Below, piece after piece: positions 1 to 64,000 of a stretch of DNA of 64,000 bases. Positions within the stretch are counted from its first letter, which is position 1, and each line of letters opens with the position of its first letter. Location: positions 248,001 through 312,000 of the forward strand of contig CAJFCV020000001.1 of the NCBI GenBank assembly GCA_904066235.2, in the 5' to 3' direction. The notes under the pieces were generated by a model. The model was not told where the DNA came from, did not search any database, and saw only the letters and a list, made by a program, of their open reading frames with translations. Source of the DNA: Bursaphelenchus xylophilus (lineage: Eukaryota; Nematoda; Chromadorea; Rhabditida; Aphelenchoididae). The position numbers and the translations under genes are program-made.

Positions 1-487
1 CAGCATGGTGGATGACATGCAGTCGTGGTTCATAATTTGCACAGAACTCCTGGAATACCCACTGCCGTGGAGCGACGTCGCCGATACCGGAGAGCACGGC
101 TACAGGAAGACGCTGGAGATTAAGGAACGAACCCTGAGTTTGATGAGCCGGTCCCCGAAGCATGGCGCGTTTTTGACCGATTTGAGGAAGGAGATCTGGG
201 ACAAGGGAGCCAGAGACACCATTAATATGGAGAGAGTCGCTGCTCTAGTGGAGGATGTGAGTTTGTCGATTTTTTTTGATTTTTGAATTTTTTGACGGAA
301 AATGGGAAAATTTGAGAAAATTGAATTTGCAAGAAATTGATTTTTTTTTTGAGATTTTTCTGATTTTTTTTCGAAAAAATTGGAAAATAAAATTTTTTTT
401 GGCTTTCCAAAATGATTTTTTTTAAATTCGTCCTGATTTCAGCTCCAAACCATTTACCAGTTCCGCTCCACCGATGCATGGGAATAG
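1..487 (+). CDS. 3' end of an unidentified protein-coding gene (partial)
   Basis: The coding frame is open from the window edge and runs through an exon ending at 256 (GAGGAT then GTGAGT). It continues in the same phase at 443 after a TTTCAG acceptor (intron 257-442, AT-rich) and stops at TAG 485-487. The visible C-terminal part is about 99 residues, hydrophilic, with a mixed-charge helical character and ending ...RSTDAWE. The ATG at 5 is probably internal, because the frame extends to the window edge and no acceptor or leader is visible. The codon content and clean splice support a real gene. I do not recognise the family. Nothing can be said about its start or regulation from this window. 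Confidence 0.75.
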
Positions 488-554
488 AAAAGTCCGCTCT
501 TCACTCAAGCATATAAAATTTTTTGTTGATTGTCTTGTACTGCATGTTCTTGAA

Positions 555-564
555 AATAAATAAA
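555..564 (+). terminator. Poly(A) signal of the first gene
   Basis: Two overlapping AATAAA hexamers (555-560 and 559-564) lie 70-80 bases after the stop at 487, the usual spacing for a short nematode 3'UTR. Confidence 0.6.
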
Positions 565-1274
565 ATATTCAATTTGAAGTTAATCGTTTTATTTTTTTAT
601 TTTTTTTTTGAGGCAAGACATTTCAAAGCCGACCCTACGAAACCTCGAATGTTTCCACGTCGAGTCTCGCGGGCGGAATTCGACTTTTTTTCCATCAACA
701 TGCAAATCCAAAGGTTAGAATCGCATGGAATCGTCAACAAGCCCTCTTGACTTCTCTATTACTACCGCTTTTGGGCCGACTTTTGGATGTGATGTGATTG
801 CATTTACTTTGGAACACTTTTCCACTTGAACTTCCACCAAAATTTGATTGTATTTTTGCGGAAAACTATGGCGAAGATTACGGTAAACCGACGGAGTTTT
901 GTGGTTTTGGTAGTAGGTAGGTGTATATCCCGACCTTACCGAAGTTGTGATCTTCATTTTGCATTTTTTTTATTCCAATTTCAAAGTTTTTGACCGCACT
1001 GTGCGAGAAACATTTTTTTTATTTTTTGCACAGTGCAGTCTAGCTTTTGGGGAAAAAAGTTGAGTGCACTGTGCAAAAAATATTCCACAGCGCACTGTGC
1101 AAAATCACAAACTAAAAATTTCTCGCACATTGCAAAATTTTTGCAAAAATATTTTCTCCGCACAGTGCAATCCAAATTTTAAGAAAAAAATCGACTGCAC
1201 TGTGCAAAAAAAATTTTTTGAAGGCCATCACACAACTTTTTTACCACAAAAAAATTAATATTTTTTGATTCCAG
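565..1274. other. Intergenic / 5' region of the glycosyltransferase gene
   Basis: This stretch must hold the missing first exon of the downstream glycosyltransferase, which enters at 1275 needing one base from an upstream exon. I could not fix it. A short ATG frame at 649-713 encodes a basic, type II-like N-terminus and ends at a possible donor, but its phase does not join the 1275 exon. The segment 760-960 is mixed-sequence DNA without an obvious product. The last 280 bases contain a cluster of palindromic GCAC-N-GTGC motifs. Confidence 0.4.
996..1205. repeat. Cluster of GCAC-N-GTGC palindromes (about 6)
   Basis: Copies of GCACTGTGC or GCACAGTGC are spaced 25-50 bp apart among A/T runs, plus one decayed copy (GCACATTGC near 1125). 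This is the first of about 20 clusters of the same motif in the window. Confidence 0.85.
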
Positions 1275-4200
1275 CACTGGCAACCTTCCTAACATGGACA
1301 ACATTTACTATTCTCTCCCCGAACAAAAGTATTTTCTCTTCGAAAGGGAGTTTTTTCATTCCCCCGGAGGGCTTGATGCCCGGCTTCGGAATTAGTGGCG
1401 AACGAGGGCTGGAGAAGTCCGCGGAGGTCGTTGATAAGCCATTGGAAGCCGAGGTTCGAAAGGAAAAGGAGGATTTGGGGGAAGGATCCAGGGAAATCGG
1501 GCATTTGGATGGGATCGTCAAGGTAAAAATGAAATTCATTTGGTAAATAATCGGGATTTTTTGATCGAACTTTATCTCAAAAAATTTGTGGGGCTTTTTT
1601 GACGAAATTTCACCAAAAAATCTCAATCGTTTCTGCGAATTGTGTGCGAAAAATCCGTTTAAAATCGGATTTTAAGTTCTCAAAAAAAAAAAAAAAAAAA
1701 AAAAAAATCAGGACTCTCGCGTCGTGGCTGAAGGTCAAAATGAAGACGACACAAACAGAGAACAACCCGCAAATGCCCAAAAAAGGCCTACAAACGATGC
1801 CAACGACAACAACAACGATCAAAATCAGCCCTTCGAAGTTGCGAAGCCGATTGCCCCGCCAGACCTGGAAGAGAAAAAGAATGAGCCGAAGCCGGCCGAA
1901 ACTGTAAAGAATCGTGGCGTTGAGGACCCGAATAACCCGCTGATTCCCGACGCCCTCGACTCCGAAGAGCACGACATTGCGAATCCCGAGGAGGACAGCA
2001 AAGAGCATGGTCAAGATGTCGACATCGCGAAAATCACCGGTAATTTGCAGCGCTTTTACTCCACAAGAACCTCGGAAATTCCCAATTTACTTTCAGAACT
2101 GAAAGCAGCCCTCCATCAATTCGCAAATTTAACCGCCAACCTGACTCATCTGCAAAAAGCATCGGACTTGAAGGACAGCTCGCATCCAGAGGTGTTGCCA
2201 ATGCCGGATAGGGTAAGAAAAATTGGTTTTTTGCTACAGTGACGGGCCCGATCCAGTGGCAAAGAAACGTACCATTTTGCATCCGGGAAGCATCAAAAAT
2301 GTGGCAAAATGCTTCCCTCTCCAAAGTGAAAAAACTTTGTTTTGAAGGGCGCGCTTTTGAAATCGGAGTTTTTTTCACTTGGAGAGAGAAGCATTTTGCC
2401 ACATTTTTGATATTTCCCGGATGCAAAATGGCACATTTTTCGCCACTGGATCGGGCCCCCCGCTGTATAAAATAATATTTTGAATATCGATCGGAAAAGA
2501 TTGATTGTTTTTTCAGCCCATCCGTTCTCCCGAGCAAGAAGCCTTCGAGGCGTCCCTTCAAATGGACCAATTCCGCCTGAGGCTAGCCAATTTCGAATTG
2601 GATTACAAGCTCTTGAAACCGAACGACACCAGTCTCTGCAAGGGCAAAAAAGCGCTGGTCATGGTGATGTCGGTCGCGAACAGCGACAAGGCCAAGCGTC
2701 AGCGTTACGCCCTCAGGGAGATTCTGCAAAATCAGACCAACTCCAATATTATTTTCAAGTTTATCGTGGGCTATCAGAAAGACATGATGGTGGATGTGTT
2801 GCAGCACGAAATTCGGGATTACAACGATATTGTGTACTACGACGCGGAGGATACCTATTACAATAATTTCATCAAGTGGTGGGTTACTGTGTGTTTTGGG
2901 GACTTTGAGCAATATTTAAAAAGTGTAATTCTTCGATTTCTCAAATTTCACAGACTCCAAATAGTCTATAAATGGATTCTTAAAAACTTTAGTTCGCGGT
3001 TTGCGGGCGCATCCGAGATGTTCAACGAACTTTACACATTCCGTTACAAAAGTATACATACCCCATGGAAAATTGCAGTATCTAAGGTCTGGTAAGAGCT
3101 ATCCAAAAACAGCAAAAAGCATTTGAAAGCGCATGTCGAAGAACTTATTACAGCATGGAATCAGAGCAGCCGGGGAAAAAATTTGGTCTAATTTAAAAAA
3201 TTAATATCAACCTCATGTACAAGATCAAAGATGACCCGCAAAGGCAATACATGGGTAATGTGCAACGGAATGGAATGTAATACACTTTCTAGTACTATGT
3301 AGAACACGATGGAATGAAATGGGGGTAGGCTAGATGAAAACCTGAGCCAGATTGGCCAAAAATCGTCAGAGGTAGGCATACTCTTGAAACGGTCAAAAAT
3401 ATTAAAACAGTTGTCAAATCGACTAAAATATTTTTCGCCGGCAGATTCCACGCGGTAATAGGTTCTTCAACATGCTCTTTCAAATGGCATTAGCGGTTTT
3501 TCGATAGCTCTTACCAAACCTTAGATACTGCAATTTTCCATGGGGTATTTATACTTTTGTAACGGAGTGTAGAGAGCACGTGAGTTGAAGAGGGACGGTC
3601 AGAGAAAAATTTTTTTTTTAATTTCGCATTTTTTACCATTTTTCAGGTACGTCATGTACGAATGGCAGCAAGCCTACTGCAAAGACGCCGAATATTTTGT
3701 GAAAATGGACGATGACTCGGTAGTGTTGTTCGACCGCCTTTTCAAGTGGGTCGACCGAAATTTTGACGGCAAAACGACCAATAAAACGGACTATGTGATC
3801 TGCCAAATGGTCTTCCGAAAAGGGCCAATTAGGAATCCCAGGAGTAAATGGTAGGAGATCGAAGGCCGAAATTTTCTCATTTTTAGGTACGTCCCCGAGT
3901 TCGAATACCCCGAAGAAAGATACCCGGACTGGTGTACCGGGTTCGTGGCGTTTATGCCATCCACAACGGTTGGGAAATTGTTCGAGGCCTCGCATTCGGC
4001 CAACAAACTGCATATCGATGACGTTTTGTTTACTGGGATTGCTGGCCGAATCGCCAAAGTTCCGCTCATCGATTTTCAGGGCGCAAGGGAAAGGGTGCGT
4101 GTGAATTTGGTTTATAGGGGAAGTATCCCAAGTGCGACGCTTAGATTTTGATGAAGCTTGTCTTTATCCTTGCTCGCACTTTGCAGAAACAACCGAGATT

Positions 4201-4519
4201 TTTAGATCGAAAGTCGGCGAAAATTTGAAACTTTTTAACGAATTTCGGCACGAAAAGTTTCATACCTATTTCTACCATAACGGGTAACGTCTCCACAAAA
4301 AATTGTTTTTTTCCTCACGAAACTAACAAAGTTATGGCCGAATTCCAAACAAAAAAAAATTTCTTGCAGCTTCGAACCAACTATCGTTGTACGGAGGACG
4401 GACTTCCATATCCATTTGCCACACATTACAACAAAGTTCCCTACACTTTGATGAGATCCTACAACAGGCTACTCAACTTATGGTGCAAACCCAAAAAGCC
4501 TGTGGAGAAACCGTCGTAA
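1275..4519 (+). CDS. GT31-family beta-1,3-glycosyltransferase (type II Golgi protein; first exon not found)
   Basis: Exons 1275-1522, 1712-2212, 2517-2878, 3647-3850, 3887-4094 and 4370-4519 join in phase to about 557 residues, plus a missing short N-terminal exon. The first visible exon starts with a hydrophobic segment (LATFLTWTTFTIL) that fits a signal anchor. It is followed by a long Asn/Asp/Glu/Lys-rich, low-complexity stem with N-glycosylation sequons (NLTANLT). The catalytic domain has the GT31 features: a conserved region around FKFIVGYQ, the metal-binding DDD in KMDDDSVV, a YPDWCTGF acceptor-site region, and an IDDVLFTG segment equivalent to the family's EDVxxG. The likely reaction is transfer of Gal, GalNAc or GlcNAc from a UDP-sugar in beta-1,3 linkage in the Golgi; the exact donor cannot be told. 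Introns carry a MITE (2235-2467), a 540-bp foldback (3033-3571) and a dispersed repeat (4100-4345). Confidence 0.85.
2235..2467. mobile_element. MITE-A copy 1 (hairpin element in a glycosyltransferase intron)
   Basis: Non-autonomous foldback element of about 230 bp flanked by TA. Both ends read inward as CAGTG or CAGCG followed by a GGGCCCGATCCAGTGG-type sequence. The two arms (about 95-100 bp) are nearly perfect inverted copies around a GC-rich centre (GGGCGCGC). The TA flanks and terminal inverted repeats suggest mobilisation by a Tc1/mariner-type transposase; this is inference. Five other copies lie in the window. Confidence 0.85.
3033..3571. mobile_element. MITE-B: foldback element in a glycosyltransferase intron
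   Basis: The left end reads TACACATTCCGTTAC and the right end is its near inverse (GTAACGGAGTGTA). The arms share, in inverse order, a segment matching CCATGGAAAATTGCAGTATC and a TGGTAAGAGCTATC block. The interior is unrelated single-copy DNA. A one-ended fragment of the same family lies at 19197-19370, which supports a mobile origin. Confidence 0.8.
4100..4345. repeat. Repeat C, partial copy in the last glycosyltransferase intron
   Basis: Contains a CCCAAGTGCGACGC block and, further on, sequences that reappear in opposite orientation at 5930-6080: GATCGAAAGTCGGCGAAAATT, the segment around AGTTTCATACCTATTTCTA, and the ACGAAACTAACAAAGTTATG end. It is a diverged, one-ended copy of the complete element at 5755-6262. 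Confidence 0.7.
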
Positions 4520-4628
4520 AGCCTCTCTTTTTTTATTATTTATGGTTTTTTGTTTTATTTATTTACTGTACAATAGAACTCAAAAATCGCCGTTTTGAAC
4601 TTCCCATTTTTTGTGTCACCGAAAATTA

Positions 4629-4634
4629 AATAAA
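4629..4634 (+). terminator. Poly(A) signal of the glycosyltransferase gene
   Basis: AATAAA 110 bases after the TAA at 4517-4519. Confidence 0.55.
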
Positions 4635-4723
4635 TTTTTCTTTGGATGTGTTACTTTGACAATTTCGGCCATCTTTTTGGTTCCTCAAGCCCAATATTGC
4701 ACAAAAAAATCAGTTTTCCGACT

Positions 4724-4979
4724 GCACAGTGCGAATTTTGCCTTGTGTTTTTCGCACTGTGCAGTCGGAAAACTGATTATTTTTCGCACCGTGCAACATG
4801 AAAAATGATTTAATGTGCGCAGTAAATCGTTTTCCAGGCCCAATAAACCCAGCTCTCCACAATAAAAATCATCATTTTTTTCTGCACGGTGCGTTTTCCC
4901 AATTTTTTCCGCACAGTGCAAAAAAAAAACAAATTTCGCACAGTGCGGCCAAATTTTTTTTTGTTTTTTGCACTGTGCA
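4724..4979. repeat. Cluster of GCAC-N-GTGC palindromes between glycosyltransferase and AGXT2 genes
   Basis: About eight copies with centre bases A, T, C and G, alternating with A/T runs, between the 3' end of the glycosyltransferase and the next gene. The remaining intergenic DNA to 5270 is AT-rich with no other feature that I can see. Confidence 0.85.
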
Positions 4980-5273
4980 ATCGCATGTGGGACGGTGGAA
5001 AAATTTCCCTCAAAAAATGAAAGAAAAAAGAAACAAATGAAGGTTCAATTATCTTCCTTTTTGTTCCGAATGACCATTCGGACGCTTTATTTCCCCAAAC
5101 GAACGCTTCAAATTGGCCTCTTTTTCTTATCGCACAAACAGTTGGCGCTTTTATAAAGTGATTTTAAACTTTATTTTGGAATAAAACATAGTCTTCTTGA
5201 TAAAAAAGATCAAAAAAAAAATGATTTTTTGGATTTTTTACAAATATTTTATATCTATTTTTTAAGCTTATGT

Positions 5274-5285
5274 TTCATTTTTCAG
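5274..5285 (+). promoter_or_regulatory. Probable trans-splice acceptor of the AGXT2-like gene
   Basis: A T-rich tract ending TTTTTCAG sits only 9 bases upstream of the ATG at 5295. No ATG exon with a matching donor was found just upstream. This is the normal layout of a spliced-leader site in rhabditid nematodes, but an ordinary intron end cannot be excluded. Confidence 0.5.
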
Positions 5286-5294
5286 TCGACAAAA

Positions 5295-8200
5295 ATGTCG
5301 AAAATCCAAAATCTTCGCCACTTCCTCCCCAAATACACCTTACACTATTACAAAACGCCTCTGATAATCGAAAAAGGCGAAAAACAGTGGCTTTTCGACG
5401 CGAATGGCAACAAATATTTGGACATGTTTGGTGGAATTGTCACTGTTTCCGTGGGGCATTGTCATCCGTAAGTTCGAAAATACGTCTAACCAGAAATAAT
5501 CCAAATTTTTCAGAAAAGTCAATGAAGCGTTGGAAAGGCAAATGAAAAAGTTGTGGCACACAACCTCAATCTACATTACAGAACCGGTCTATGAGTACGC
5601 GCAGGCATTGACTAGTACCCTTCCCGGACATTTGAATGTAAGCCGGAGTCAAAAATTAAATATTTTTTGCCTCAAACTTTGACGCAAAGCTCGAGGAAAC
5701 TATTCCGAGACCAAACTTATCTCTTGTAAGAAAGAAAAAACCTTATCTTACAAGAGAAGTAAGATCCCCAAGTGCGTCGCTCGATTTGCTTTTAATTTTG
5801 CACACACGTTGGGCATAGACTAATTGTCGATTCATGCAAGTTTTAGCCCTTTGCAAGCGCCACTGAGATATTGAACGATCTTTGCCGCCGAGAGAGTACG
5901 CTAAACGCGGAGAGCGGTCAGAGAGAAAAACGCTTTTTTATCATAACTTTGCTAGTTTCGTGCGGAAAAAAAACTATTTTTTTTTGTGGAAACATTACCC
6001 TTTACGCTAGAAATAGGTGTGAAACTTTTAGCGCCAAAATTCGGTAAAAAGTCTCAAATTTTCGCCGACTTTCGATCTAAAAATCTTTGAGGTTTCTGTA
6101 AGGCGTGTCAATTTTTCGCCAATTTTCGATCTAGAAATCTCGATTGTTTCTGCAAAGTGCTAGCTAGAATACTCGCATATACCTTGGAAAAAATCATTCT
6201 AAATTTGTGACAAGTTTCATCAAAACCTAAGTGTCGCACTTGGGGTACTTCCCCCTTCCCCAGTTAACTCGAATTTACCGGAATTTTCAAAGTTTTAAGT
6301 GCAAAAGAATGTCATTTTTTCAGGTTTGTTTCTTCACCAATTCCGGATCCGAAGCCAATGACCTGGCCTTGGAGTTGGCCCGACTTTACACTGGTCGATT
6401 CGACGTTCTCTCGCTTCGCAATGGATATCATGGAATGACTCAAGCGCTGGCCGGCGCCACCAATTTGGGAAATTGGAAACAGCCGTTGCCTCATGGGTTT
6501 GGGATCTTGAAGTCGCTTTGCCCGGATCCATTCAAAGGAGTCTACCGCTGCGGTTCTTGCAGGGACAGTCCAGTTCAGGTAAGCGAGTTCGATGAGCGCA
6601 AAATTTTAGACGTCTGCTGAAGCTAGACGTCTAAAATTTAATTTTTTTCGAACAAATTGCCTTAAAATTTTGCAACGACCCTCTATGAGTGACGCAAATC
6701 AATCCCTCAAAATTTTGGCCCGTGTTTTCTAAGCTTATCCGAGATATTCGACGATCTTGTTTTAGAAGGATAAGTTTTGTCATGGTTAGTATAAAGGTTA
6801 AGTTCTCGTCGTCGGACGCTCTGATTTTCTTCAACTTTGGAACTGATATTCTAAAAGAGACGCAAATCAATTTCTGAAACTTCTCTTTCTTTATTTCCAA
6901 TCATAATGGACATATTCAGCGATTTTTGAGGGCCAGAGACTATGGAAAATGAGGAGAGATGGAAAGACTTTTCTTGGCCGTATCTTTCTGAATTCTATAG
7001 GGAAACATTCGATTTTCCATAGAATTCGCAAAGATAAAGCCAACAAAATTGTTTCACACCATCTCTCCTCATCTTCCGTAGTGCCTCGTCCGCAAAAATC
7101 GCTGAACATGGCGGCCGCTACGCTTGGAAATCACAGCCTAAACGTTTCAGAAATTGATTTGTGTCCCTTATACATAAATCAATTTCCAAATTTGCCGTTC
7201 CAAATTTGAAGAAAATTGGAGCGTCTCATGGCGAGAAAATGACCTTTAAATTAACCATGACAAAACTTAACCCTCTAAAACAAGATCGTCGAATATCTCG
7301 GCGAAGCTTAGAAAGCACGGGCCAAAATTTTCAGAGGTTGATTTGCGTCACTTATAGAGTGTCGTTGCAGAATTTTAAGGCAATTTGTTCGAAAAAAATT
7401 AAATTTCAAAATCCAATTTTCAGGTAAAATCCGCTCCCAAATGTTCGACCAATGAGTGCAAAGCGACAAGCGGCTATCTCGAGCAATTCGATCAAGTCTT
7501 GGACTATGATTTCCCCAAGGCAACCGGGCCGGCCGCCTTTTTGGCGGAGTCGATTCAAGGAGTTGGAGGGACAGTCCAATACCCGAAGGGATATTTGTCC
7601 GGCGCCTTCGAGCGGGTCCAAAAGCGAGGTGGCCTAGCGATCAGCGACGAAGTTCAGACCGGATTCGGACGCCTAGGATCCCATTTTTGGGGATTTGAGA
7701 GTCAAAATGCAAGGCCGGATATTGTCACTATGGCCAAAGGAATTGCGAACGGATTCCCAATGGGAGCAGTGGTCACCACAAAGGAAATAGCCGATTCGCT
7801 GGGCAAGGCGCTGTACTTTAACACCTATGGAGGCAATCCGCTGGCTACTAGTGTGGCAAAAGCGACATTGGAAGTAAGAAAAGGGGCAAAACTGGTCTAA
7901 AATAAGGTTTTTCTTTTTCTTTTGTTGAGAAAATCGGGATTTTCTCAAAATTTCGGGTCAAAAATTTGTGTCATTCTCGCCTTAAATTTTCTCTATGGTT
8001 TCAAGAGGCCCAACAGAATGACAAATGAGTCTCATAACCTCAAACACCCATAAAAATTGACTACAGTAACGGACCTGATCCAGTGGCAAAAAACGTACCA
8101 TTTTGCATCCGGGAAGTATCAAAAATGTGGCAAAATGCTTCCCTCTTCAAGTGAAAAAACTTCGTTTTGAAAGGTGCGCTTTTGAAATCGGAGTTTTTTC

Positions 8201-8700
8201 ACTTGAAGAGGGAAGCATTTTGCCACATTTTGACACTTCTCGGATGCAAAATGATACGTTTTTTGCCACTGGATCAGGTCCCCCGCTGTAAAATACATCA
8301 ACTTTATATTTTACTTGCCAAAACTGCTATAAAGCAGTATTTTTCCATTAATTCACCCCTCGTTTTTCAGGTAATTCAAGAAGAAGGTCTCCAGCGAAAC
8401 TGCGAAGTCGTTGGGACGCACTTTCTCCGCGAATTGGCCAAGATACCCTCCAGGCATATCGGTGATGTCCGCGGAAAAGGCCTAATGGTTGGTGTGGAAT
8501 TGGTGGAAGAGGGTGTGAAACCACTCGCGATCGACAAAGTGGCTGCGGTTTTCGAGAAAATCAAGGATTTTGGAGTTTTGGTGGGCAAAGGAGGCCTAAA
8601 CGGGAATGTTTTACGGATCAAGCCGCCAATGTGTATCGATAAAATCAATGCAGATCAATGTGTGGAGGCGATCTCGAAGGCTTTGAAGGAAATTGAGTGA
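5295..8700 (+). CDS. Alanine-glyoxylate aminotransferase 2-like (class III PLP aminotransferase)
   Basis: Exons 5295-5467, 5514-5637, 6324-6578, 7424-7873 and 8371-8700 join in frame to 443 residues, close to the usual length of AGXT2. The start is the first ATG after the acceptor, and the N-terminal 30 residues are basic and could be a mitochondrial presequence. Diagnostic features in order: [13 protein letters not shown], the NSGSEAND phosphate-binding loop, a YHGMT motif, a CRDSPVQ segment typical of AGXT2, the PLP-contacting Asp in [11 protein letters not shown] (about residue 259), and the Schiff-base Lys in TMAKGIANG (about residue 289). The family moves amino groups between alanine or beta-aminoisobutyrate and glyoxylate or pyruvate in mitochondria. 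Introns 2, 3 and 4 each house a different repeat element, while the exons are intact. Confidence 0.93.
5755..6262. mobile_element. Repeat C, complete copy in AGXT2 intron 2
   Basis: Bounded by inverted ends (CCCCAAGTGCGTCGC on the left, GTGTCGCACTTGGGG on the right) about 490 bp apart. The interior carries a segment shared in inverse orientation with 4190-4345. It has no coding capacity that I can see, so it is a non-autonomous element. Confidence 0.7.
6601..6639. repeat. Short perfect stem-loop just inside AGXT2 intron 3
   Basis: A 15-bp perfect inverted repeat (AAATTTTAGACGTCT and its complement) flanks a 9-base loop, 22 bases after the donor at 6579. It lies next to the outer end of the foldback element below and may be its terminal part. 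Confidence 0.7.
6640..7412. mobile_element. Large foldback element filling AGXT2 intron 3
   Basis: The outer arms (about 6640-6860 and 7190-7412) are inverted copies. They share a block around TTGCCTTAAAATTTTGCAACG, a TGACGCAAATCAA block, GATATTCGACGATCTTGTTTTAGA, and a run matching TTTGTCATGGTTA. The centre (6900-7110) contains a second, imperfect inverted pair around ATTCTATAGGGAAA. The intron is essentially one self-complementary structure of nearly 800 bp. Confidence 0.85.
8062..8290. mobile_element. MITE-A copy 2 (AGXT2 intron 4)
   Basis: TA-flanked hairpin element; each end carries GGACCTGATCCAGTGG or its complement, with nearly perfect 95-bp arms. It is intact and closely similar to copy 1, which points to fairly recent spread. 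Confidence 0.85.
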
Positions 8701-8701
8701 C

Positions 8702-8707
8702 AATAAA
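8702..8707 (+). terminator. Poly(A) signal overlapping the end of the AGXT2 gene
   Basis: AATAAA starts one base after the TGA at 8698-8700, giving an extremely short 3'UTR if used. Confidence 0.6.
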
Positions 8708-8746
8708 GTGTTTATTCGGATCGAAAAAAGTAAAAGACGGCCAGAT

Positions 8747-8978
8747 TACAGTGGCGGACCTGATCCAGTGGAAAAAACGTATAATTTTGCATCAGGGAAG
8801 CATCAAAAATGTGGCAAAATGCTTCCCTCTCCAAGTGAAAAAAAACTCCGTTTTGAAGGGCGCGCTTTTGGAATCGGACTTTTTTTAGTTGGAGAGGGAG
8901 GTATTTTGCCACATTTTTTGATACTTCCCGGATGCAAAATGGTACGTTTTTTGCCACTGGAGCAGGTCCCCCACTGTA
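8747..8978. mobile_element. MITE-A copy 3 (downstream of AGXT2)
   Basis: Same hairpin family, TA at both borders (8747-8748 and 8977-8978), arms and GC-rich centre conserved. It is inserted about 40 bp past the AGXT2 poly(A) signal. Confidence 0.85.
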
Positions 8979-9573
8979 CGTAACCGAATAAATCTTTTTG
9001 AATTGCCATATTTTTGCCGAAAAAGTTGAATTTCATAGATCTTGTATATTATTTATCCCTTAACAAGCTCATAGCCAACTTCACACACCTTCACTCAGCC
9101 ATCAACTATCAATTTTCAACAAAAAATATGTTATCAATGACAACTTGTTTTCATAAATCTTATTATTCCAGTGTCACAATCAAACAAAATATTTCTGATT
9201 GTGCATACAACAATCAAAAAAAAACATCGTCAGACATAGAAACAAAACTTTTTATTCGTTAAAACTTATTCTTCCTGAGTCAACTGATATCAATTAGCGC
9301 AAAATATGCAATTTGAAAACAATAAAAACCAAAATTAGACGGAACTAGGGTTAACCTACACTAGAGGATTTAGACTTTATCCAACATACAAACTAAAACT
9401 TTGTCCAATATATTGTACTAGATAGATTCGGAAAGTTTAAACGGAGGAATTCGAAACCAACGAGCCGGCCGTTGGTCTTCACGCGGAATGTAAGACCACT
9501 ACGGTTCTACTAAAAAGGTCAGAAGGAACAAAATAAATAGAAGGCAAGAAACAGCGATGAATTATGATGTTAT
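8979..9573. other. Convergent intergenic region; 3'UTR of the histone H3-like gene
   Basis: AT-rich DNA between two converging genes. On the minus strand an AATAAA lies at 9252-9257, about 320 bases past the H3-like stop, so much of 9258-9573 is probably its 3'UTR. No other gene or repeat seen. Confidence 0.5.
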
Positions 9574-10565
9574 TTATCTGAACAGGTTATCCAGACCACG
9601 AATCCGCTTGGCTAATGTCATATCACGATTCATCAGGGTGACTCGGCGAGCGTGGATGGCCAAGAGGTTACTGTCTTCAAAGAGTTGAGTTAAGAAGGCT
9701 TCAGACGCTTCCTGAAAACATGCTTTTATAAAATCAGGCGTTTGTCTAGTGTAATATAAAAAAAACGGCGAAAACTTCACAACCAGAACTGAGCCAAATT
9801 TCAGACGAATCCAAACAGCTTTCAAAAAATCATAAAGATTCCTAAAATACAAAAAGCAAAAGGAAAATCGTCTCACCTGCAATGCCATGACCGCTTCCAC
9901 CTTATATCTCATATCCGTCGCAAATGACGCAGTAACTTGGCGGACGAGTCGGAGAAAAGATGCTCGCGGAATTAAAAGGTTGGTCGTACTCTGAAGGCGC
10001 TTGATATCTCTGAGGACTCCGTTTCGCTCTGAAAAAACAACACAATTAACCATAGACAGATCCAAGGATAATATAAGATTCTGGAATCACAAAATGATCT
10101 CAAATTTGAAACCAGCACTAATATTGGCAGCAAAAGGTCAAGACGTTGTAATTGAAATAGAGCCTCAGTTCACCAACATCAAAAATAGGAACAATTCAAC
10201 CCAAACTTATATTACCCATCCAGGTCCGTGAAAAATAATTTCAATCTATACGAAAACTTCGCACTACGCCTATAAAAACCAGACTGAATACAATAAAGCA
10301 AGGAACTTTGATCTAGAAGCCGAACTACATCAATCTGAGCCATGATATTATCCATTCCGGGTTGATACCTAAAAACCAAACAAAAGCTACAACAATACTT
10401 ACTGACGAGTCTCTTCGACGGTGCATGCTTCTTCTTCGGGTTGATGAGCTTCATCGTCTTCCCTGGCATTCGCTTCCTTCCGACAGCCATGCCAAACACA
10501 GGCGTGCTGTAGGAGCTGTCCTGGCTGGTTGGTCGCTTCCGAGCGACTTGCTTATCGCGGGCCAT
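9574..10565 (-). CDS. Divergent histone H3 variant, CENP-A/HCP-3-like candidate
   Basis: Exons (minus order) 10565-10403, 10028-9877 and 9711-9574 join in phase to 150 residues. The ATG follows a TTTTTTTAG acceptor by three bases, as in trans-spliced genes. The tail begins [12 protein letters not shown], recognisably H3 (K4, R8 and K9 kept) but with T3 replaced by Asp, T6 by Val and S10 by Arg; the rest of the tail is unlike H3. The histone fold is complete: alpha-N with [17 protein letters not shown], then a helix with [18 protein letters not shown], and the C-terminal RVTLMNRD and AKRIRG, ending in an extra LDNLFR. Loop 1 (FATDMRY) has the H3 length, without the extension usual in CENP-A. 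It is a nucleosomal histone; a centromeric role in a holocentric chromosome is an inference from divergence. Introns and a long 3'UTR argue against a replication-dependent H3 gene. Confidence 0.85.
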
Positions 10566-11191
10566 TTGCTAAAAAAATGGACGAATGAAAGAAAGCAAAC
10601 TGAGGTCAAGATTATATACCAATTTCAGAAGCAATTCATTTGCATAGACCGCAGATCAAATTGAAGTTACTAAAGGTTTTATTTTAGGAGGTAAACCCCC
10701 AAAAAAATCAGTCGGAAAAAAGCAAATCTGTGACCCAAATAGTCGAAACATGAATTCGTTTCGTCGTAAAAAATCCGAAATTTACGAATACAAGGATTTA
10801 TCGGACCGAACACCGGATAATCGGGGATTTCAAAGTAAAAAATATTGTTCTAGGTATCAAAAAGTTGACACTCCCGAAAAATGACTCAAACGCGCATTTT
10901 ACGACAACGAAATTGTCAAAAAACAGGTGAAAACCCTAAAACAGAGTAGAAAATTACCAGCGAAACAAGAGAAAATATTCTCTTGCGAAAGAACCCTACG
11001 CGAGCTGCGCCCTGACTTCAGCGAGAACTGTGAGACTTTTGCGGGAATTCAAATGAGAATACCTCCATTCAGTCGATAAAGATTTGAGGCGCCATTAAAA
11101 ACGATTTAGTAAACTATAAATCATTAATTAACGTTTATTTGACGTTGGTAACTAATTTCTTATATCAAGTATAATATATTTCAACTTTTGC
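10566..11191. other. Intergenic: upstream of the H3-like gene and 3' end of the cysteine-rich gene
   Basis: Contains the promoter side of the minus-strand H3-like gene and, at 11134-11139 on the minus strand, an AATAAA that lies 53 bases past the cysteine-rich protein's stop. No TATA box or repeat stands out. Confidence 0.4.
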
Positions 11192-11730
11192 CTATTCAAT
11201 GATTGGTCTGAAGCAGGAACGAACCAAAAAGTCGTGGCTGATACAGATAGATCCTTCCGAACAATCGTCAGTCTTTTCGCAGGCTGAAATCCGATATTGT
11301 AAAGGTTACTAAAATATACCTTACTTTTTTGAACGGGCTCATAACACTTCCCTTGAAAACAGACTTGATTCAAAGAGGTGAAGCACTCGAAATTGCATGC
11401 TAAAACAAGTCCTGTTACAAATTTATGATATTTTTATATTGCATTGCGCAAATTTTGACTGCCTATTTTCTGCACCACAAGATCATAAAACTTGCGCACT
11501 GTGCAATTGACAAAAAAAGAAAAAAATTAAGAGTATGAAAAAAATTAGAAATATCGCATACATCGACTGTAGACTTCGGCGCCATCGTGCTTCCTCTCTT
11601 CCAGCAGCGTTTCCAATGCATTAAACAAGCTGTATCGATGTAATTCATCCAACCGTCGAGACAGGAAGCCTTCGGAGCCGAAGGAGAAAACGCTGAACAG
11701 CAGGACGAGCAACCGAATTTGAGAGAGCAT
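11192..11730 (-). CDS. Small secreted cysteine-rich protein (EB-module-like)
   Basis: Exons 11730-11562, 11399-11325 and 11283-11192 join with consistent phase 1 junctions to 111 residues. The N-terminus is a clear signal peptide (MLSQIRLLVLLFSVFSFGSEG). A charged linker of about 35 residues follows, then eight cysteines in the last 55 residues with spacing C-x3-C-x7-C-x4-C-x7-C-x5-C-x5-C-x8-C. The KTDDCSEGSIC segment resembles nematode EB modules, which are secreted disulfide-rich domains. There is no membrane segment after the signal. I cannot assign a function; innate-immune effectors and extracellular matrix factors of this size are both possible. It is transcribed in the same direction as the LRR gene upstream of it. 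Confidence 0.7.
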
Positions 11731-12252
11731 TTTGGAAATAAAACTGATGTTTTGAAAATTCAAAATTTTGGTAAAAATCACTTCTTCAAGACGCACGGCA
11801 TTCTGTACTTTTGGGACACAACCGATCTCCGCGACTTTTTCTATTTTTTCGGAATGCGCTTGCTTTCCCTCTCCATATCTCGCTAGCCGTTTGAGCTAGA
11901 AGGCTAAAATTTGGCACGGCAGTAGAGTAAGAAGCCGGCTTTCAGAAAATACAAATATTGTACGGAACCCCATCGCATAAACTTCGCAATGAGAATTAAA
12001 AAAAAATCATTCTTAAAACTTCTGCAACCCAAAAGTGCAAGTTGCATGATCGTATTTACAATTTTTTTAGTCTACGTGTGTTAAATTCGATTCTCAACAA
12101 GATGGCCAAATCTCTTCTTATTCGATGTGATTGCGTCTAGACGCAATCACAGACACTGATAAAGTCAGCCGACTTGGTTTTCTATTATGTATAAAAGGCG
12201 ACACAATCGCGATGTATGCTAAAAAAAATCTTATCCTGGCTGCACAAAAAAT
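11731..12252. other. Intergenic between the LRR gene and the cysteine-rich gene
   Basis: Mixed-sequence DNA with one long perfect palindrome (12126-12151) and a segment near 11870-11920 (ATATCTCGCTAGCC ... GGCTAAAATTT) that resembles a module seen in several repeats of the window. No ORF with coding character. Confidence 0.4.
12126..12151. repeat. Perfect 26-bp palindrome
   Basis: The half-site TGTGATTGCGTCT is followed without spacer by its exact complement. It is unlike the abundant GCAC-N-GTGC dyad and appears only once in the window. It could be a binding site for a dimeric factor or a remnant of a short inverted-repeat element. Confidence 0.75.
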
Positions 12253-15200
12253 TTAATGTTGATTTTTTGAATATTCTAAGATATCATCGTACGTAATCAC
12301 TTCATTTATCGCATATTGAGGGATCTCGATTCCTGGCCATTTTGGTATGGCGTTCGGGTTCATGTTACCTTTAAGCTCCTTAAAGGTCAGTTCCTGAATC
12401 GTACTTTTTGTAGGCAATGGTAAACTCACCCTGTAAAGCACCTTGACTTTCGGACAGTTGACCACCTGGCTTTCGTTGACCGTAAAATTTGTGTCCTTGA
12501 GATAGATATACTCTAGTTCCGGAAAGTTTCGAATCGAGATGTTCTTTAAGAGATTGCCTTCCAAATCGATCGAGATCATTTTGGAAGTGTTCTGAAAAAG
12601 TTTGATTTACGATTTACACGGCAAGGTGTCATGTGAAAATTCTGTTGCTGTTCTTTCAGTCCTTCGGGAAACCCACGTTTATTTGCCGTTGCAAAATTTC
12701 TTTTGCCAGCCGAGACTAGCCGTTCAGAATGATGCTCGACCGTCCGGAAAGGGAAGTCGCTGGTCAGAAACAGGCGCCGGGAGAAAAAAGTTCACCTTGC
12801 GCTTTGCAATTTCCCGCATTTTGCACAGTCAAAAGCTTTTTTGGGTGTCGCTCGCATCATGACTTTTTTACGCAGTGCGCGTCGCCGAAAACACTCCAGC
12901 GGCTTTGCGAACGGACTAGTAAAGGTCACATTTGTTTCCTACGGCTGTTTCCTAGCTTAATTTCATTCCTAAGATACTAGTCGCGGAAAAAAGTCCTGGG
13001 ATTTTCTCGCGCCCCCCAAACTCCATCGCGCTCCGAAAAGTTGATTTGTCGCGGGAATCGCGCGCGACAATAAGGCAAAATCAACAAAATTGCACTGTGC
13101 AAAAGCACTTTTCGGGTTCATGCACAGTGCAGAGTCGCAGAAAAATCCCAGGACTTTTTTCCGCGACTAGTATAGCTCCCGACTCCTGGGGTCTCGGTCG
13201 TCACTCCTCTCTATCTTCCCTACCTTTCCGTCCATTTCAAATGAACTCAAGGAATTGTTTGTCAAGCTAATGGCCCTCAAATTTGGCGCATTCCAGGAAG
13301 CCTCCGGACTGAAGTAATTGATTCTGCCATTCGCCAAACATATCAGTTCCAAGCTCGGCAAGTCGACAAAACTCGCTTCGGGCACCGTCTCAATCTGATT
13401 GTGATGCAATTGAATGTCTTTGAGTTCTTCTGCACCGGCAAAAGATTTGGTCCAGAGTCTAAACACACGGCAGTGGTCGATGAATAAATGGGTGATGGGC
13501 GCTTTGCGCAAGGCGTCTCTGAAGTGTTTGCGTCGTGAAGAATTTTGTTGCTTACGGTTCTAGATATCCAATTGGATTAGATGCCAAGCTCAGCAGATTA
13601 AGACTTGAGTAACCGGCAAGATCTCCGTCTTTTACCCAAGATATCTAAAACAGAATAACTGTTAACAAGGGAATGGACTTTATGTGTAAATCGATTTTGG
13701 CTTGGGACATAGTCAGATCGAAGGGTGTGTGGTAGTCGATTATTCACTTGGGGGGAAATCTCTGCGCGGGGCTTCAAAGCCGAGAAAATCGGCTTCAAAG
13801 TTTGGACGAAAATCAAAGGAAAAGGATAGGGATCCCGGAAAAGGAGCGATAAAAAGTGTGAAGCAGTGGCCGAGTGGTCAGTGCGCTCACTTTTTGCGCA
13901 AAAGGTCGCAAGTTCGAATCTGCTTCCATTCATAACTTTTTTAAACAAAAACTTCTATTAATTTTTTACCCTTGAACTCGATTATCGATTCAAGAAGTAT
14001 ATTTTAATCGCAACCTTTCCATTTTCAACGGCTTTGCACCTTCCCTTTACAGTTTTAGAGCGCAGGGCACAACATCAACCTGATGTATTCAAAAACAACT
14101 TTCCATTATGTTAACTTTTTTCTCTATACCACTTTTTTAAATGTACAGCCGGATTAGCACGAAGATAGCAGAAGTAAAAAACGATAATAATGATTTGAGC
14201 TTGGAAAGACTTGAACCTGCAACCTTTTGCGCAAAAAGCGAGCGCACTGACCACTCGGCCACTGCTTCACACTTTTTATAGCTCCTTTTTCGGGATCCCT
14301 ATCCTTCGATTTTCGTCTAAACTTTGAAGCCGATTTTCTCGGCTTTGAAGCCCCGCGCAGAGATTTCCCCCCAAGTGAATAATCGACTACCACACACCTT
14401 TCGATCTGACTATGTCCCAAGCCAAAATCGATTTACACATAAAGTCCATTCCCTTGTAAGACGTTTCAGCGTTTTTGTAGTGAAAAATAGATTATCATTT
14501 TGTCGGGAAAATAATGCGGAATCTCCCTAATGAAACAATTTCATCAAATCTTGAGCATCGCAGTTCCTTTGCCCTAAAGTCTGCCAAAGCTTACACGGTT
14601 GTCCTCCAAGTAGAAAGCCTCCAGTTTTGGGAGATGGAATCTTGGCAAGTCTTCGATTTCATTATAATTCAACGATATTTCCCTCAGATTTGGTTGGTTG
14701 TGGAACATGTGTGGGGTGAGAGACGTTACGCCGCAGTGTTCAATAGACACATAGGTTAAATTTACATTGGGAGGGAAGACGGATTTTAAAGCTTTCAGAG
14801 GCTCGATGCAGGAGGAGAAATAAATTGATGAAATTTCGATGTGATTTGCGACCTGAAAAAAGGTACATGAATATGAACTGACTGAATAGGAGCTCTGGTG
14901 ATGACTTAGAAAATTGTGGTCTATTTCAATAAAATTTGAAAATATGGCTATTTATCCGTACAGGGGAAATATTGGTATATCCGAAAAGCCGCTGAACCAA
15001 TTTTGACGTTGGCACAGTGCGAAAGAAGTCAAGAGCGATAGCTCAAAATAGCAACTTGCAGGTTGAGCCTGAACTCTCCCCCTTTTCTGAACTTTCCCCC
15101 AAACTGAACTCTACCCCTTTTTTGATTTTCGCCAAAAAATCTGAACTCTCTCCCTTTTTGAACACTCCCTCATTTTGAAAATTGAAAAAAACGAGGTGTG

Positions 15201-15806
15201 ACATGTTATACGATGGAATTTTTTTTTCAAATTGAAAAGAATTTTCATCGTATAAGATGTCACACCTTATTATTTTCAATTTTCAAAATGAGAGGGAGTG
15301 TTCAAAAAAGGGGAGAGTTCTGAGGGGGGAAAGTTCAAAAAGAGGGAGAGTTCAGAAAAGGGGTAGAGTTCTGCCGCAACGCACTTGCACGGAGCAAAAA
15401 GCCAGAAATTGCACAGTGCAAAGTGAATTTTTGTTTTCCCACAATGCAGGACTGAATTGTCTATGGCTTTTTGTACCGTGCAATGAGTTTTTTGAGCTGT
15501 CGATAGCACTTTTTTGCACAGTGCAAAAGTCAAAGATTAGTCCGGAGACTTCACTGACGGATCAGTAATCCGACTAGAAGGTGTTTTTTTTTGTTACATA
15601 CGTACTGTAGTAAGCAAGAAAAGACTTACCAAAATCTTGTCCAAATTTCCTATCAAACATTCGACCTGTGGCTTTGACAAATTTTTACATGCAATCGAAT
15701 TTCTTTCGTAATCACAGCCCGCTGGAGCGCAGTGACCGTCATAACATTTGTCGAGAATCGCAATTACCGTTGGGAACAACAGTGGATAAAGAATCGAAAA
15801 ATTCAT
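12253..15806 (-). CDS. Secreted leucine-rich-repeat protein
   Basis: Exons 15806-15630, 14852-14595, 13644-13556, 13518-13224, 12591-12430 and 12393-12253 give 373 residues with all junctions in phase. The N-terminus has a signal peptide (MNFSILYPLLFPTVIAIL) and a cysteine-rich cap. At least seven degenerate leucine-rich repeats follow (for example NLREISLNYNEI, KLEAFYLEDN, ELKDIQLHHNQIETV, NLRAISLTNNSL, ELEYIYLKDTNFT). The tail is short and hydrophilic, with no membrane segment, so it is probably extracellular. Two introns are only 37 and 36 bp (13519-13555, 12394-12429). The latter is a multiple of three and open, so retention would add 12 residues; a paralogous copy at 17873-18110 diverges exactly there, supporting splicing. 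Introns 1, 2 and 4 contain foldback elements. Confidence 0.85.
12970..13176. mobile_element. Short inverted-repeat element in LRR intron 4
   Basis: Ends are inverted copies of about 35 bp (ACTAGTCGCGGAAAAAAGTC and a following CCTGGGATTTTCT block). Inside are two GCAC-N-GTGC palindromes. Just outside, 12880-12930 resembles 19400-19450 in inverse orientation (ACTAGT..., CGCTGGAGTG), another dispersed repeat. Confidence 0.75.
13666..14455. mobile_element. Foldback element with tRNA-like sequence in both arms (LRR intron 2)
   Basis: Two inverted arms of about 260 bp (13666-13935 and 14205-14455) are nearly identical; the loop of about 270 bp is unrelated. Each arm contains a tRNA-like core: a polymerase III A-box match (TGGCCGAGTGG) and a B-box-like GTTCGAATC or GTTCAAGTC. 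In the left arm (13860-13926) the flanks GAAGCAG and CTGCTTC would form a 7-bp acceptor stem, but the anticodon and T stems are not canonical. I read it as a tRNA-derived mobile element rather than a functional tRNA gene. Confidence 0.75.
15066..15376. repeat. Purine/pyrimidine-asymmetric foldback in LRR intron 1
   Basis: The left half is a chain of CTGAACTCTCCCCC-like units and the right half the inverse (GGGGAGAGTTC units). In the middle (15198-15263) is a hairpin with the core TGACATGTTATACGA, the same core as the hairpin array in the GST introns at 51-54 kb. Flanking it, at 15013 and 15400-15530, are GCAC-N-GTGC palindromes. Confidence 0.75.
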
Positions 15807-16068
15807 TTTTACAATGCATCAACAGTTTATACTCTTTATAAGCAATTTGAAAATTACAAAAAAGTTTGTTTATACTTTAACGACATTGTCAGCTGGCTGT
15901 TGTGAATTGAATAAATCGAAACATTTCAGATCAATCAAAAAAAGTTTTTGGATATACCACGCTGTGTTTCCCTAAATTTCTCATCAACTAGTTGCATGGG
16001 TTGACAAAAACTCGCCGCGAAATTGATAAGAAAGAACATTGAGAAGTTCGACACAACGATTCAAGGTA

Positions 16069-16074
16069 TTTATT
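16069..16074 (-). terminator. Poly(A) signal of the zinc-ribbon gene
   Basis: AATAAA on the minus strand, 23 bases past the stop codon at 16097-16099. Confidence 0.55.
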
Positions 16075-16096
16075 GCAACAACATGCTTAATCAGTA

Positions 16097-17346
16097 CTAA
16101 TAATGATGTCTCCAAGGATCAGTTTTCTGCTGTTCCATGTTGAACCATTGAGCGATTCCGCCGATGACGGCGACGGCTCCGATCAGGGCCAACAGCACAA
16201 TCAAGGTGACAAACATCTTGGCGCAACACATTTTCGATGGAGTCGGGAAGTTTACATACGCCAAGTTCTTGGCACCGCAATGAGAGCAAAATTTCTGGCT
16301 GAATCTGGAAGTTTTCGATCAGAAGCTGTAAAAAATTTTCCATTTTTTTTGCTCGGGAGAACGCAAAATCGATCGATACGGGGCGTAGGGCAGGTGGATG
16401 CCCCAAAAACATCTTCGGAAGTGTCTACGAGGCCTGACAAAGCCGTTGGATGGTCGGCGGGCGCTCGGCGGACGTTCGGCGGAGACTTGGACAAGACTTG
16501 CAAAATGTCCACCTTTTTGTAACTTTAGCTATTACTGACGTTATCTTTCTTTACCCTGAGTTATTATTTATAACATATCAAAGACCAAAATTTGCGGCAA
16601 AGAGCGAAGATCCCTAACTTTTATCTTGATAATATTGATGTGAGTGCATGTAAACTACCTCAAAATAAGGATAGCTGTTCTAGGACCCCATGAAACTTAT
16701 TATTTCCCCTAACTAAGCCTTCTCCTAGCCTGCCCATGCATAGAAGGACGCACCGACGCGATCCATAGTATCGTACCGAACTGTCGCTGACCCCAAAAAA
16801 GTCGTAGTGCCAAAAGTGCGAGCGAAGACTTTCAGGAGTTGGTATGCCTCTAGCTCGGAAATTGTACAAAAAAATCAATGTGTTACATGAAAAATTTCTT
16901 TTTTTGCTGTAATTTTTGCAAAGCTGCCAACTTACTTGACGGTCTGGCTACACTTGCTGCACTTCTGGTCCAGCCGGAATCCACAGTGCTCGCAGAAGCT
17001 GGGAACCTTTGTTGCGACGATGCTGTTCAAGCAATGCAGACACTTGTAGCGGGTCATAGGCTGCTCAACATCGTCATCAAAGCTGGCTGGAATGAAGACG
17101 TTTTTATGAGAACTTATATGTATATTATCTATCTGTGGGGAAAATAATGGACGCAATGTCGTATTGAAAGTCGCATTTCCGGCCAGAAAATAAATTGTGT
17201 AAAATAAAAAATTGCTTTTTGCTTCAGCGACGCGATGAGCGCAGCAAACTTTATGCTGTGCTCATGATTTTCCCGACAGATGGATAATCGATACATATAC
17301 TTGTTTGACAACGACAAAAATTACCTTTCACTTCATAATCCGACAT
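16097..17346 (-). CDS. Double zinc-ribbon protein with C-terminal membrane anchor
   Basis: Exons 17346-17325, 17086-16936 and 16304-16097 join in phase to 126 residues. Four CxxC knuckles (CLHC, CEHC, CSKC, CSHC, about residues 23-69) form two tandem zinc ribbons, as in the DZANK/zinc-ribbon-12 type. After a second short cysteine pair (MCCAKM) comes a hydrophobic helix (VTLIVLLALIGAVAVIGGIA) and a 20-residue polar tail ending WRHHY, so it is probably a tail-anchored membrane protein. Exon 3 has two in-frame acceptors six bases apart (after CTTCCAG or after ATTCAG), so isoforms differing by two residues are likely. The role is unknown; such modules often bind RNA or other proteins. Intron 2 contains a dispersed repeat (16525-16880). 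Confidence 0.8.
16525..16880. repeat. Repeat family J, copy 1 (in zinc-ribbon gene intron 2)
   Basis: Shares, in inverse orientation, a chain of blocks with 22745-23010: a CCCTGAGTTATTAT end, a TTTGCGGC block, GAAGATCC, CTCAAAATA, and a CCTAGGAC/GTCCTAGG block. The copies are well diverged. Part of it (GGGATCTTC) also recurs at 19170-19180. Confidence 0.6.
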
Positions 17347-17592
17347 TTTATGAATAAAACAGCGTCTGAGATGAGATCTGATCAACACCGAACAAAAACA
17401 GGAGCCAAATGGAAACGGATAATCGAACGGTCCGGAAAGTCATGGGACGCGGATTGACAGAAAGGTCGCTTTTTGGACCGGATGCTCTGTTTTTTGATAG
17501 CTGCCGATCAGAAAGGAGCCTACCGTATTCCTGGCCAGAAAAGCCCGTCTTATCATTTTTTCCTTCGAAATTTTGCAGCGACAAATAAAAAT
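17347..17592. other. Upstream region of the zinc-ribbon gene
   Basis: Mixed-composition DNA with no ORF; presumed promoter of the minus-strand zinc-ribbon gene. A CATCTCAG acceptor-like site lies about 20 bases before its ATG. Confidence 0.35.
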
Positions 17593-17797
17593 TACAGTGA
17601 CGGACCTGATCCGGTGGCAAAAAACGTACCACTTTGCATCCGGAAAGCATCAAAAATTTGGCAAAATGCTTCCCTCTCCAAGTGAAAAAACTTCGGTTTG
17701 AAGGGCGCGCCCTTTGCAAAAAGCTCTCGAAATCGGAGCCCCTTCACTTGGAGAGGGAAGCATTTTGCCACATTTTTGACAGTTCCCGGATGCAAAA
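17593..17797. mobile_element. MITE-A copy 4, truncated
   Basis: The left terminus (TA, CAGTGACGGACCTGATCC) and both arms are present, but the right end stops at GATGCAAAAC, about 40 bp short. It directly abuts the duplicated LRR exon segment, so the truncation probably happened with that rearrangement. Confidence 0.8.
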
Positions 17798-17805
17798 CTT
17801 TTCCC

Positions 17806-18145
17806 ATAAAAGTGAAACAACAGCAGCAGAACTTTCACATGACGCCCTTTCCGTGTAAATCGAACTTTTTCAGAGCACTTTCAAAATGATCTCGATCGAT
17901 TTGGTAAGCAATCCTTTGAAGAGCATCTTCATTCGAAACGTTCCAAAACTAGAGTATATTTATCTCAAGGACACAAATTTTACGGCCAACGAAGACCATG
18001 TGGTCAACTGTCCGAAACTCAAGTTGCTTTACAGAGTTAGTTGTTATTGCCTCCAAGGAGACGTACGATTCAGGAACTGACCTTCAAGCAGCTTTAAAGT
18101 ACAACGGATCTGAACTCCAGACCAGGATGGCCAAGAATAGGCGTA
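17806..18145 (+). pseudogene. Inverted partial duplicate of the last LRR-gene exons
   Basis: This plus-strand segment copies the end of intron 4, exon 5, the 36-bp micro-intron and the start of the last exon of the LRR gene (12310-12660, minus strand). It keeps the acceptor (TTTTTCAG at 17866-17873), an ATGATCTCGATCGATTTG match, and the whole KDTNFT and VVNCPKLK region. The last exon reaches an early TAA after ELTFKQL. With no start exon, no promoter and a truncated end, it is most likely a pseudogenic fragment; use as an exon of an unseen transcript is possible. Confidence 0.75.
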
Positions 18146-18663
18146 CCTGAATGCCGATTTTCTGCAAATTCAAAGAAAACCTGAGCCTCGCACATATGAC
18201 TATTTGTCAGCAATTATCTCATTTCTCTTTTTTTTTCCTTATTTTTTGTTTTCCTCCCTCAATTTCGCTGGGATATACCGGTAAGTTCGGCGGAGTTCCG
18301 TTTTCTCTCGATTTCTCGCCGCGATCCCTTGTTCACGGCGGATCTGGAGAAAAAGACGACGAAACGACTTTTCGCGACGTCTCCCCACTCATCTTACGAC
18401 CAGATCTATTTTTCTTTTCGTATTCCGAAAATAGGTTAGCTGTGGAGGAGTGGAAAATTAATGGGCTGTTTTATGGGGTTTCTGGATTAATTTGGGAGCG
18501 ATTAGCGTAAAGTTCATACCGTATAGTCATCAAATATCCCGTCAAGAATTCTTGGCATTCTGTTTCAGCTTCATAATATTTTTTTGCTAAAATGATACAC
18601 ATGAAAAATTGGGTGGAATGGTGTTACCGCATACATAAATTTGAAGCTGGATTTCTGCTTGAC

Positions 18664-18800
18664 CTCATCATATAGTATACAGAGTGGGCCACTCGAGGCT
18701 TCCCTCATTTTTTTAGATTTCTCCGCGGAGAATTCGCCGATTTTTCTAAAATTTTGGTTTTTTCTGGAGCTGAGACCCGCCATTTCCAACCAATGAAATT
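18664..18800. repeat. Fragment of foldback family G
   Basis: Contains GAGTGGGCCACTCGA, GATTTCTCCGCGG and CTGGAGCTGAGACCCGCCATT in the same order as the left arm of the element at 35640-36432. Confidence 0.75.
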
Positions 18801-19196
18801 CCAATAAAAAATATTTTGAATTGACCTTTTTACGCCTTCAGTTTTTGAAATATAAGTTTTTGAAAAATATTTTCATGCCGAAACTGCTAAAAATTGTGCA
18901 AAAGTTCTTAACGTGCTCGGATAAACCCACAACATCTGATAATTTTACTGTAAAATAACTATAAGTTAGAATTACTCTTCTGAAGGTTCTGCTGTTGTCA
19001 TTGCAACTTGATATTACCATCCTTGAGAGAACTTTTTTCCTTTTTGCGCCCCGATTTTCGCATAAAAAATCACCCGCTTTTTTATGAATCTAGTTCAGCC
19101 AACCGGCTGACAAAGCATTTTTTGAGGTGCTTTACATGTATTCGCATGAATGATATCTAGACAAAAGTTAGGGATCTTCTTTTTTGCCTCGAGTTT

Positions 19197-19370
19197 TTTA
19201 TACACTCCGTTACGAAAATATATACCTACCCTATGGAAAATTGCAGTATCTAGGGTTTGGTAAGAGATATCGAAAAACTGCTAATACCATTCGAAAGAGC
19301 ATGTCTGAAAACCTATTAACGCATGGAATCAGCTTGTGAAAAAAAATTTTTGATCGGTTTGGCAACCATT
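19197..19370. mobile_element. MITE-B fragment (one end)
   Basis: Starts TACACTCCGTTACG and continues with the ATGGAAAATTGCAGTATC, TTTGGTAAGAG and GCATGGAATCAG blocks found at 3033-3180. The opposite end is missing. Confidence 0.75.
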
Positions 19371-19640
19371 TTTAAATATTTACAATAATTCTGCGCGGCG
19401 CACTTTTTGAAAATACTACTAGTCTGTTCGTAAAGTCGCTGGAGTGATTTCTGCAACAACACTGTGCAAAAACACAATTTCACTTTGCAATGTGTAATTT
19501 TCGATGTTTTGCACCGTGCAATACGATTTTTTGGGCTGTCGCACCATTTTTTCTGCACAGTGCATGTCTCAAAAAAAAAAAAAAAAATGACTGCAACAAC
19601 TTTACGGACTACTCACTATCACATCATTGCTCATTATCAA

Positions 19641-22453
19641 AATTTTTTATTTCATTTTCCCCCCGAAATCGCTCCATTTTTCTCGAACTCTCTCGCTTTC
19701 CTCTCTCCGACCCAGTTCTTTCGCCCCTCTGTCTTTCCATCTCCAAATCTCTTTCTTCTCCGCAGCCCCCCGACTTGATCCGAATCAACAAAACAGCGGG
19801 GAGTGTGGGAGACGGGGATTCGGGTGGAATTCAGAGCGCAGCGAGTTTTCGTCGCGCTGGCTGCTGAAGAGCGAAAAATTGGGGAAAAATGGGATTTTTC
19901 TTCCATTTTCTCTCGGTTTTCGAGCGGAATTTAGGCTAAAATTACTTTTAATTTGCAAATAATTTGTTCGTTGTCAAAGTACCGGCATTTTTGTGGTATT
20001 CAGAGGTTTATTTATGTCCAAATTTGCATTGCTTTTACCCGAAATTATCGATTTTCACGGATTTCCGCTGAAAAACAGGAAAAATCGATTAAAAAATTTC
20101 GTTTTTTGCTTTGTAATCAAATATTGTTTTTTATTTTGAATGAATCATAGTGCAGTTGACGTATAAATGATGAGAATTTGCTTCTTGGCTTCAAAAAACT
20201 TTGGAAATTTTGGAGAATTTGGAAATTTATCAATTTTTTGATGATTTTTTATTTTTTAAAAAATTTTCGGTAAATGCCGATATCTACGTACCTAATTAAG
20301 ATACCTTGATGAATATTCTTCAGTTTAAAAGTGTCTACAACCAATTTCCAATACTAATTTTGCCACTTTTAATGTTTTTTGGCGATGAACTTTTTGCCAT
20401 CTTCAACGATTGGCTCAAACTTGCTTATAACGTCAATTTGTTCGCTAACACGGAGAGTTTACAATGTAAACTTATTACTGGTCGATTATACATGCAATAA
20501 GCTTTATTCTCTCCAATTTAGACTTTTCCATCTCTTCTGGGGTTACTGTATCAACAGTTTTTTTTCAAAAAATCGATGATTATTTGTTGATCAAATTCAA
20601 ATATTCGTTCCCATCGCGTTCCCATCCTCTTCTCCAATAGTTTCCCCAATCATTTACCCATGAGATTCTTATCGGTTCCAGCGCCGATTTTTTCTCTGAT
20701 CGGAGAGATTATTGCGTAATCGTTTGACCTTTGGGAGAGATAGGAGTTGGTGAGTTTGAATGGTCATAACTGCTGGAGCGATGATTCGATTTACTTGAAA
20801 TTTTGGCTTGGTACACTTAATAGGTTATGTTTGAAATCCTGGAAATTTCAGCTTATAATTTGCAAGTGGACTCAAGAAATTTAATCTTCTTTAGGGACAC
20901 GTAAGAAGAGGAGAGTCGGTCAAAAAATTAAATATTTACTTTGCCTATGACTTTCCTGCAAATTTCAGCCAAAAAATAGTAAAAATAGCATATCATTATT
21001 TCCCAGCTCTCTTAATCCTCTTTCCTCAATCTCTGAAATTTACTTTGTGTGAGCGGTAAACAGTAACTAATCCGTTTTTCGCTATTTTCAGCGAGAAATC
21101 GAATATTCCATTAATAAATTAGAAAACACTTCCAGAAGGGTTTGAAATGGCCTCTAATCTGTTATAAATTTAGTCTTTTTTGTAAAGTAATGGAGTTCGG
21201 AATGTCAGCAAATGTCAAGGTTATTAAAAATTTATGGAACTAAGCTTTGGAAAAACTTAAAAAAAATTGTTTTTCTTATAAAAATCATGTTTGTAGACTT
21301 CAGATTTTGAGATAATTTGGCCCGAATCTACATTACAGTTTTTTAAGACCTATCTAAACTTTTCCGAAAAGTAAAAAAATCTCATTTTTTTGGTTATATT
21401 TTTTTTAAATGTTATGTGTTATCGCAAGTGTAGAGTAAAATATTTTCACAAACAAATCAATTTTTCTCCTTAAAATTCACGTAGCTGTAGCTAAAAAAAC
21501 ATATTTTTTCTCTGACCGTCTCTCCTCATTTTGCGTGCTCTCTCGAAAAGATAATTGCTGAATATCTCCGCCACGCTTGCAATTGAAAAGCTAAAATTTT
21601 CAGTAATCAATATGTGGCCAATTAGAAATATCCAAGGCAAATTTGAAGGGAATCTGAGAATATTTTTTTTGCTACATCCGCTCTAGTGCAATATAAAAAA
21701 ATCTCAAAAAAATTGAATTTTTATTTGTCGCTTCCTGGTCAAATATTATTTTCTAGCCTTCTAGAGTGTATTTTACACCTAATTTCATCGACTTGAATTG
21801 AATTCCAATTAGGGAAAATTGAGTTTCCGCAATCTTTATTCCCTAGTTTGATTAGTTTAGGGGAATTAAATCAAATTTACCGCCTTGTGACTTCACAACT
21901 CGGTAATTTAGATAGCAAATTTGAAAAAGTCTTGTTTTTTTATGAAATTCAAAAAAATTCTTATCAAAAAAATTTGGCCTTTTTTGACCTTGTTTATTCA
22001 AAATTCCCTTCGAATTGACGTAGGCAGACGTGCCACCCCCAAATATTTGGCGAGTAAATACCCTATAAAGCCGGAAGAACTTCGGTCTGTCTGTTTTTCA
22101 GCCCTTTCTATGCACTTTTGTTATTCATGACATGAAACTGGAGATGTTTATCAGATTAAAGAGTACTGACGGGGCTCAAAGAATGCTTGGGAGTTTCACA
22201 GATCAATAATATTTTTTTTTTGAGAATTGGAAGTGAAATTATAAATTTGTGGATTTCACAAATCTGAACGGTTAAATTCAAAAAAAAAATTTTTTGATAA
22301 AAAACGATAAAAATTACAAGATTTTTTTTGCCAACTTTATCGACATCTTGACCTTGCCCAGTCAATGTCAGGCGAACTTTTTCGGGCAAAAGAAATCATC
22401 CAGCCAAAATTTGCAATCTCCAATCTCTTACATGAACTTTAAAGAACATTCAA
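19641..22453. other. Gene-poor region with a pyrimidine-rich, promoter-like segment
   Basis: 19660-19900 is rich in CTCTC tracts followed by a GC-richer segment, resembling a nematode promoter or 5' exon. It could belong to a plus-strand transcript, for instance a distant 5' end of the gene at 32.7 kb, but no start exon can be shown. The rest to 22453 is AT-rich with diverged repeat modules (for example 21480-21660, resembling 50080-50240). No coding region seen. Confidence 0.35.
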
Positions 22454-22702
22454 TACAGTGGGGGACCTGATCCAGTGGGAAAAAATGTTCCCTGTTGCAT
22501 CCGGGAAGCATCAAAAATGTGGCAAAATGCCTCCCTCTCCAAGTGAAGAAACTTCGTTTTAAGGGGCGCGCCACAAACAGAGCAGGCGCGCTTTTGAAAT
22601 CGGAGTTTTCTCACTTGGAGAAAGAAGCATTTTGCCACATTTTTCATCCTTCCCGGATGCAAAATGTTACGTTTTTTGAAATTGGATCAGGCCCCGGCTG
22701 TA
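22454..22702. mobile_element. MITE-A copy 5
   Basis: TA-flanked hairpin element with a slightly longer centre; arms more diverged than in copies 1-3. Confidence 0.85.
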
Positions 22703-22739
22703 CAGCAATTAGTGTCTACACCGTATTTTGCGAAGTTTT

Positions 22740-23130
22740 CTAAGTACAACTTTTCGGTCAGCGACAATTTGGGCCGCCGATACCCTGGGTTATCTCGATT
22801 TTTCATTCTATGGGAGAGGCTAGGGGAAGGTTTTTTAGTGGAATAAATACGATTGATCGGGTCCTAGGACAGCTTATCACCTATTTTGAGTTGCTTTTCA
22901 TGTATTCAGATCACTAATATCTCGGGAAAAGATACGGATCTTCGTTGCTTGCCGCAAATTTTAGCCTTTTATACGTTATAATAACTCAGGGTAGAGAAAA
23001 AGTATTTATACAAAAAGTCTTCGCCAAGTCTCCGCCGAGTCTCTGCCGCCCGTCAACCGACGGCCTTCAGAGGTCTTGTGGCACTTTCTACAGCCTTTTT
23101 TTGGGTGTCCATCTTCCCTACACTCCGTAA
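22740..23130. repeat. Repeat family J, copy 2 (inverted relative to 16525-16880)
   Basis: Contains GGGTCCTAGGACAGC, a CACTAATATCTCGGG module, GATACGGATCTTCGTTGC, GCCGCAAATTTTAG and ATAATAACTCAGGG in inverse order to copy 1. It ends near a CACTCCGTAACG block like the MITE-B terminus. Confidence 0.6.
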
Positions 23131-23495
23131 CGATCGATTTTATGTTGACCCGAACTGCTGACGAATCGAAAAGTCGGGAGGCAAAATATTTCGGCTGCCC
23201 TTGAAAATTGAGCTAAAATTGTCATCAATTGATAAATTTGTAGTCTGCTCAGAGTGTGTAAGGAAAGTTTGAAGAAAATCGCAAACTCTCAATTTTTATT
23301 TGCCATTGGAAATTTTTTCCTGAATTTATTCATAATAGTCCCCTTTGTTGACCCGAATTATGTATTCAGTCGCACGTCTGACGTCCGAACGCGTTGGTTT
23401 TCAAATGCAAATGAGTTCACAGAAAACGAAGAGTTTGTTCAAAAATCGTCTGGGTTCGAAAGAACTCGTGGTTTAAAACATGCAAATATAAAATT

Positions 23496-23701
23496 CGCAC
23501 AGTGCATTTTTTTATTTTTAAAATTTCGCACTGTGCGGATGTTTTTTCAAATACCGATAGATCGCACTGTGCAAAGAAAAGCCCGTTTTTTGCACTGTGC
23601 ATTTTCCGCGACAAACTTTTTTAGACAGTGCACGGTGCAGTGGATGAAAAAGTTGGCTGCACGGTGCAGAAAAAGATTCTGCAAAATTCGCACAGTGCAA
23701 T
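23496..23701. repeat. Cluster of GCAC-N-GTGC palindromes (about 8)
   Basis: Regularly spaced copies separated by 15-30 bp of A/T-rich DNA, with centre bases A, T, C and G; one copy near 23625 is fused to a half-site (CAGTGCACGGTGC). Confidence 0.85.
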
Positions 23702-25148
23702 TTTTTCAAACCCAAATTTAGCGACTCTCTGTTTATTTTCTCCCAAAAAATCGGCATAGGAGTTTGAAATTGGATATAAACATTGGTTTTATTCGAGATT
23801 TTATGGCGTTTCGGCGGAGTGAAAATAAAACAAACGGGATTTTTATTGCAATTTGAGCCCGAAAAGTTGGTTTCAATTTTTTTTTCAATTTAAAAATACT
23901 TTTTAGGGAGTTTCTTTGCCTTTTTGAACTCTTAATTAATTCGATTCACTATCCAATTGTAAAAAAATCGGAAAAAACAAACTTTTTCACTCCCTTATCA
24001 AGTTCTACAATCAAAAGAGCGAAAATTTGCAAAGATGGAGAAAAATGGAAAAAATTGAAGAAGATGACGTCATTTTTTTAGCATTTTTTTGTTGGTGAAA
24101 AAGTGATAAAACTAAAAAATTTTTTTGGGAAAAAAATTTTTTAAGGTGAAAGTTGAATGTCTACACAACCTGGATCACTCTAATTTCCATTTCTTGATCT
24201 ATTTTTTGTCGCTGAAAAATTACGTTTTTTGAAATTTTTTGTAATTTTTGCAACTTTTTTCGCGATTTTTCAATTGTTTTCTACTAAAATCGTTCAACCA
24301 TTATATTCTATGATTTTCAGATGTGATTTCACATTCATTGAGCATTGATCGTCATGAAAACACAACGTATTTTAACCATTTTACGACATTGTTTCCCGAT
24401 TTGCCCTCAAATTTTCCATTTTCACTCATTTCCCCGTTTTTTGCGGGTTCAACTTCCAAAAATACCCGTTCTATTTTCGTCGCTGCATTCGACGTGCCAT
24501 AAACATGTCAGTTTTTTAAAGGATGCCTGCAAAAACACACGTTTCCAGCTGGAAATGCATGTCATTCGCAAAAATATTTATCAAAACAAAACACTGCTGA
24601 CTGTCTAGCTCGAGATTGATCGGTAAAGTTGTTGATGTTTGCTGTAAACTAGATGCCATGGGGTTTCAGATGGAGTATTGAGATGTTAGATATGTCCACT
24701 AGCTGCTGAAATATAACAGTTTTAAACAGATGTCCATTTTTGTCGTCTGCACTGTGCGAGGGCTCAAAAAAAGCCCAAAATGCCTACGGGCATGCAAATT
24801 TTTTGACGTATTTGTGCTTCGTAGCTAATACTTTGATGGCAGGTTAACTATGGATCCAAAAACATGAGTTATGGGTTCAGACTCCGCCCTTTCCTCGATC
24901 TTAAGGAATAGGTCACACCTTACATAGACTCTTTGAATTTTAAGAATGTTACAGTACTCTCACCAATCAAAAATTTGTATGGAAAGGCAATAGAGGCCTT
25001 TGCAAAGTCATTGAAAAGATTATGGATGGCTAGCCTCAAGGGATTTCCGAAAAATTGTGTTTTCTCAAGGTCCGCATCTTATCTGTTTTCCATTTTTAAG
25101 CTGCTATAGTAATCGGATAGCGAAAAAAATATGTAAGGATAACTGACC
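23702..25148. other. Gene-poor AT-rich region
   Basis: No coding region, tRNA or long repeat recognised. One isolated palindrome (GCACTGTGC near 24750) is present. Confidence 0.4.
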
Positions 25149-27069
25149 GTATCTTTGAACTTTGTCATTGGAATGGTATGAAAATTACTAGGAATGTTGT
25201 TCATTATACCAATTTCAATTTCTGATAAAATATTCCGCCACATCTCCCAAGAAACTTCGAATATAGCCTCCGGAAATGGGACTTCCCTCATTTTCCCGCA
25301 ATTTTATGCAAGAAAAAGAAAGCTCCCTGTGACGTCGCACAATATCATACTTCGTAAACTCTGCAGTACAAAGCATAGGCTAGCGCCTGGTCACCTCCAA
25401 CATTGCGCAATCATTATAAAATATATAAATTACCAAGAGAAATCAGCAATATTATTTATGGGCTCCAAGAGATTTTTTTCGTATCAGAAACGCTACATCG
25501 CATGATTGGGTAAAAATTTGAACTTCTTGTATAGCCCGTGGAAATTAACATGTAGTGGGGTTTGTATACAGCCCAAAGGTGTTTACGTAGCAGCAACAAA
25601 ATTAGCATAAAATTTGAACTTTTTGAAATGTCAGCAATTTTAACTTTTAGCACGATTAATGATATTTTTGCGACAAAAAGTGCTGCTGCCGGATTGATAC
25701 TGCTGCATTAAACAAAATGTAGTGCAATCTACATACTGTAACAGTTGGAAACTTTTGGATTCTCACAAACATCAAGTTTTTGGCTTTTTGAACTTTCGGT
25801 TATTTTCGGCGGAGAACTGTCACAACCTCTTAAACTCTCGCATTTTACGCCCAAAAAAGTGCAGTAGTGTCAAATTTGTTTGGATTGTTACGTTTTGCTC
25901 TTAGTTTTGTTGCTGGAAACCGCTTACTTTTCTAAGATCATCCAATTTTCCTTGACTCTTTAGAGCCATTACTCAAAACGCTGATGACTAATCGCCCATT
26001 ACTCTCAACGATCACCCCTCCTGATGTCTTGTGACCCGACCTCTGGACAATCAAAACCGAAGACATTGACGTCGGCGATTGCTCAAACAATCATCAACGT
26101 TCGTTTCAAATTTTTAATGGTCTCAGAAGCGGAGAGAAAAAACAGAAAAAAAACTCTGGACTTTTGACATGGCCGTTCCGTCTCATCGTTCCATTATTGC
26201 TTTTTTTTGTTCTTCACGTTTCTTGGAAACGATTTGAAAAGCGGAAAAAATGACAACGACCTGAAAAATTGGGGAATAACAGCTGCTACAGTACCCATAA
26301 GGCCACAAAACTGAGAGCAAAACATCGCAATCCAAACACTTTTGGCTCTATTGTAATTTTTTGGGTATAAAAGGGGAGAGTTTAAGAGGCTGTGACAGTT
26401 CTCCGGCCGAAAATAACCAAAAGTTTAAAAAGTCAAAAACTTGATGTTTTGTGAGAATCCAAAAGTTTTCCAACTGTTACAGCATGTAGATTGCACTATA
26501 TTGTGCTTAATATAGCGGTGTCAATCCGGCGACAGCACGTTTTGTCGCAAAAATGCCATTAATCGTGCTAAAAGTAAAAATTGCTGACATTTCAAAAAGT
26601 TAAATTTTTATGTTAATTTTGTGCTGCTACGTAAACACTTTTGGGCTGTATACAAACCCCATTACATGTTAATTTCCACGGGCTATATAAGAAGTTCAAA
26701 TTTTTGCTCAACCATGCGATATAGCGTTTTGATACGAAAAAAATCTCTTGGAGCCCATAAATAATATTGCTGATTTCCCTTGGTAATTTATATATCTTAC
26801 AATGATTGTGCATTGTTTGAGATGACCAGGCGCTAGACTATCTTTTGTAATACAGAGTTTACGAAATATGATATTGCGCGACGTCACAGCGATCTTTCTT
26901 TTTCTTGCATAAAATTGCGAGAAAATGAGGGAAGTCCCATTTCCGGAGGCTATAATCGAAGTTTCTTGGGAGACGTGGCGGAATATTTTTATCAGAACTT
27001 ATAATAGTGATAATGAACACCATCAACAGTAATTTTCGTACCATTCCAATAGCAAAGTTCAAAGATACG
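25149..27069. mobile_element. Two-kilobase foldback element
   Basis: The arms are inverted copies over roughly 750 bp each. 25149-25190 pairs with 27030-27069 (the CGTATCTTTGAACTTTG block), 25270-25330 with 26880-26960, 25440-25600 with 26640-26780, and 25740-25860 with 26370-26480. Inner pairs continue at 25870-25905 and 26300-26345, leaving a loop of less than 400 bp. Arm identity is high but not perfect. No transposase frame is seen, so it is non-autonomous. It forms the longest self-complementary structure in the window. Confidence 0.85.
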
Positions 27070-27385
27070 ATCGATTTTTCAAAATTCCTAAAAGGCCGAA
27101 ATTGTTTGTTAAAAAATTTTTTTTGAATGCTGACGTTATCGTTACTGTATAAAAAGACACCCACAGAGCAACCAGGTGATCTCCCACCGCTTTTTTCGTA
27201 GATTTTTTTAATTCCACCCCTTCTCTTCAGCCCAGTCCACCCTCGTAAATCTCTCTGGGAATTCGGGGAAAGATCGTCTTGTTTTTTTTTATTACAACTT
27301 GAACATAAAAAATCGTAACATTATTTCCTGTAGAGGGTCAAGTTTTTTTTAATTGCATCGTAAAAGTAAAATTTTTTAGAATTGC

Positions 27386-27750
27386 ACTGTGCGGATTTTT
27401 CAACTTCAAATTTTCGACCGCACAGTGCGGATTTCTCCCAAATTTTTTGTGGGTGAAATGCCTGAGGCATAGTTATTTTATTCAATTTCTAATTTTACCT
27501 ATGATTTCCGTTTTTCGAATTTTAAATCCAGTTTTTCTCATTGCACTGTGCAAAGATAAAAAATTCGAATTTCTCGGCGCACAGTGCAGATTTTTTCGAA
27601 ATTTTTGTGTAGATAAATTGCCTGAGGCATTCTTATTAAATCGAAATTATGGGTTTTCTCACAAAATTAACCATACTTATTTTACATTCATTGTTTTCCA
27701 CTGCACAGTGCAGCCGCCAAAAAATTCCATTTCCGGCCGCACCGTGCAAT
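27386..27750. repeat. Cluster of GCAC-N-GTGC palindromes with a duplicated spacer
   Basis: Palindromes occur in pairs around a repeated segment containing AAATTGCCTGAGGCAT or AAATGCCTGAGGCAT (27458-27474 and 27613-27630). Two copies of a roughly 155-bp unit are visible, with a partial third. Confidence 0.75.
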
Positions 27751-27839
27751 TTTCTGACAAAAACACACTTTCGGAAATTACAGTAGTTAAAAATAGGCAA
27801 ATTACACTCCACTACGCTTCGTATTACGCCCATTCACAC

Positions 27840-28285
27840 CTACAATTGAGTTGTTTTCGACATTAATTGTCCCCCAATATCGCCCATTTTCCGCCCCACC
27901 CTCGGCCCAATTTAATTCTCGGCCCCCGTGCAGAGAGCGCGGGGCCAGAAGAGAGCGGCGAGGTGGGCGAAAGATGTTTACGCCTCTGTTTTTTGTGACG
28001 CGATGGGGGAGTCATATGGAGAGGCATTTTTTCGTCAAGGAAGTCTCGAGAGAAGGGAAAGGAGGAGGTGGAGTGTTCGGTTTTAGCATAGGCGTTCCAT
28101 TTTCGCCCCTTTCCGCCGCCGAAAATGGGCTTTGAAACTTGCAAGTTTTTTTGGTTGTACTAAATTTATGTTTCTGATGTTTTACTAGTATTTTTAGAGC
28201 AAGAAAGTTCCCTCGACTCTATTTTTAGGACCTTTCCGCTTTTAAAAGTCTCAGTTTTTGCTTAAAAACCCTATTTTATCCGTTA
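27840..28285. other. GC-rich island without an assigned gene
   Basis: About 250 bp (27880-28130) have much higher GC than the surroundings, and open frames run on both strands, but neither has domain, splice or codon support. Candidate promoter or first exon of an unannotated transcript. Confidence 0.3.
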
Positions 28286-28289
28286 AAAT

Positions 28290-29302
28290 ATCCATTGCAC
28301 TGTGCGGAAACATTTTTTTATTTTGCACAGTGCGCCCACTTTTATTCAAAAAATTTTCGCAAAGTGCAAGAAAAACGAAAAGCGAGAATGGTCGCACAGT
28401 GCGCCGGACAATGGGCTTTTGTCGCGACCGCACTGTGTAATCGATCTTTCGTCTTTTCCGCACGGTGCGGCGGCTTTTCTTTTGTGGCCGCACAGTGCAT
28501 TCGAATTTTGTTTATTTTGCACTGTGCAATTGAAAAATTTGGCGATTTTTTGCACAGTGCGACGAAAGAAATTTTTTTTAAACGCGCACTGTGCGGATTC
28601 AGAAAGTTTTTTTGCACCGTGCAGTCTAAAAAAATTTTCCCAAAACAAAATTTTTTCGAATCAAAAAAAAAGTTTAGTGGTCAGCTCCCGAAAGGAACAT
28701 GTTGTAAAGCCCATTCTACCGTAATCCCCTTCTGTTTAGAAGGCGAAAGGTTGGCGTAAATGGAAGAAACGATTGCTTTTTTGGTTGTAATGTTATACAG
28801 TAGGGTTTACAGCATTAATGACGTTGGAGAACTTATACTTTTCTTACTTTACAAAAGCCTCTTTACTGTCATTTATAGCGACATCAAATTTTTTGGGCGG
28901 TGCACAGTGCAATGGAGCAAGTTTAAATTTGTGATGCACTGTGCAGAGATTAAGAATGTCGACTGCACAGTGCGACAATTCAAAAGTTCGATTGCACAGT
29001 GCAGTCCAGTCAAAATAACAGTTCTTTCGCACAGTGCAAACGTTTCTTTCAAGAATTTTCGATCGCACAGTGCGAAACACATAAAAAATTTTGATCGCAC
29101 TATGCAGTCAAAAAAGAAAAGCCGCCGCACTGTGCAACGGACAAAAGATGGATTGCACAGCGCGCTGGCGACAAAAGCGCATTGTCCGGCGCACTGTGCA
29201 ATCATTCCCGCTTTTCTTTTCTCTTGCACTGTGCAAAATTTTTTGAATAAAAATGGGCGCACTGTGCAAAATAAAAAAAATCTTTTTCGTACAGTGCAAT
29301 GG
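28290..29302. repeat. Inverted pair of palindrome arrays
   Basis: Two arrays of about a dozen GCAC-N-GTGC sites each (28290-28625 and 28900-29302). The outer parts are inverted copies of each other, including spacers: a TTTTATTCAAAAAATTTT block, GAGAATGG/CATTCCCG, GGCTTTTGTCGC/GCGACAAAAGC and GCCGCCGC segments. The centre (28640-28890) is AT-rich DNA without the motif. Confidence 0.85.
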
Positions 29303-29855
29303 ATATTTTAATGGGGAAAACAAGATTTTTCAAGATAAAAATGGGATTTTTAAAAGTGAAAAAAATCTAAAAATCAATCACAAGTATCGTTTTTGCCTAG
29401 AAATATACCAGCTTCATCAAAATCATCAAAAAAAAAATATTTTTTTTTTGAATTTTTTTTTATTTTCTGAACTTTGGTTTCCTTATCAGTCCCCCTTCTT
29501 AACCGACTATATGTCATGCATTATAAAAATAACCACTCGTAAAGCACTTTATTACGTGCGCTATCGGCGCTGATAAGCCCGCCTGACTTTTTTCTTTCTG
29601 TTTGATCAAGCGTTTTCTATAAATTTCTCGGTCACAAGATCACTAAAAGGGTATGTAAAGCCGGCGGCGATAAGCTTTTTCCCTTGTTTGTTTGTAAAGC
29701 GGAAAGAATTTCGGGGTTACGTCAGAAAATTGAAAAAAATTGTCAACCTGAATTGAGGGAGGGCCGGGAGGGCAATAAAAATAATCGTTTGCATATTTTC
29801 GAAATTATCCTCTGCGTTTTAATTCAATTTTTATTGCTTTATTTTTTTCGATTTT
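29303..29855. other. AT-rich intergenic DNA
   Basis: A/T-run sequence followed by mixed DNA with GATAAG-like motifs (29570-29680). No gene or repeat recognised. Confidence 0.35.
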
Positions 29856-30062
29856 GCACCGTGCAAAAAACTAGGTCGCTTGCACTGTGCAAGGGCTTTT
29901 TTGCACTAAAAAACGGACTGCACAGTGCGAAATTTTGATGACATTGCACCGTGCGGGGAAATCAAAAAATATTTTTTTGATTGCACAGTGCGTTCAAAAA
30001 TTTTATTCTTTCGCGCTCTGCAACACAATTTTTAGTGCAAAAAATGGGTCTGTACGGTGCGA
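29856..30062. repeat. Palindrome cassette, copy 1
   Basis: Ordered sites: GCACCGTGC, GCACTGTGC, the spacer TTTTTTGCACTAAAAAACGG, GCACAGTGC, GCACCGTGC, GCACAGTGC, preceded by TTATTGCTTTATTTTTTTCG. The same order and spacers recur at 37262-37452, and inverted at 33235-33430. Confidence 0.85.
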
Positions 30063-31320
30063 AATACAGAAAATTCCGGGATTTTCCCGGAATTTCGACG
30101 ATTTTGCTTCATTTTCAGTCCGAAAACATCTAAAATCACTAACCAATGAAGAGATCTCATCTCTCTCTGCCTTTACAGCCCCTCGATTGTACTTTACCGC
30201 CCGTTTACAACGCCCGTTCAGCCCGAAAAAGCGGCAAGAAGACGGTTTTCGCACGGGGAATGTCATCGTTACACAAGAGGGTCCCTTTTATAAATATTAC
30301 CCAGAGTTTTGTCTCCCTTTTCATTCGACGATAATGAGAGGGGTTCCATTGTTCGCGGGAGGGGGAATGGGGGCCTCGGGGACAATCGACCTTGTTCTAG
30401 ACCGCTTTTTTTCCGCCTGTATTCGACTATGGGGCTACGTGAATTGGGCTCTGAAAATTTCCATCATTCCTTGTTCTCGTATTTTACATCAAAAAAAATC
30501 GATGAATTTTTTGGTGTTCTCTCCGAAATTTCAATTTTTCCCCAATCATCGCTCCTTTTTTCAATTTTTGTGTCGATAACTCGTATTTTAGCTCGATTCA
30601 TATTGCAATATAGACTCTAAAATGTAGAAATTGCCATATAAATTGTATTTTATATCCAAAATCCCCTAAATTTCATGATTTTTTGGCCGAAATTTCGATT
30701 TTTCCCTCGATTTTGATGATTTTTCCCAAAAAATCGCCGTTTTCAACAGTTCATCCTATTTTACCATCGACCAAAAACTAGATTAAACCATTGCTGTCTA
30801 GTTTCTGTATATCTACACCACTAAGACTCAAAATTTCCCTGATTTTTTATTAAAATCATCGCTGAAATTAACGCAAACCCCAATCTTTTTACGATTTTCA
30901 TCCGTTTCAGCGCAAAAATCCTCTTTTGGCTTATGTTTCCCAACAAATTAATGGGAAATGCATTGAATTTTGTGTGAGAATCTCCCAATCTCACCTGCTT
31001 TCATCATTTTTTTCGCTAATCGCCGCTAAAAACCGACTCATCCCGAGTCTCGAACGCCCTAATCCGCTGCGAGCCAACGCTGGCCTCGCATTTTACAACC
31101 CCTCCCCGAGGGGTTATGGCCACTTTGGCGCGTTGCTAATGCGGTTAATACTTAATACCTGAGGGGAAGGTAGGGCAAAAGCTCCCGTCATCGCTATTTA
31201 CGTATGCGCCGGAAGGATTGTGGGGGGATTTGCGGGATTATGCATCAGCTCTTTATGCCTCGAACCGTAAGCCGGCGGCTTATCGCCAAGAACCCCGAGG
31301 GCTTCCTTAATTGAGGGGCG
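30063..31320. other. Gene-poor region with moderate GC
   Basis: Open frames at 29887-30579 and 30926-31162 lack domain signatures and splice structure; 30120-30440 and 31040-31300 are GC-richer and could be exons or regulatory DNA of an unrecognised transcript. No supported feature. Confidence 0.3.
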
Positions 31321-31332
31321 GAGCTTGCGAGC

Positions 31333-31945
31333 GCACGGTGCAACGGGAATGTTTGGATTGCACTGTGCACAAATTGGGAAAAGAAGCGCACGGTGCGGTG
31401 GGAATGCGCGCGACGAAACTGCACTGTGCGATTTGATGAAATGTCGCATTGCACTGTGCGCTTTGAAAAATGTCGCATTGCACTGTGAGCTTTGAAGAAA
31501 TGTCGCGTTGCACTGTGCACTTTGAAGAAATCTCGCATTGCACTGTGCATTTTGAAGAAAGGTCGCATTGCACTGTGCGCTTTCAAAAATGCCGCAATGC
31601 ACTGTGCGATTTGAAGAAATGCCGCAAAGCACTGTGCATTTTGAAGAAATGTCGCACTGCACTGTGCGCTTCGAAGAAGTGTCGCATTGCACTGTGCGCT
31701 TAGAAGAAATGTCGCAATGCACTGTGCGATTTGAAAAACTGTCGCATTGCACTGTGCGCTTTCAAAAATGCCGCAATGCAATGTGCGATTTGAAGAAATG
31801 CCGCAAAGCACTGTGCATTTTGAAGAAGCGTCGCGTTGCACTGTGCGCTTTGAAGAAATGTCGCATTGCACTGTGCGCTTTGATGAAATGTCGCGTTGCA
31901 CTGTGCGATCGTTTTGCCGGCCTTCCCGCCGCACTGTGCGATCGT
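31333..31945. repeat. Tandem array of a 30-bp unit containing the GCAC-N-GTGC palindrome
   Basis: About 18 head-to-tail units of the form TTGCACTGTGC(G/A) plus a spacer like CTTTGAAGAAATGTCGC, period 30, preceded and followed by less regular sites. Because 30 is a multiple of three, long stop-free frames run on both strands (up to 229 codons), but they translate only the repeat. Two sub-blocks (31580-31730 and 31750-31870) are near-identical, showing a higher-order duplication of about 180 bp. Confidence 0.95.
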
Positions 31946-32728
31946 TTCTCCGGTCGCACGCTGCCTCAAAACAGTCATGTCTGCTCGTTCAGCGCCACAG
32001 AACAGGGACGCTCCCAACAATGATTACCCTTTAATTGCCCTCGAGCGAAAATTCGAAGACGTCCCGCCGCACCGTGCGACCAAACTTTTTGTCTTATCAG
32101 GGCGAGCGGAGAGTACAAAAATGCGGCGATAAAGGGGCGAGAAATGGAAGGGGAAGAGAGACGAGACGCCGTCATGGCTGCCGGGCGGGGGTCGCGGATC
32201 GTTTCGGGGGTCACGCGATTCCCGGAGATTTCCATTTTTGGGGCGGACCGCCTTAGGCGGGGGTTTGGGATGGAAGAAATGGTTGCGTGAGATGATTGCG
32301 GAGTTGTATTGACATTTACATGCATTTATTCGGCCGGTTACTACGTAATGAGAGCAAACTTGTGCTGTTCCAGCCATAAATTTTTCGATTTTCATCATTT
32401 TTTATATTACTTTAGGGGAAAAAACCAATTTTTTTACCTTTGAAGGCTTGATTTTTTAAAAATTTTCCACCGACCATCCGTGTTTTTTACTTTTGTTCGC
32501 GTTTTCCCCCAAAAATCGCAAAATTTCCAATTTCAATTTCAGATCTCAAAATTTACCGGTTCCAAAAAATCGCCTCCTCCAATACAACGTGTCTACTCTA
32601 ATATATCTCCCTAATATATTCAAATCAGAGACTCTTCTATTGTGCATTCGACTTAAGATTCAAGGCTTTTGAATCCATACCTCAACAAACAAATTCCCGC
32701 CCAAATTTCTCATTCCCCACCTGGTGCA
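31946..32728. other. Upstream region of the small basic/acidic gene
   Basis: GC-rich between 31960 and 32270, then AT-rich. One more palindrome (GCACCGTGC near 32070). This is the likely promoter and 5'UTR region of the gene starting at 32729, but no defined element is seen. Confidence 0.35.
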
Positions 32729-33917
32729 ATGCTGGTTGTCTACTCGGCGCCCCAACGGTCGTGGTTCACGCCGGCGCGTTGCGCGAGCACCTGTTCGTCG
32801 TCGGCGTTCGAGCCGATGCCGCCGCGGCCCTGCACCGACCGTCGCCTGCCCATCCATCCGAATCGAGAGGAGTCGCTGCGGCGCCTCGTCCTCGTCCACT
32901 CCATGGCCAAGAAGATCAAGGTGGTCCGCGAAGAGGTGAGCGATTCTCAGCCAAAATTTTTTTTTATTTTTTTTATGCACAGTGCGGTTGAAAATTTTTT
33001 CGCACCGTGCAAAGTGAAATTCATTGCACCGTGCAAAACTAGTGCTTTTCGCCTAAGGCAAGCAAAATGATTTTGTCAATTGAAGCCGGATTCTATTCAG
33101 ATTCTGCACGCAAAATTTTAAATCATCCAGATGCGACACAACGATTTCATGCACGGTGCAATGAAAAGCCGATTGCACAGTGCACTCAAAATTTCCGCCG
33201 CACCGTGCGGTAGAAACTTGTTTTTTGTTTTCGCACAAAGCAAATTTTTTGCACTGTGCGAAAGGAAAAATATTTTTTGATTCTCCCCGCACTGTGCAAT
33301 GGCATCAAAATTTCGCACTGTGCAGTCCGTTTTTTAGTGCAAAAAAGCCATTGCACAGTGCAATCGATCAAGATATTTGCACGGTGCAAAATCGAAAAAA
33401 TAAAGCGATAAAAATCGAATTAAAACGCAGAAAATTATTTAAAAAAAAACAAAAAAAATCATCGCACAGTGCAATGCAAACATTATATTTGCACCGTGCA
33501 TTTCCCGAAGCCCAAATTTTATTCAAATTTTTTGCAGGAAGAGCGCCAACGTCGGAAGATGGAGCAGAAACGTCGTGTTCAACATGTGAAACAGTTGAAG
33601 ACGACTCGATCTCGCGCTCCTCATGAGGAAGTAAGCGTTTTTTTATATTGTACTAGACATCTGATGTCAAAAAAATAAAAAAAAAAAAAATTTAAATTTT
33701 AAATTTTTTCTCGATTTTTTTTCTAAAATACGTCTCATTTCAGCTGCTCATGCTCCCGAAACGCCCTCATTTGGAGGTGTCGTTGATTGAGGAGCTGTGC
33801 CGACCCTGCTCCGACCCGCTGCAGCCGCTCCTCCGTTCCAGTCCGTTCGAGGACGCCGCCTCCGACGACATGCCGCCGCTCATCCAGAGCGTGGTGGACT
33901 TCCTGATGGACGCCTGA
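32729..33917 (+). CDS. Unidentified 157-residue protein with Arg/Lys-rich helix and acidic C-terminus
   Basis: Exons 32729-32935, 33538-33630 and 33744-33917 are all phase 0 and join to 157 residues. The exons are far more GC-rich than their surroundings, supporting coding status. The N-terminal part is Cys/Pro/Arg-rich; the middle is a strongly basic, probably helical stretch (REEEERQRRKMEQKRR) that could be a nuclear localisation or nucleic-acid-binding segment; the last 60 residues are hydrophobic/acidic (LEVSLIEELC ... MPPLIQSVVDFLMDA), resembling an activation-domain-type helix. I do not recognise a family. Translation may begin further upstream, since the frame is open for 20 more codons without an ATG. 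The first intron is filled with palindromes and the 3'UTR is long, which suggests a regulated gene. Confidence 0.7.
32977..33501. repeat. Palindrome cluster in intron 1 of the 32.7-kb gene, including inverted cassette
   Basis: About fifteen GCAC-N-GTGC sites occupy most of the intron 32936-33537. The part 33235-33430 is the palindrome cassette in inverse orientation (CCGTTTTTTAGTGCAAAAAA at its centre). Confidence 0.85.
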
Positions 33918-35200
33918 CTAGCCGCCGCCGCCGTCGCGCCGCAAGTGTAGCGAAATTACTGTATAGTCCGAAACAACAGGTGGTCCAATGTACAAATCTT
34001 CGTGTAGATGGTGCAGAATCGAACTCCTCTCCTCCTCTCCCTCCTTCGATAATATCCTACCCCCATTCGGAGCGGGTTTGTGGCACAAACCCGGCTCGAG
34101 ACTTGTAAAAAATACCGGTTTTTCTCCCTCGCTATTTCCACCAACCCCCCAAAACTTCTCTTCGCGCATCAGGTTTATCGTGTAGAACAGGTGTTACATC
34201 GAAATTCTATTGTACATTGAAGAAGCAGAAGGCGTTCGGAGTGCTGTAGGCCCACGTTATGTGGGGTTTTCGGCCGCTTTTCGCAAAATCGGCCGGAAAT
34301 TGTGAAATTTTAGGTAGAAATTTATAACTTCTGGGTATTTCCGATGGTATATGGGTAAAATACGGATTGATTTTTCTTTATCACGGCCTGTTAGTCGATT
34401 TCTAACACATTTCCGCCTTCTTCTCCCCAATTTTTGCAAAAAGTTCGGGCGCAGCTCGCCAATTTTAAAAATTCAAATTTCCCGCCAAAAACCGCAAAAA
34501 TCGAAAAAATAAAAGCCCTGCAATTACTAGACTCTTCTACAGCACTCTCAGCCCCTTGGTCTTGTAGATATTCGCATTCGAATCCAGTTTTAATTCAAAT
34601 CCGGGCCACTGTAAACAGACAGAATCAATATTTATACCCTCAACAAAACTCACCCATAAGTTATACCTGTAATATTATAGATGTCTATTTATAATATATC
34701 CGCCTTCACATGGGTCTACATATGCTTTTCGTTGTTCTCTCTGCCGTTTCAATTTTTCGTGTTGTTGACCATGGACGGCGCGAATTGCGGCGTTCATAAC
34801 TACGGTTGTAATGGGAGTGGGGACATTATTTGCACACCGTTACAAAGCGCATGGCATGTAGTTTCGTACGCCTGTAGCGCTAGGACGGTGGCGTTTCAAT
34901 TTTCCGAGATATGAGCGTTTCATTTCGACCTTATTTTAGAGATAAGATCTGAAATGAAAAGCTGAATATCTCGAAAAGTAAAAGCGCCACTGTTTAGCGG
35001 CTTACAGCGTACGAACTACAAGTCATAAGCTTTGCAACGATGACAAAATGTTGTCTCAACTCCCGCTACAGCCCGAGTTACAACGCCCTTTCGCGCCGCC
35101 ATTCTTCGCAATTTCCCCTCTCATCGCTCCGCCGAACGTGTAATCGAACCTTGTTGACAATGTTGTATAGTTTGTAAATTATCACTGATGTTGTAATAAA
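33918..35200 (+). other. Long 3'UTR of the 32.7-kb gene, ending in AATAAA
   Basis: There is no further coding region between the stop at 33915-33917 and a good AATAAA at 35195-35200, so a 3'UTR of about 1.3 kb is likely. Within it, 34845-35040 is an imperfect foldback: a GCATGTAGTTTCGTACGC block and its inverse GCGTACGAACTACAAG, with CGAGATAT/ATATCTCG inside. A long 3'UTR is unusual here, where neighbours use 10-300 bases. Confidence 0.5.
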
Positions 35201-35639
35201 GTTCTAGTTATGACTCAAAGGTGGTTTTCTCGAGACTTTTGCGCAAAAATCGCATTTTTTGACCTCAAAGAGACCAATGAGTAATGTAATTGATGATGTG
35301 ACAGGGAAGCGATTTCTCAAAAGGGAAAATTGATGGATCGCCCATTCACCCACGACATGTTACACTGCTCATCGAAAAATGAAGATGTTTTATTTATAAA
35401 TTGTTATTGTAAATTACAGTAGCCCTTGCGAAAGGATGATGAAAATGGGATGGGCAGCTGTTTTCTTGGCTCTCACTTACGGTATCTCTTTTTACAATTT
35501 TAGATATAAAATCTTCATTTTATTACCGTATTTTATACGGTGAAAAATGTCGAATTTCCCAGAACAAGCAATTCCACTACAATTTCTCACGTAATACGGG
35601 ATAATTGTATTCGAATACAATGTAATTTGCCAACAAGAC
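35201..35639. other. Intergenic
   Basis: AT-rich DNA between the poly(A) signal and a foldback element. It contains a short TTTTATACGG segment near 35530 that resembles the hairpin cores elsewhere. No gene seen. Confidence 0.35.
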
Positions 35640-36432
35640 AGCGGGGATTGTGACAATTTTCCAGCCACTTCATTATTTCTTCAACACATTTCGAAATTTC
35701 GTTGTCAAATTTAGTTTTTTTTTAAAGGTTTCATAGGTCAACCTTTGCATAGCAGCTAACAAGTAGTCGTATATTGTATACGGCATCATATACCATCTTA
35801 ACAGACCGTATGAAGCTTTTTGCTGACAGAAAAGATACATTTTTGGCCAGTTTTCTGATACAGGGTGGGCCACTCGAAACGGGTAAGTTTTTTCGTTGGA
35901 TTTCTCCGCGGCAACTCCACCGATTTTCCTAAAACTTAGATTTTTCTGGAGCTGAGACCCGCCATTTTCAACAGATTGACTTTTTTTATGCCTTCCCAAA
36001 ATTTTCAATCGACTTATTGAAAAGTTCACTCAAAAACTCAAAATTTTGAGTCTTCAAAACTTTGGGAAGGCATAAAAAAGTCAATTCAACAATATTTTTC
36101 TTGGAATTTAACCTGTTGAAAACGGCAGGTCTCAGCTCCAAAAAAATCTAAATTTTAGGAAAATCGGCGGAGTCTCCGCGGAGAAATCCAGAGAAAAAAC
36201 TTACCCGTTTCGAGTGGCCCACCCTGTATCAGAAAACTGGCCAAAAATGTATATTTTTTGTCAGCATAAAGCTTCATACGGTCTGTTAAGATGGCATATG
36301 ATGCCGTATACAATATACAAAACTTGTTAGCTGATAGGCAAACGTTGGCCTATGAAAACCTTAAAAAAACTAAATTTAACAGCAAAATTCTTCAAAATGT
36401 GTTGAAGAAATGACGAAATGGCTGGAAAATTT
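35640..36432. mobile_element. Foldback element, family G
   Basis: Nearly 400-bp inverted arms meet around 36025-36045. Matching blocks include CAGCCACTTCATTATTTC, TATACGGCATCATATACCATC, CAGGGTGGGCCACTCGA and GGAGCTGAGACCCGCCATT, each present again as its complement on the right side. It has no coding capacity. A fragment lies at 18664-18800. Confidence 0.9.
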
Positions 36433-36654
36433 TAAAAAATTTTCTCAAAACTACTACTGACTACTTATAACCATCATTTCATGTCATTATTCGGCGAATA
36501 AAATAAAAATCTCGGTCGAAAAGCCGGTATTTTTCCATTATATTACACTTGACCCATCTGATCAAAAAAATAACAAAAACTTAAAAAATAGATATCGAAT
36601 ATGGATAAAAACAACTCTATATGCATCAAAAATTACATTCCATTCAACATACCG

Positions 36655-36660
36655 TTTATT
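36655..36660 (-). terminator. Poly(A) signal of the CoA-transferase gene
   Basis: AATAAA on the minus strand, about 60 bases past the stop codon at 36719-36721. Confidence 0.6.
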
Positions 36661-36718
36661 TACAGCTTCACAACCTAAAAAATCCATACTTTTATACCTT
36701 CCACTAGACCAATCTTGT

Positions 36719-39704
36719 TCAATTTTTGAAGGTTTTCAACTCATCGCTGACTTTAAAGTTTGGCTCCACCGTCTCCAAGAGGTCTTCAATTGTGAGGTCT
36801 TCGCGGATTTCCACCAGTGTGAGTCCATTCACCGGGTCCACGTCGAAGACGGCCATTTCGGTGATGATTCGGTCGACCACGTTTTTCCCCGTCAACGGCA
36901 AGTTGCACTGCTTCAATATCTTTGGTTTCCCCTTGGCCAGATGCTCCATGGTGACGACTACGCGACTGCCGGGTGCGCCGACCAAGTCCATCGCGCCGCC
37001 CATTCCCTTCACCATCTTTCCGGGGATCATCCAATTCGCCAAATCGCCGAATTCGTTCACTTGGAGGGCGCCGAGCACAGTGAGATCAATGTGACCACTG
37101 AAAATAAGAAAAATGAGGGACAAGTGGATCTATCTATTCATAATTCCTTTGGCCAATACCAATAATATTACACTAGGCAAAAAATTTTCCAAAACCCCCT
37201 TTTTTCTGAAAAAAAATCTAGTTTTGGTCCTTTGGATTTATAAACCAGCCAACTACAAGTTTTATTTTCTGTTTTTAATTCAATTTGTATTGCTTTATTT
37301 TTTTCAATTTTGCACTGTGCAAAAACCCTGTTCGATTGCACGGTGCAACCTCTTTTTTGCACTAAAAAACGGACTGCACCGTGCGAAATTTTAATGTCAT
37401 TGCACTGTGCGTGGAAAATTAAAAAAATATTTTTCCGATTGCACAGCGCATTCGAAAGTAATCGTGCTCATCGACTCTACTCTCTAATAAAACCAAAAAA
37501 AAATCAATTGCACATCAAAATTCTACAAAAACTCAAAAATTTTTCAAAAAAAATATTTTTTTGTGTTTTCAGACCACTTTCGACCGCTCAAAACTCTATA
37601 TCAACAAAAATCCTCTTACCCTCTAACCATTGCGAAACTTTCGTCCGAGCCAAAGACAGCCGCTCCTTTCTGCAGAGTAATCGTTTCCTTGCCTGCATTG
37701 ATGAGGTCCGGGTTTTCTTCGCCTTTCTCCGGATACGGCCCCACTCCAATCACTCCATTTTCGCTTTGCAAATGAACGTTCACACCCTTGGGAAGGTAAT
37801 TCGGGCATAAAGTGGGGATTCCAATCCCAAGGTTGACTAAAAAATCGAAATTTTTTAGAAAAACCGAAAAAAATCCTAATTTTTTTTTTCAAAAAATCTC
37901 GAAAAATCCATTCGATATCGAATATCCAAATAGTCCCAAAAGAAACTAGATGTCATGGACTCACCATACATTCCATTCTTGAACTCCTTGGCCGCTATTT
38001 TCGCGATGATTTGACGCGTTTTCTCGGCCGCCGACTTGGGCTCACTCTCTTTGGCGGAACTGTCGCGAAGAGTCAATCTCTCAATTCTTTTTTCGTACTT
38101 CTCTCCCTTGATGATGCGCTGAACATAAACTGAGGGAACGTGCACTTCGTGAGGTTGAATTTCGCCGGGTTCGACCAGTTCTTCCGCCTCGACGATCGTG
38201 ATTTTCCCCGCCTTCGCCATTGGGATGTTGAAATTTCCGGTTGTGTAACTGAAAAGAGGCTTTTATTTTGAATTAAATACGCTTTTACATCTACGTCTAA
38301 TCATTTTATGCCATTTTGGATCCATTTCAGAAAGATTCAAGTCTTCGTGGCGGGACCCAAATTTTTTTTAAACGGTGGAGAAGACGATCTCCATTAAAAT
38401 ATGCCGCTATTATACACATTCTACCCACTTTCTCGACTTTTAAAGCGATTTTTAGAAAAAATCAAGTTTTCGTGGTGAGACACAAAAATAAAAAGAAAAC
38501 TCGGAAAAATCGCAAAATAAACTGCCCATAGTCCTACGAGCTCCCACCAACCCTCAAAACATCATTTCCACCCCAATGCCTCAGGTAAAATTTCACTTCC
38601 TTACCGAAAAGCCAAATTTCCCAACGTATCAGCCTTCCAAGCTTTTATGAGCGCAAAATCTCCGGTAATTGCCTCTTCCAGCACGTAATTCACATCGTTG
38701 ATGGTCCTGGTCTCCTTCCCACTGCTCGCCAGCTCAATCTCTCCCTTCTTTTGCTTGCTGTATCTGATCGGAGCGCCTCCCTCCTGAATCAATGTCCCAT
38801 ATCCGGTGGGTGTGAAAAAGGCCGGCACTCCCGCTCCGCCAGCGCGAATCCTCTCCGCCAACGTGCCCTGCGGCGTGAACTCGAGCTCCAGTTCGCCGGA
38901 CAGGTATTGGCGCTCGAATTCCTTGTTCTCCCCGACATACGAGGCGATCATCTTCTTGACTTGGCCGGTCCGAAGCAGTTTGCCCAGTCCGACGTCGTCA
39001 ATACCCGCGTTATTGCTCACACAGATCAGGCCCTTGACTCCGGTCTTGGTGAGAGCGTTGATTAGGTTTTCCGGGATCCCACAGAGACCAAATCCTGGAA
39101 AATGTGGGATTTTAGCGAAAGATTTGCAAAAAATCTCAAAATTTGGGTAACATCCGGATACAATATGCTCGGAGACGCATCTAAATTCAAGAACAAAAAA
39201 AGAGAAAAAAGACTAACCTCCAACCAACAACTTTGAGCCATCCTCAATGTCCTTTACGGCCTCCAACGCATTCGGATATACCTTTTTTGATGAATAAAGT
39301 CGGCGACCAAGGAAAAGATGGCTCTAAAATAAAAATAAAATGATAATCAGACCTGAAAATCTGGATCGTTAACAAAAAATAGCTAAATTACTGAAAATAA
39401 TTAAAAGAGTTTCGAGATTTCTATCTAATCCCCAGTGTAATATAAAAATAGACAAAATTATTCTTTAAACTCAAGGAAAGCAGCGATACAAGCTGTAAAA
39501 TGCATCGATGAATCCTGCAACAGCTTTTTAGCAGAAAATCGAACTCAATTTTGACCAAAAGGTGTTTATCAAGTACAACATCGGCAAGTTCAAATAATTC
39601 GATCCTTCACCTCAATTATGACCTAAACGCAAAACAGAAGGCTAAATCCTCACCTTGGAACCATTTCTCACAACCAGAGCCAAATTCATTCGTCTGATCA
39701 CCAT
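36719..39704 (-). CDS. Succinyl-CoA:3-ketoacid-coenzyme A transferase (SCOT), mitochondrial
   Basis: Exons 39704-39654, 39323-39218, 39094-38605, 38248-37965, 37836-37620 and 37097-36719 join in phase to 508 residues, close to animal SCOT (about 520). The first exon ([17 protein letters not shown]) is a typical basic mitochondrial presequence. Both CoA-transferase lobes are complete: [43 protein letters not shown] and [18 protein letters not shown] in the first; NLGIGIP, the catalytic Glu in LQSENG (about residue 336), [15 protein letters not shown] and [19 protein letters not shown] in the second. It activates acetoacetate with succinyl-CoA for ketone-body oxidation in the mitochondrial matrix. 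It lies convergent with the 32.7-kb gene and in tandem orientation with the ADAM gene. Intron 5 contains a palindrome cassette. Confidence 0.95.
37262..37452. repeat. Palindrome cassette, copy 2 (SCOT intron 5)
   Basis: Same series as at 29856-30062: TTATTGCTTTATTTTTTTC, GCACTGTGC, GCACGGTGC, TTTTTTGCACTAAAAAACGG, GCACCGTGC, GCACTGTGC, GCACAGCGC. Spacers are conserved between copies while centre bases differ. Confidence 0.85.
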
Positions 39705-40170
39705 GTTTTCTTCGTCTTCGCATTCAACGGGGAAAAATTAATGTCCGCCGGAGGTATTTTGATATAAATAGCGGACAAACAACGTGTTGAATGTTCTGTA
39801 ATCGACAAGCGACCGAAAACTTTTGATAAACCAGCCGTTCAGAGGTTCTAACAACAAAACAATAATAAAAAAAATTATTTTCGTAAAAAAGTCAGACTTG
39901 ACATTTTGGGTCAAGTGTTCCGCTGGGTCCTAAACTCAGGGGTGCACGTCAATCCAGCGCATTTCCTGAACCGTTTCGAAACTTCGTACCGTTTTCATTG
40001 GTTTAAAAGAGAGACGAAATGTCGCGAAATTATCGGCACTTTTTCTCGCCCGAAATAATTGTTTTTTTCTCGAAAAGGAAGAAGAAAGATAAGAAAATGC
40101 GTTTTATCGGATTTTGAACGAATCACCAAAAAAGGGGCGGGAAATTTTTTCTTCTATTTTGGATTGACGT
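39705..40170. other. Upstream region of the SCOT gene
   Basis: Promoter side of the minus-strand SCOT gene; includes a TATTTATATC stretch about 55 bases upstream of the start. No ORF or repeat recognised. Confidence 0.4.
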
Positions 40171-40630
40171 GGGGTGGTCAGTGGGCCGGCTCAAAAATGG
40201 AAAATTACAAACGGGCCGGGCCCGTCACGGCCCGGGCCGGGCCGCGGGCCTGGGGTTTTTTCCGGCCCGGCCCGTCTAAATTACAATGCCAAACCGTTGG
40301 CATTCATTGTTTTCGCGCCGGGAAAATTAATTGATGTTGTTATAGTTGCTGTTTCTCAAGTTCTAAAACGTTTACAAGTCTATAGTTCCATTATAAAACC
40401 ACAAAACTATCACATTGATCCTTTACTAGCTATATCAACGCCTTTTTTGCCTAAGTTTAGATCCCAAGCTTGGGCGCAGTTCGCAGAACCCTCTATAAAC
40501 GGGCCTGCACGGGCCGGGCCGGGCCAGGCCCGTCACGGGCCGGGCCTGGAAAAAGACTAGACGGGCCGGTAATTAGACGGGCCGGGCCGCGGGCCGAAAA
40601 TCGGAAAAATAGGGTCCGCTGACCACCCCT
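40171..40630. mobile_element. GC-rich inverted-repeat element, hAT-like ends
   Basis: Both ends read inward GGGGTGGTCAG(T/C)GG. Subterminal regions are long runs of GGGCCGGGCC-like repeats on both sides, around an ordinary AT-rich middle. The terminal sequence resembles hAT-superfamily inverted repeats, but I could not define target-site duplications. Its composition is unlike anything else in the window. Confidence 0.75.
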
Positions 40631-40746
40631 GCCTAAACTGCTCCAGAATCCTCGGATCGGATGTTTTACAAGTTGAGAAGCACAAAATAAAATTCCTTAT
40701 CCATTTTTACACCAAAAAAATGACGACTTCATTTACTTATTAAACA

Positions 40747-40752
40747 TTTATT
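40747..40752 (-). terminator. Candidate poly(A) signal of the ADAM gene
   Basis: AATAAA on the minus strand about 290 bases past the stop at 41043-41045. The stretch 40753-41042 would be 3'UTR and has no other feature. Confidence 0.4.
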
Positions 40753-41042
40753 CGAATATTATAGGAAGGTTTATATAACTGACTTGAAATTGAAAGAAAA
40801 ATGGTAGTAATAGCAAATATGGCACTTAAATTAGGTGAATAAATAACCAATAAGAATCCCCGTAGATCATCGATACCAAAGCAGGCCGTATTTCTCAATC
40901 TTAACCGAAAAATTTCTCAAAAATTCCAAAAAGTTCAAATTTTCCGATATTTTTGGTAAAAACTCGAAACAAACGCCTATGGTTCACCACAAAACAACAC
41001 GTAATTGCTGGGAGAGTACCTCATATACAATGTACAACAAGA

Positions 41043-44000
41043 TTATTTGCGTTTCTCGTCCTTCTTCCCCGCTTTTTGGGGCTGTTTCGGCTTTCGGCGG
41101 CCGGGTTTCGGGCCTTGGCCATTCGGTGGGCCCGGAATGTTCAATGGGATGGTGGAAGTTGGTGGCGCCGGGGGTGGTGGGGCTCCGGGGAGGGCGACCG
41201 GCTTCGGGACGGGTGAGGTATGGCGGTTGGCAGTGGGCGGGGTAGAGGTCGGTGGGGCTGTGGGGGTGGGGAGGGCGGCCGACGGATCGGTGGCCGAGTA
41301 CGGCGGTGGTGGTTCCTGGAAAAAATGTGAATCAGTCGTAAAATTAAAATTATAAAAACATATTTAATATCAAATCCCCAACTAAAATTCTGAAACTCAA
41401 AAAAAAATGAGACAGCACTGTGCAATGACTAAGAACCTCATTTTTATGCTTCAAAAAGGATGCAGAAAAAAATGGCTCCAAAAATCACACTCTTCTTCGC
41501 CAAAAAATCCATTCATGTCCACAAAATCCAAACTTTTTCCATTGCACCGTGCAAGAATTAAACATTCTTTTCCTGCACAGTGCAATGGATAAAAGTCAAG
41601 TTTTTGGCCTCTAAACACTCGACAAAAATATTTTTTCATTCCCAATCCTCTTTACTTCTCCTAAACGTTCTATTTCAACAATCAAACCCACCAATTTCTC
41701 TGTCCGCACAGTGCAATTTCAAAAAATATTTTCTCGCACTGTGCATTGACCAAAAATCCAATTTCTGGCCTCAAAAATGCCCGAAATGAAAATTTCTTTC
41801 CTTAAACACTCTCTCCATCCTCTATTCTCTCCATATAAATCCCCTAACCCATTCATTTCCACCTCTGCACAGCGCAAGATCAAAAAATTTCCCATGCACT
41901 GTGCAGTGACCAAAAATCCAATTTCTGGCCTCAAAAATGTTCGAATTGCAAATTTCTTTCTGTAAACACTCTCCTCATCCTCCATTCTCTCCATCTAAAT
42001 CCCCTAACCTTTTCATCTCCACCTCTGCACAGTGCAAAATCAAAAAATTTCCCATGCACTGTGCAAAACCCCAAAAAATCTTCGAACCTACCGTAGCCGC
42101 GGGCGGTGGGATCAATGGTGGTGCGGTTAGGGTTGGAGGTACTCTGCTCTGTGCTTGACTGGTTTGTGGTTCCTGTCGCTGGTCTGAGCGATGTCTTCGC
42201 TGTCTATTTTGTCGATTTGAGGGGGCTGTCGTTCCCCTTGGCCGTTGTTGCCTTGCCGTTTCTTCCGCGACCGCATAGGCTCCATTTCTCGGCCTTCCTC
42301 TCCTCAACAACGTTCCCGGATGCCGGAGGGTGTCCGAAAAATGTTGAGCGGGCAGTTTGTTCGGATTGGTGGAGGGCGTATGCACAGCGCAGCACTTTAC
42401 GAACAGCGCCATCACAAACAGGACCCCAATTCCGATCAAAATGCAGGCCCACCAGTTCTCGCGGCTCCATTGGGAGACGGTTTGGATGGTTTGCTTGTTG
42501 AACAAGAGGTTCTTCAGTCTTGCCAGAGGGCCATTCGCATCGACCGAGCGGCATTTCCGGAAGATATCACAATAACCCTTGTAATTGTTGCACGGGGATC
42601 CTGGATGCAGTAATAAGCCGGGCCGGCCTTCTCTGCTCTGTTGATGGAACACTCCGGCGGCAAATTCGGGGAGCTCAAGGGTCGAGACACATTCTGAAAA
42701 AAAATAAAAAATAAAAAAACAAAAATTTTTCAAAAAAATCATGAAAAATGCGAACAAAAAACAATGTAGGGCCCTCAAATTATTTCCATTTATTTCCTAA
42801 TCAAATTCCCTCCAAAAATCTGCAAACATTCTTAAATTTTTTAAACTTATTTTCACTGCACTGTGCGATGTCTTTTTTGCACTAAAAATACGACTGCACA
42901 GTGCAGAACAAAAAAATTTGATTGCACTGTGCAGACAAGAAAAAATACTTTCTCTTCGCACGGTGCAAGAAAATTTTCGTTCTTTTTGCACAGTGCGAGC
43001 CCACTTTTAGTGGGAAAAATGGGCTGCACGGTGCGGAAAAAAGGACAATCATAAAAATTGCTAAAACTTCTCAAATTTTTCGAGGAATTCGAATGAAAAG
43101 CAACAAAAAAGAACTTCCAAAAACAAAACCTTGGTCTGTTCTTCTGTTTCAAACAATTTTCAAAATTTTTTTTTCAAAAAAATCGAAAAAATCCAAAAAA
43201 TCACTTACTTCCATTCTTTTCACAAGCCAAGTGGCACAATTCATCCGGCTTCCCTTCGGTCAGGAAGCAATCTTTGAGGCCGACATGAGCACAAATGGAG
43301 CCATTGCAAGCGCCGGCATGGCAAACTTTGGTCGCGTCCTGGCACGGCAGACCGTCTCTTTTGGGTTTGCTGTCCGGGCACTCCGGCTGATAGCCGTTGC
43401 AAAACTGACTGTACAGACATTCCGACTCTTCGCGGCACTTTCGTTTCGCGACCGCCGAAAAGAATCCGCACGAAATCGGATCGCAGCACTGGCCCTCCGA
43501 TGGCGAGCAACGGGCTTCGGGTTTGCGTTTGCAGGCGCCCGCAGAGAATACGCCTTCCCGTTCGTGGGGTTGGCAGCAGCGGTCGTTCATTTGTTTGCAG
43601 TCCAGGTCCGAGAAGCCGCAGTCGCATTCCTCGCCCGGCTCCTTGATCTGGTTGCCGCAGAAGGCCGAGGTTCGCTCCTGGAAGGAAAAAATAATACAGT
43701 ATAATTACAGTATACTGGGACCTTCTGACATCACGGTGAGGGACCTGATCCAGTGGCAAAAAACGTGCCATTTCGCACCCGGGAAGCATCAAAAATGTGG
43801 CAAAATGCTTCCCCCTCCAAGTGAAAAAACTTCGTTTTGAACGGCCCTTTCCTTCATGAAAAGAACAGGCGCGATTTTGAAATCGGATTTTTTAACTTGG
43901 AGAGGGAGGTATTTTGCCACATTTTTTATACTTCCTGGATGCCAAATGGTACGTTTTTTGCCACTGGATCATCCCCCACTTTATATCTCCTATTTTAAGT

Positions 44001-47000
44001 CAACCTCATCAAAAAAAATATTTTCATTTTTTCGCACAGTGCAAATCAAAAAATTGCGCAAAAATGACTCTGCACCGTGCAAAAAAAGACAAAAATATTT
44101 TTCAAGCTGAAAATCCAGAGATAAAAAAGCGCTCAGACGCCTTTTTAATTTACTATTCTACTGCACTTTGCGAAAAATCCTGTGTTTTCCGATTGCACAG
44201 TGCGGTTTTGAAAAAAAACCAAAGTCTTCAGAAGCCTTTTGAATTTACTATTCTACCGGACCGCCCAAAACTTTACAATTTTTCCGACTGCACAGTGCGA
44301 AACTTCGCCTGTTCAAAAATGCAATGTGCAACGAAAAAAAATCGTTCGAAATCATAAAAACCAATAGTTTGAAGCCGTTGAAGCCATTCTAAACTGGTTT
44401 TAAACATCAGTTTCGTTCCTACTTCCCATAAGAATAAACTTTTTTTCCAGCGCACCGTGCAAATTCCACAAATATTTTCTAATCCGCACTGTGCATTCAA
44501 AACTCCTCCCCAACCGCTTCAAACCAACAAACCTGGAAGCAATTCCTCTTCTTGCTGCTCATCATCAAGTTTGAGAATGCCGGATTCACCGGCGGCTGCG
44601 ACAAAACCTCATACAAGACCACACTCATATTGGCGATGGAGCACTTCGAAAACCGCGCATTGTTCGGCTTGTCGCCGGAGGTGGCCGACGAAAACATGAT
44701 GTAATTTCCGTCAGGGAGACCGGGCTGACATTCCGATGGGTAATCGTGCGGCGAGCCAAAGTTGTGGCCGATTTCGTGGGCCAGAGTTAGCTGTGAGACG
44801 CGGGCCGGAACTCGGTTGCCGTAGTTGACCAGAGTGACGATTCCAGTGTTCAAGGAGCGAGAGACCATTCCTCGAGAGCCTTCGTTGTATTTCTGGTAGA
44901 TTTGACAAATCCCACCGGCAGTATCTGCAAAAAAATGTTTTTTCGACATTTTTATTGCACTGTGCAAAAACTAAAAGCTGAAAATCTCCTCTAGATCAAA
45001 ATTTCTTTTCGGAAATTGTCTCAACAGCTCCTCATAGGCTCCATTAAGCCAAATTCTCTCTAAAAATCAAACAAAAATATCAAAATCTTACTGTAATTGG
45101 GGCTGGCGACCCAAGCCAAGCCCAAAGTTCCGCCGATGAAATCTCTGAAAGTTAGAGCGTATGCCAAACAAAATGAAGAGTGATTTCGTTGGGAATTCAA
45201 GTTCAGATAGTTGGATACGTCCACATTGTCGGCGCAGAATGGGTTGTCCGAATTTTCGGTGGGCTTTCCGCCGGAACAGGTCTCATTGGTGTAAATCTGA
45301 AAAAAATGATTGTAAAATACGATCAAGCACATGTATTCAAAATTTCTATTGCATTTTACAGCTAAATACATCTAAATTTTTCCTAAAATACGGATTTCTC
45401 AAAAAAATTTTTTTTTTCAAAAAATCACAAATGATTGTAAAATACGATCAGGCACATATATTACAAATCTATATAGCATTTACAGCTAAATACATCTAAA
45501 TTTTTCCTAAAATACGAATTAAAAAAAAATTTCCAAAAAACCAAAATCGTATTTTAGCGCAAAAAATCATAAAAACACCTTCCATAAGCCCCAAAACTCA
45601 CAGTAGTTCGCTGGATGACAAAATTCAGCCCAGTAATTCCACCAAAATTCGTATTTTCGTAGATATGATTCACAGCTTTGATATGATTATAAAATAATGA
45701 TACGATCTCCTCTCGGGTTCGGATTGGGTCATGGTTCCCTTCCTTGTGGAACACATGCACATACAACTTCTGATCCGCCTGCATGTAAATTGAGCATGTT
45801 CGGACGGAGTAAATTTTGCGGCCATTTACTTCCAGAATTCGCTCGGGAAGTGATCTTTTGGTGCGGTTATTGAGGCTGAAAAAGGGTGGAAATAATTTTA
45901 CATCAAGCCAAAATAAGAGTCAGTCCTTCATCCTTCTTATTTTACTCAATCAAACCACAAAACTTGACCAAAACTCCACATATGTGCCTAAAACAATATA
46001 AATCCAAAAATTTCTCCCCGAAACTCTGCGATAAATCCCTTCCTTACCGATCATCCATCAAGTCAAAGCTCAGATGAGATTTCCTTCTAATTGTTTCGTT
46101 ATATTCATTCACCGGTTCGAACTTGTACGCGGCCGAAGTTTGTATCTTCATCATCGCGGCTTTGGTCTCGGAATTCAATCCACACCCGTGATCGGCTAAA
46201 AATATTCTCGGTAGAGTAAACCAACTCCATTTGCTTTCAATTTAACCTAAAAACCAAACAAAGAACAGTAAAATCTTACCATCTCCATCTGAATCATGAT
46301 CATGCCCATCTTTACTCTCATGCTCTTCCGGAACGTCTCGTTTTGGCCGAAATTTGTTGTGATTGATCTGTTCGTCCTTGTAGATGATCGAGTGATAGTT
46401 TTCGGGCCTCGAATCGACATCGAAATATCTGGCCGCCTTCTCAACCGTAAACGTCTCTCCGTTGCCAAGAATAATATGGCCATCAAAGAGTCCGTCCAGC
46501 AGAGAACCAAAGACTTTTGAGCGTGGATCACCGACAACATGACCCTCGTACAGAAATTGCGCCGGTCGAATCAAATGCGATTGATATTCTCCATTTACGT
46601 CGAGAAAATGGTCATCCGAGAAGATATCATTGGAATTTTCAGAGATCGGGTATAATTTCAAATGGAATAGCCTGAAATTTTATATAATTAGAAGGCCCAA
46701 TTACTAATCCAGCCTCTGACAACCAAATTCTACAAAAAAATCTTTGTTTCAAAAGAAAAATCAATTTTTTCCATCGATTTATCAAGAAATCCAATAATTT
46801 TGGGAAAAAACCAAAAATATTTCAATTTTTTCAAACACCCTAAGGGACTTTGTTGTCTCAGAAGCCTGAGGATTCCTACACAATCTTTCTAAACCATTCC
46901 AGACTAAATTGAATCAATACTTTACAGAAAACCATCAAATTTTTCAGGAACAACATTCGAAATCGAAGACATTTGGAAAAAAACTCGTTTCTTAAAAATT

Positions 47001-47319
47001 TGAAGGAACTCGGTGTATATCTTAGTTTACCTAGCAGCCAGAGACCTTATTCTAAATTTCAGACACAAAAATTGCAAAGAACATACCTGTTGTGACTCTT
47101 AAATCTGATCGAATGAGATCCGTCGGTATCTCGTTTCCTCCGGTCCAAGATCGGTCTGTAGCTCAACGTCTCAAAGTCGTCCACGTACTTGTTCAACGCC
47201 ACAGCTAAACGACTTGATTACCAAGCAGAAAAGCGAAAAATTCAAGAATAATATCGAAAAAACTCACCATTCTGCAACAAACTTAGTGCGACCACTAAAA
47301 AAACGACATTTTTGGACAT
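41043..47319 (-). CDS. ADAM10/SUP-17-like membrane metalloprotease
   Basis: Ten exons (47319-47268, 47204-47087, 46671-46280, 46195-46048, 45875-45602, 45296-45092, 44924-44533, 43677-43209, 42693-42092, 41315-41043) join in phase to 974 residues. Order: signal peptide (MSKNVVFLVVALSLLQ), prodomain starting LNKYVDDFETLSYRP, furin-type site (NRTKRS), catalytic domain with zinc site HEIGHNFGSPHD (about residues 446-457) and Met-turn YIMF, a cysteine-rich disintegrin region starting CGNQIKEPGEECDCG, a membrane segment (about 764-782) and a cytoplasmic tail. The LNKY start, GSPCNNYKGYCDIFRKC and the CCAVHTPSTNP sequence after the membrane are ADAM10 hallmarks. The family sheds Notch and other ectodomains at the cell surface. 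The last exon adds a Pro-rich tail with a PPPPY motif, probably for WW or SH3 partners. An insertion of about 18 residues precedes the disintegrin domain. Confidence 0.93.
41415..42066. repeat. Palindrome cluster with tandem ~170-bp unit in ADAM intron 9
   Basis: About eleven GCAC-N-GTGC sites. Segments near 41700-41760, 41865-41940 and 42025-42065 are copies of one unit: CACTCTCTCCATCC..., CATTTCCACCTCTGCACAG, CAAAAAATTTCCCATGCACTG, TGACCAAAAATCCAATTTCTGG. Confidence 0.85.
42857..43034. repeat. Palindrome cluster in ADAM intron 8
   Basis: About six sites, including a partial cassette: GCACTGTGC, a TCTTTTTTGCACTAAAAATACG spacer variant, then GCACAGTGC. Confidence 0.8.
43731..43984. mobile_element. 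MITE-A copy 6 (ADAM intron 7), degenerate ends
   Basis: The two arms with GGACCTGATCCAGTGG and the CAAAATGCTTCC blocks are clear, but the outermost bases and TA flanks have decayed. It is older than copies 1-3. Confidence 0.75.
44034..44490. repeat. Palindrome cluster in ADAM intron 7
   Basis: About seven GCAC-N-GTGC sites, some decayed (GCACTTTGC, GCAATGTGC), with a repeated spacer containing CCTTTTGAATTTACTATTCTAC and a CGAAACTTCGCC-like variant. A single further site lies at 44955 in intron 6. Confidence 0.8.
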
Positions 47320-48837
47320 TTTGAGGCAAGAAACGGCCTGGAAGGCCGGCAGTGTCGCGCCGCTAATGCTACCCGAATTTTGAAAGACCCTGAAAATGCG
47401 GAAATAAATCAATTTGCCCATAAAATTCGCGAAATTCCCGTCAAAACTCGATGTTATCCATGGCAGTTCAGGTGGAAACGCGAAATTCCAATGAAAATCG
47501 AATAAAGTCTGGGATGGAGTAATGAGATTTAGTGGGCGGACGAAGTGGAGTGGACAATGCCTCGGAATTGGCAAAAAAGAGAAAAATCTCGCGCACGCGT
47601 TGAGACGGAATGCCAAGAGCCGCGAATTTCGCGGGAAAATCGGAAATTTGAAAATATTTTCGAAAAAAACGTTGGAAACTGACAGGAATTGTGTTGGAAA
47701 AGGTGGAATTTAGAGTGAAAATTATAATGGAGACATTTTTTTGCCATCTGGAGGGGTTTTCGGCGATCAAAAAGAAAGATAAACAAAAAAATGTTGATTT
47801 TAGCGGGAAAATTCGAAATTTGAAAGTGCAAAAGGATAAACTAAAGCGATCAAAAACTCACAAATGATGTACTGACCATAATCAACGTACTAATGTTAAT
47901 TTACAGCCTTAAATTTGACAAAAATAACTCAAAGTCGCAAAAATTTCAAAAAAATCGTCATTTCCTCTAAACTTTTGCTAATTTCCGTAGTGATAAATTG
48001 CAAAATTAAAGAGCGAATCGTATGAAAAACATTTCGTATACATTTTGAGTAGTATTCCGCAAAAAAATTTGAGGGGAAATCCGCTTTTGTCAAAACGCCG
48101 AATTCCCGCGGGGAAAATGAATTCCACAGCCTGAACGGAACGTCATTCTGACATCCAGAGTAATTGAGGACATTCATAGTCTTAGACAGAGGATTTCTGT
48201 GCATTTTGAGATAGCATTTCGGATAAAAATTTGGGTTTAATTTGTGCCTAAAATAAGGTAATTTTTGCGAGAAGTGGAAGAAAAATGATGATAAATGGAG
48301 GTATGAACCAATTTAAGTTTAATTAAATTCATTTTCACACAATTTCCATATACAAACACCTACTATTTTCAAAAGAATCATCAAAAAAAATTTTCGAAAA
48401 TTGACTAAAAATCCAAAAAAAAAAAAATACCAAAAAACTAGTCTGAAAGCAAGTTCGAATCCAAAATTCTTGCTCGAAAAGTCAACTCGACATCCCGAAC
48501 GCCCAAAACGCACGAGATTGGCGCGAAAAATGACTCATCGTCCGCAAAAATGGAGCGTTATCCACATTCAGTGAAGGTTAATGTCGGTTAAATGGATCGA
48601 AACGCGGTTTTGAGGTCATGTGCGGCTAAGCCGGTGCGGCTCGAGACTCCGGAAATTACGAAAAAGGAGACTGGAGGTTTTTATGAAAAGTTTAAAAAGT
48701 AAAATTTTTGAGAAAAAAGTTTACAACGTCGATTTTGTAGTAATAAAAGGGTCGAAAAAGCGATAAAAATCAAGGAAACGACGACACAGTCAACAATTTT
48801 ATAGGGTATTTCGAAAATCCGATTTTTTTTTTACTTT
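47320..48837. other. Upstream region of the ADAM gene
   Basis: AT-rich DNA on the promoter side of the minus-strand ADAM gene. The open frames here (47.5-48.5 kb) show no coding character, and no GCAC-N-GTGC sites occur until 48838. Confidence 0.4.
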
Positions 48838-49524
48838 TTGCACTGTGCATTCAAAAATTTCGCACCGTGCAAAAAAATAAAAAATTTTTATTGCACAGTG
48901 CGCTCTCAAAGTTCCAATGGAAATTTCGCACAGTGCAAGGAAACCAAAAACTCAAAAACTTTATTGCACAGTGCGACGTTTATCGCGAATGCACGGTGCG
49001 AAAGAAGGCAAAAGGTCATTTGCACAGTGCAATCATTTTTTCATTTGCACCGTGCAAAATGTTTGCCTGCACAGTGCGACGTTTATCGCGAATGCACCGT
49101 GCGAAAGAAGCCAAAAGGTCATTTGCACAGTGCAATCATTTTTTCATTTGCACTGTGCAAAATGTTTGCCCGCACAGTGCAAGGTTTATCGCGAATGCAC
49201 AGTGCGAAAGATGGCAACTGTATTGCACAGTGCGCTCTCAAAGGTCCGATGGAAATTTCGCACAGTGCAAGGAAACCAAAAACTCAAAAACTTTATTGCA
49301 CAGTGCGACGTTTATCGCGAATGCACGGTGCGAAAGAAGCCAAAAGGTCATTTGCACAGTGCAATCATTTTTTCATTTGCACTGTGCAAAATTCTCTTTC
49401 AGGAATTTTGCACAGTGCAAGAAACAAAAAAGTTTATCGCACAGTGCGCTCTCAAACTTCCATGCACGGTGCGAAAATGAAAGTCCATTTGCATAGTGCG
49501 GATTCTTCAAAAATTTTGCACGGT
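48838..49524. repeat. Higher-order palindrome array between ADAM and GST genes
   Basis: More than 30 GCAC-N-GTGC sites. Units recur with identical spacers: GACGTTTATCGCGAATGCAC (four times), CATTTGCACAGTGCAATCAT followed by TTTTTCATTTGCAC (three times), and CTCAAAG(T/G)TCC.ATGGAAATTTCGCAC with GGAAACCAAAAACTC (twice). Most spacers are intact while centre bases change, so the array grew by recent unequal duplication. Confidence 0.92.
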
Positions 49525-51049
49525 GCGAAAAATTTCAAAACCAAAAACCATGCTCTAGCTGACAAAGCTCGTTAAAGACAGTATTTCCCAGACAAAATAT
49601 CGCCAAATGAACCCTTGGAATAACGAACGCCGGACCCCAAAGAAGATGTCTGTTTTACAATACGGGCGTAATAAAAGAAATCGGATCGAAAACGGGAAAA
49701 GGGGATGAAAACAAAGTTGGGGGAAAAAAGGATTGATCCGCTCTTACTACTTTTAGACGTCTGGAAGAGAGAGGCTTCTTCAGTAAAAGGATCGAGGAGA
49801 GGGTGACATTTTATACGAAAAATGGGGAAGAAAGAAAAAAAAGAAAAATTTTTTTAAAAAATGCAAGGTAAATTGGGAAAAATTTAGAGTAGAATTTTCT
49901 AATTCGAGAGAAAGATTCTTGACCAGCGGTTTGCAGAAATTATCGAGATTTTTTTAAATTAATTAAATTTTTTTTTTTTTTTTTGAGTTTTGCCACGAAA
50001 ATTTGACAGTCCGTAGCAAATGTTGAGTAAAAAATTACCACAAAAAATCAATTTTTTCCACGTAAAATTAGCAACGATATAGCCGAAAAAAGTTTTTCTC
50101 TGACGCTCTCTTCAATTTCTGCGCTCTCTCGCGAAAAAATATTGTTCAATATTTCGGTTGCTTCTGTAAACAGCGAGCTAAAATTTTCAGGAATTAAAAT
50201 ACGATCTATAGAAAATATCTATACCAAGTTTGATGCAAATCCGATCGCGCTGCGTTGAGAAATGGACGCTTTAATTTTAAGACCATTGCACTGTGCAATT
50301 GAAAAATTAATTCCAGAACCATGGGAAAGGCGAGAAAGCGGGGTGTAGAGCGACGAGAATAGGACAAATGCGATGCAATTTTATCATTTGAATTTCAAAT
50401 TTCGGAAATTTGAGAATTCCACAGCAAAAATTTTGAGTATTAGCAAAAAAAAAACATTTTTTCAATTTATAAAATACGAATTTGGCTACTATTCCTTAAA
50501 CAGATATGAAAAAAACGTTCCCTAGTTTGTGTGCTACAAGGTATACACGGAATATCATCGCTTTTAAACTAGACGGGCCACTTTTTGGTCTCTCCAAGGA
50601 CTTTTTTTACGAGAAATGTACATTTTTTTCGGTTTTTGTTCATTTAAACACGTGTCAGATTAACAATATAAAAGAAGGATTGTTTTCAGAAGTTTTCAGA
50701 GCGAAATTTAGCCTTTTTACAAAATAAAACGTTTTCGTGCCGGGACCGAAAAATTTTTCTGAATTGAAAAATTTGCCTTCTGCGTGGCAAACAACCAAAA
50801 AATTGTTATTTCTAGGCAATTTTCGGTGCGCAGAAATTTTTTTACCCGGGTTATATCGACTTTTTTATTCATAATACCTAAAATAAGGTCAAACTGAATT
50901 TTTTTCTGTTTTCCCACAATTTCCTATCTCTGGCCTTTCGAAGAATGGAATGAAATCACTTTTTCTCTCATTTTTCTTCTTCATTCAACTTTTTTCCGTC
51001 TGTCTCCATAAATTATCCCGGCCTTTTTTCCTTCAGATAGCCTAGAACA
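49525..51049. other. Intergenic, upstream of the first GST gene
   Basis: AT-rich. 50080-50240 resembles a repeat module seen at 21480-21660 (CTCTCTCG, AATATT..., GAGCTAAAATTTTCAG). A single palindrome lies near 50287. A T-rich CTTCAG acceptor at 51025-51036, 13 bases before the ATG, is a possible trans-splice site. Confidence 0.4.
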
Positions 51050-52669
51050 ATGTCCGAGCCCATTCTCTACTCGTTTTGGCGAAGTTCCTCTGCATGGAGA
51101 GTGCGAATCGCATTGGAATTGAAGAAAGTCAAGTATCAGCAAGTACACATTCACCTTTTCAAAGAAGAACAAGTAAGTATACGAGTTTTGGAGACATGTT
51201 ATACGATGGAAAGTTTTTTGCGTATAACATGTCGCCAACTAGAGCTAAAAGTTTGTACAATAGATATTGTGTTCTTAACGTCACCGGTTATGATATAAGA
51301 AGCCAATTTCGCGTGTATATCAACTAGGAACCCTATGGGGACATTTTATGCGATGAAAAGTTTCTTTCGTATAAAATGTCGCTAAGACGAGCTAAGACGT
51401 TCTGTTATAAATTTATTATATATTTTCAACAAACCATTGGCCATGACTTCACGAAGAGTAGGTCATTTTCTACTAGCAAGTGGCACTTTATACGATGAAA
51501 AATTTCTTTCGTATAAAATGTCACCCAAACGAGGTAATAGTTTTGCCACAAATTAATATTTTGTCGTCACGCTATTGGCCGTGTTTTCTCGAAAATTAGA
51601 CCACTTTTCACAGGCAGAAGACATTTTATATGATAAAAAGTTTCCTTCGTATAAAATGTCATCCAAACGAGGTCACAGTTTTACCGCTAATTAATATTTT
51701 TTCATCACGCTATTGGCCGTGATTTCTCGAAAAATATTCCACCTTTTACCGAACGGTGACATTTTATACGGCCAAAAGTTTCATTCGTATAAAATGTCCC
51801 CATTTCTTTTCAGAACAACAAAAAGTACTTGGACTTGAACCCAGCCGGATTTGTCCCCCTTTTTGTCCACGATGGCCATGTCATCCCCGAATCTTTGGCC
51901 ATTTTGGAGTACCTTGATGAGGTTTATCCGCAAGAGCCTAAACTAATCTATGGAGATGCCGCTCATAAAGCGCTCATCAGAAGCTTGGCGCTGATTGTAA
52001 GCTGGCATTCTTCGTTTTGTTTGACTAATAAAATTGCAAAAAAACCTTGTTTTAATTTTCAATTCTTCCCGAAATTCCTGTCAAAAAATCGTTTGTTTAG
52101 ATTATAACCAATATCCAGCCATTTCAAACGTCTCGCGCTGTCAGCCAGCACTCAGCCGATCCAGTAAAACAGGATGAATTTCCCAAATTTTTCATCGAAC
52201 GAGGCTTCGAGACGCTGGAGAAACGACTCCAAAAAACGGCGGGGAAATTTGCCGTGGGCGATAAATTGTCGCTGGTCGATGTTTGTATCCCTCCACAGGT
52301 CTATCAGAGTGCCAGGTAGTTAATTTGAAAAGTTTTCATTTTTTGATTTTTGCACGGTGCGGCCTGTTTTTTAGTGCAAAAATGCGGTTGCACAGTGCAG
52401 TGAGGATTATTTTTGTTGAAAATATGTGATTTTTGAATTTTTTTCAGCTGAAATGAATTTGAATTTTATTTAATTGGACTATGGAAATGATCAGGCCGAT
52501 CTTTTTTTCTCAAAAAAAAAAAAAAATTATTTTTTTTTTCAGATTCAATGTTGACATGAACAAGTTCCCAATCATCAAACGTATCAACGAAGAGCTCAGT
52601 AAAATCCCAGAGTTTGTCAAAGCCGATGGTCTCCATCAACCAGACACTCCTGATGAGCTTAGACCCTGA
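51050..52669 (+). CDS. Zeta-class GST / maleylacetoacetate isomerase, copy 1 (active-site Cys replaced by Ser)
   Basis: Exons 51050-51172, 51814-51996, 52101-52315 and 52543-52669 give 215 residues, the normal length. It begins [19 protein letters not shown]. The zeta-class signature is S-S-C, so the cysteine at position 14 is serine here, while the neighbouring copy keeps it. Other hallmarks are present: [27 protein letters not shown], and the C-terminal domain with [28 protein letters not shown] and KIPEF near the end. The family isomerises maleylacetoacetate to fumarylacetoacetate with glutathione in tyrosine degradation. The substitution need not abolish isomerase activity but should alter thiol chemistry. 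Exon structure and phases match the second copy exactly, so this is a tandem duplication. Intron 1 holds an array of hairpins. Confidence 0.92.
51192..51798. repeat. Array of five hairpins filling GST copy 1 intron 1
   Basis: Five copies of a stem whose strands read GACATTTTATACG-like and CGTATAAAATGTC-like, with a loop of about 15-20 bases, are spaced about 125-150 bp apart. The last three spacers are repeats themselves (CACGCTATTGGCCGTG, TTTCTCGAAAA, CCAAACGAGGT). The first hairpin starts 19 bases after the donor, and the last ends 15 bases before the acceptor. Confidence 0.85.
52353..52401. repeat. Two palindromes with cassette spacer (GST copy 1 intron 3)
   Basis: GCACGGTGC and GCACAGTGC are separated by a TTTTTTAGTGCAAAAA segment, the core of the palindrome cassette in inverse orientation. 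Confidence 0.8.
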
Positions 52670-53166
52670 GGGCAAAAGTTTTAAAAAATAAAAATTTTTT
52701 TGATGACAATATTTTTATCAGTTAATAAATATTATTTCTACAAGGTATTTTTTATTTTTTTGATCTTTTTTTTAGCATAAATCTACTGTGATTAAAAAAT
52801 TTTCCGCACCGTGCAGTCAACTGTTTGATTTTTTCTTCGCACCGTGCAATCAAACTCAAATTTTGATTGCACAGTGCAAAAACAAAAAAATTTTTTTGTT
52901 GAATTTCTCTCTGAAATTGGTTGCCAACCAATGCAAAGCATCTGTAGACCTTTACTTTGCACCCGAACGCCCACAAACATCACAAGTTTTCTGCGATTTT
53001 GGTCATTTACAGCCACGTGTCGTCAAAAATTGTTTACAAACGGAAAATAAACAGAAAAAGCGGGTGTTTAAAAGGTCAGACAGACCTTTGCAAGGCTCTC
53101 AATCTGTCTGCTTTTCATTTTGTATCGCGCTTTTTATCGATTTTTGTCTTGCGATTGTCCAAGACA
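52670..53166. other. Intergenic between the two GST copies
   Basis: Contains the poly(A) signal of copy 1 (AATAAA at 52724-52729), three GCAC-N-GTGC sites (52805-52880) and the presumed promoter of copy 2. Confidence 0.5.
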
Positions 53167-54465
53167 ATGTCCGAACCCATTCTCTACTCTTATTGGCATA
53201 GTTCCTGCGCATGGAGGGTTCGAATCGCATTGGGATTGAAGAAAATAAAGTATCAGCAGGTCCATAAGGACCTCGTGAAGGATGAACAGGCGAGTTTACG
53301 AGTTTTGGAGACATCTTATACGCTGGGAAGTTTTTTGCGTATAAAATGTCGCCCGATAGAATTTCTGTTTCCGTTCTAAAACGTTCACTTTTAGTGGCTA
53401 TTGGAAAATTTTCTCAGGCCCATTCTAATTCTTATTTGTCAATTTAAAAGCCCTGGCGACATTTTATACAACGCAAAGTTTTTTTGCGTATAAAATGTCA
53501 ACCAATCAGGTTAGAACTTTTCGAAATACAGTAGAACGCTCTAAATACCAATAGCTATGATTAGTGTTAATAAAAACCGTTAGCTACTAAAAAGCGACAG
53601 TTTATACGCTGAAATAATTTTTTCGTATAAAATGTCCCCAACTTATTTCAATGTTCTTCAGTGTGAACAAAAGTATTTGGACCTGAATCCAGCTGGGTAT
53701 GTGCCCGTTTTCATCCACAATGACCATGTCATTCCGGAATCTTTGGCCATTTTGGAGTACATCGATGAGGTCTACCCGCAAGAGCCTAAATTAATCTATG
53801 GAGATGCCGCCCAAAAAGCCCTCATCAGAAGTCTGGCATTGGTGGTAAGGGACTTTCTGCAATTTCGGATATTTTCAGACAATTTTCTATATGGCATTGT
53901 CAAAAAAATTTTTTATTTTTCGCCAAATTTCGCCGAAAAATCGCTTTTTTCAGATCATAACAAATATCCAGCCATTCCAAAACTTCCGTGTCACCTCCAA
54001 ACATTCGGACGACCCAGTCAAACAACATGATTTTACCAAATTTTTCATCGAAAGAGGCTTCGAAACGCTAGAGAAAAGGCTCCAGAAAACAGCGGGGAAA
54101 TTTGCCGTAGGCGATCAATTGTCGCTGGCCGATGTTTGCATCCCTCCTCAGGTTCATTGGGCAGGAAGGTGGGGAATTTTTAAAAAACATTTTTTTTTTT
54201 TGAAAAATTGAAAAAAAAAATATTTTTTAAATTGAAAAAATACTTTTTTTTTTAAAAAAAATGAAAAATATAATATATATATTTTTTTTAAATATTTTTT
54301 TGAATTTCTTTTTAATTTTTTTAAAAAATATCTTTTAGGCATCACGTGGATATGAGTCAATACCCGACAATTCAAAAAATCAACGACGAGTTGAGTAAAA
54401 TCCCCGAATTCATCGCGGCCGATGAAAAACATCAACCAGATACGCCAGAAGAGAAAAAATACTGA
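53167..54465 (+). CDS. Zeta-class GST / maleylacetoacetate isomerase, copy 2 (canonical S-S-C site)
   Basis: Exons 53167-53289, 53662-53844, 53954-54168 and 54339-54465 have the same lengths and phases as copy 1 (123, 183, 215, 127 bp) and encode 215 residues. The active-site segment [13 protein letters not shown] keeps the catalytic Ser-Ser-Cys (12-14). The thioredoxin-like domain ([27 protein letters not shown]) and helical domain ([18 protein letters not shown]) are complete. It isomerises maleylacetoacetate in tyrosine breakdown and may also handle alpha-halo acids. Intron 1 appears to use a GC donor (CAG then GCGAGT) where copy 1 has GTAAGT. Intron 1 retains the hairpin array. It is probably the main functional enzyme of the pair. 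Confidence 0.93.
53310..53636. repeat. Array of three hairpins filling GST copy 2 intron 1
   Basis: Three stems with strands GACATNTTATACG-like and CGTATAAAATGTC occur at 53310-53350, 53458-53500 and 53595-53636. Position relative to both splice sites matches copy 1 although the spacers have diverged. Confidence 0.85.
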
Positions 54466-54975
54466 TTAAAAAAGGGTTTTTTCTGGAAATCTTTTTTATT
54501 TTTTTTACATTTTTTAAAACTTTTTTTGTAATAAACATTACTTTATTTTATTTTTTTATTTTTTTTTTTGAAAAATTCTGGAAAAAAATTTTTTTATTTG
54601 TTTTACATTTTTTTGATTTTGTTTTTTTAATAAACATTACTATTTTATTTTTTATTTTTTTGAAACAGTCTGGAAAATTTTTTTTTATCTGTTTAAAAAA
54701 AACTGATTAAAAAGGGTTTTTTCCGGAAATATTTTTTTATCTGTTTTACATTTTTTTTAATTTTACTATTTTATTTTTTATTTTTTTTTTTTTTGAAAAA
54801 TTCTGAAAATATTTTTTTATCTGTTTTACATTTTTTTATTTTTTTGTAATAAACATTACTTTATTTTATTTTTTATTTTTTTGAAAAATTCTGAAAATTT
54901 GTTTTATCTGTTTTACGTATTTTTTTTCTTTTTTTTTAATATTTTATTTTTTTTATTTTTTTTAAAAAGAAATAT
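54466..54975. repeat. AT-rich tandem duplication of the GST copy 2 3'UTR
   Basis: About four imperfect units, each containing CTGTTTTACATTTTTTT, a GTAATAAACATTACTTTATTT block (with AATAAA) and TTTTTGAAAAATTCTG. Each unit duplicates a poly(A) signal, so several 3' ends are possible. Confidence 0.75.
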
Positions 54976-55057
54976 TAAAAAAATCTTCAAAAACCCCCAT
55001 AGTAATTTTAACGCCTCCCCCGGCCTTGATCCCCTCTCAACGCCCTTTATTTCCCTC

Positions 55058-55630
55058 ACAAGGAAAGTACTTCTATGGGGTGTGGAGTTACAGGTCGAGA
55101 TATATATCAAAAAATTCGCAAAAATTTTCTGATTCAGAATATATAAAAATTAGCTGCCTAATTTTGGTCTGATGACATGTTTTTGTCCTCAGAAATTTTC
55201 TCGCGACACCATGCAAGTGTCTTTTTGACCGTGTTTTTACCAATAAAAAATTTTTGTTTTGTGCTAAAATAAATTCTGAGGCCTTGACAAGCCTTAAAAT
55301 ATCAAATTGGATTACAACTACACCTTAGAAGTAGTTCCAATGTAAAAAATGGGTTCTAGTGTGGCAAAACGAATCGAACCCGTTCCCTTCGGATTCCCAA
55401 TCTAGCGCTCTAACCACTCGGCCACACCGCTCTCTTCCGAAGGAAGAGACCGAGCGCGCTTTTGTTGCCGCAGATTTTTTCCTCGAGAAATACATTTATT
55501 GATAAAAATCGTTGATAGACCAAAATTAGGCAGCTAATTTTTATATATTCTGAATCAGAAAATTTTTGCGAATTTTTTGATATATATCTCGACCTGTAAC
55601 TCCACACCCCATAGAAGTACTTTCCTTGTC
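55058..55630. mobile_element. Inverted-repeat element with a tRNA-like insert
   Basis: Terminal inverted repeats of about 115 bp start ACAAGGAAAGTACTTC and contain GTGTGGAGTTACAGGTC and TTAGGCAGCTAATTTTTA in inverse copies. The loop carries a tRNA-like sequence on the minus strand (55361-55427). Confidence 0.85.
55361..55427 (-). other. tRNA-like sequence (tRNA-derived, probably not functional)
   Basis: The minus strand shows an A-box (TGGCCGAGTGG), a B-box (GGTTCGATTC) and 7-base ends that pair perfectly (GTGTGGC with GCCACAC). The acceptor pairing overlaps the A-box and the T stem does not close, so it cannot be a standard tRNA. It resembles class II tRNAs with long variable arms. Similar sequences lie in the foldback at 13666-14455. 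Confidence 0.5.
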
Positions 55631-58617
55631 AAAAAAATCCCATATTAGCCATTATTCCCTCCAAAAAACGTCCTCTAAAAACCCATCGTTTCTTCGAAAA
55701 TCCCGTTCCAAAACGGCAGCACGAGATGGAACGATCGTCCAAAAAAGGCGAGAAGGATTGTAAACGCGACCTTTCGCGTATTTTTTTCTCTTCCACCCTT
55801 TCGTAATATTGCTTTTGGAAGGGAGTTTTACAAATGTTGCGTGGAAAAGAGCTGGGAAAAGGGTAGAAAATTAACACAGCGATTCTATGAGTACATCGAA
55901 TTTTCGAGAATTTGGCTTTTCTTGAGAGATAAATATTCTAATTAATTTTCGCGATTTTTTGAAAAATATAATAATAATATTTTCGGTACGAAAAAAATAA
56001 AAAAAAAACACCAAAAAAATCCCTAATAAAATCGGAAAAATTATATTTTGATATTTTTGGAAAAAATTTTAAAAAATAAAAAACATCCCTAAAAAGTTGG
56101 AAAATAATTAAATTAATCTTTGCGATTTTTCGAAAAAAAATTAAAGAAGTTTTGGGCAAGAATTCGAAGTGAAAACCAGAAAAAATCAAAAAAAAACCCC
56201 TAAAAAATCGAAAAATAATTGAATTAATTTTTAAGATTTAAAAATGAAATGTTTTTTAAATAATCTTTGTCCAAGAACTCGAAGCGAAAACGAAAAAAGA
56301 TTGATTAAAAAAATCTAAAAAACCCCTAAAAAGTCGAAAAATAATCAAATTGTTTTTTTTTCAGATTTTAAAAAAAAAAATTTTATTTTTAGTCTAAAAA
56401 TTCAAAGAAAAAATCAAAAAACCCACAAAATAAATAAAAAAATTTTCCGACTCTCTCCAATATTCGAAAGCGAAACCCCATAAAGCCAATTACCAGGCTC
56501 ATAATTTGCATGTGAAAACATCCCACGAACAAAAAATCAAGTTTTCCGAGCGCATTTGTCAAACAAATGGGATTTTTTGGTTGGGTATGTTAATGGGAGC
56601 AAAGCCTAAAAAATTTTTGCGAGGCCTGTCGCGTCAATTTTAGGGAAAATTAGATCTATTTTAAAGGCAAAAATCAATTTTTGCTTTTCCGTGCACAGCC
56701 CAAGCAAATTTTTTTAATTGTTTCGACCCGTACAGTCCGGGGATTTTTGAAAAAAAAATTTTTTTTGAATTTACAGATCGTTTTACGTAAATTTCAAGAA
56801 TGTCAATTTCACTGTGCAAATTTTTTTTTTCAAATTGCACTACGCAATTTTTTTCTGAACCTGCACAGTGCAAAACATTTTTTCTAAAATTTGCATCATG
56901 CAAACATTGCCTTTAACCGCACAGTGCAAAAAATCTTTCTCAAAAAATTGCACACTGCAGAAAATTTGTTTTAAGATCTGCACTGCACAGTGCAAAAAAT
57001 CGGTTTTCAAACCTGCACTGTGCAAAAAAAGTTTCTCAAAAATTTGCACAGTGCAAACAAAAAAAATCCCAGGAAAGAAACTACTAACCCGATTCCCAAA
57101 CACGCAAAACAAATTGTTCTTACTCGGTAATCCAAAGTGCAATAAGGTTACTCTATGGAAGAAAATTCGTCTCTTCCCGACCTTACTTTAGTCTACCAGG
57201 CATTTAAGTGGGTAATCTAACCATTCTCGGGAGAAGACCTTGAGAAAAAAGAGCGCGAAAAATTACCTGCAGTGAACAAAAAAGAAATTTCGAAAACATT
57301 TTTTATATTTTGGAAATTTTTCGAGATTTTTTATTTTTTCGAGGTAAATAAAATAACGGAGAATTGACGAGAACAAAAATTCACGAGGAGAAAAGAAGAA
57401 GAATGGTCTGTAAAAATGATGTCTAAACTTTTTTTTACAAAAGGAAAAATTGAAAAATCATCGATATTATACTTGACATTTGTCTTCAAAAAAGGTCAAA
57501 AATCAATGTTTTTCAGTTGAAAAAAATCAAAATGGCATGGAGAAATATTGAAAGGTCATAAAATCAAAAAAAAATTTGTGAAATTTTGGAAAGGTGACAT
57601 TTTATACGAAAAATTTGTTAAATCTCAAATTTGATTTTTTGACAAAAGTTGATGCTAAAGTAAGATAAAAATAGCTAGACAAAGCTCTTTGTGGCATAAA
57701 CCATCAATTTCAAATATAAAAGTTTGAAAAATTCTCCATTAGATGTCTACTACAACATAATTTTTGTTCCGATCCTTCCCAGAACCCCTAAAACAATATA
57801 TCTCCTGCTTTATAAAGGATTTCCTTTCACTTCTAACCCCATAATTTCAAAATTGTGTCATAAAACCAAATAATTTGCAAGAAAAAAGAGAAATGGATCA
57901 AAACTTCAGCTAATAATACCCTCAGGCAGTCTTTTCTAATGAATCAAATCAAGTGCGGCGAGAGGCGAAGACAAATACTGGTCGTAATGAAGAAGAAATG
58001 AAGAAGAAACAATGGGAGAAAAAAAAATTATTTTCATTTTTTTTTCATGTCTGCACTGTGCAGATTCTGAAAAAATTTTTGCACAGTGCAAAAGAAAAAT
58101 TTTCGTGCGGGAAATAAATCTTTGTTGAAAAATCGAATTTCCAGTGGATGATAGAGACTGTGAGTGGTGTTTATAACGGGCTGAGTCATCAAATTTTTCG
58201 GCGATCTTCAGAAAAAAAAATTTTTTTTTTGAAAAAAATAAATATTTTATTTGAATTTTTTTTGAAAATTTAATTTGATATCTACAATATTTAGACCCTC
58301 ATAACATCCAAAATGCAAAAAAAAATATTTTTCCACTAAAATTATTAAAGTTATTTATAAAATCCCCCCTCCCTTCGCCTCAAATTACCCTGTTTTCGCC
58401 TTCAAAGCACGTCTGTTTACTCGCACTGGTCGGTAAACAAAGATCTAGCGGTTATTAAGATTATTTCAGACGCTACCTCGCTGCTCCGCGGCGTTAGAAA
58501 CGTTTGACGAGGGGAACGAAACGATTATTTATGATAAGACCGGGAAATTGAGGGGATAAAAAGTATAAAAGTGGAAAAATTTGGGAATTTTATGCATTTC
58601 AAAGCTCAAAATTTTGT
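55631..58617. other. Gene-poor AT-rich region
   Basis: No coding region recognised. It contains repeated A/T-rich phrases (55920-56400), a palindrome cluster at 56806-57055 (about 6 sites, several decayed, e.g. GCACTACGC, GCATCATGC), a TGACATTTTATACGA half-hairpin at 57596, two palindromes at 58051-58091, and a mixed-composition segment at 58370-58560 that may be regulatory. Confidence 0.4.
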
Positions 58618-59432
58618 ACTGCACGGTGCGGTTAAAAATTTTTGACTGCACCGTGCGAAATTTCTATTTTTATTTCTGCACCGTACAGTCAAACTTTTTC
58701 ACTGCACAGTGCAGGCAAAAATAAAATTGCACTGTGCGAAAGGTTGTCGCAAAAAAATGTTTGTTGCACAGTGCAGAATTTTCCATTGCACTGTGCAATT
58801 TCTCTATCGCTTGCTTGCACGGTGCAATCAGATTTTCCATTGCACAGTGCAGTCAAATGTGAAGTTTTGCACAGTGCAAAAGGTATGTCGCAACAAAAAA
58901 ATTTCGCGGCACGGTGCGGCACAATTTTTCTCTGATCGCACAGTGCAATGAAAAATTTGCTTTCGCACAGTGCAAAAAACTTTTCCTCACGGTGCGGTCA
59001 AATTTTTGACTGCACTGTGCAGGCAAAAATAAAATTGCACTGTGCGAAAGGTTGTCGCAAAAAATTTTCGTTGCACAGTGCAGAATTTTCCATTGCACTG
59101 TGCAATTTCTCTATCGCTTGCTTGCACGGTGCAATCAGATTTTCCATTGCACAGTGCAGTCAAATGTGAAGTTTTGCACAGTGCAAAAGATATGTCGCAA
59201 CAAAATAAATTCGCGGCACGGTGCGGTCAAAAAATTTTGAGTGCACCGTGCAAAGTCTTTATTTTTATTTTTGCACCGTGCGGTCAAACTTTTTCACTGC
59301 ACAGTGCAAGCAAAAATAAAATTGCACTGTGCGAAAGGTTGTCGCAAAGAAATTTTCGTTGCACAGTGCAGTGGAAAATGCAAAAACTTTTCCGCACGGT
59401 GCGGTCAAACCTGTGTTTTTGCACCGTGCAAG
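58618..59432. repeat. Higher-order palindrome array
   Basis: About 35 GCAC-N-GTGC sites built from a repeated unit of roughly 300-340 bp. Each unit runs: CAGGCAAAAATAAAATTGCAC, GAAAGGTTGTCGCAAA, CAGAATTTTCCATTGCAC, TTTCTCTATCGCTTGCTTGC, AATCAGATTTTCCATTGCAC, CAAATGTGAAGTTTTGCAC, then TATGTCGCAACAAA and a CGCGGCACGGTGCGG end. Two full units and a partial third are present, with nearly identical spacers. Confidence 0.93.
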
Positions 59433-60953
59433 AGCGAAAAAAAGTTGTCGAAAAAGTAGGAAAATTTGGCCCATTGAAAAACTAGTGCAAAAACGAACCC
59501 GTTTTCTTTCAATTTATCCAATTTTCCCCGCTTCAGGCTGATTAAATGGCCTAAAAAACGGCCGAAGAATGCGAGTTTTTGGGGGCCGAACGGGAAATAA
59601 ATTAAGCGCCTGAGAAATGGTCCCAGGAACACTTTGGAAGAGTAATTTAGCGCCTTTCGACCAGTGTTTAATTTAAAAATTCAAAAAAACAAAAAAAGAA
59701 AAAAAAATTTTTAATTTTGAAATATTCTTTATGCTGATATAGCGTCGAAAAATCTCTGAAAACACACTTTAAACGTATTAAAAGCAGGTGTGTGAAGCCT
59801 GAAATACCGCATGGTCATCGGATTTCCAACAAAGCGGCATTATTCCCGCTCCGAAAAAACGATAATAAGCTCCCGGGGTAGGGAGAGAAAAGGGCACAGC
59901 CAGGTGTGGAGTTCATTTTTTATGCATCCGGTTGTTGGAAATCCAAAAAAAAATTTTTTTTCAAAAATTCCGAAAAAGGAAAAATTTAAAAAAATCAATG
60001 TTTAAGAGAAAAATGGAGATATTTCCCCAGGGCAAATTAGCTAAAAAAAACTTCAGAAGCCCTCCAATGCCTTTGGATCGTCTTTTACAAAAAAAATCGG
60101 GAAAAACCTGCAATTTTAAGGGAAAATCAGAATTTTGCCTGAGGGCAAGAGACGAAAAATAATTGCATATCCTTTTTATGAGACCACAGAGTGTGCAAAA
60201 TAAGAATAATAAACTTTTTTCCTCAATGTATATTGGTTTAGACATGAAACTTCGAGTTTTTCAAAATCCCTCGGCCCGCCAAAAAATCCCAACCAGTCGA
60301 TTATCTCCGAACCCACCGAAAAATCCCGTAATTTCTGGTCCCATCCCACCGAAAGGGCCATTTATCCGCTGCAAAAAAACCGAGGCAAAATTAAGGCCTT
60401 TTGGTCACTAAAGCGCGACGAAAAAAGAGCGCCAGAAACGAGGAGACGCACAGAAGGGAGGGCGAAAAAGGCCAGTATAAGGTCGGGAAGAGAGCACTTG
60501 TTCGAGGGGTCACTTCGCCTTCAACTTTCACACAAAAGAAAGTCGAGAAAGAGGGGATAAATAATGGGAAACAACGAGAGGGAGACAATTTTCGGGAGTT
60601 GCGGCAAAAACCAGGTGGGATTTCGGTATTATTTTTGGTTAATGAGGTCCGTTGGGTGGTCTAAAAAAATATTATGACCAATCTAGCGATGTTGGCGATG
60701 TTTTCCGCGGAAATTTTGAATTTGAAAATATGGTGACATTAATGTCTAGAACAAGGTAAAAATATAAAATTTTGGTCGATTTTGCTAACTAAATTAAATG
60801 CATTTAATTAAGTTAGCAGAATACGCTGTGGGCTACCGGAAAACATCAAGGTAAGCACAAACAGCACTCAAATATCTTGTATTTACTCCAAAAATCGAAA
60901 ATACGCATGAAATTTTCAAAAAATCCCGGTTTTGGAAGCAAAAACAAAGTCAG
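59433..60953. other. Intergenic / possible 5' region of the ORF at 60.9 kb
   Basis: Mixed DNA with no palindromes of the GCAC-N-GTGC type. 60250-60660 is GC-richer, with open frames that lack support. A near-perfect 36-bp palindrome lies at 60783-60818. An upstream exon for the ORF at 60954 is expected here but could not be fixed. Confidence 0.35.
60783..60818. repeat. Near-perfect 36-bp palindrome
   Basis: Half-site TGCTAACTAAATTAAATG followed directly by its complement with a single mismatch position. AT-rich, single copy in the window. Confidence 0.75.
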
Positions 60954-61252
60954 CAAGTGTTGAAATCACGCAACATAATAGATTAAGGACCGAAGACCTT
61001 CATAAAAACAAGGATTATTACCTTTCCTCAGGGCAAACCGAAAATTTTGCATTTTTCTCCACCTCCCAAGCCCCCGAAGACCCTCTGCAATGGGAGCCCG
61101 AAAATCCGTATAAGAAATATAGCCTTCATGAATATAACATCAAAATTAAACCCCCGATGTCTCCGCTTTTGTTCTCGCGGCAAGAGAGGCTGCTCGATGC
61201 AAAAATTGAAAGAGAAATACGCAAATCTTGGCTCGCCGAAACGAAAATTTAA
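60954..61252 (+). CDS. Unidentified small protein, last exon
   Basis: The open frame from an AG at 60952-60953 to TAA at 61250-61252 encodes about 99 residues with balanced composition (Glu, Lys, Pro, aromatic), unlike the low-complexity noise around it. It contains LQWEPENPYKKYSLHEYN and a helical, charged end (RQERLLDAKIEREIRKSWL). AATAAA follows 15 bases after the stop. The first exon is missing: the frame needs one base from upstream and has no ATG near its start. No family recognised. Confidence 0.5.
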
Positions 61253-61265
61253 TTAAAACTCAAGA

Positions 61266-61271
61266 GAATAA
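61266..61271 (+). terminator. Poly(A) signal after the 60.9-kb ORF
   Basis: AATAAA shortly after the TAA at 61250-61252. Confidence 0.5.
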
Positions 61272-61527
61272 AAGACCTCGCGAAAATCTTGAATGTTGAA
61301 TAAGAAGCCTCATATAGATTCGTTATCGTTTTCAACCCTAAAATAGATAATTTTGCCATTTTTGCCCCGGGGCATTTAGGGAAAATCAAGATTTTTTTAG
61401 TAAAAAATGGGAAATTTGAGAAAAATTGCATGTTTTGCAACAATACAAACGAAAGACACGATTACATTCGGTGTAAATATGGCTACATTTATTATAAAAA
61501 TAATAGAAAATCAAAAGAAAAACTTTT

Positions 61528-61599
61528 GGGCTGAGCCGGGGATCGATCCCGGGACCTCTCGCACCCTAAGCGAGAATCATACCACTAGACCACTCAGCC
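61528..61599 (-). tRNA. tRNA-Pro (anticodon AGG)
   Basis: The full cloverleaf can be drawn on the minus strand: acceptor GGCTGAG paired with CTCAGCC; D arm TGGTCTAGTGGTATGA; anticodon stem CTCGC/GCGAG around loop TTAGGGT (anticodon AGG, reading CCU/CCC); variable GGTC; T arm with CCGGG/CCCGG-type pairing around the ATCGATC loop; discriminator C. No intron. The A and B boxes match consensus. It stands alone between two small ORFs. Confidence 0.95.
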
Positions 61600-61810
61600 A
61601 CGCTTCGCCATGCTCTTCTAATCGGTAGAGAAGAAAGTGGGCGTGGCTAAAAGGTGTTTGAAAAGATAAAATAAGTGTGCAAAAACGTCGTCATTATGAC
61701 AGAATAAATTTAAAAAATTTTTTACCTTCATTTTTTTGTAACTGCCCGAAAAATTTTACATAATTTTTTGAGTTTTATAAAAGTTTGTGAAAAAATTAAA
61801 TACCCCTGTC

Positions 61811-62134
61811 ATGATGACACATTTATTGGAAAAGGTTAAACAAACTCTTTTTGATTTGTATAGTTTGACGGATGGAGAGAGAAACAAGTCTTTTCTCACT
61901 TCACGGGACATTCCAGGACGCGCTTTTCCAATAACAAGCGCCGAAAAAGTTTTTTTTGGAAGAAAATGGACAAAGCCCACGGTTTTTCGATATCTCCTTT
62001 ATTCGCCTGGACCGAAAATTGATGTGCATTTCATTTCTGGCCATATTTTACATAAAAAAAAGAAAATAAAATTGCATTTACTTTCGAAAATTTTTGTCCA
62101 GAATATGCAACGTGAAGGTAAAATTTGGCTTTAG
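61811..62134 (+). CDS. Possible single-exon ORF, unidentified
   Basis: An ATG-started frame of 107 codons, with composition more protein-like than the surrounding DNA in its first 70 codons (TLFDLYSLTDGERNKSF, DIPGRAFPITSAEKV, GRKWTKPTVFRY), ending in a Lys-rich stretch. It stops 20 bases before the converging crotonase gene's last exon. No splice sites, domain or signal recognised. It may be a real small gene or chance. Confidence 0.35.
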   Translation: MMTHLLEKVKQTLFDLYSLTDGERNKSFLTSRDIPGRAFPITSAEKVFFGRKWTKPTVFRYLLYSPGPKIDVHFISGHILHKKKKIKLHLLSKIFVQNMQREGKIWL

Positions 62135-62153
62135 ACGGCGAAAAAATAGGATT

Positions 62154-63969
62154 TCAGATCTTGGCCTTTCGTTTTTGGATCGATTTGGCCATAAATTCGG
62201 CCATTTCAGGGTCTTTGGCGCGCTGAATCAGGGCTTTCACCTCCTCAACGTGCGTATTTCTCCATTGAGGGCGGAGGTCGCGAACCATCAATTCTTTCAC
62301 GGCCAGAACTGACTGAAAATCGTAAAAATAGGGTAAGATTACGAGCAAAAAACACATTAAAAATTTTATGAACAAAATTAATTTTTTTTTTTTTTTTTTT
62401 TTTTTGAATTTCGAGATTTTCTTCAAAGAATTAGTTGATTTTTACTCCAAAAATTACAAAAAAATTAATTTATGGCAATCTTTTAGCGTTTTGCACAGTG
62501 CAAAAAATTTTAAAAATTTCCCACCGTGCACTCTCAAAAATTTTTTTTGCACTGTGCAGACGAGTAAAAAATTGCACTGCGCAAAAAAAATAAGAATAAC
62601 ACACCACAAAAAAACGATCCGAAACTTACCCCTGGCGCCAAGGTGGTCAAATATTTCAAATATTTTTCGCACTCCTCCTTGAAATTGGCCTCGGGATAAA
62701 CGTGCGAGATCAGTCCGGCCTCGTGCGCCTCCTTGGCCGACAATTTTTCGGAGAAGATCAAGTGCTTGGCGGCTTTGATGCGACCCATTGTGTGGACCCA
62801 ATTGGTGGACGAAGTTCCTTCGGCCAACAAGCCCAGCTGGGTGAAGGGGAGGAGGAAGTATGCCTAAAGAAATGGAACTTTTATCTCACAAAATTTTTGG
62901 TTTATTGCACCGTACAAAAGAAACTTTTTGTGAGTTGCACAGCGCGAAAAAATTTTTGTGACTGCACTGTGCGAAAGGCAAATTTTGTGACTGCACTGTG
63001 CGAAAAAAGTATATAACTGCACTGTGCGAAAGACAAATTTTGTGCCTGCACTGTGCGAAAAAAATTGATAACTGCACTGTGCGAAAAAATTTTGTGACTG
63101 CACTGTGCGAAAGACAAATTTTGTGCCTGCACTGTGCGAAAAAAGTTTATAACTGCACTGTGCGAACGACAAATTTTGTGACTGCACTGTGCAAGAAACT
63201 AATTTTGTGACTGCACAGTGCTAACGACAAATTTTGTGATTGCACTGTGCTAACGACAAATTTTGTGATTGCACTGTGCGAAAGACAAATTTTGTGACTG
63301 CACTGTGCAAGAAACTAATTTTGTGACTGCACTGTGCGAAGGAGAAATTTTGTGACTGCACTGTGCAAGAAACTAATTTTGTGACTGCACTGTGCAAGAA
63401 ACTAATTTTGTGACTGCACTGTGCAAAAAAAATTTATAACTGCACTGTGCGAAAGGCAAATTTTGTGACTGCACTGTGCGAAAAAAAATTGTAACTGCAC
63501 TGTGCTAAACTTTTTTGATTTTTTTCACTGTGCAGCGACTCAAAAAACCTTTTAAATATTGAAAGAAATTGTCGTAAAAAATCACCTTCTCAGTCGCCAA
63601 AACTAAATCGAACAGTCCCAAAATTGTGGCGGCAATTCCGATAGCCGGTCCATTCAGCAGAGCGATTGCAATTTTCTTGTGCTCAATGAGTTCCGAGGCG
63701 GTCTCAATGTACTTCGGAGTGGCGTCGGAGACGCTGAAAATCGAATTTTAAACCAAAGAATCATAAACATTTTTCGCATGTTAAAATTTCTCACTTTCTA
63801 ACTTGTTTTGCCGTCAGTTCTGTGCCAGCACTGAAGAAATCGCCGGCTCCTGCAAAATTCAATATGTTGTTTTGGAGTAAAACGTGATTTTCTTACCGGT
63901 AAGGACAGTAAAAATGATTTCGTCATCAGAATTTATTTGGCGCAGAAGTTTTGGGAGGGCGTCGTAGAG
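62154..63969 (-). CDS. ECI2-like enoyl-CoA delta isomerase / crotonase-family enzyme (5' end beyond window)
   Basis: Exons 63969-63897, 63849-63795, 63733-63586, 62863-62630 and 62312-62154 join in phase to about 222 residues; further N-terminal exons must lie past position 64000. Crotonase features: an oxyanion-hole region TGAGDFFSAGTEL, NGPAIGIAATILGLFDLVLAT, and PFTQLGLLAEGTSST, where the Glu corresponds to the catalytic Glu of delta3,delta2-enoyl-CoA isomerases (ECI/PECI). The sequence FSEKLSAKEAHEAGLISHVYP is typical of the ECI2 branch. The enzyme moves double bonds of unsaturated fatty acyl-CoAs for beta-oxidation in peroxisomes or mitochondria. The C-terminus KAKI is not a standard peroxisomal signal, so location is uncertain. 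The intron between 62863 and 63586 is filled by a palindrome array. Confidence 0.88.
62489..62585. repeat. Palindromes in the last crotonase intron (about 4)
   Basis: GCACAGTGC, a decayed CACCGTGCAC, GCACTGTGC and a decayed GCACTGCGC within 100 bp, next to a long poly-T run (62381-62405). Confidence 0.75.
62907..63530. repeat. Tandem palindrome array inside a crotonase intron
   Basis: About 24 units, each containing ACTGCACTGTGC, a short linker (GAAAGACA, AAGAAACT, TAACGACA or GAAAAAA) and AATTTTGTG or TTATA. Period is mainly 29 bp with 26-bp variants. Almost every unit has centre T on the plus strand, so it is highly homogenised. It occupies most of the 722-bp intron. Confidence 0.95.
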
Positions 63970-64000
63970 CTGAAAACCTTTTTTTAATGAAGTTTTGAAG

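Follow-up and report, generated by a model that had tools for sequence, protein, structure and literature searches.

Short boxes within nematode satellites have been suspected of binding proteins. In root-knot nematodes (Meloidogyne), extracts from the literature place such boxes inside named satellite families with long monomers of about 170 bp, and propose the conserved boxes as recombination junctions (PMC3694981). In Caenorhabditis elegans, the short-unit minisatellite family Cele_Fam_1_35/MINISAT1 carries palindromic stretches and occupies terminal regions of autosomes, while Helitron-related satellites are built on AGAANNTTCT, a palindromic decamer kept across species (PMC4595182, in extract). 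Each of these boxes lies within a repeat family, and box and family are therefore hard to separate in the known satellites. C. elegans pairing centers lie near one chromosome end and are served by proteins that differ between chromosomes (PMC9071541, in extract). Thousands of short motifs in the CERP2 and CELE2 miniature inverted-repeat transposable elements (MITEs) are bound by the transposase-related protein HIM-17; they occur as motif pairs in two MITE families with inverted repeats (PMC9757741, in extract).

The window, the 64-kb stretch of Bursaphelenchus xylophilus DNA analyzed here, contains 203 exact copies of the dyad GCAC-N-GTGC between positions 996 and 63505, compared with a mean of 0.40 and a maximum of 2 in 100 dinucleotide-preserving shuffles. 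Another 26 copies with one mismatch lie near the clusters, where chance would supply about 1, which brings the total to about 229 instead of the 250 or so given in the original prediction; the decayed copies are damaged in either half (11 and 15). The excess is larger than had been claimed: the genome holds 41,616 exact copies against 178 of the reversed pattern, so that the density expected by chance, named beforehand as grounds for abandoning the idea, is not what the genome displays. One-mismatch copies number 18,654 genome-wide, of which chance accounts for about 8,060. All four bases occur at the center of the window sites, as had been noticed (T 85, A 72, C 24, and G 22), and the center is strictly one base long. 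Alternative centers of 0, 2, 3, 4, 5, 7, 9, and 10 bp gave zero sites in the window, and those of 6, 8, and 11 bp gave 3, 1, and 1, respectively; the word with a two-base center, GCACNNGTGC, is at chance level in the genome (243 versus 291). An extended form of about 13 bp, YYGCACNGTGCRR, fits 26,852 of the 41,616 exact sites (control, 14), and in two further array-rich regions the first flanking base matches expectation in 193 of 198 cases.

When split at gaps of more than 300 bp, the window sites form 28 clusters, 5 of them lone sites, where about 20 clusters had been proposed. They are listed below by window position, with no strand assigned; all derive from grouping the sites of the motif scan, and added evidence is given in parentheses.

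996..1205, cluster of 6 dyads
4724..4978, cluster of 7 dyads
11496..11504, lone dyad
13092..13130, 2 dyads flanked by LRR-matched stretches (Pfam matches)
15012..15020, lone dyad
15411..15524, 2 dyads
19511..19563, 2 dyads related to arrays of unplaced contig C8 (sequence comparison)
23497..23698, cluster of 7 dyads
24749..24757, lone dyad
27384..27747, cluster of 6 dyads
28297..29267, cluster of 19 dyads within an inverted repeat, 82% over 310 aligned columns (alignment)
29856..29991, cluster of 5 dyads with spacings of 26-38-26-37
31333..32077, cluster of 20 dyads holding a 30-bp tandem array (repeat analysis)
32977..33499, cluster of 13 dyads
37312..37410, cluster of 4 dyads in a SCOT intron (edges of the matched exons, 37108 and 37619)
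41415..42064, cluster of 8 dyads with a 160-bp higher-order repeat (repeat analysis)
42858..43034, cluster of 6 dyads between ADAM cysteine-rich and disintegrin stretches
44034..44494, cluster of 6 dyads between ADAM disintegrin and protease stretches
44957..44965, lone dyad just beyond the matched ADAM protease stretch
48840..49526, cluster of 24 dyads with a 103-bp higher-order repeat of four dyads
50288..50296, lone dyad
52352..52398, 2 dyads
52806..52877, 3 dyads
56863..57054, cluster of 5 dyads
58053..58089, 2 dyads
58621..59429, cluster of 27 dyads
62493..62557, 2 dyads
62964..63505, cluster of 20 dyads in a 29-bp tandem array (repeat analysis)

The long motif-free stretches described earlier are real and correspond to five gaps (4970-11496, 33491-37312, 37402-41415, 44957-48840, and 59421-62493). 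For the coding sequence checked, the absence of sites from exons was likewise borne out: none of the 203 sites overlaps the 4,629 bp that have support, namely SCOT exons located by tblastn and Pfam-matched stretches, which are part of the coding total of the window. The site at 44957 shares an open frame with the ADAM protease match and falls outside the matched stretch. An Rfam scan returned one tRNA.

Arrays are tandem or quasi-tandem, with most spacings between 22 and 40 bp and regular tandem units at 31.4 to 31.9 and 62.9 to 63.5 kb. Neighboring sites seldom start nearer to each other than 20 to 22 bp in genome-wide pair counts, which give 624 pairs with gaps of 0 to 12 bp and 18,550 in the equally wide class of 13 to 25 bp. 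In the fetched arrays, 5 of 464 spacings are below 22 bp, where uniform placement predicts 105; these arrays are a chosen subset of loci, also used for the hairpin tests below, in which two loci, L029 and L031, have about 1.4 kb in common, so that some sites are counted twice. Two further regions, picked for being array-rich, contain 45 and 54 sites and zero spacings below 22 bp.

Comparison of related arrays indicates that the arms of the dyad change more slowly than their surroundings. We collected 50 strong pairs (E under 1e-25, 75 to 97% identity, and at least 150 columns), of which 19 lie inside two regular tandem arrays. In the remaining 31, 49 of 1,351 arm columns have changed compared with 729 of 4,478 spacer columns (Fisher p 6e-41), and in nine non-overlapping pairs the counts are 18 of 407 and 202 of 1,271 (p 1e-10), the tests taking columns as independent. 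Intact half-sites and preserved symmetry, both part of the original prediction, are thus supported. The count is restricted to columns with at least one intact copy, so sites lost from both copies are missed, and dyads partly anchor the paralogue alignments; the apparent constraint is inflated on both accounts. Counting the intact side only (49 of 2,388 arm columns, 2.1%) understates arm change, and the either-copy count was used instead. One of the nine pairs (L008) displays little constraint, with 6 of 31 arm and 35 of 148 spacer columns changed. Changes in the arms are mainly transitions (38:11), a bias that need not follow from selection on binding. A box that changes less than the rest of its unit is also what a satellite or minisatellite with a conserved box would show.

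Sampled sites fall on the chromosome arms. When each of the six chromosomes is divided into thirds, the 93 sampled sites fall into 34 left, 2 middle, and 57 right, which puts 91 in an outer third, and the same motif occurs on both sides of every chromosome; the positions were drawn nonrandomly from three extended patterns, and some share one array, which makes a p-value for this excess too small. Left:right counts are lopsided in the samples of chromosomes C3 (3:12) and C6 (1:9), and six left-arm samples at 2 Mb, 52 kb in all, contain 4 sites, which suggests that the arms are patchy. Many nematode repeats are enriched on chromosome arms, and such enrichment by itself is no argument for function. 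Viral contigs also carry close dyads: of the 80 listed (at least 120 stretches), 77 carry a single pair and 3 carry two pairs, which we take as chance.

Taken together, the repeated unit is probably a palindromic site of about 13 bp for a dimeric DNA-binding protein, held by selection or by homogenization, a reading that we put somewhat above even. A strict dyad, slowly changing arms, and a free center would fit the dimer that was originally proposed, judging from the sequence. Each subunit of a symmetric dimer would read one GCAC/GTGC half, with the center base read by neither. Arrays would expand through local duplication of units with one to several sites. Spacers would then drift past recognition, while the sites would be kept by selection or by a selection-like homogenization, yielding tens of thousands of sites, set in spacers that are mostly private, along the arms of all chromosomes. 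We infer that selection, as opposed to conversion, maintains the sites, though homogenization among dyads would look the same. The likeliest role, at a guess, would be structural, with arrays marking or organizing arm chromatin, for instance as heterochromatin or by tethering it to the nuclear edge, and array length setting the amount of protein loaded. A stronger version, in which a dedicated dimeric protein reads some 40,000 selected sites to organize the chromosome arms and distant arrays share little else, is tentative and considerably less likely. Just as tentatively, such organization could concern the chromatin of the arms, their attachment to the nuclear edge, or meiotic pairing at dispersed sites. 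A search for a binder of the THAP family was uninformative, since its positive controls were also without match.

The most serious alternative, which we consider unlikely, is that the arrays are carried by transposons, with dyads serving as transposase-binding sites or as minisatellites on nonautonomous MITE-, foldback-, or Helitron-like elements; to the same limited degree, the arms could stay intact because mobility was confined to copies with good sites. Caenorhabditis has Helitron-associated satellites, one family of which consists of multiples of a palindromic decamer (PMC4595182, in extract). Long inverted repeats are present in the cluster at 28.2 to 29.4 kb, and arms are typical repeat territory. 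Although contig C7 encodes a Tc5-type transposase DNA-binding domain, no dyad occurs within the 2 kb read there, and none of 29 chosen open reading frames from the window and dyad-rich loci matched a transposon domain. The single transposon consensus that might have accounted for all copies was not found: for two arrays, a genome-wide search that skipped very common words and yields lower bounds returned no dispersed close copies. For the array at 29856..29991 it gave two strong relatives, located at 33.3 and 37.3 kb and thus less than 8 kb away, and the best full-length match elsewhere to the array at 58621..59429 is 64% identical among the 40 of 122 candidates scored. Because of these skipped words, lower bounds, and scoring of 40 candidates, the search is weaker than a repeat library. 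When the reading frame of an array was used to search proteins, 79 candidates came up, none of them at E values up to 10. Somewhat less probable again is a recombinogenic box, in which dyads would owe both their persistence and their spread to conversion, or to exchange between arrays mediated by the box, without functional selection. Higher-order repeats with modules that by eye are bounded by dyads are consistent with such exchange, as is the center, which in the 31 pairs outpaces the spacers (49 of 169 versus 729 of 4,478, p 5e-5) with few transitions (12:37 versus 336:393, p 0.003), as if centers were swapped. However, the center excess is nonsignificant in the nine non-overlapping pairs (11 of 51 versus 202 of 1,271, p 0.33), and adding the two regular tandem arrays brings the center near the spacer rate (133 of 676). 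Moreover, simple conversion predicts neither the avoidance of close spacing nor the strict one-base center. Purely selfish satellite seeding, one of the roles first suggested, may also be at work.

The remaining candidates are much weaker. Meiotic pairing-center-like sites bound by zinc-finger proteins, one of the roles suggested at the outset, seem improbable. Short motifs clustered on chromosome arms would suit such a role, arrays of a 12-base motif bound by HIM-8 and the ZIM proteins are a precedent (PMC9071541, in extract), and a one-end model could make use of the lopsided samples of C3 and C6. The one-ended pattern of C. elegans-type centers is nevertheless absent from the sampled sites, where a single motif lies on both sides of all six chromosomes. 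The dyad half-site may resemble the HIM-8 motif of C. elegans. The original statement that no hairpin can form holds for one dyad and fails for two neighbors, since any two dyads can pair, and long stems exist within an extended inverted repeat at about 4708 to 4778, to which the sites at 4724 and 4754 belong, and at positions 2169 to 2199 of locus L017. Pairing of neighboring dyads as RNA or single-stranded DNA hairpins is still very unlikely: centers are complementary at a frequency of 0.276 in 380 adjacent pairs versus 0.316 in random pairs, and the flanks have no consistent added complementarity, so hairpins find no support in covariation between neighboring sites. We give as little credence to DNA that licenses germline expression in the manner of periodic A/T clusters, which had also been suggested. 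The arrays do sit in introns and A/T-rich DNA, and the spectral power of A/T runs is mixed: for periods of 10, 10.5, and 11 bp it reaches 2.2, 2.4, and 3.7 near dyads and 1.7, 2.8, and 2.3 in the rest of the window, and by this measure a 10-bp signal is not plainly missing. Arguing the other way, the autocorrelation of AAA/TTT at lags 10 to 11 is -0.02 to -0.04 near dyads and 0.09 to 0.11 in dyad-free DNA inside and outside the window, and mean power per 600-bp interval is 5.6 with at least five dyads (n=33) and 7.4 with none (n=136).

Literature listings contained no description of the dyad as a repeat, though an earlier description in print may exist. Arrays of this kind offer a clean probe for the putative binding protein, a natural test for sequence-encoded organizing sites on chromosome arms, and a case in which selection on satellite boxes can be measured directly. 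Set beside known systems, periodic An/Tn clusters share with the dyad arrays a place in the intronic noncoding DNA of nematodes (PMC7725773, in extract), whereas the arrays lack the lag-10 autocorrelation seen in the rest of the genome sample, spectral power being mixed. Like the dyad, the CERP2/CELE2 motifs are conserved above adjoining sequence (PMC9757741, in extract), but our limited search found no comparable MITE family. The pairing-center motifs of HIM-8 and ZIM-1/2/3 likewise form clusters of short words toward chromosome ends (PMC9071541, in extract); in contrast, one dyad motif lies on both arms of all six chromosomes. Cele_Fam_1_35/MINISAT1 and the AGAANNTTCT satellites have a consensus unit, whereas the dyad arrays were found to share the palindrome alone, and the dyad differs from AGAANNTTCT in its letters and its one-base center. 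The root-knot satellites, likened here by description, keep a short putative protein-binding box in divergent nematode repeats, and have higher-order repeats with proposed box-mediated rearrangement, as do the dyad arrays in form. Unlike them, the dyad arrays present a symmetric 13-bp box mostly every 22 to 40 bp among mostly private spacers. Any such family seems to have disappeared from these arrays, and what seems to remain, tens of thousands of times, is the symmetric box.

Within the window, we counted 203 exact copies of the dyad GCAC-N-GTGC, compared with a mean of 0.40 and a maximum of 2 in 100 dinucleotide-preserving shuffles, and 26 one-mismatch copies lie close to clusters where about 1 is expected. 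The original prediction described about 250 copies outside exons, with all four bases found at the centre; the strong repetition survives a dinucleotide-matched control, but the figure of about 250 does not hold (203 exact, 26 one-mismatch). With a 300-bp cut, the dyads form 28 clusters, including five single sites. The claim that dyads lie outside exons holds for the part of the coding sequence covered: none of the 203 overlaps the 4,629 bp of supported coding sequence, where 14.7 would be expected at mean density, a difference for which any p-value is unsafe because the dyads are clustered. One cluster is clearly intronic, since the stretches of the SCOT gene on either side of it, one running up to 37108 and the other from 37619 onwards, are adjacent in one single protein record. 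The SCOT protein of the window shares 88% identity with that of Bursaphelenchus okinawaensis and 99% with a record flagged as an unverified contaminant. This cluster and other features of the window are as follows:

37312-37402: dyad cluster in the SCOT intron
28233-29362: long inverted repeat (310 columns, 82%) containing a dyad array
51340-51802: dyad-free tandem repeat with a 138-bp unit in 3.3 copies; the unit holds an inverted repeat (by eye)
25182-25505 and 26708-26998, opposite strands: two alike reading frames (by eye), an apparent inverted duplication
about 2.3, 8.2, 8.8, 17.5, 22.6, and 43.8 kb: peptide strings in several frames that resemble one another (by eye) and suggest a second dispersed repeat

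Genome-wide counts cover 78.25 Mb in 8 contigs, where the published v5 assembly lists 11 (PMC7561696). The exact dyad occurs 41,616 times and the backwards pattern used as a control 178 times, giving 0.53 dyads per kb genome-wide versus 3.2 per kb in the window. The form with a two-base centre, GCACNNGTGC, is at chance level (243 versus 291), and 26,852 copies match the longer form YYGCACNGTGCRR, compared with 14 for the control. Allowing up to one mismatch gives 60,270 copies and 8,238 for the control, an excess of about 10,600 one-mismatch copies, or 0.26 per exact copy. Across 541 sites in 67 equally weighted clusters, pyrimidines make up 98% of the first and 82% of the second flanking bases (symmetrised).

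Spacing between dyads is also restricted. Genome-wide, 624 dyad pairs have 0 to 12 bp between them and 18,550 have 13 to 25 bp; among the places listed, gaps of 8, 10, 11, and 12 bp occur, making this a strong rule with exceptions. In the fetched arrays, 5 of 464 neighbour spacings are below 22 bp, whereas uniform placement gives a mean of 105; most spacings fall between 22 and 40 bp, and their distribution peaks at 26, 29-30, and 38. This avoidance looks like a footprint. Two additional regions (C6 and C3), picked because hits pointed there, contain 45 and 54 sites with no spacing below 22 bp, the first and second flanking bases fitting in 193 and 179 of 198 cases, and seven one-mismatch dyads nearby.

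In the positions sampled, the dyads are concentrated away from chromosome middles. Of 93 positions obtained from three extended patterns (9 + 55 + 29), the left and right thirds of the chromosomes hold 34 and 57, and the middle third 2 (binomial p of 7e-14, which is too small because some positions share one array). The middle third of C1 contains 0 of 28 dyad positions, compared with 18 of the 39 positions of the control word that has a two-base centre. Dyads occur on both sides of all six chromosomes, leaning right on C3 (3:12) and C6 (1:9). Fetched samples contained 4 dyads at 2 Mb (six samples, 52 kb), 1 at 5 Mb (six 10-kb samples), and 85 at 11 Mb (six samples; none on C1, 69 on C2 and C3 together); dyads are thus enriched on the arms, though in patches. 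Of the two chromosome ends examined, the C1 start carries TTAGGC repeats and the first 600 bases of C2 do not. The unplaced contig C8 (14,551 bases; L017) has 45 dyads in its first 5 kb and carries relatives of the arrays at about 13.1, 15.4, and 19.5 kb of the window. At about 100.4 to 108.0 kb of C1, the arrangement of dyads repeats about every 2.36 kb, which suggests that a larger unit was duplicated in tandem.

To compare rates of change, we aligned related arrays and counted changes only where the dyad is intact in one copy or in both. The 31 pairs are the full 50 minus 19 inside two very regular tandem arrays.

Changed columns in aligned related arrays (changed/total)
31 pairs: arms 49/1351 (3.6%); centre 49/169 (29%); flanking YY/RR 110/639 (17%); spacer 729/4478 (16%)
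Nine pairs sharing no region: arms 18/407; centre 11/51; flanking YY/RR 34/194; spacer 202/1271
All 50 pairs, one-sided count: arms 84/5404; centre 133/676; spacer 1475/10693 (A/T) and 1165/5147 (G/C)

Slower change of the arms holds in both the 31-pair and nine-pair sets, with a true arm/spacer contrast somewhat smaller than tabulated because doubly lost sites are missed and dyads anchor the alignments. The excess of the centre over spacers is significant in the 31-pair set only, and one of the nine pairs (L008) shows little constraint (arms 6/31 versus spacer 35/148). Either selection or homogenisation could hold the dyads.

Our search for dispersed copies skips very common words, and its counts are lower bounds. 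Genome-wide, it found no dispersed close copies of the two arrays searched (of 28 window clusters). A 221-bp array has two strong relatives, both in the window within 8 kb, and ten weak ones of 48 to 136 bp, two of them inside the window. The best hit elsewhere to an 831-bp array has 64% identity over the full length and the others are partial (40 of 122 candidates scored); the partial matches are presumably due to dyads and A/T runs. As the searched arrays lack common spacers and their relatives are short-range, the pattern fits growth by local duplication followed by long drift.

Hairpins between neighbouring dyads were considered and rejected: centres are complementary in 0.276 of 380 adjacent pairs versus 0.316 at random, and the flanks of these pairs show no consistent extra pairing. 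Long stems are present at about 4708 to 4778 of the window and in L017. At lag 10, AAA/TTT autocorrelation is 0.106 in dyad-free DNA and -0.019 near dyads in the window, and 0.098 and -0.018 outside it. A/T spectral power gives a mixed picture: at 10, 10.5, and 11 bp it is 2.2, 2.4, and 3.7 near dyads and 1.7, 2.8, and 2.3 elsewhere, and mean power per 600-bp window is 5.6 with at least five dyads and 7.4 with none. The ~30 bp period of the arrays themselves may blur these A/T comparisons. Dyad-free DNA in and outside the window has a 10 to 10.5 bp autocorrelation of A/T runs, like the periodic A/T clusters of C. elegans, and the 600-bp segments with the most power begin at 47401, 30601, 22501, 47101, and 36001.

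Among the 26 near-miss dyads of the window, decay is split 11 and 15 between the two halves. Taken together, the strictly one-base but freely variable centre, decay in both halves, scarcity of closely spaced dyads, and lack of dependence between neighbours fit a putative DNA site for a dimer. Since every chromosome carries dyads across its arms, we would guess at a role in organising arm chromatin. A search for the THAP family of DNA-binding proteins gave a signal in none of its controls. An open frame on C7 (L018:1111-1998) has a Tc5 transposase DNA-binding domain (PF03221), with no dyads in the 2 kb read.

Known nematode satellites offer partial parallels. According to two root-knot nematode studies, satellites keep a 17-bp CENP-B-box-like motif at 36-74% overall identity, and centromeric repeats contain a 19-bp box (PMC9673304, PMC3694981). 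In C. elegans, one minisatellite family has 13-base palindromic regions and is limited to the terminal parts of autosomes, and Caenorhabditis also has a group of Helitron-related satellites composed of multiples of AGAANNTTCT (PMC4595182). Unlike these satellites, the B. xylophilus arrays seem to retain the box alone. We file the dyad arrays, two of which were searched for a shared consensus, as a probable form of box-bearing satellite DNA.
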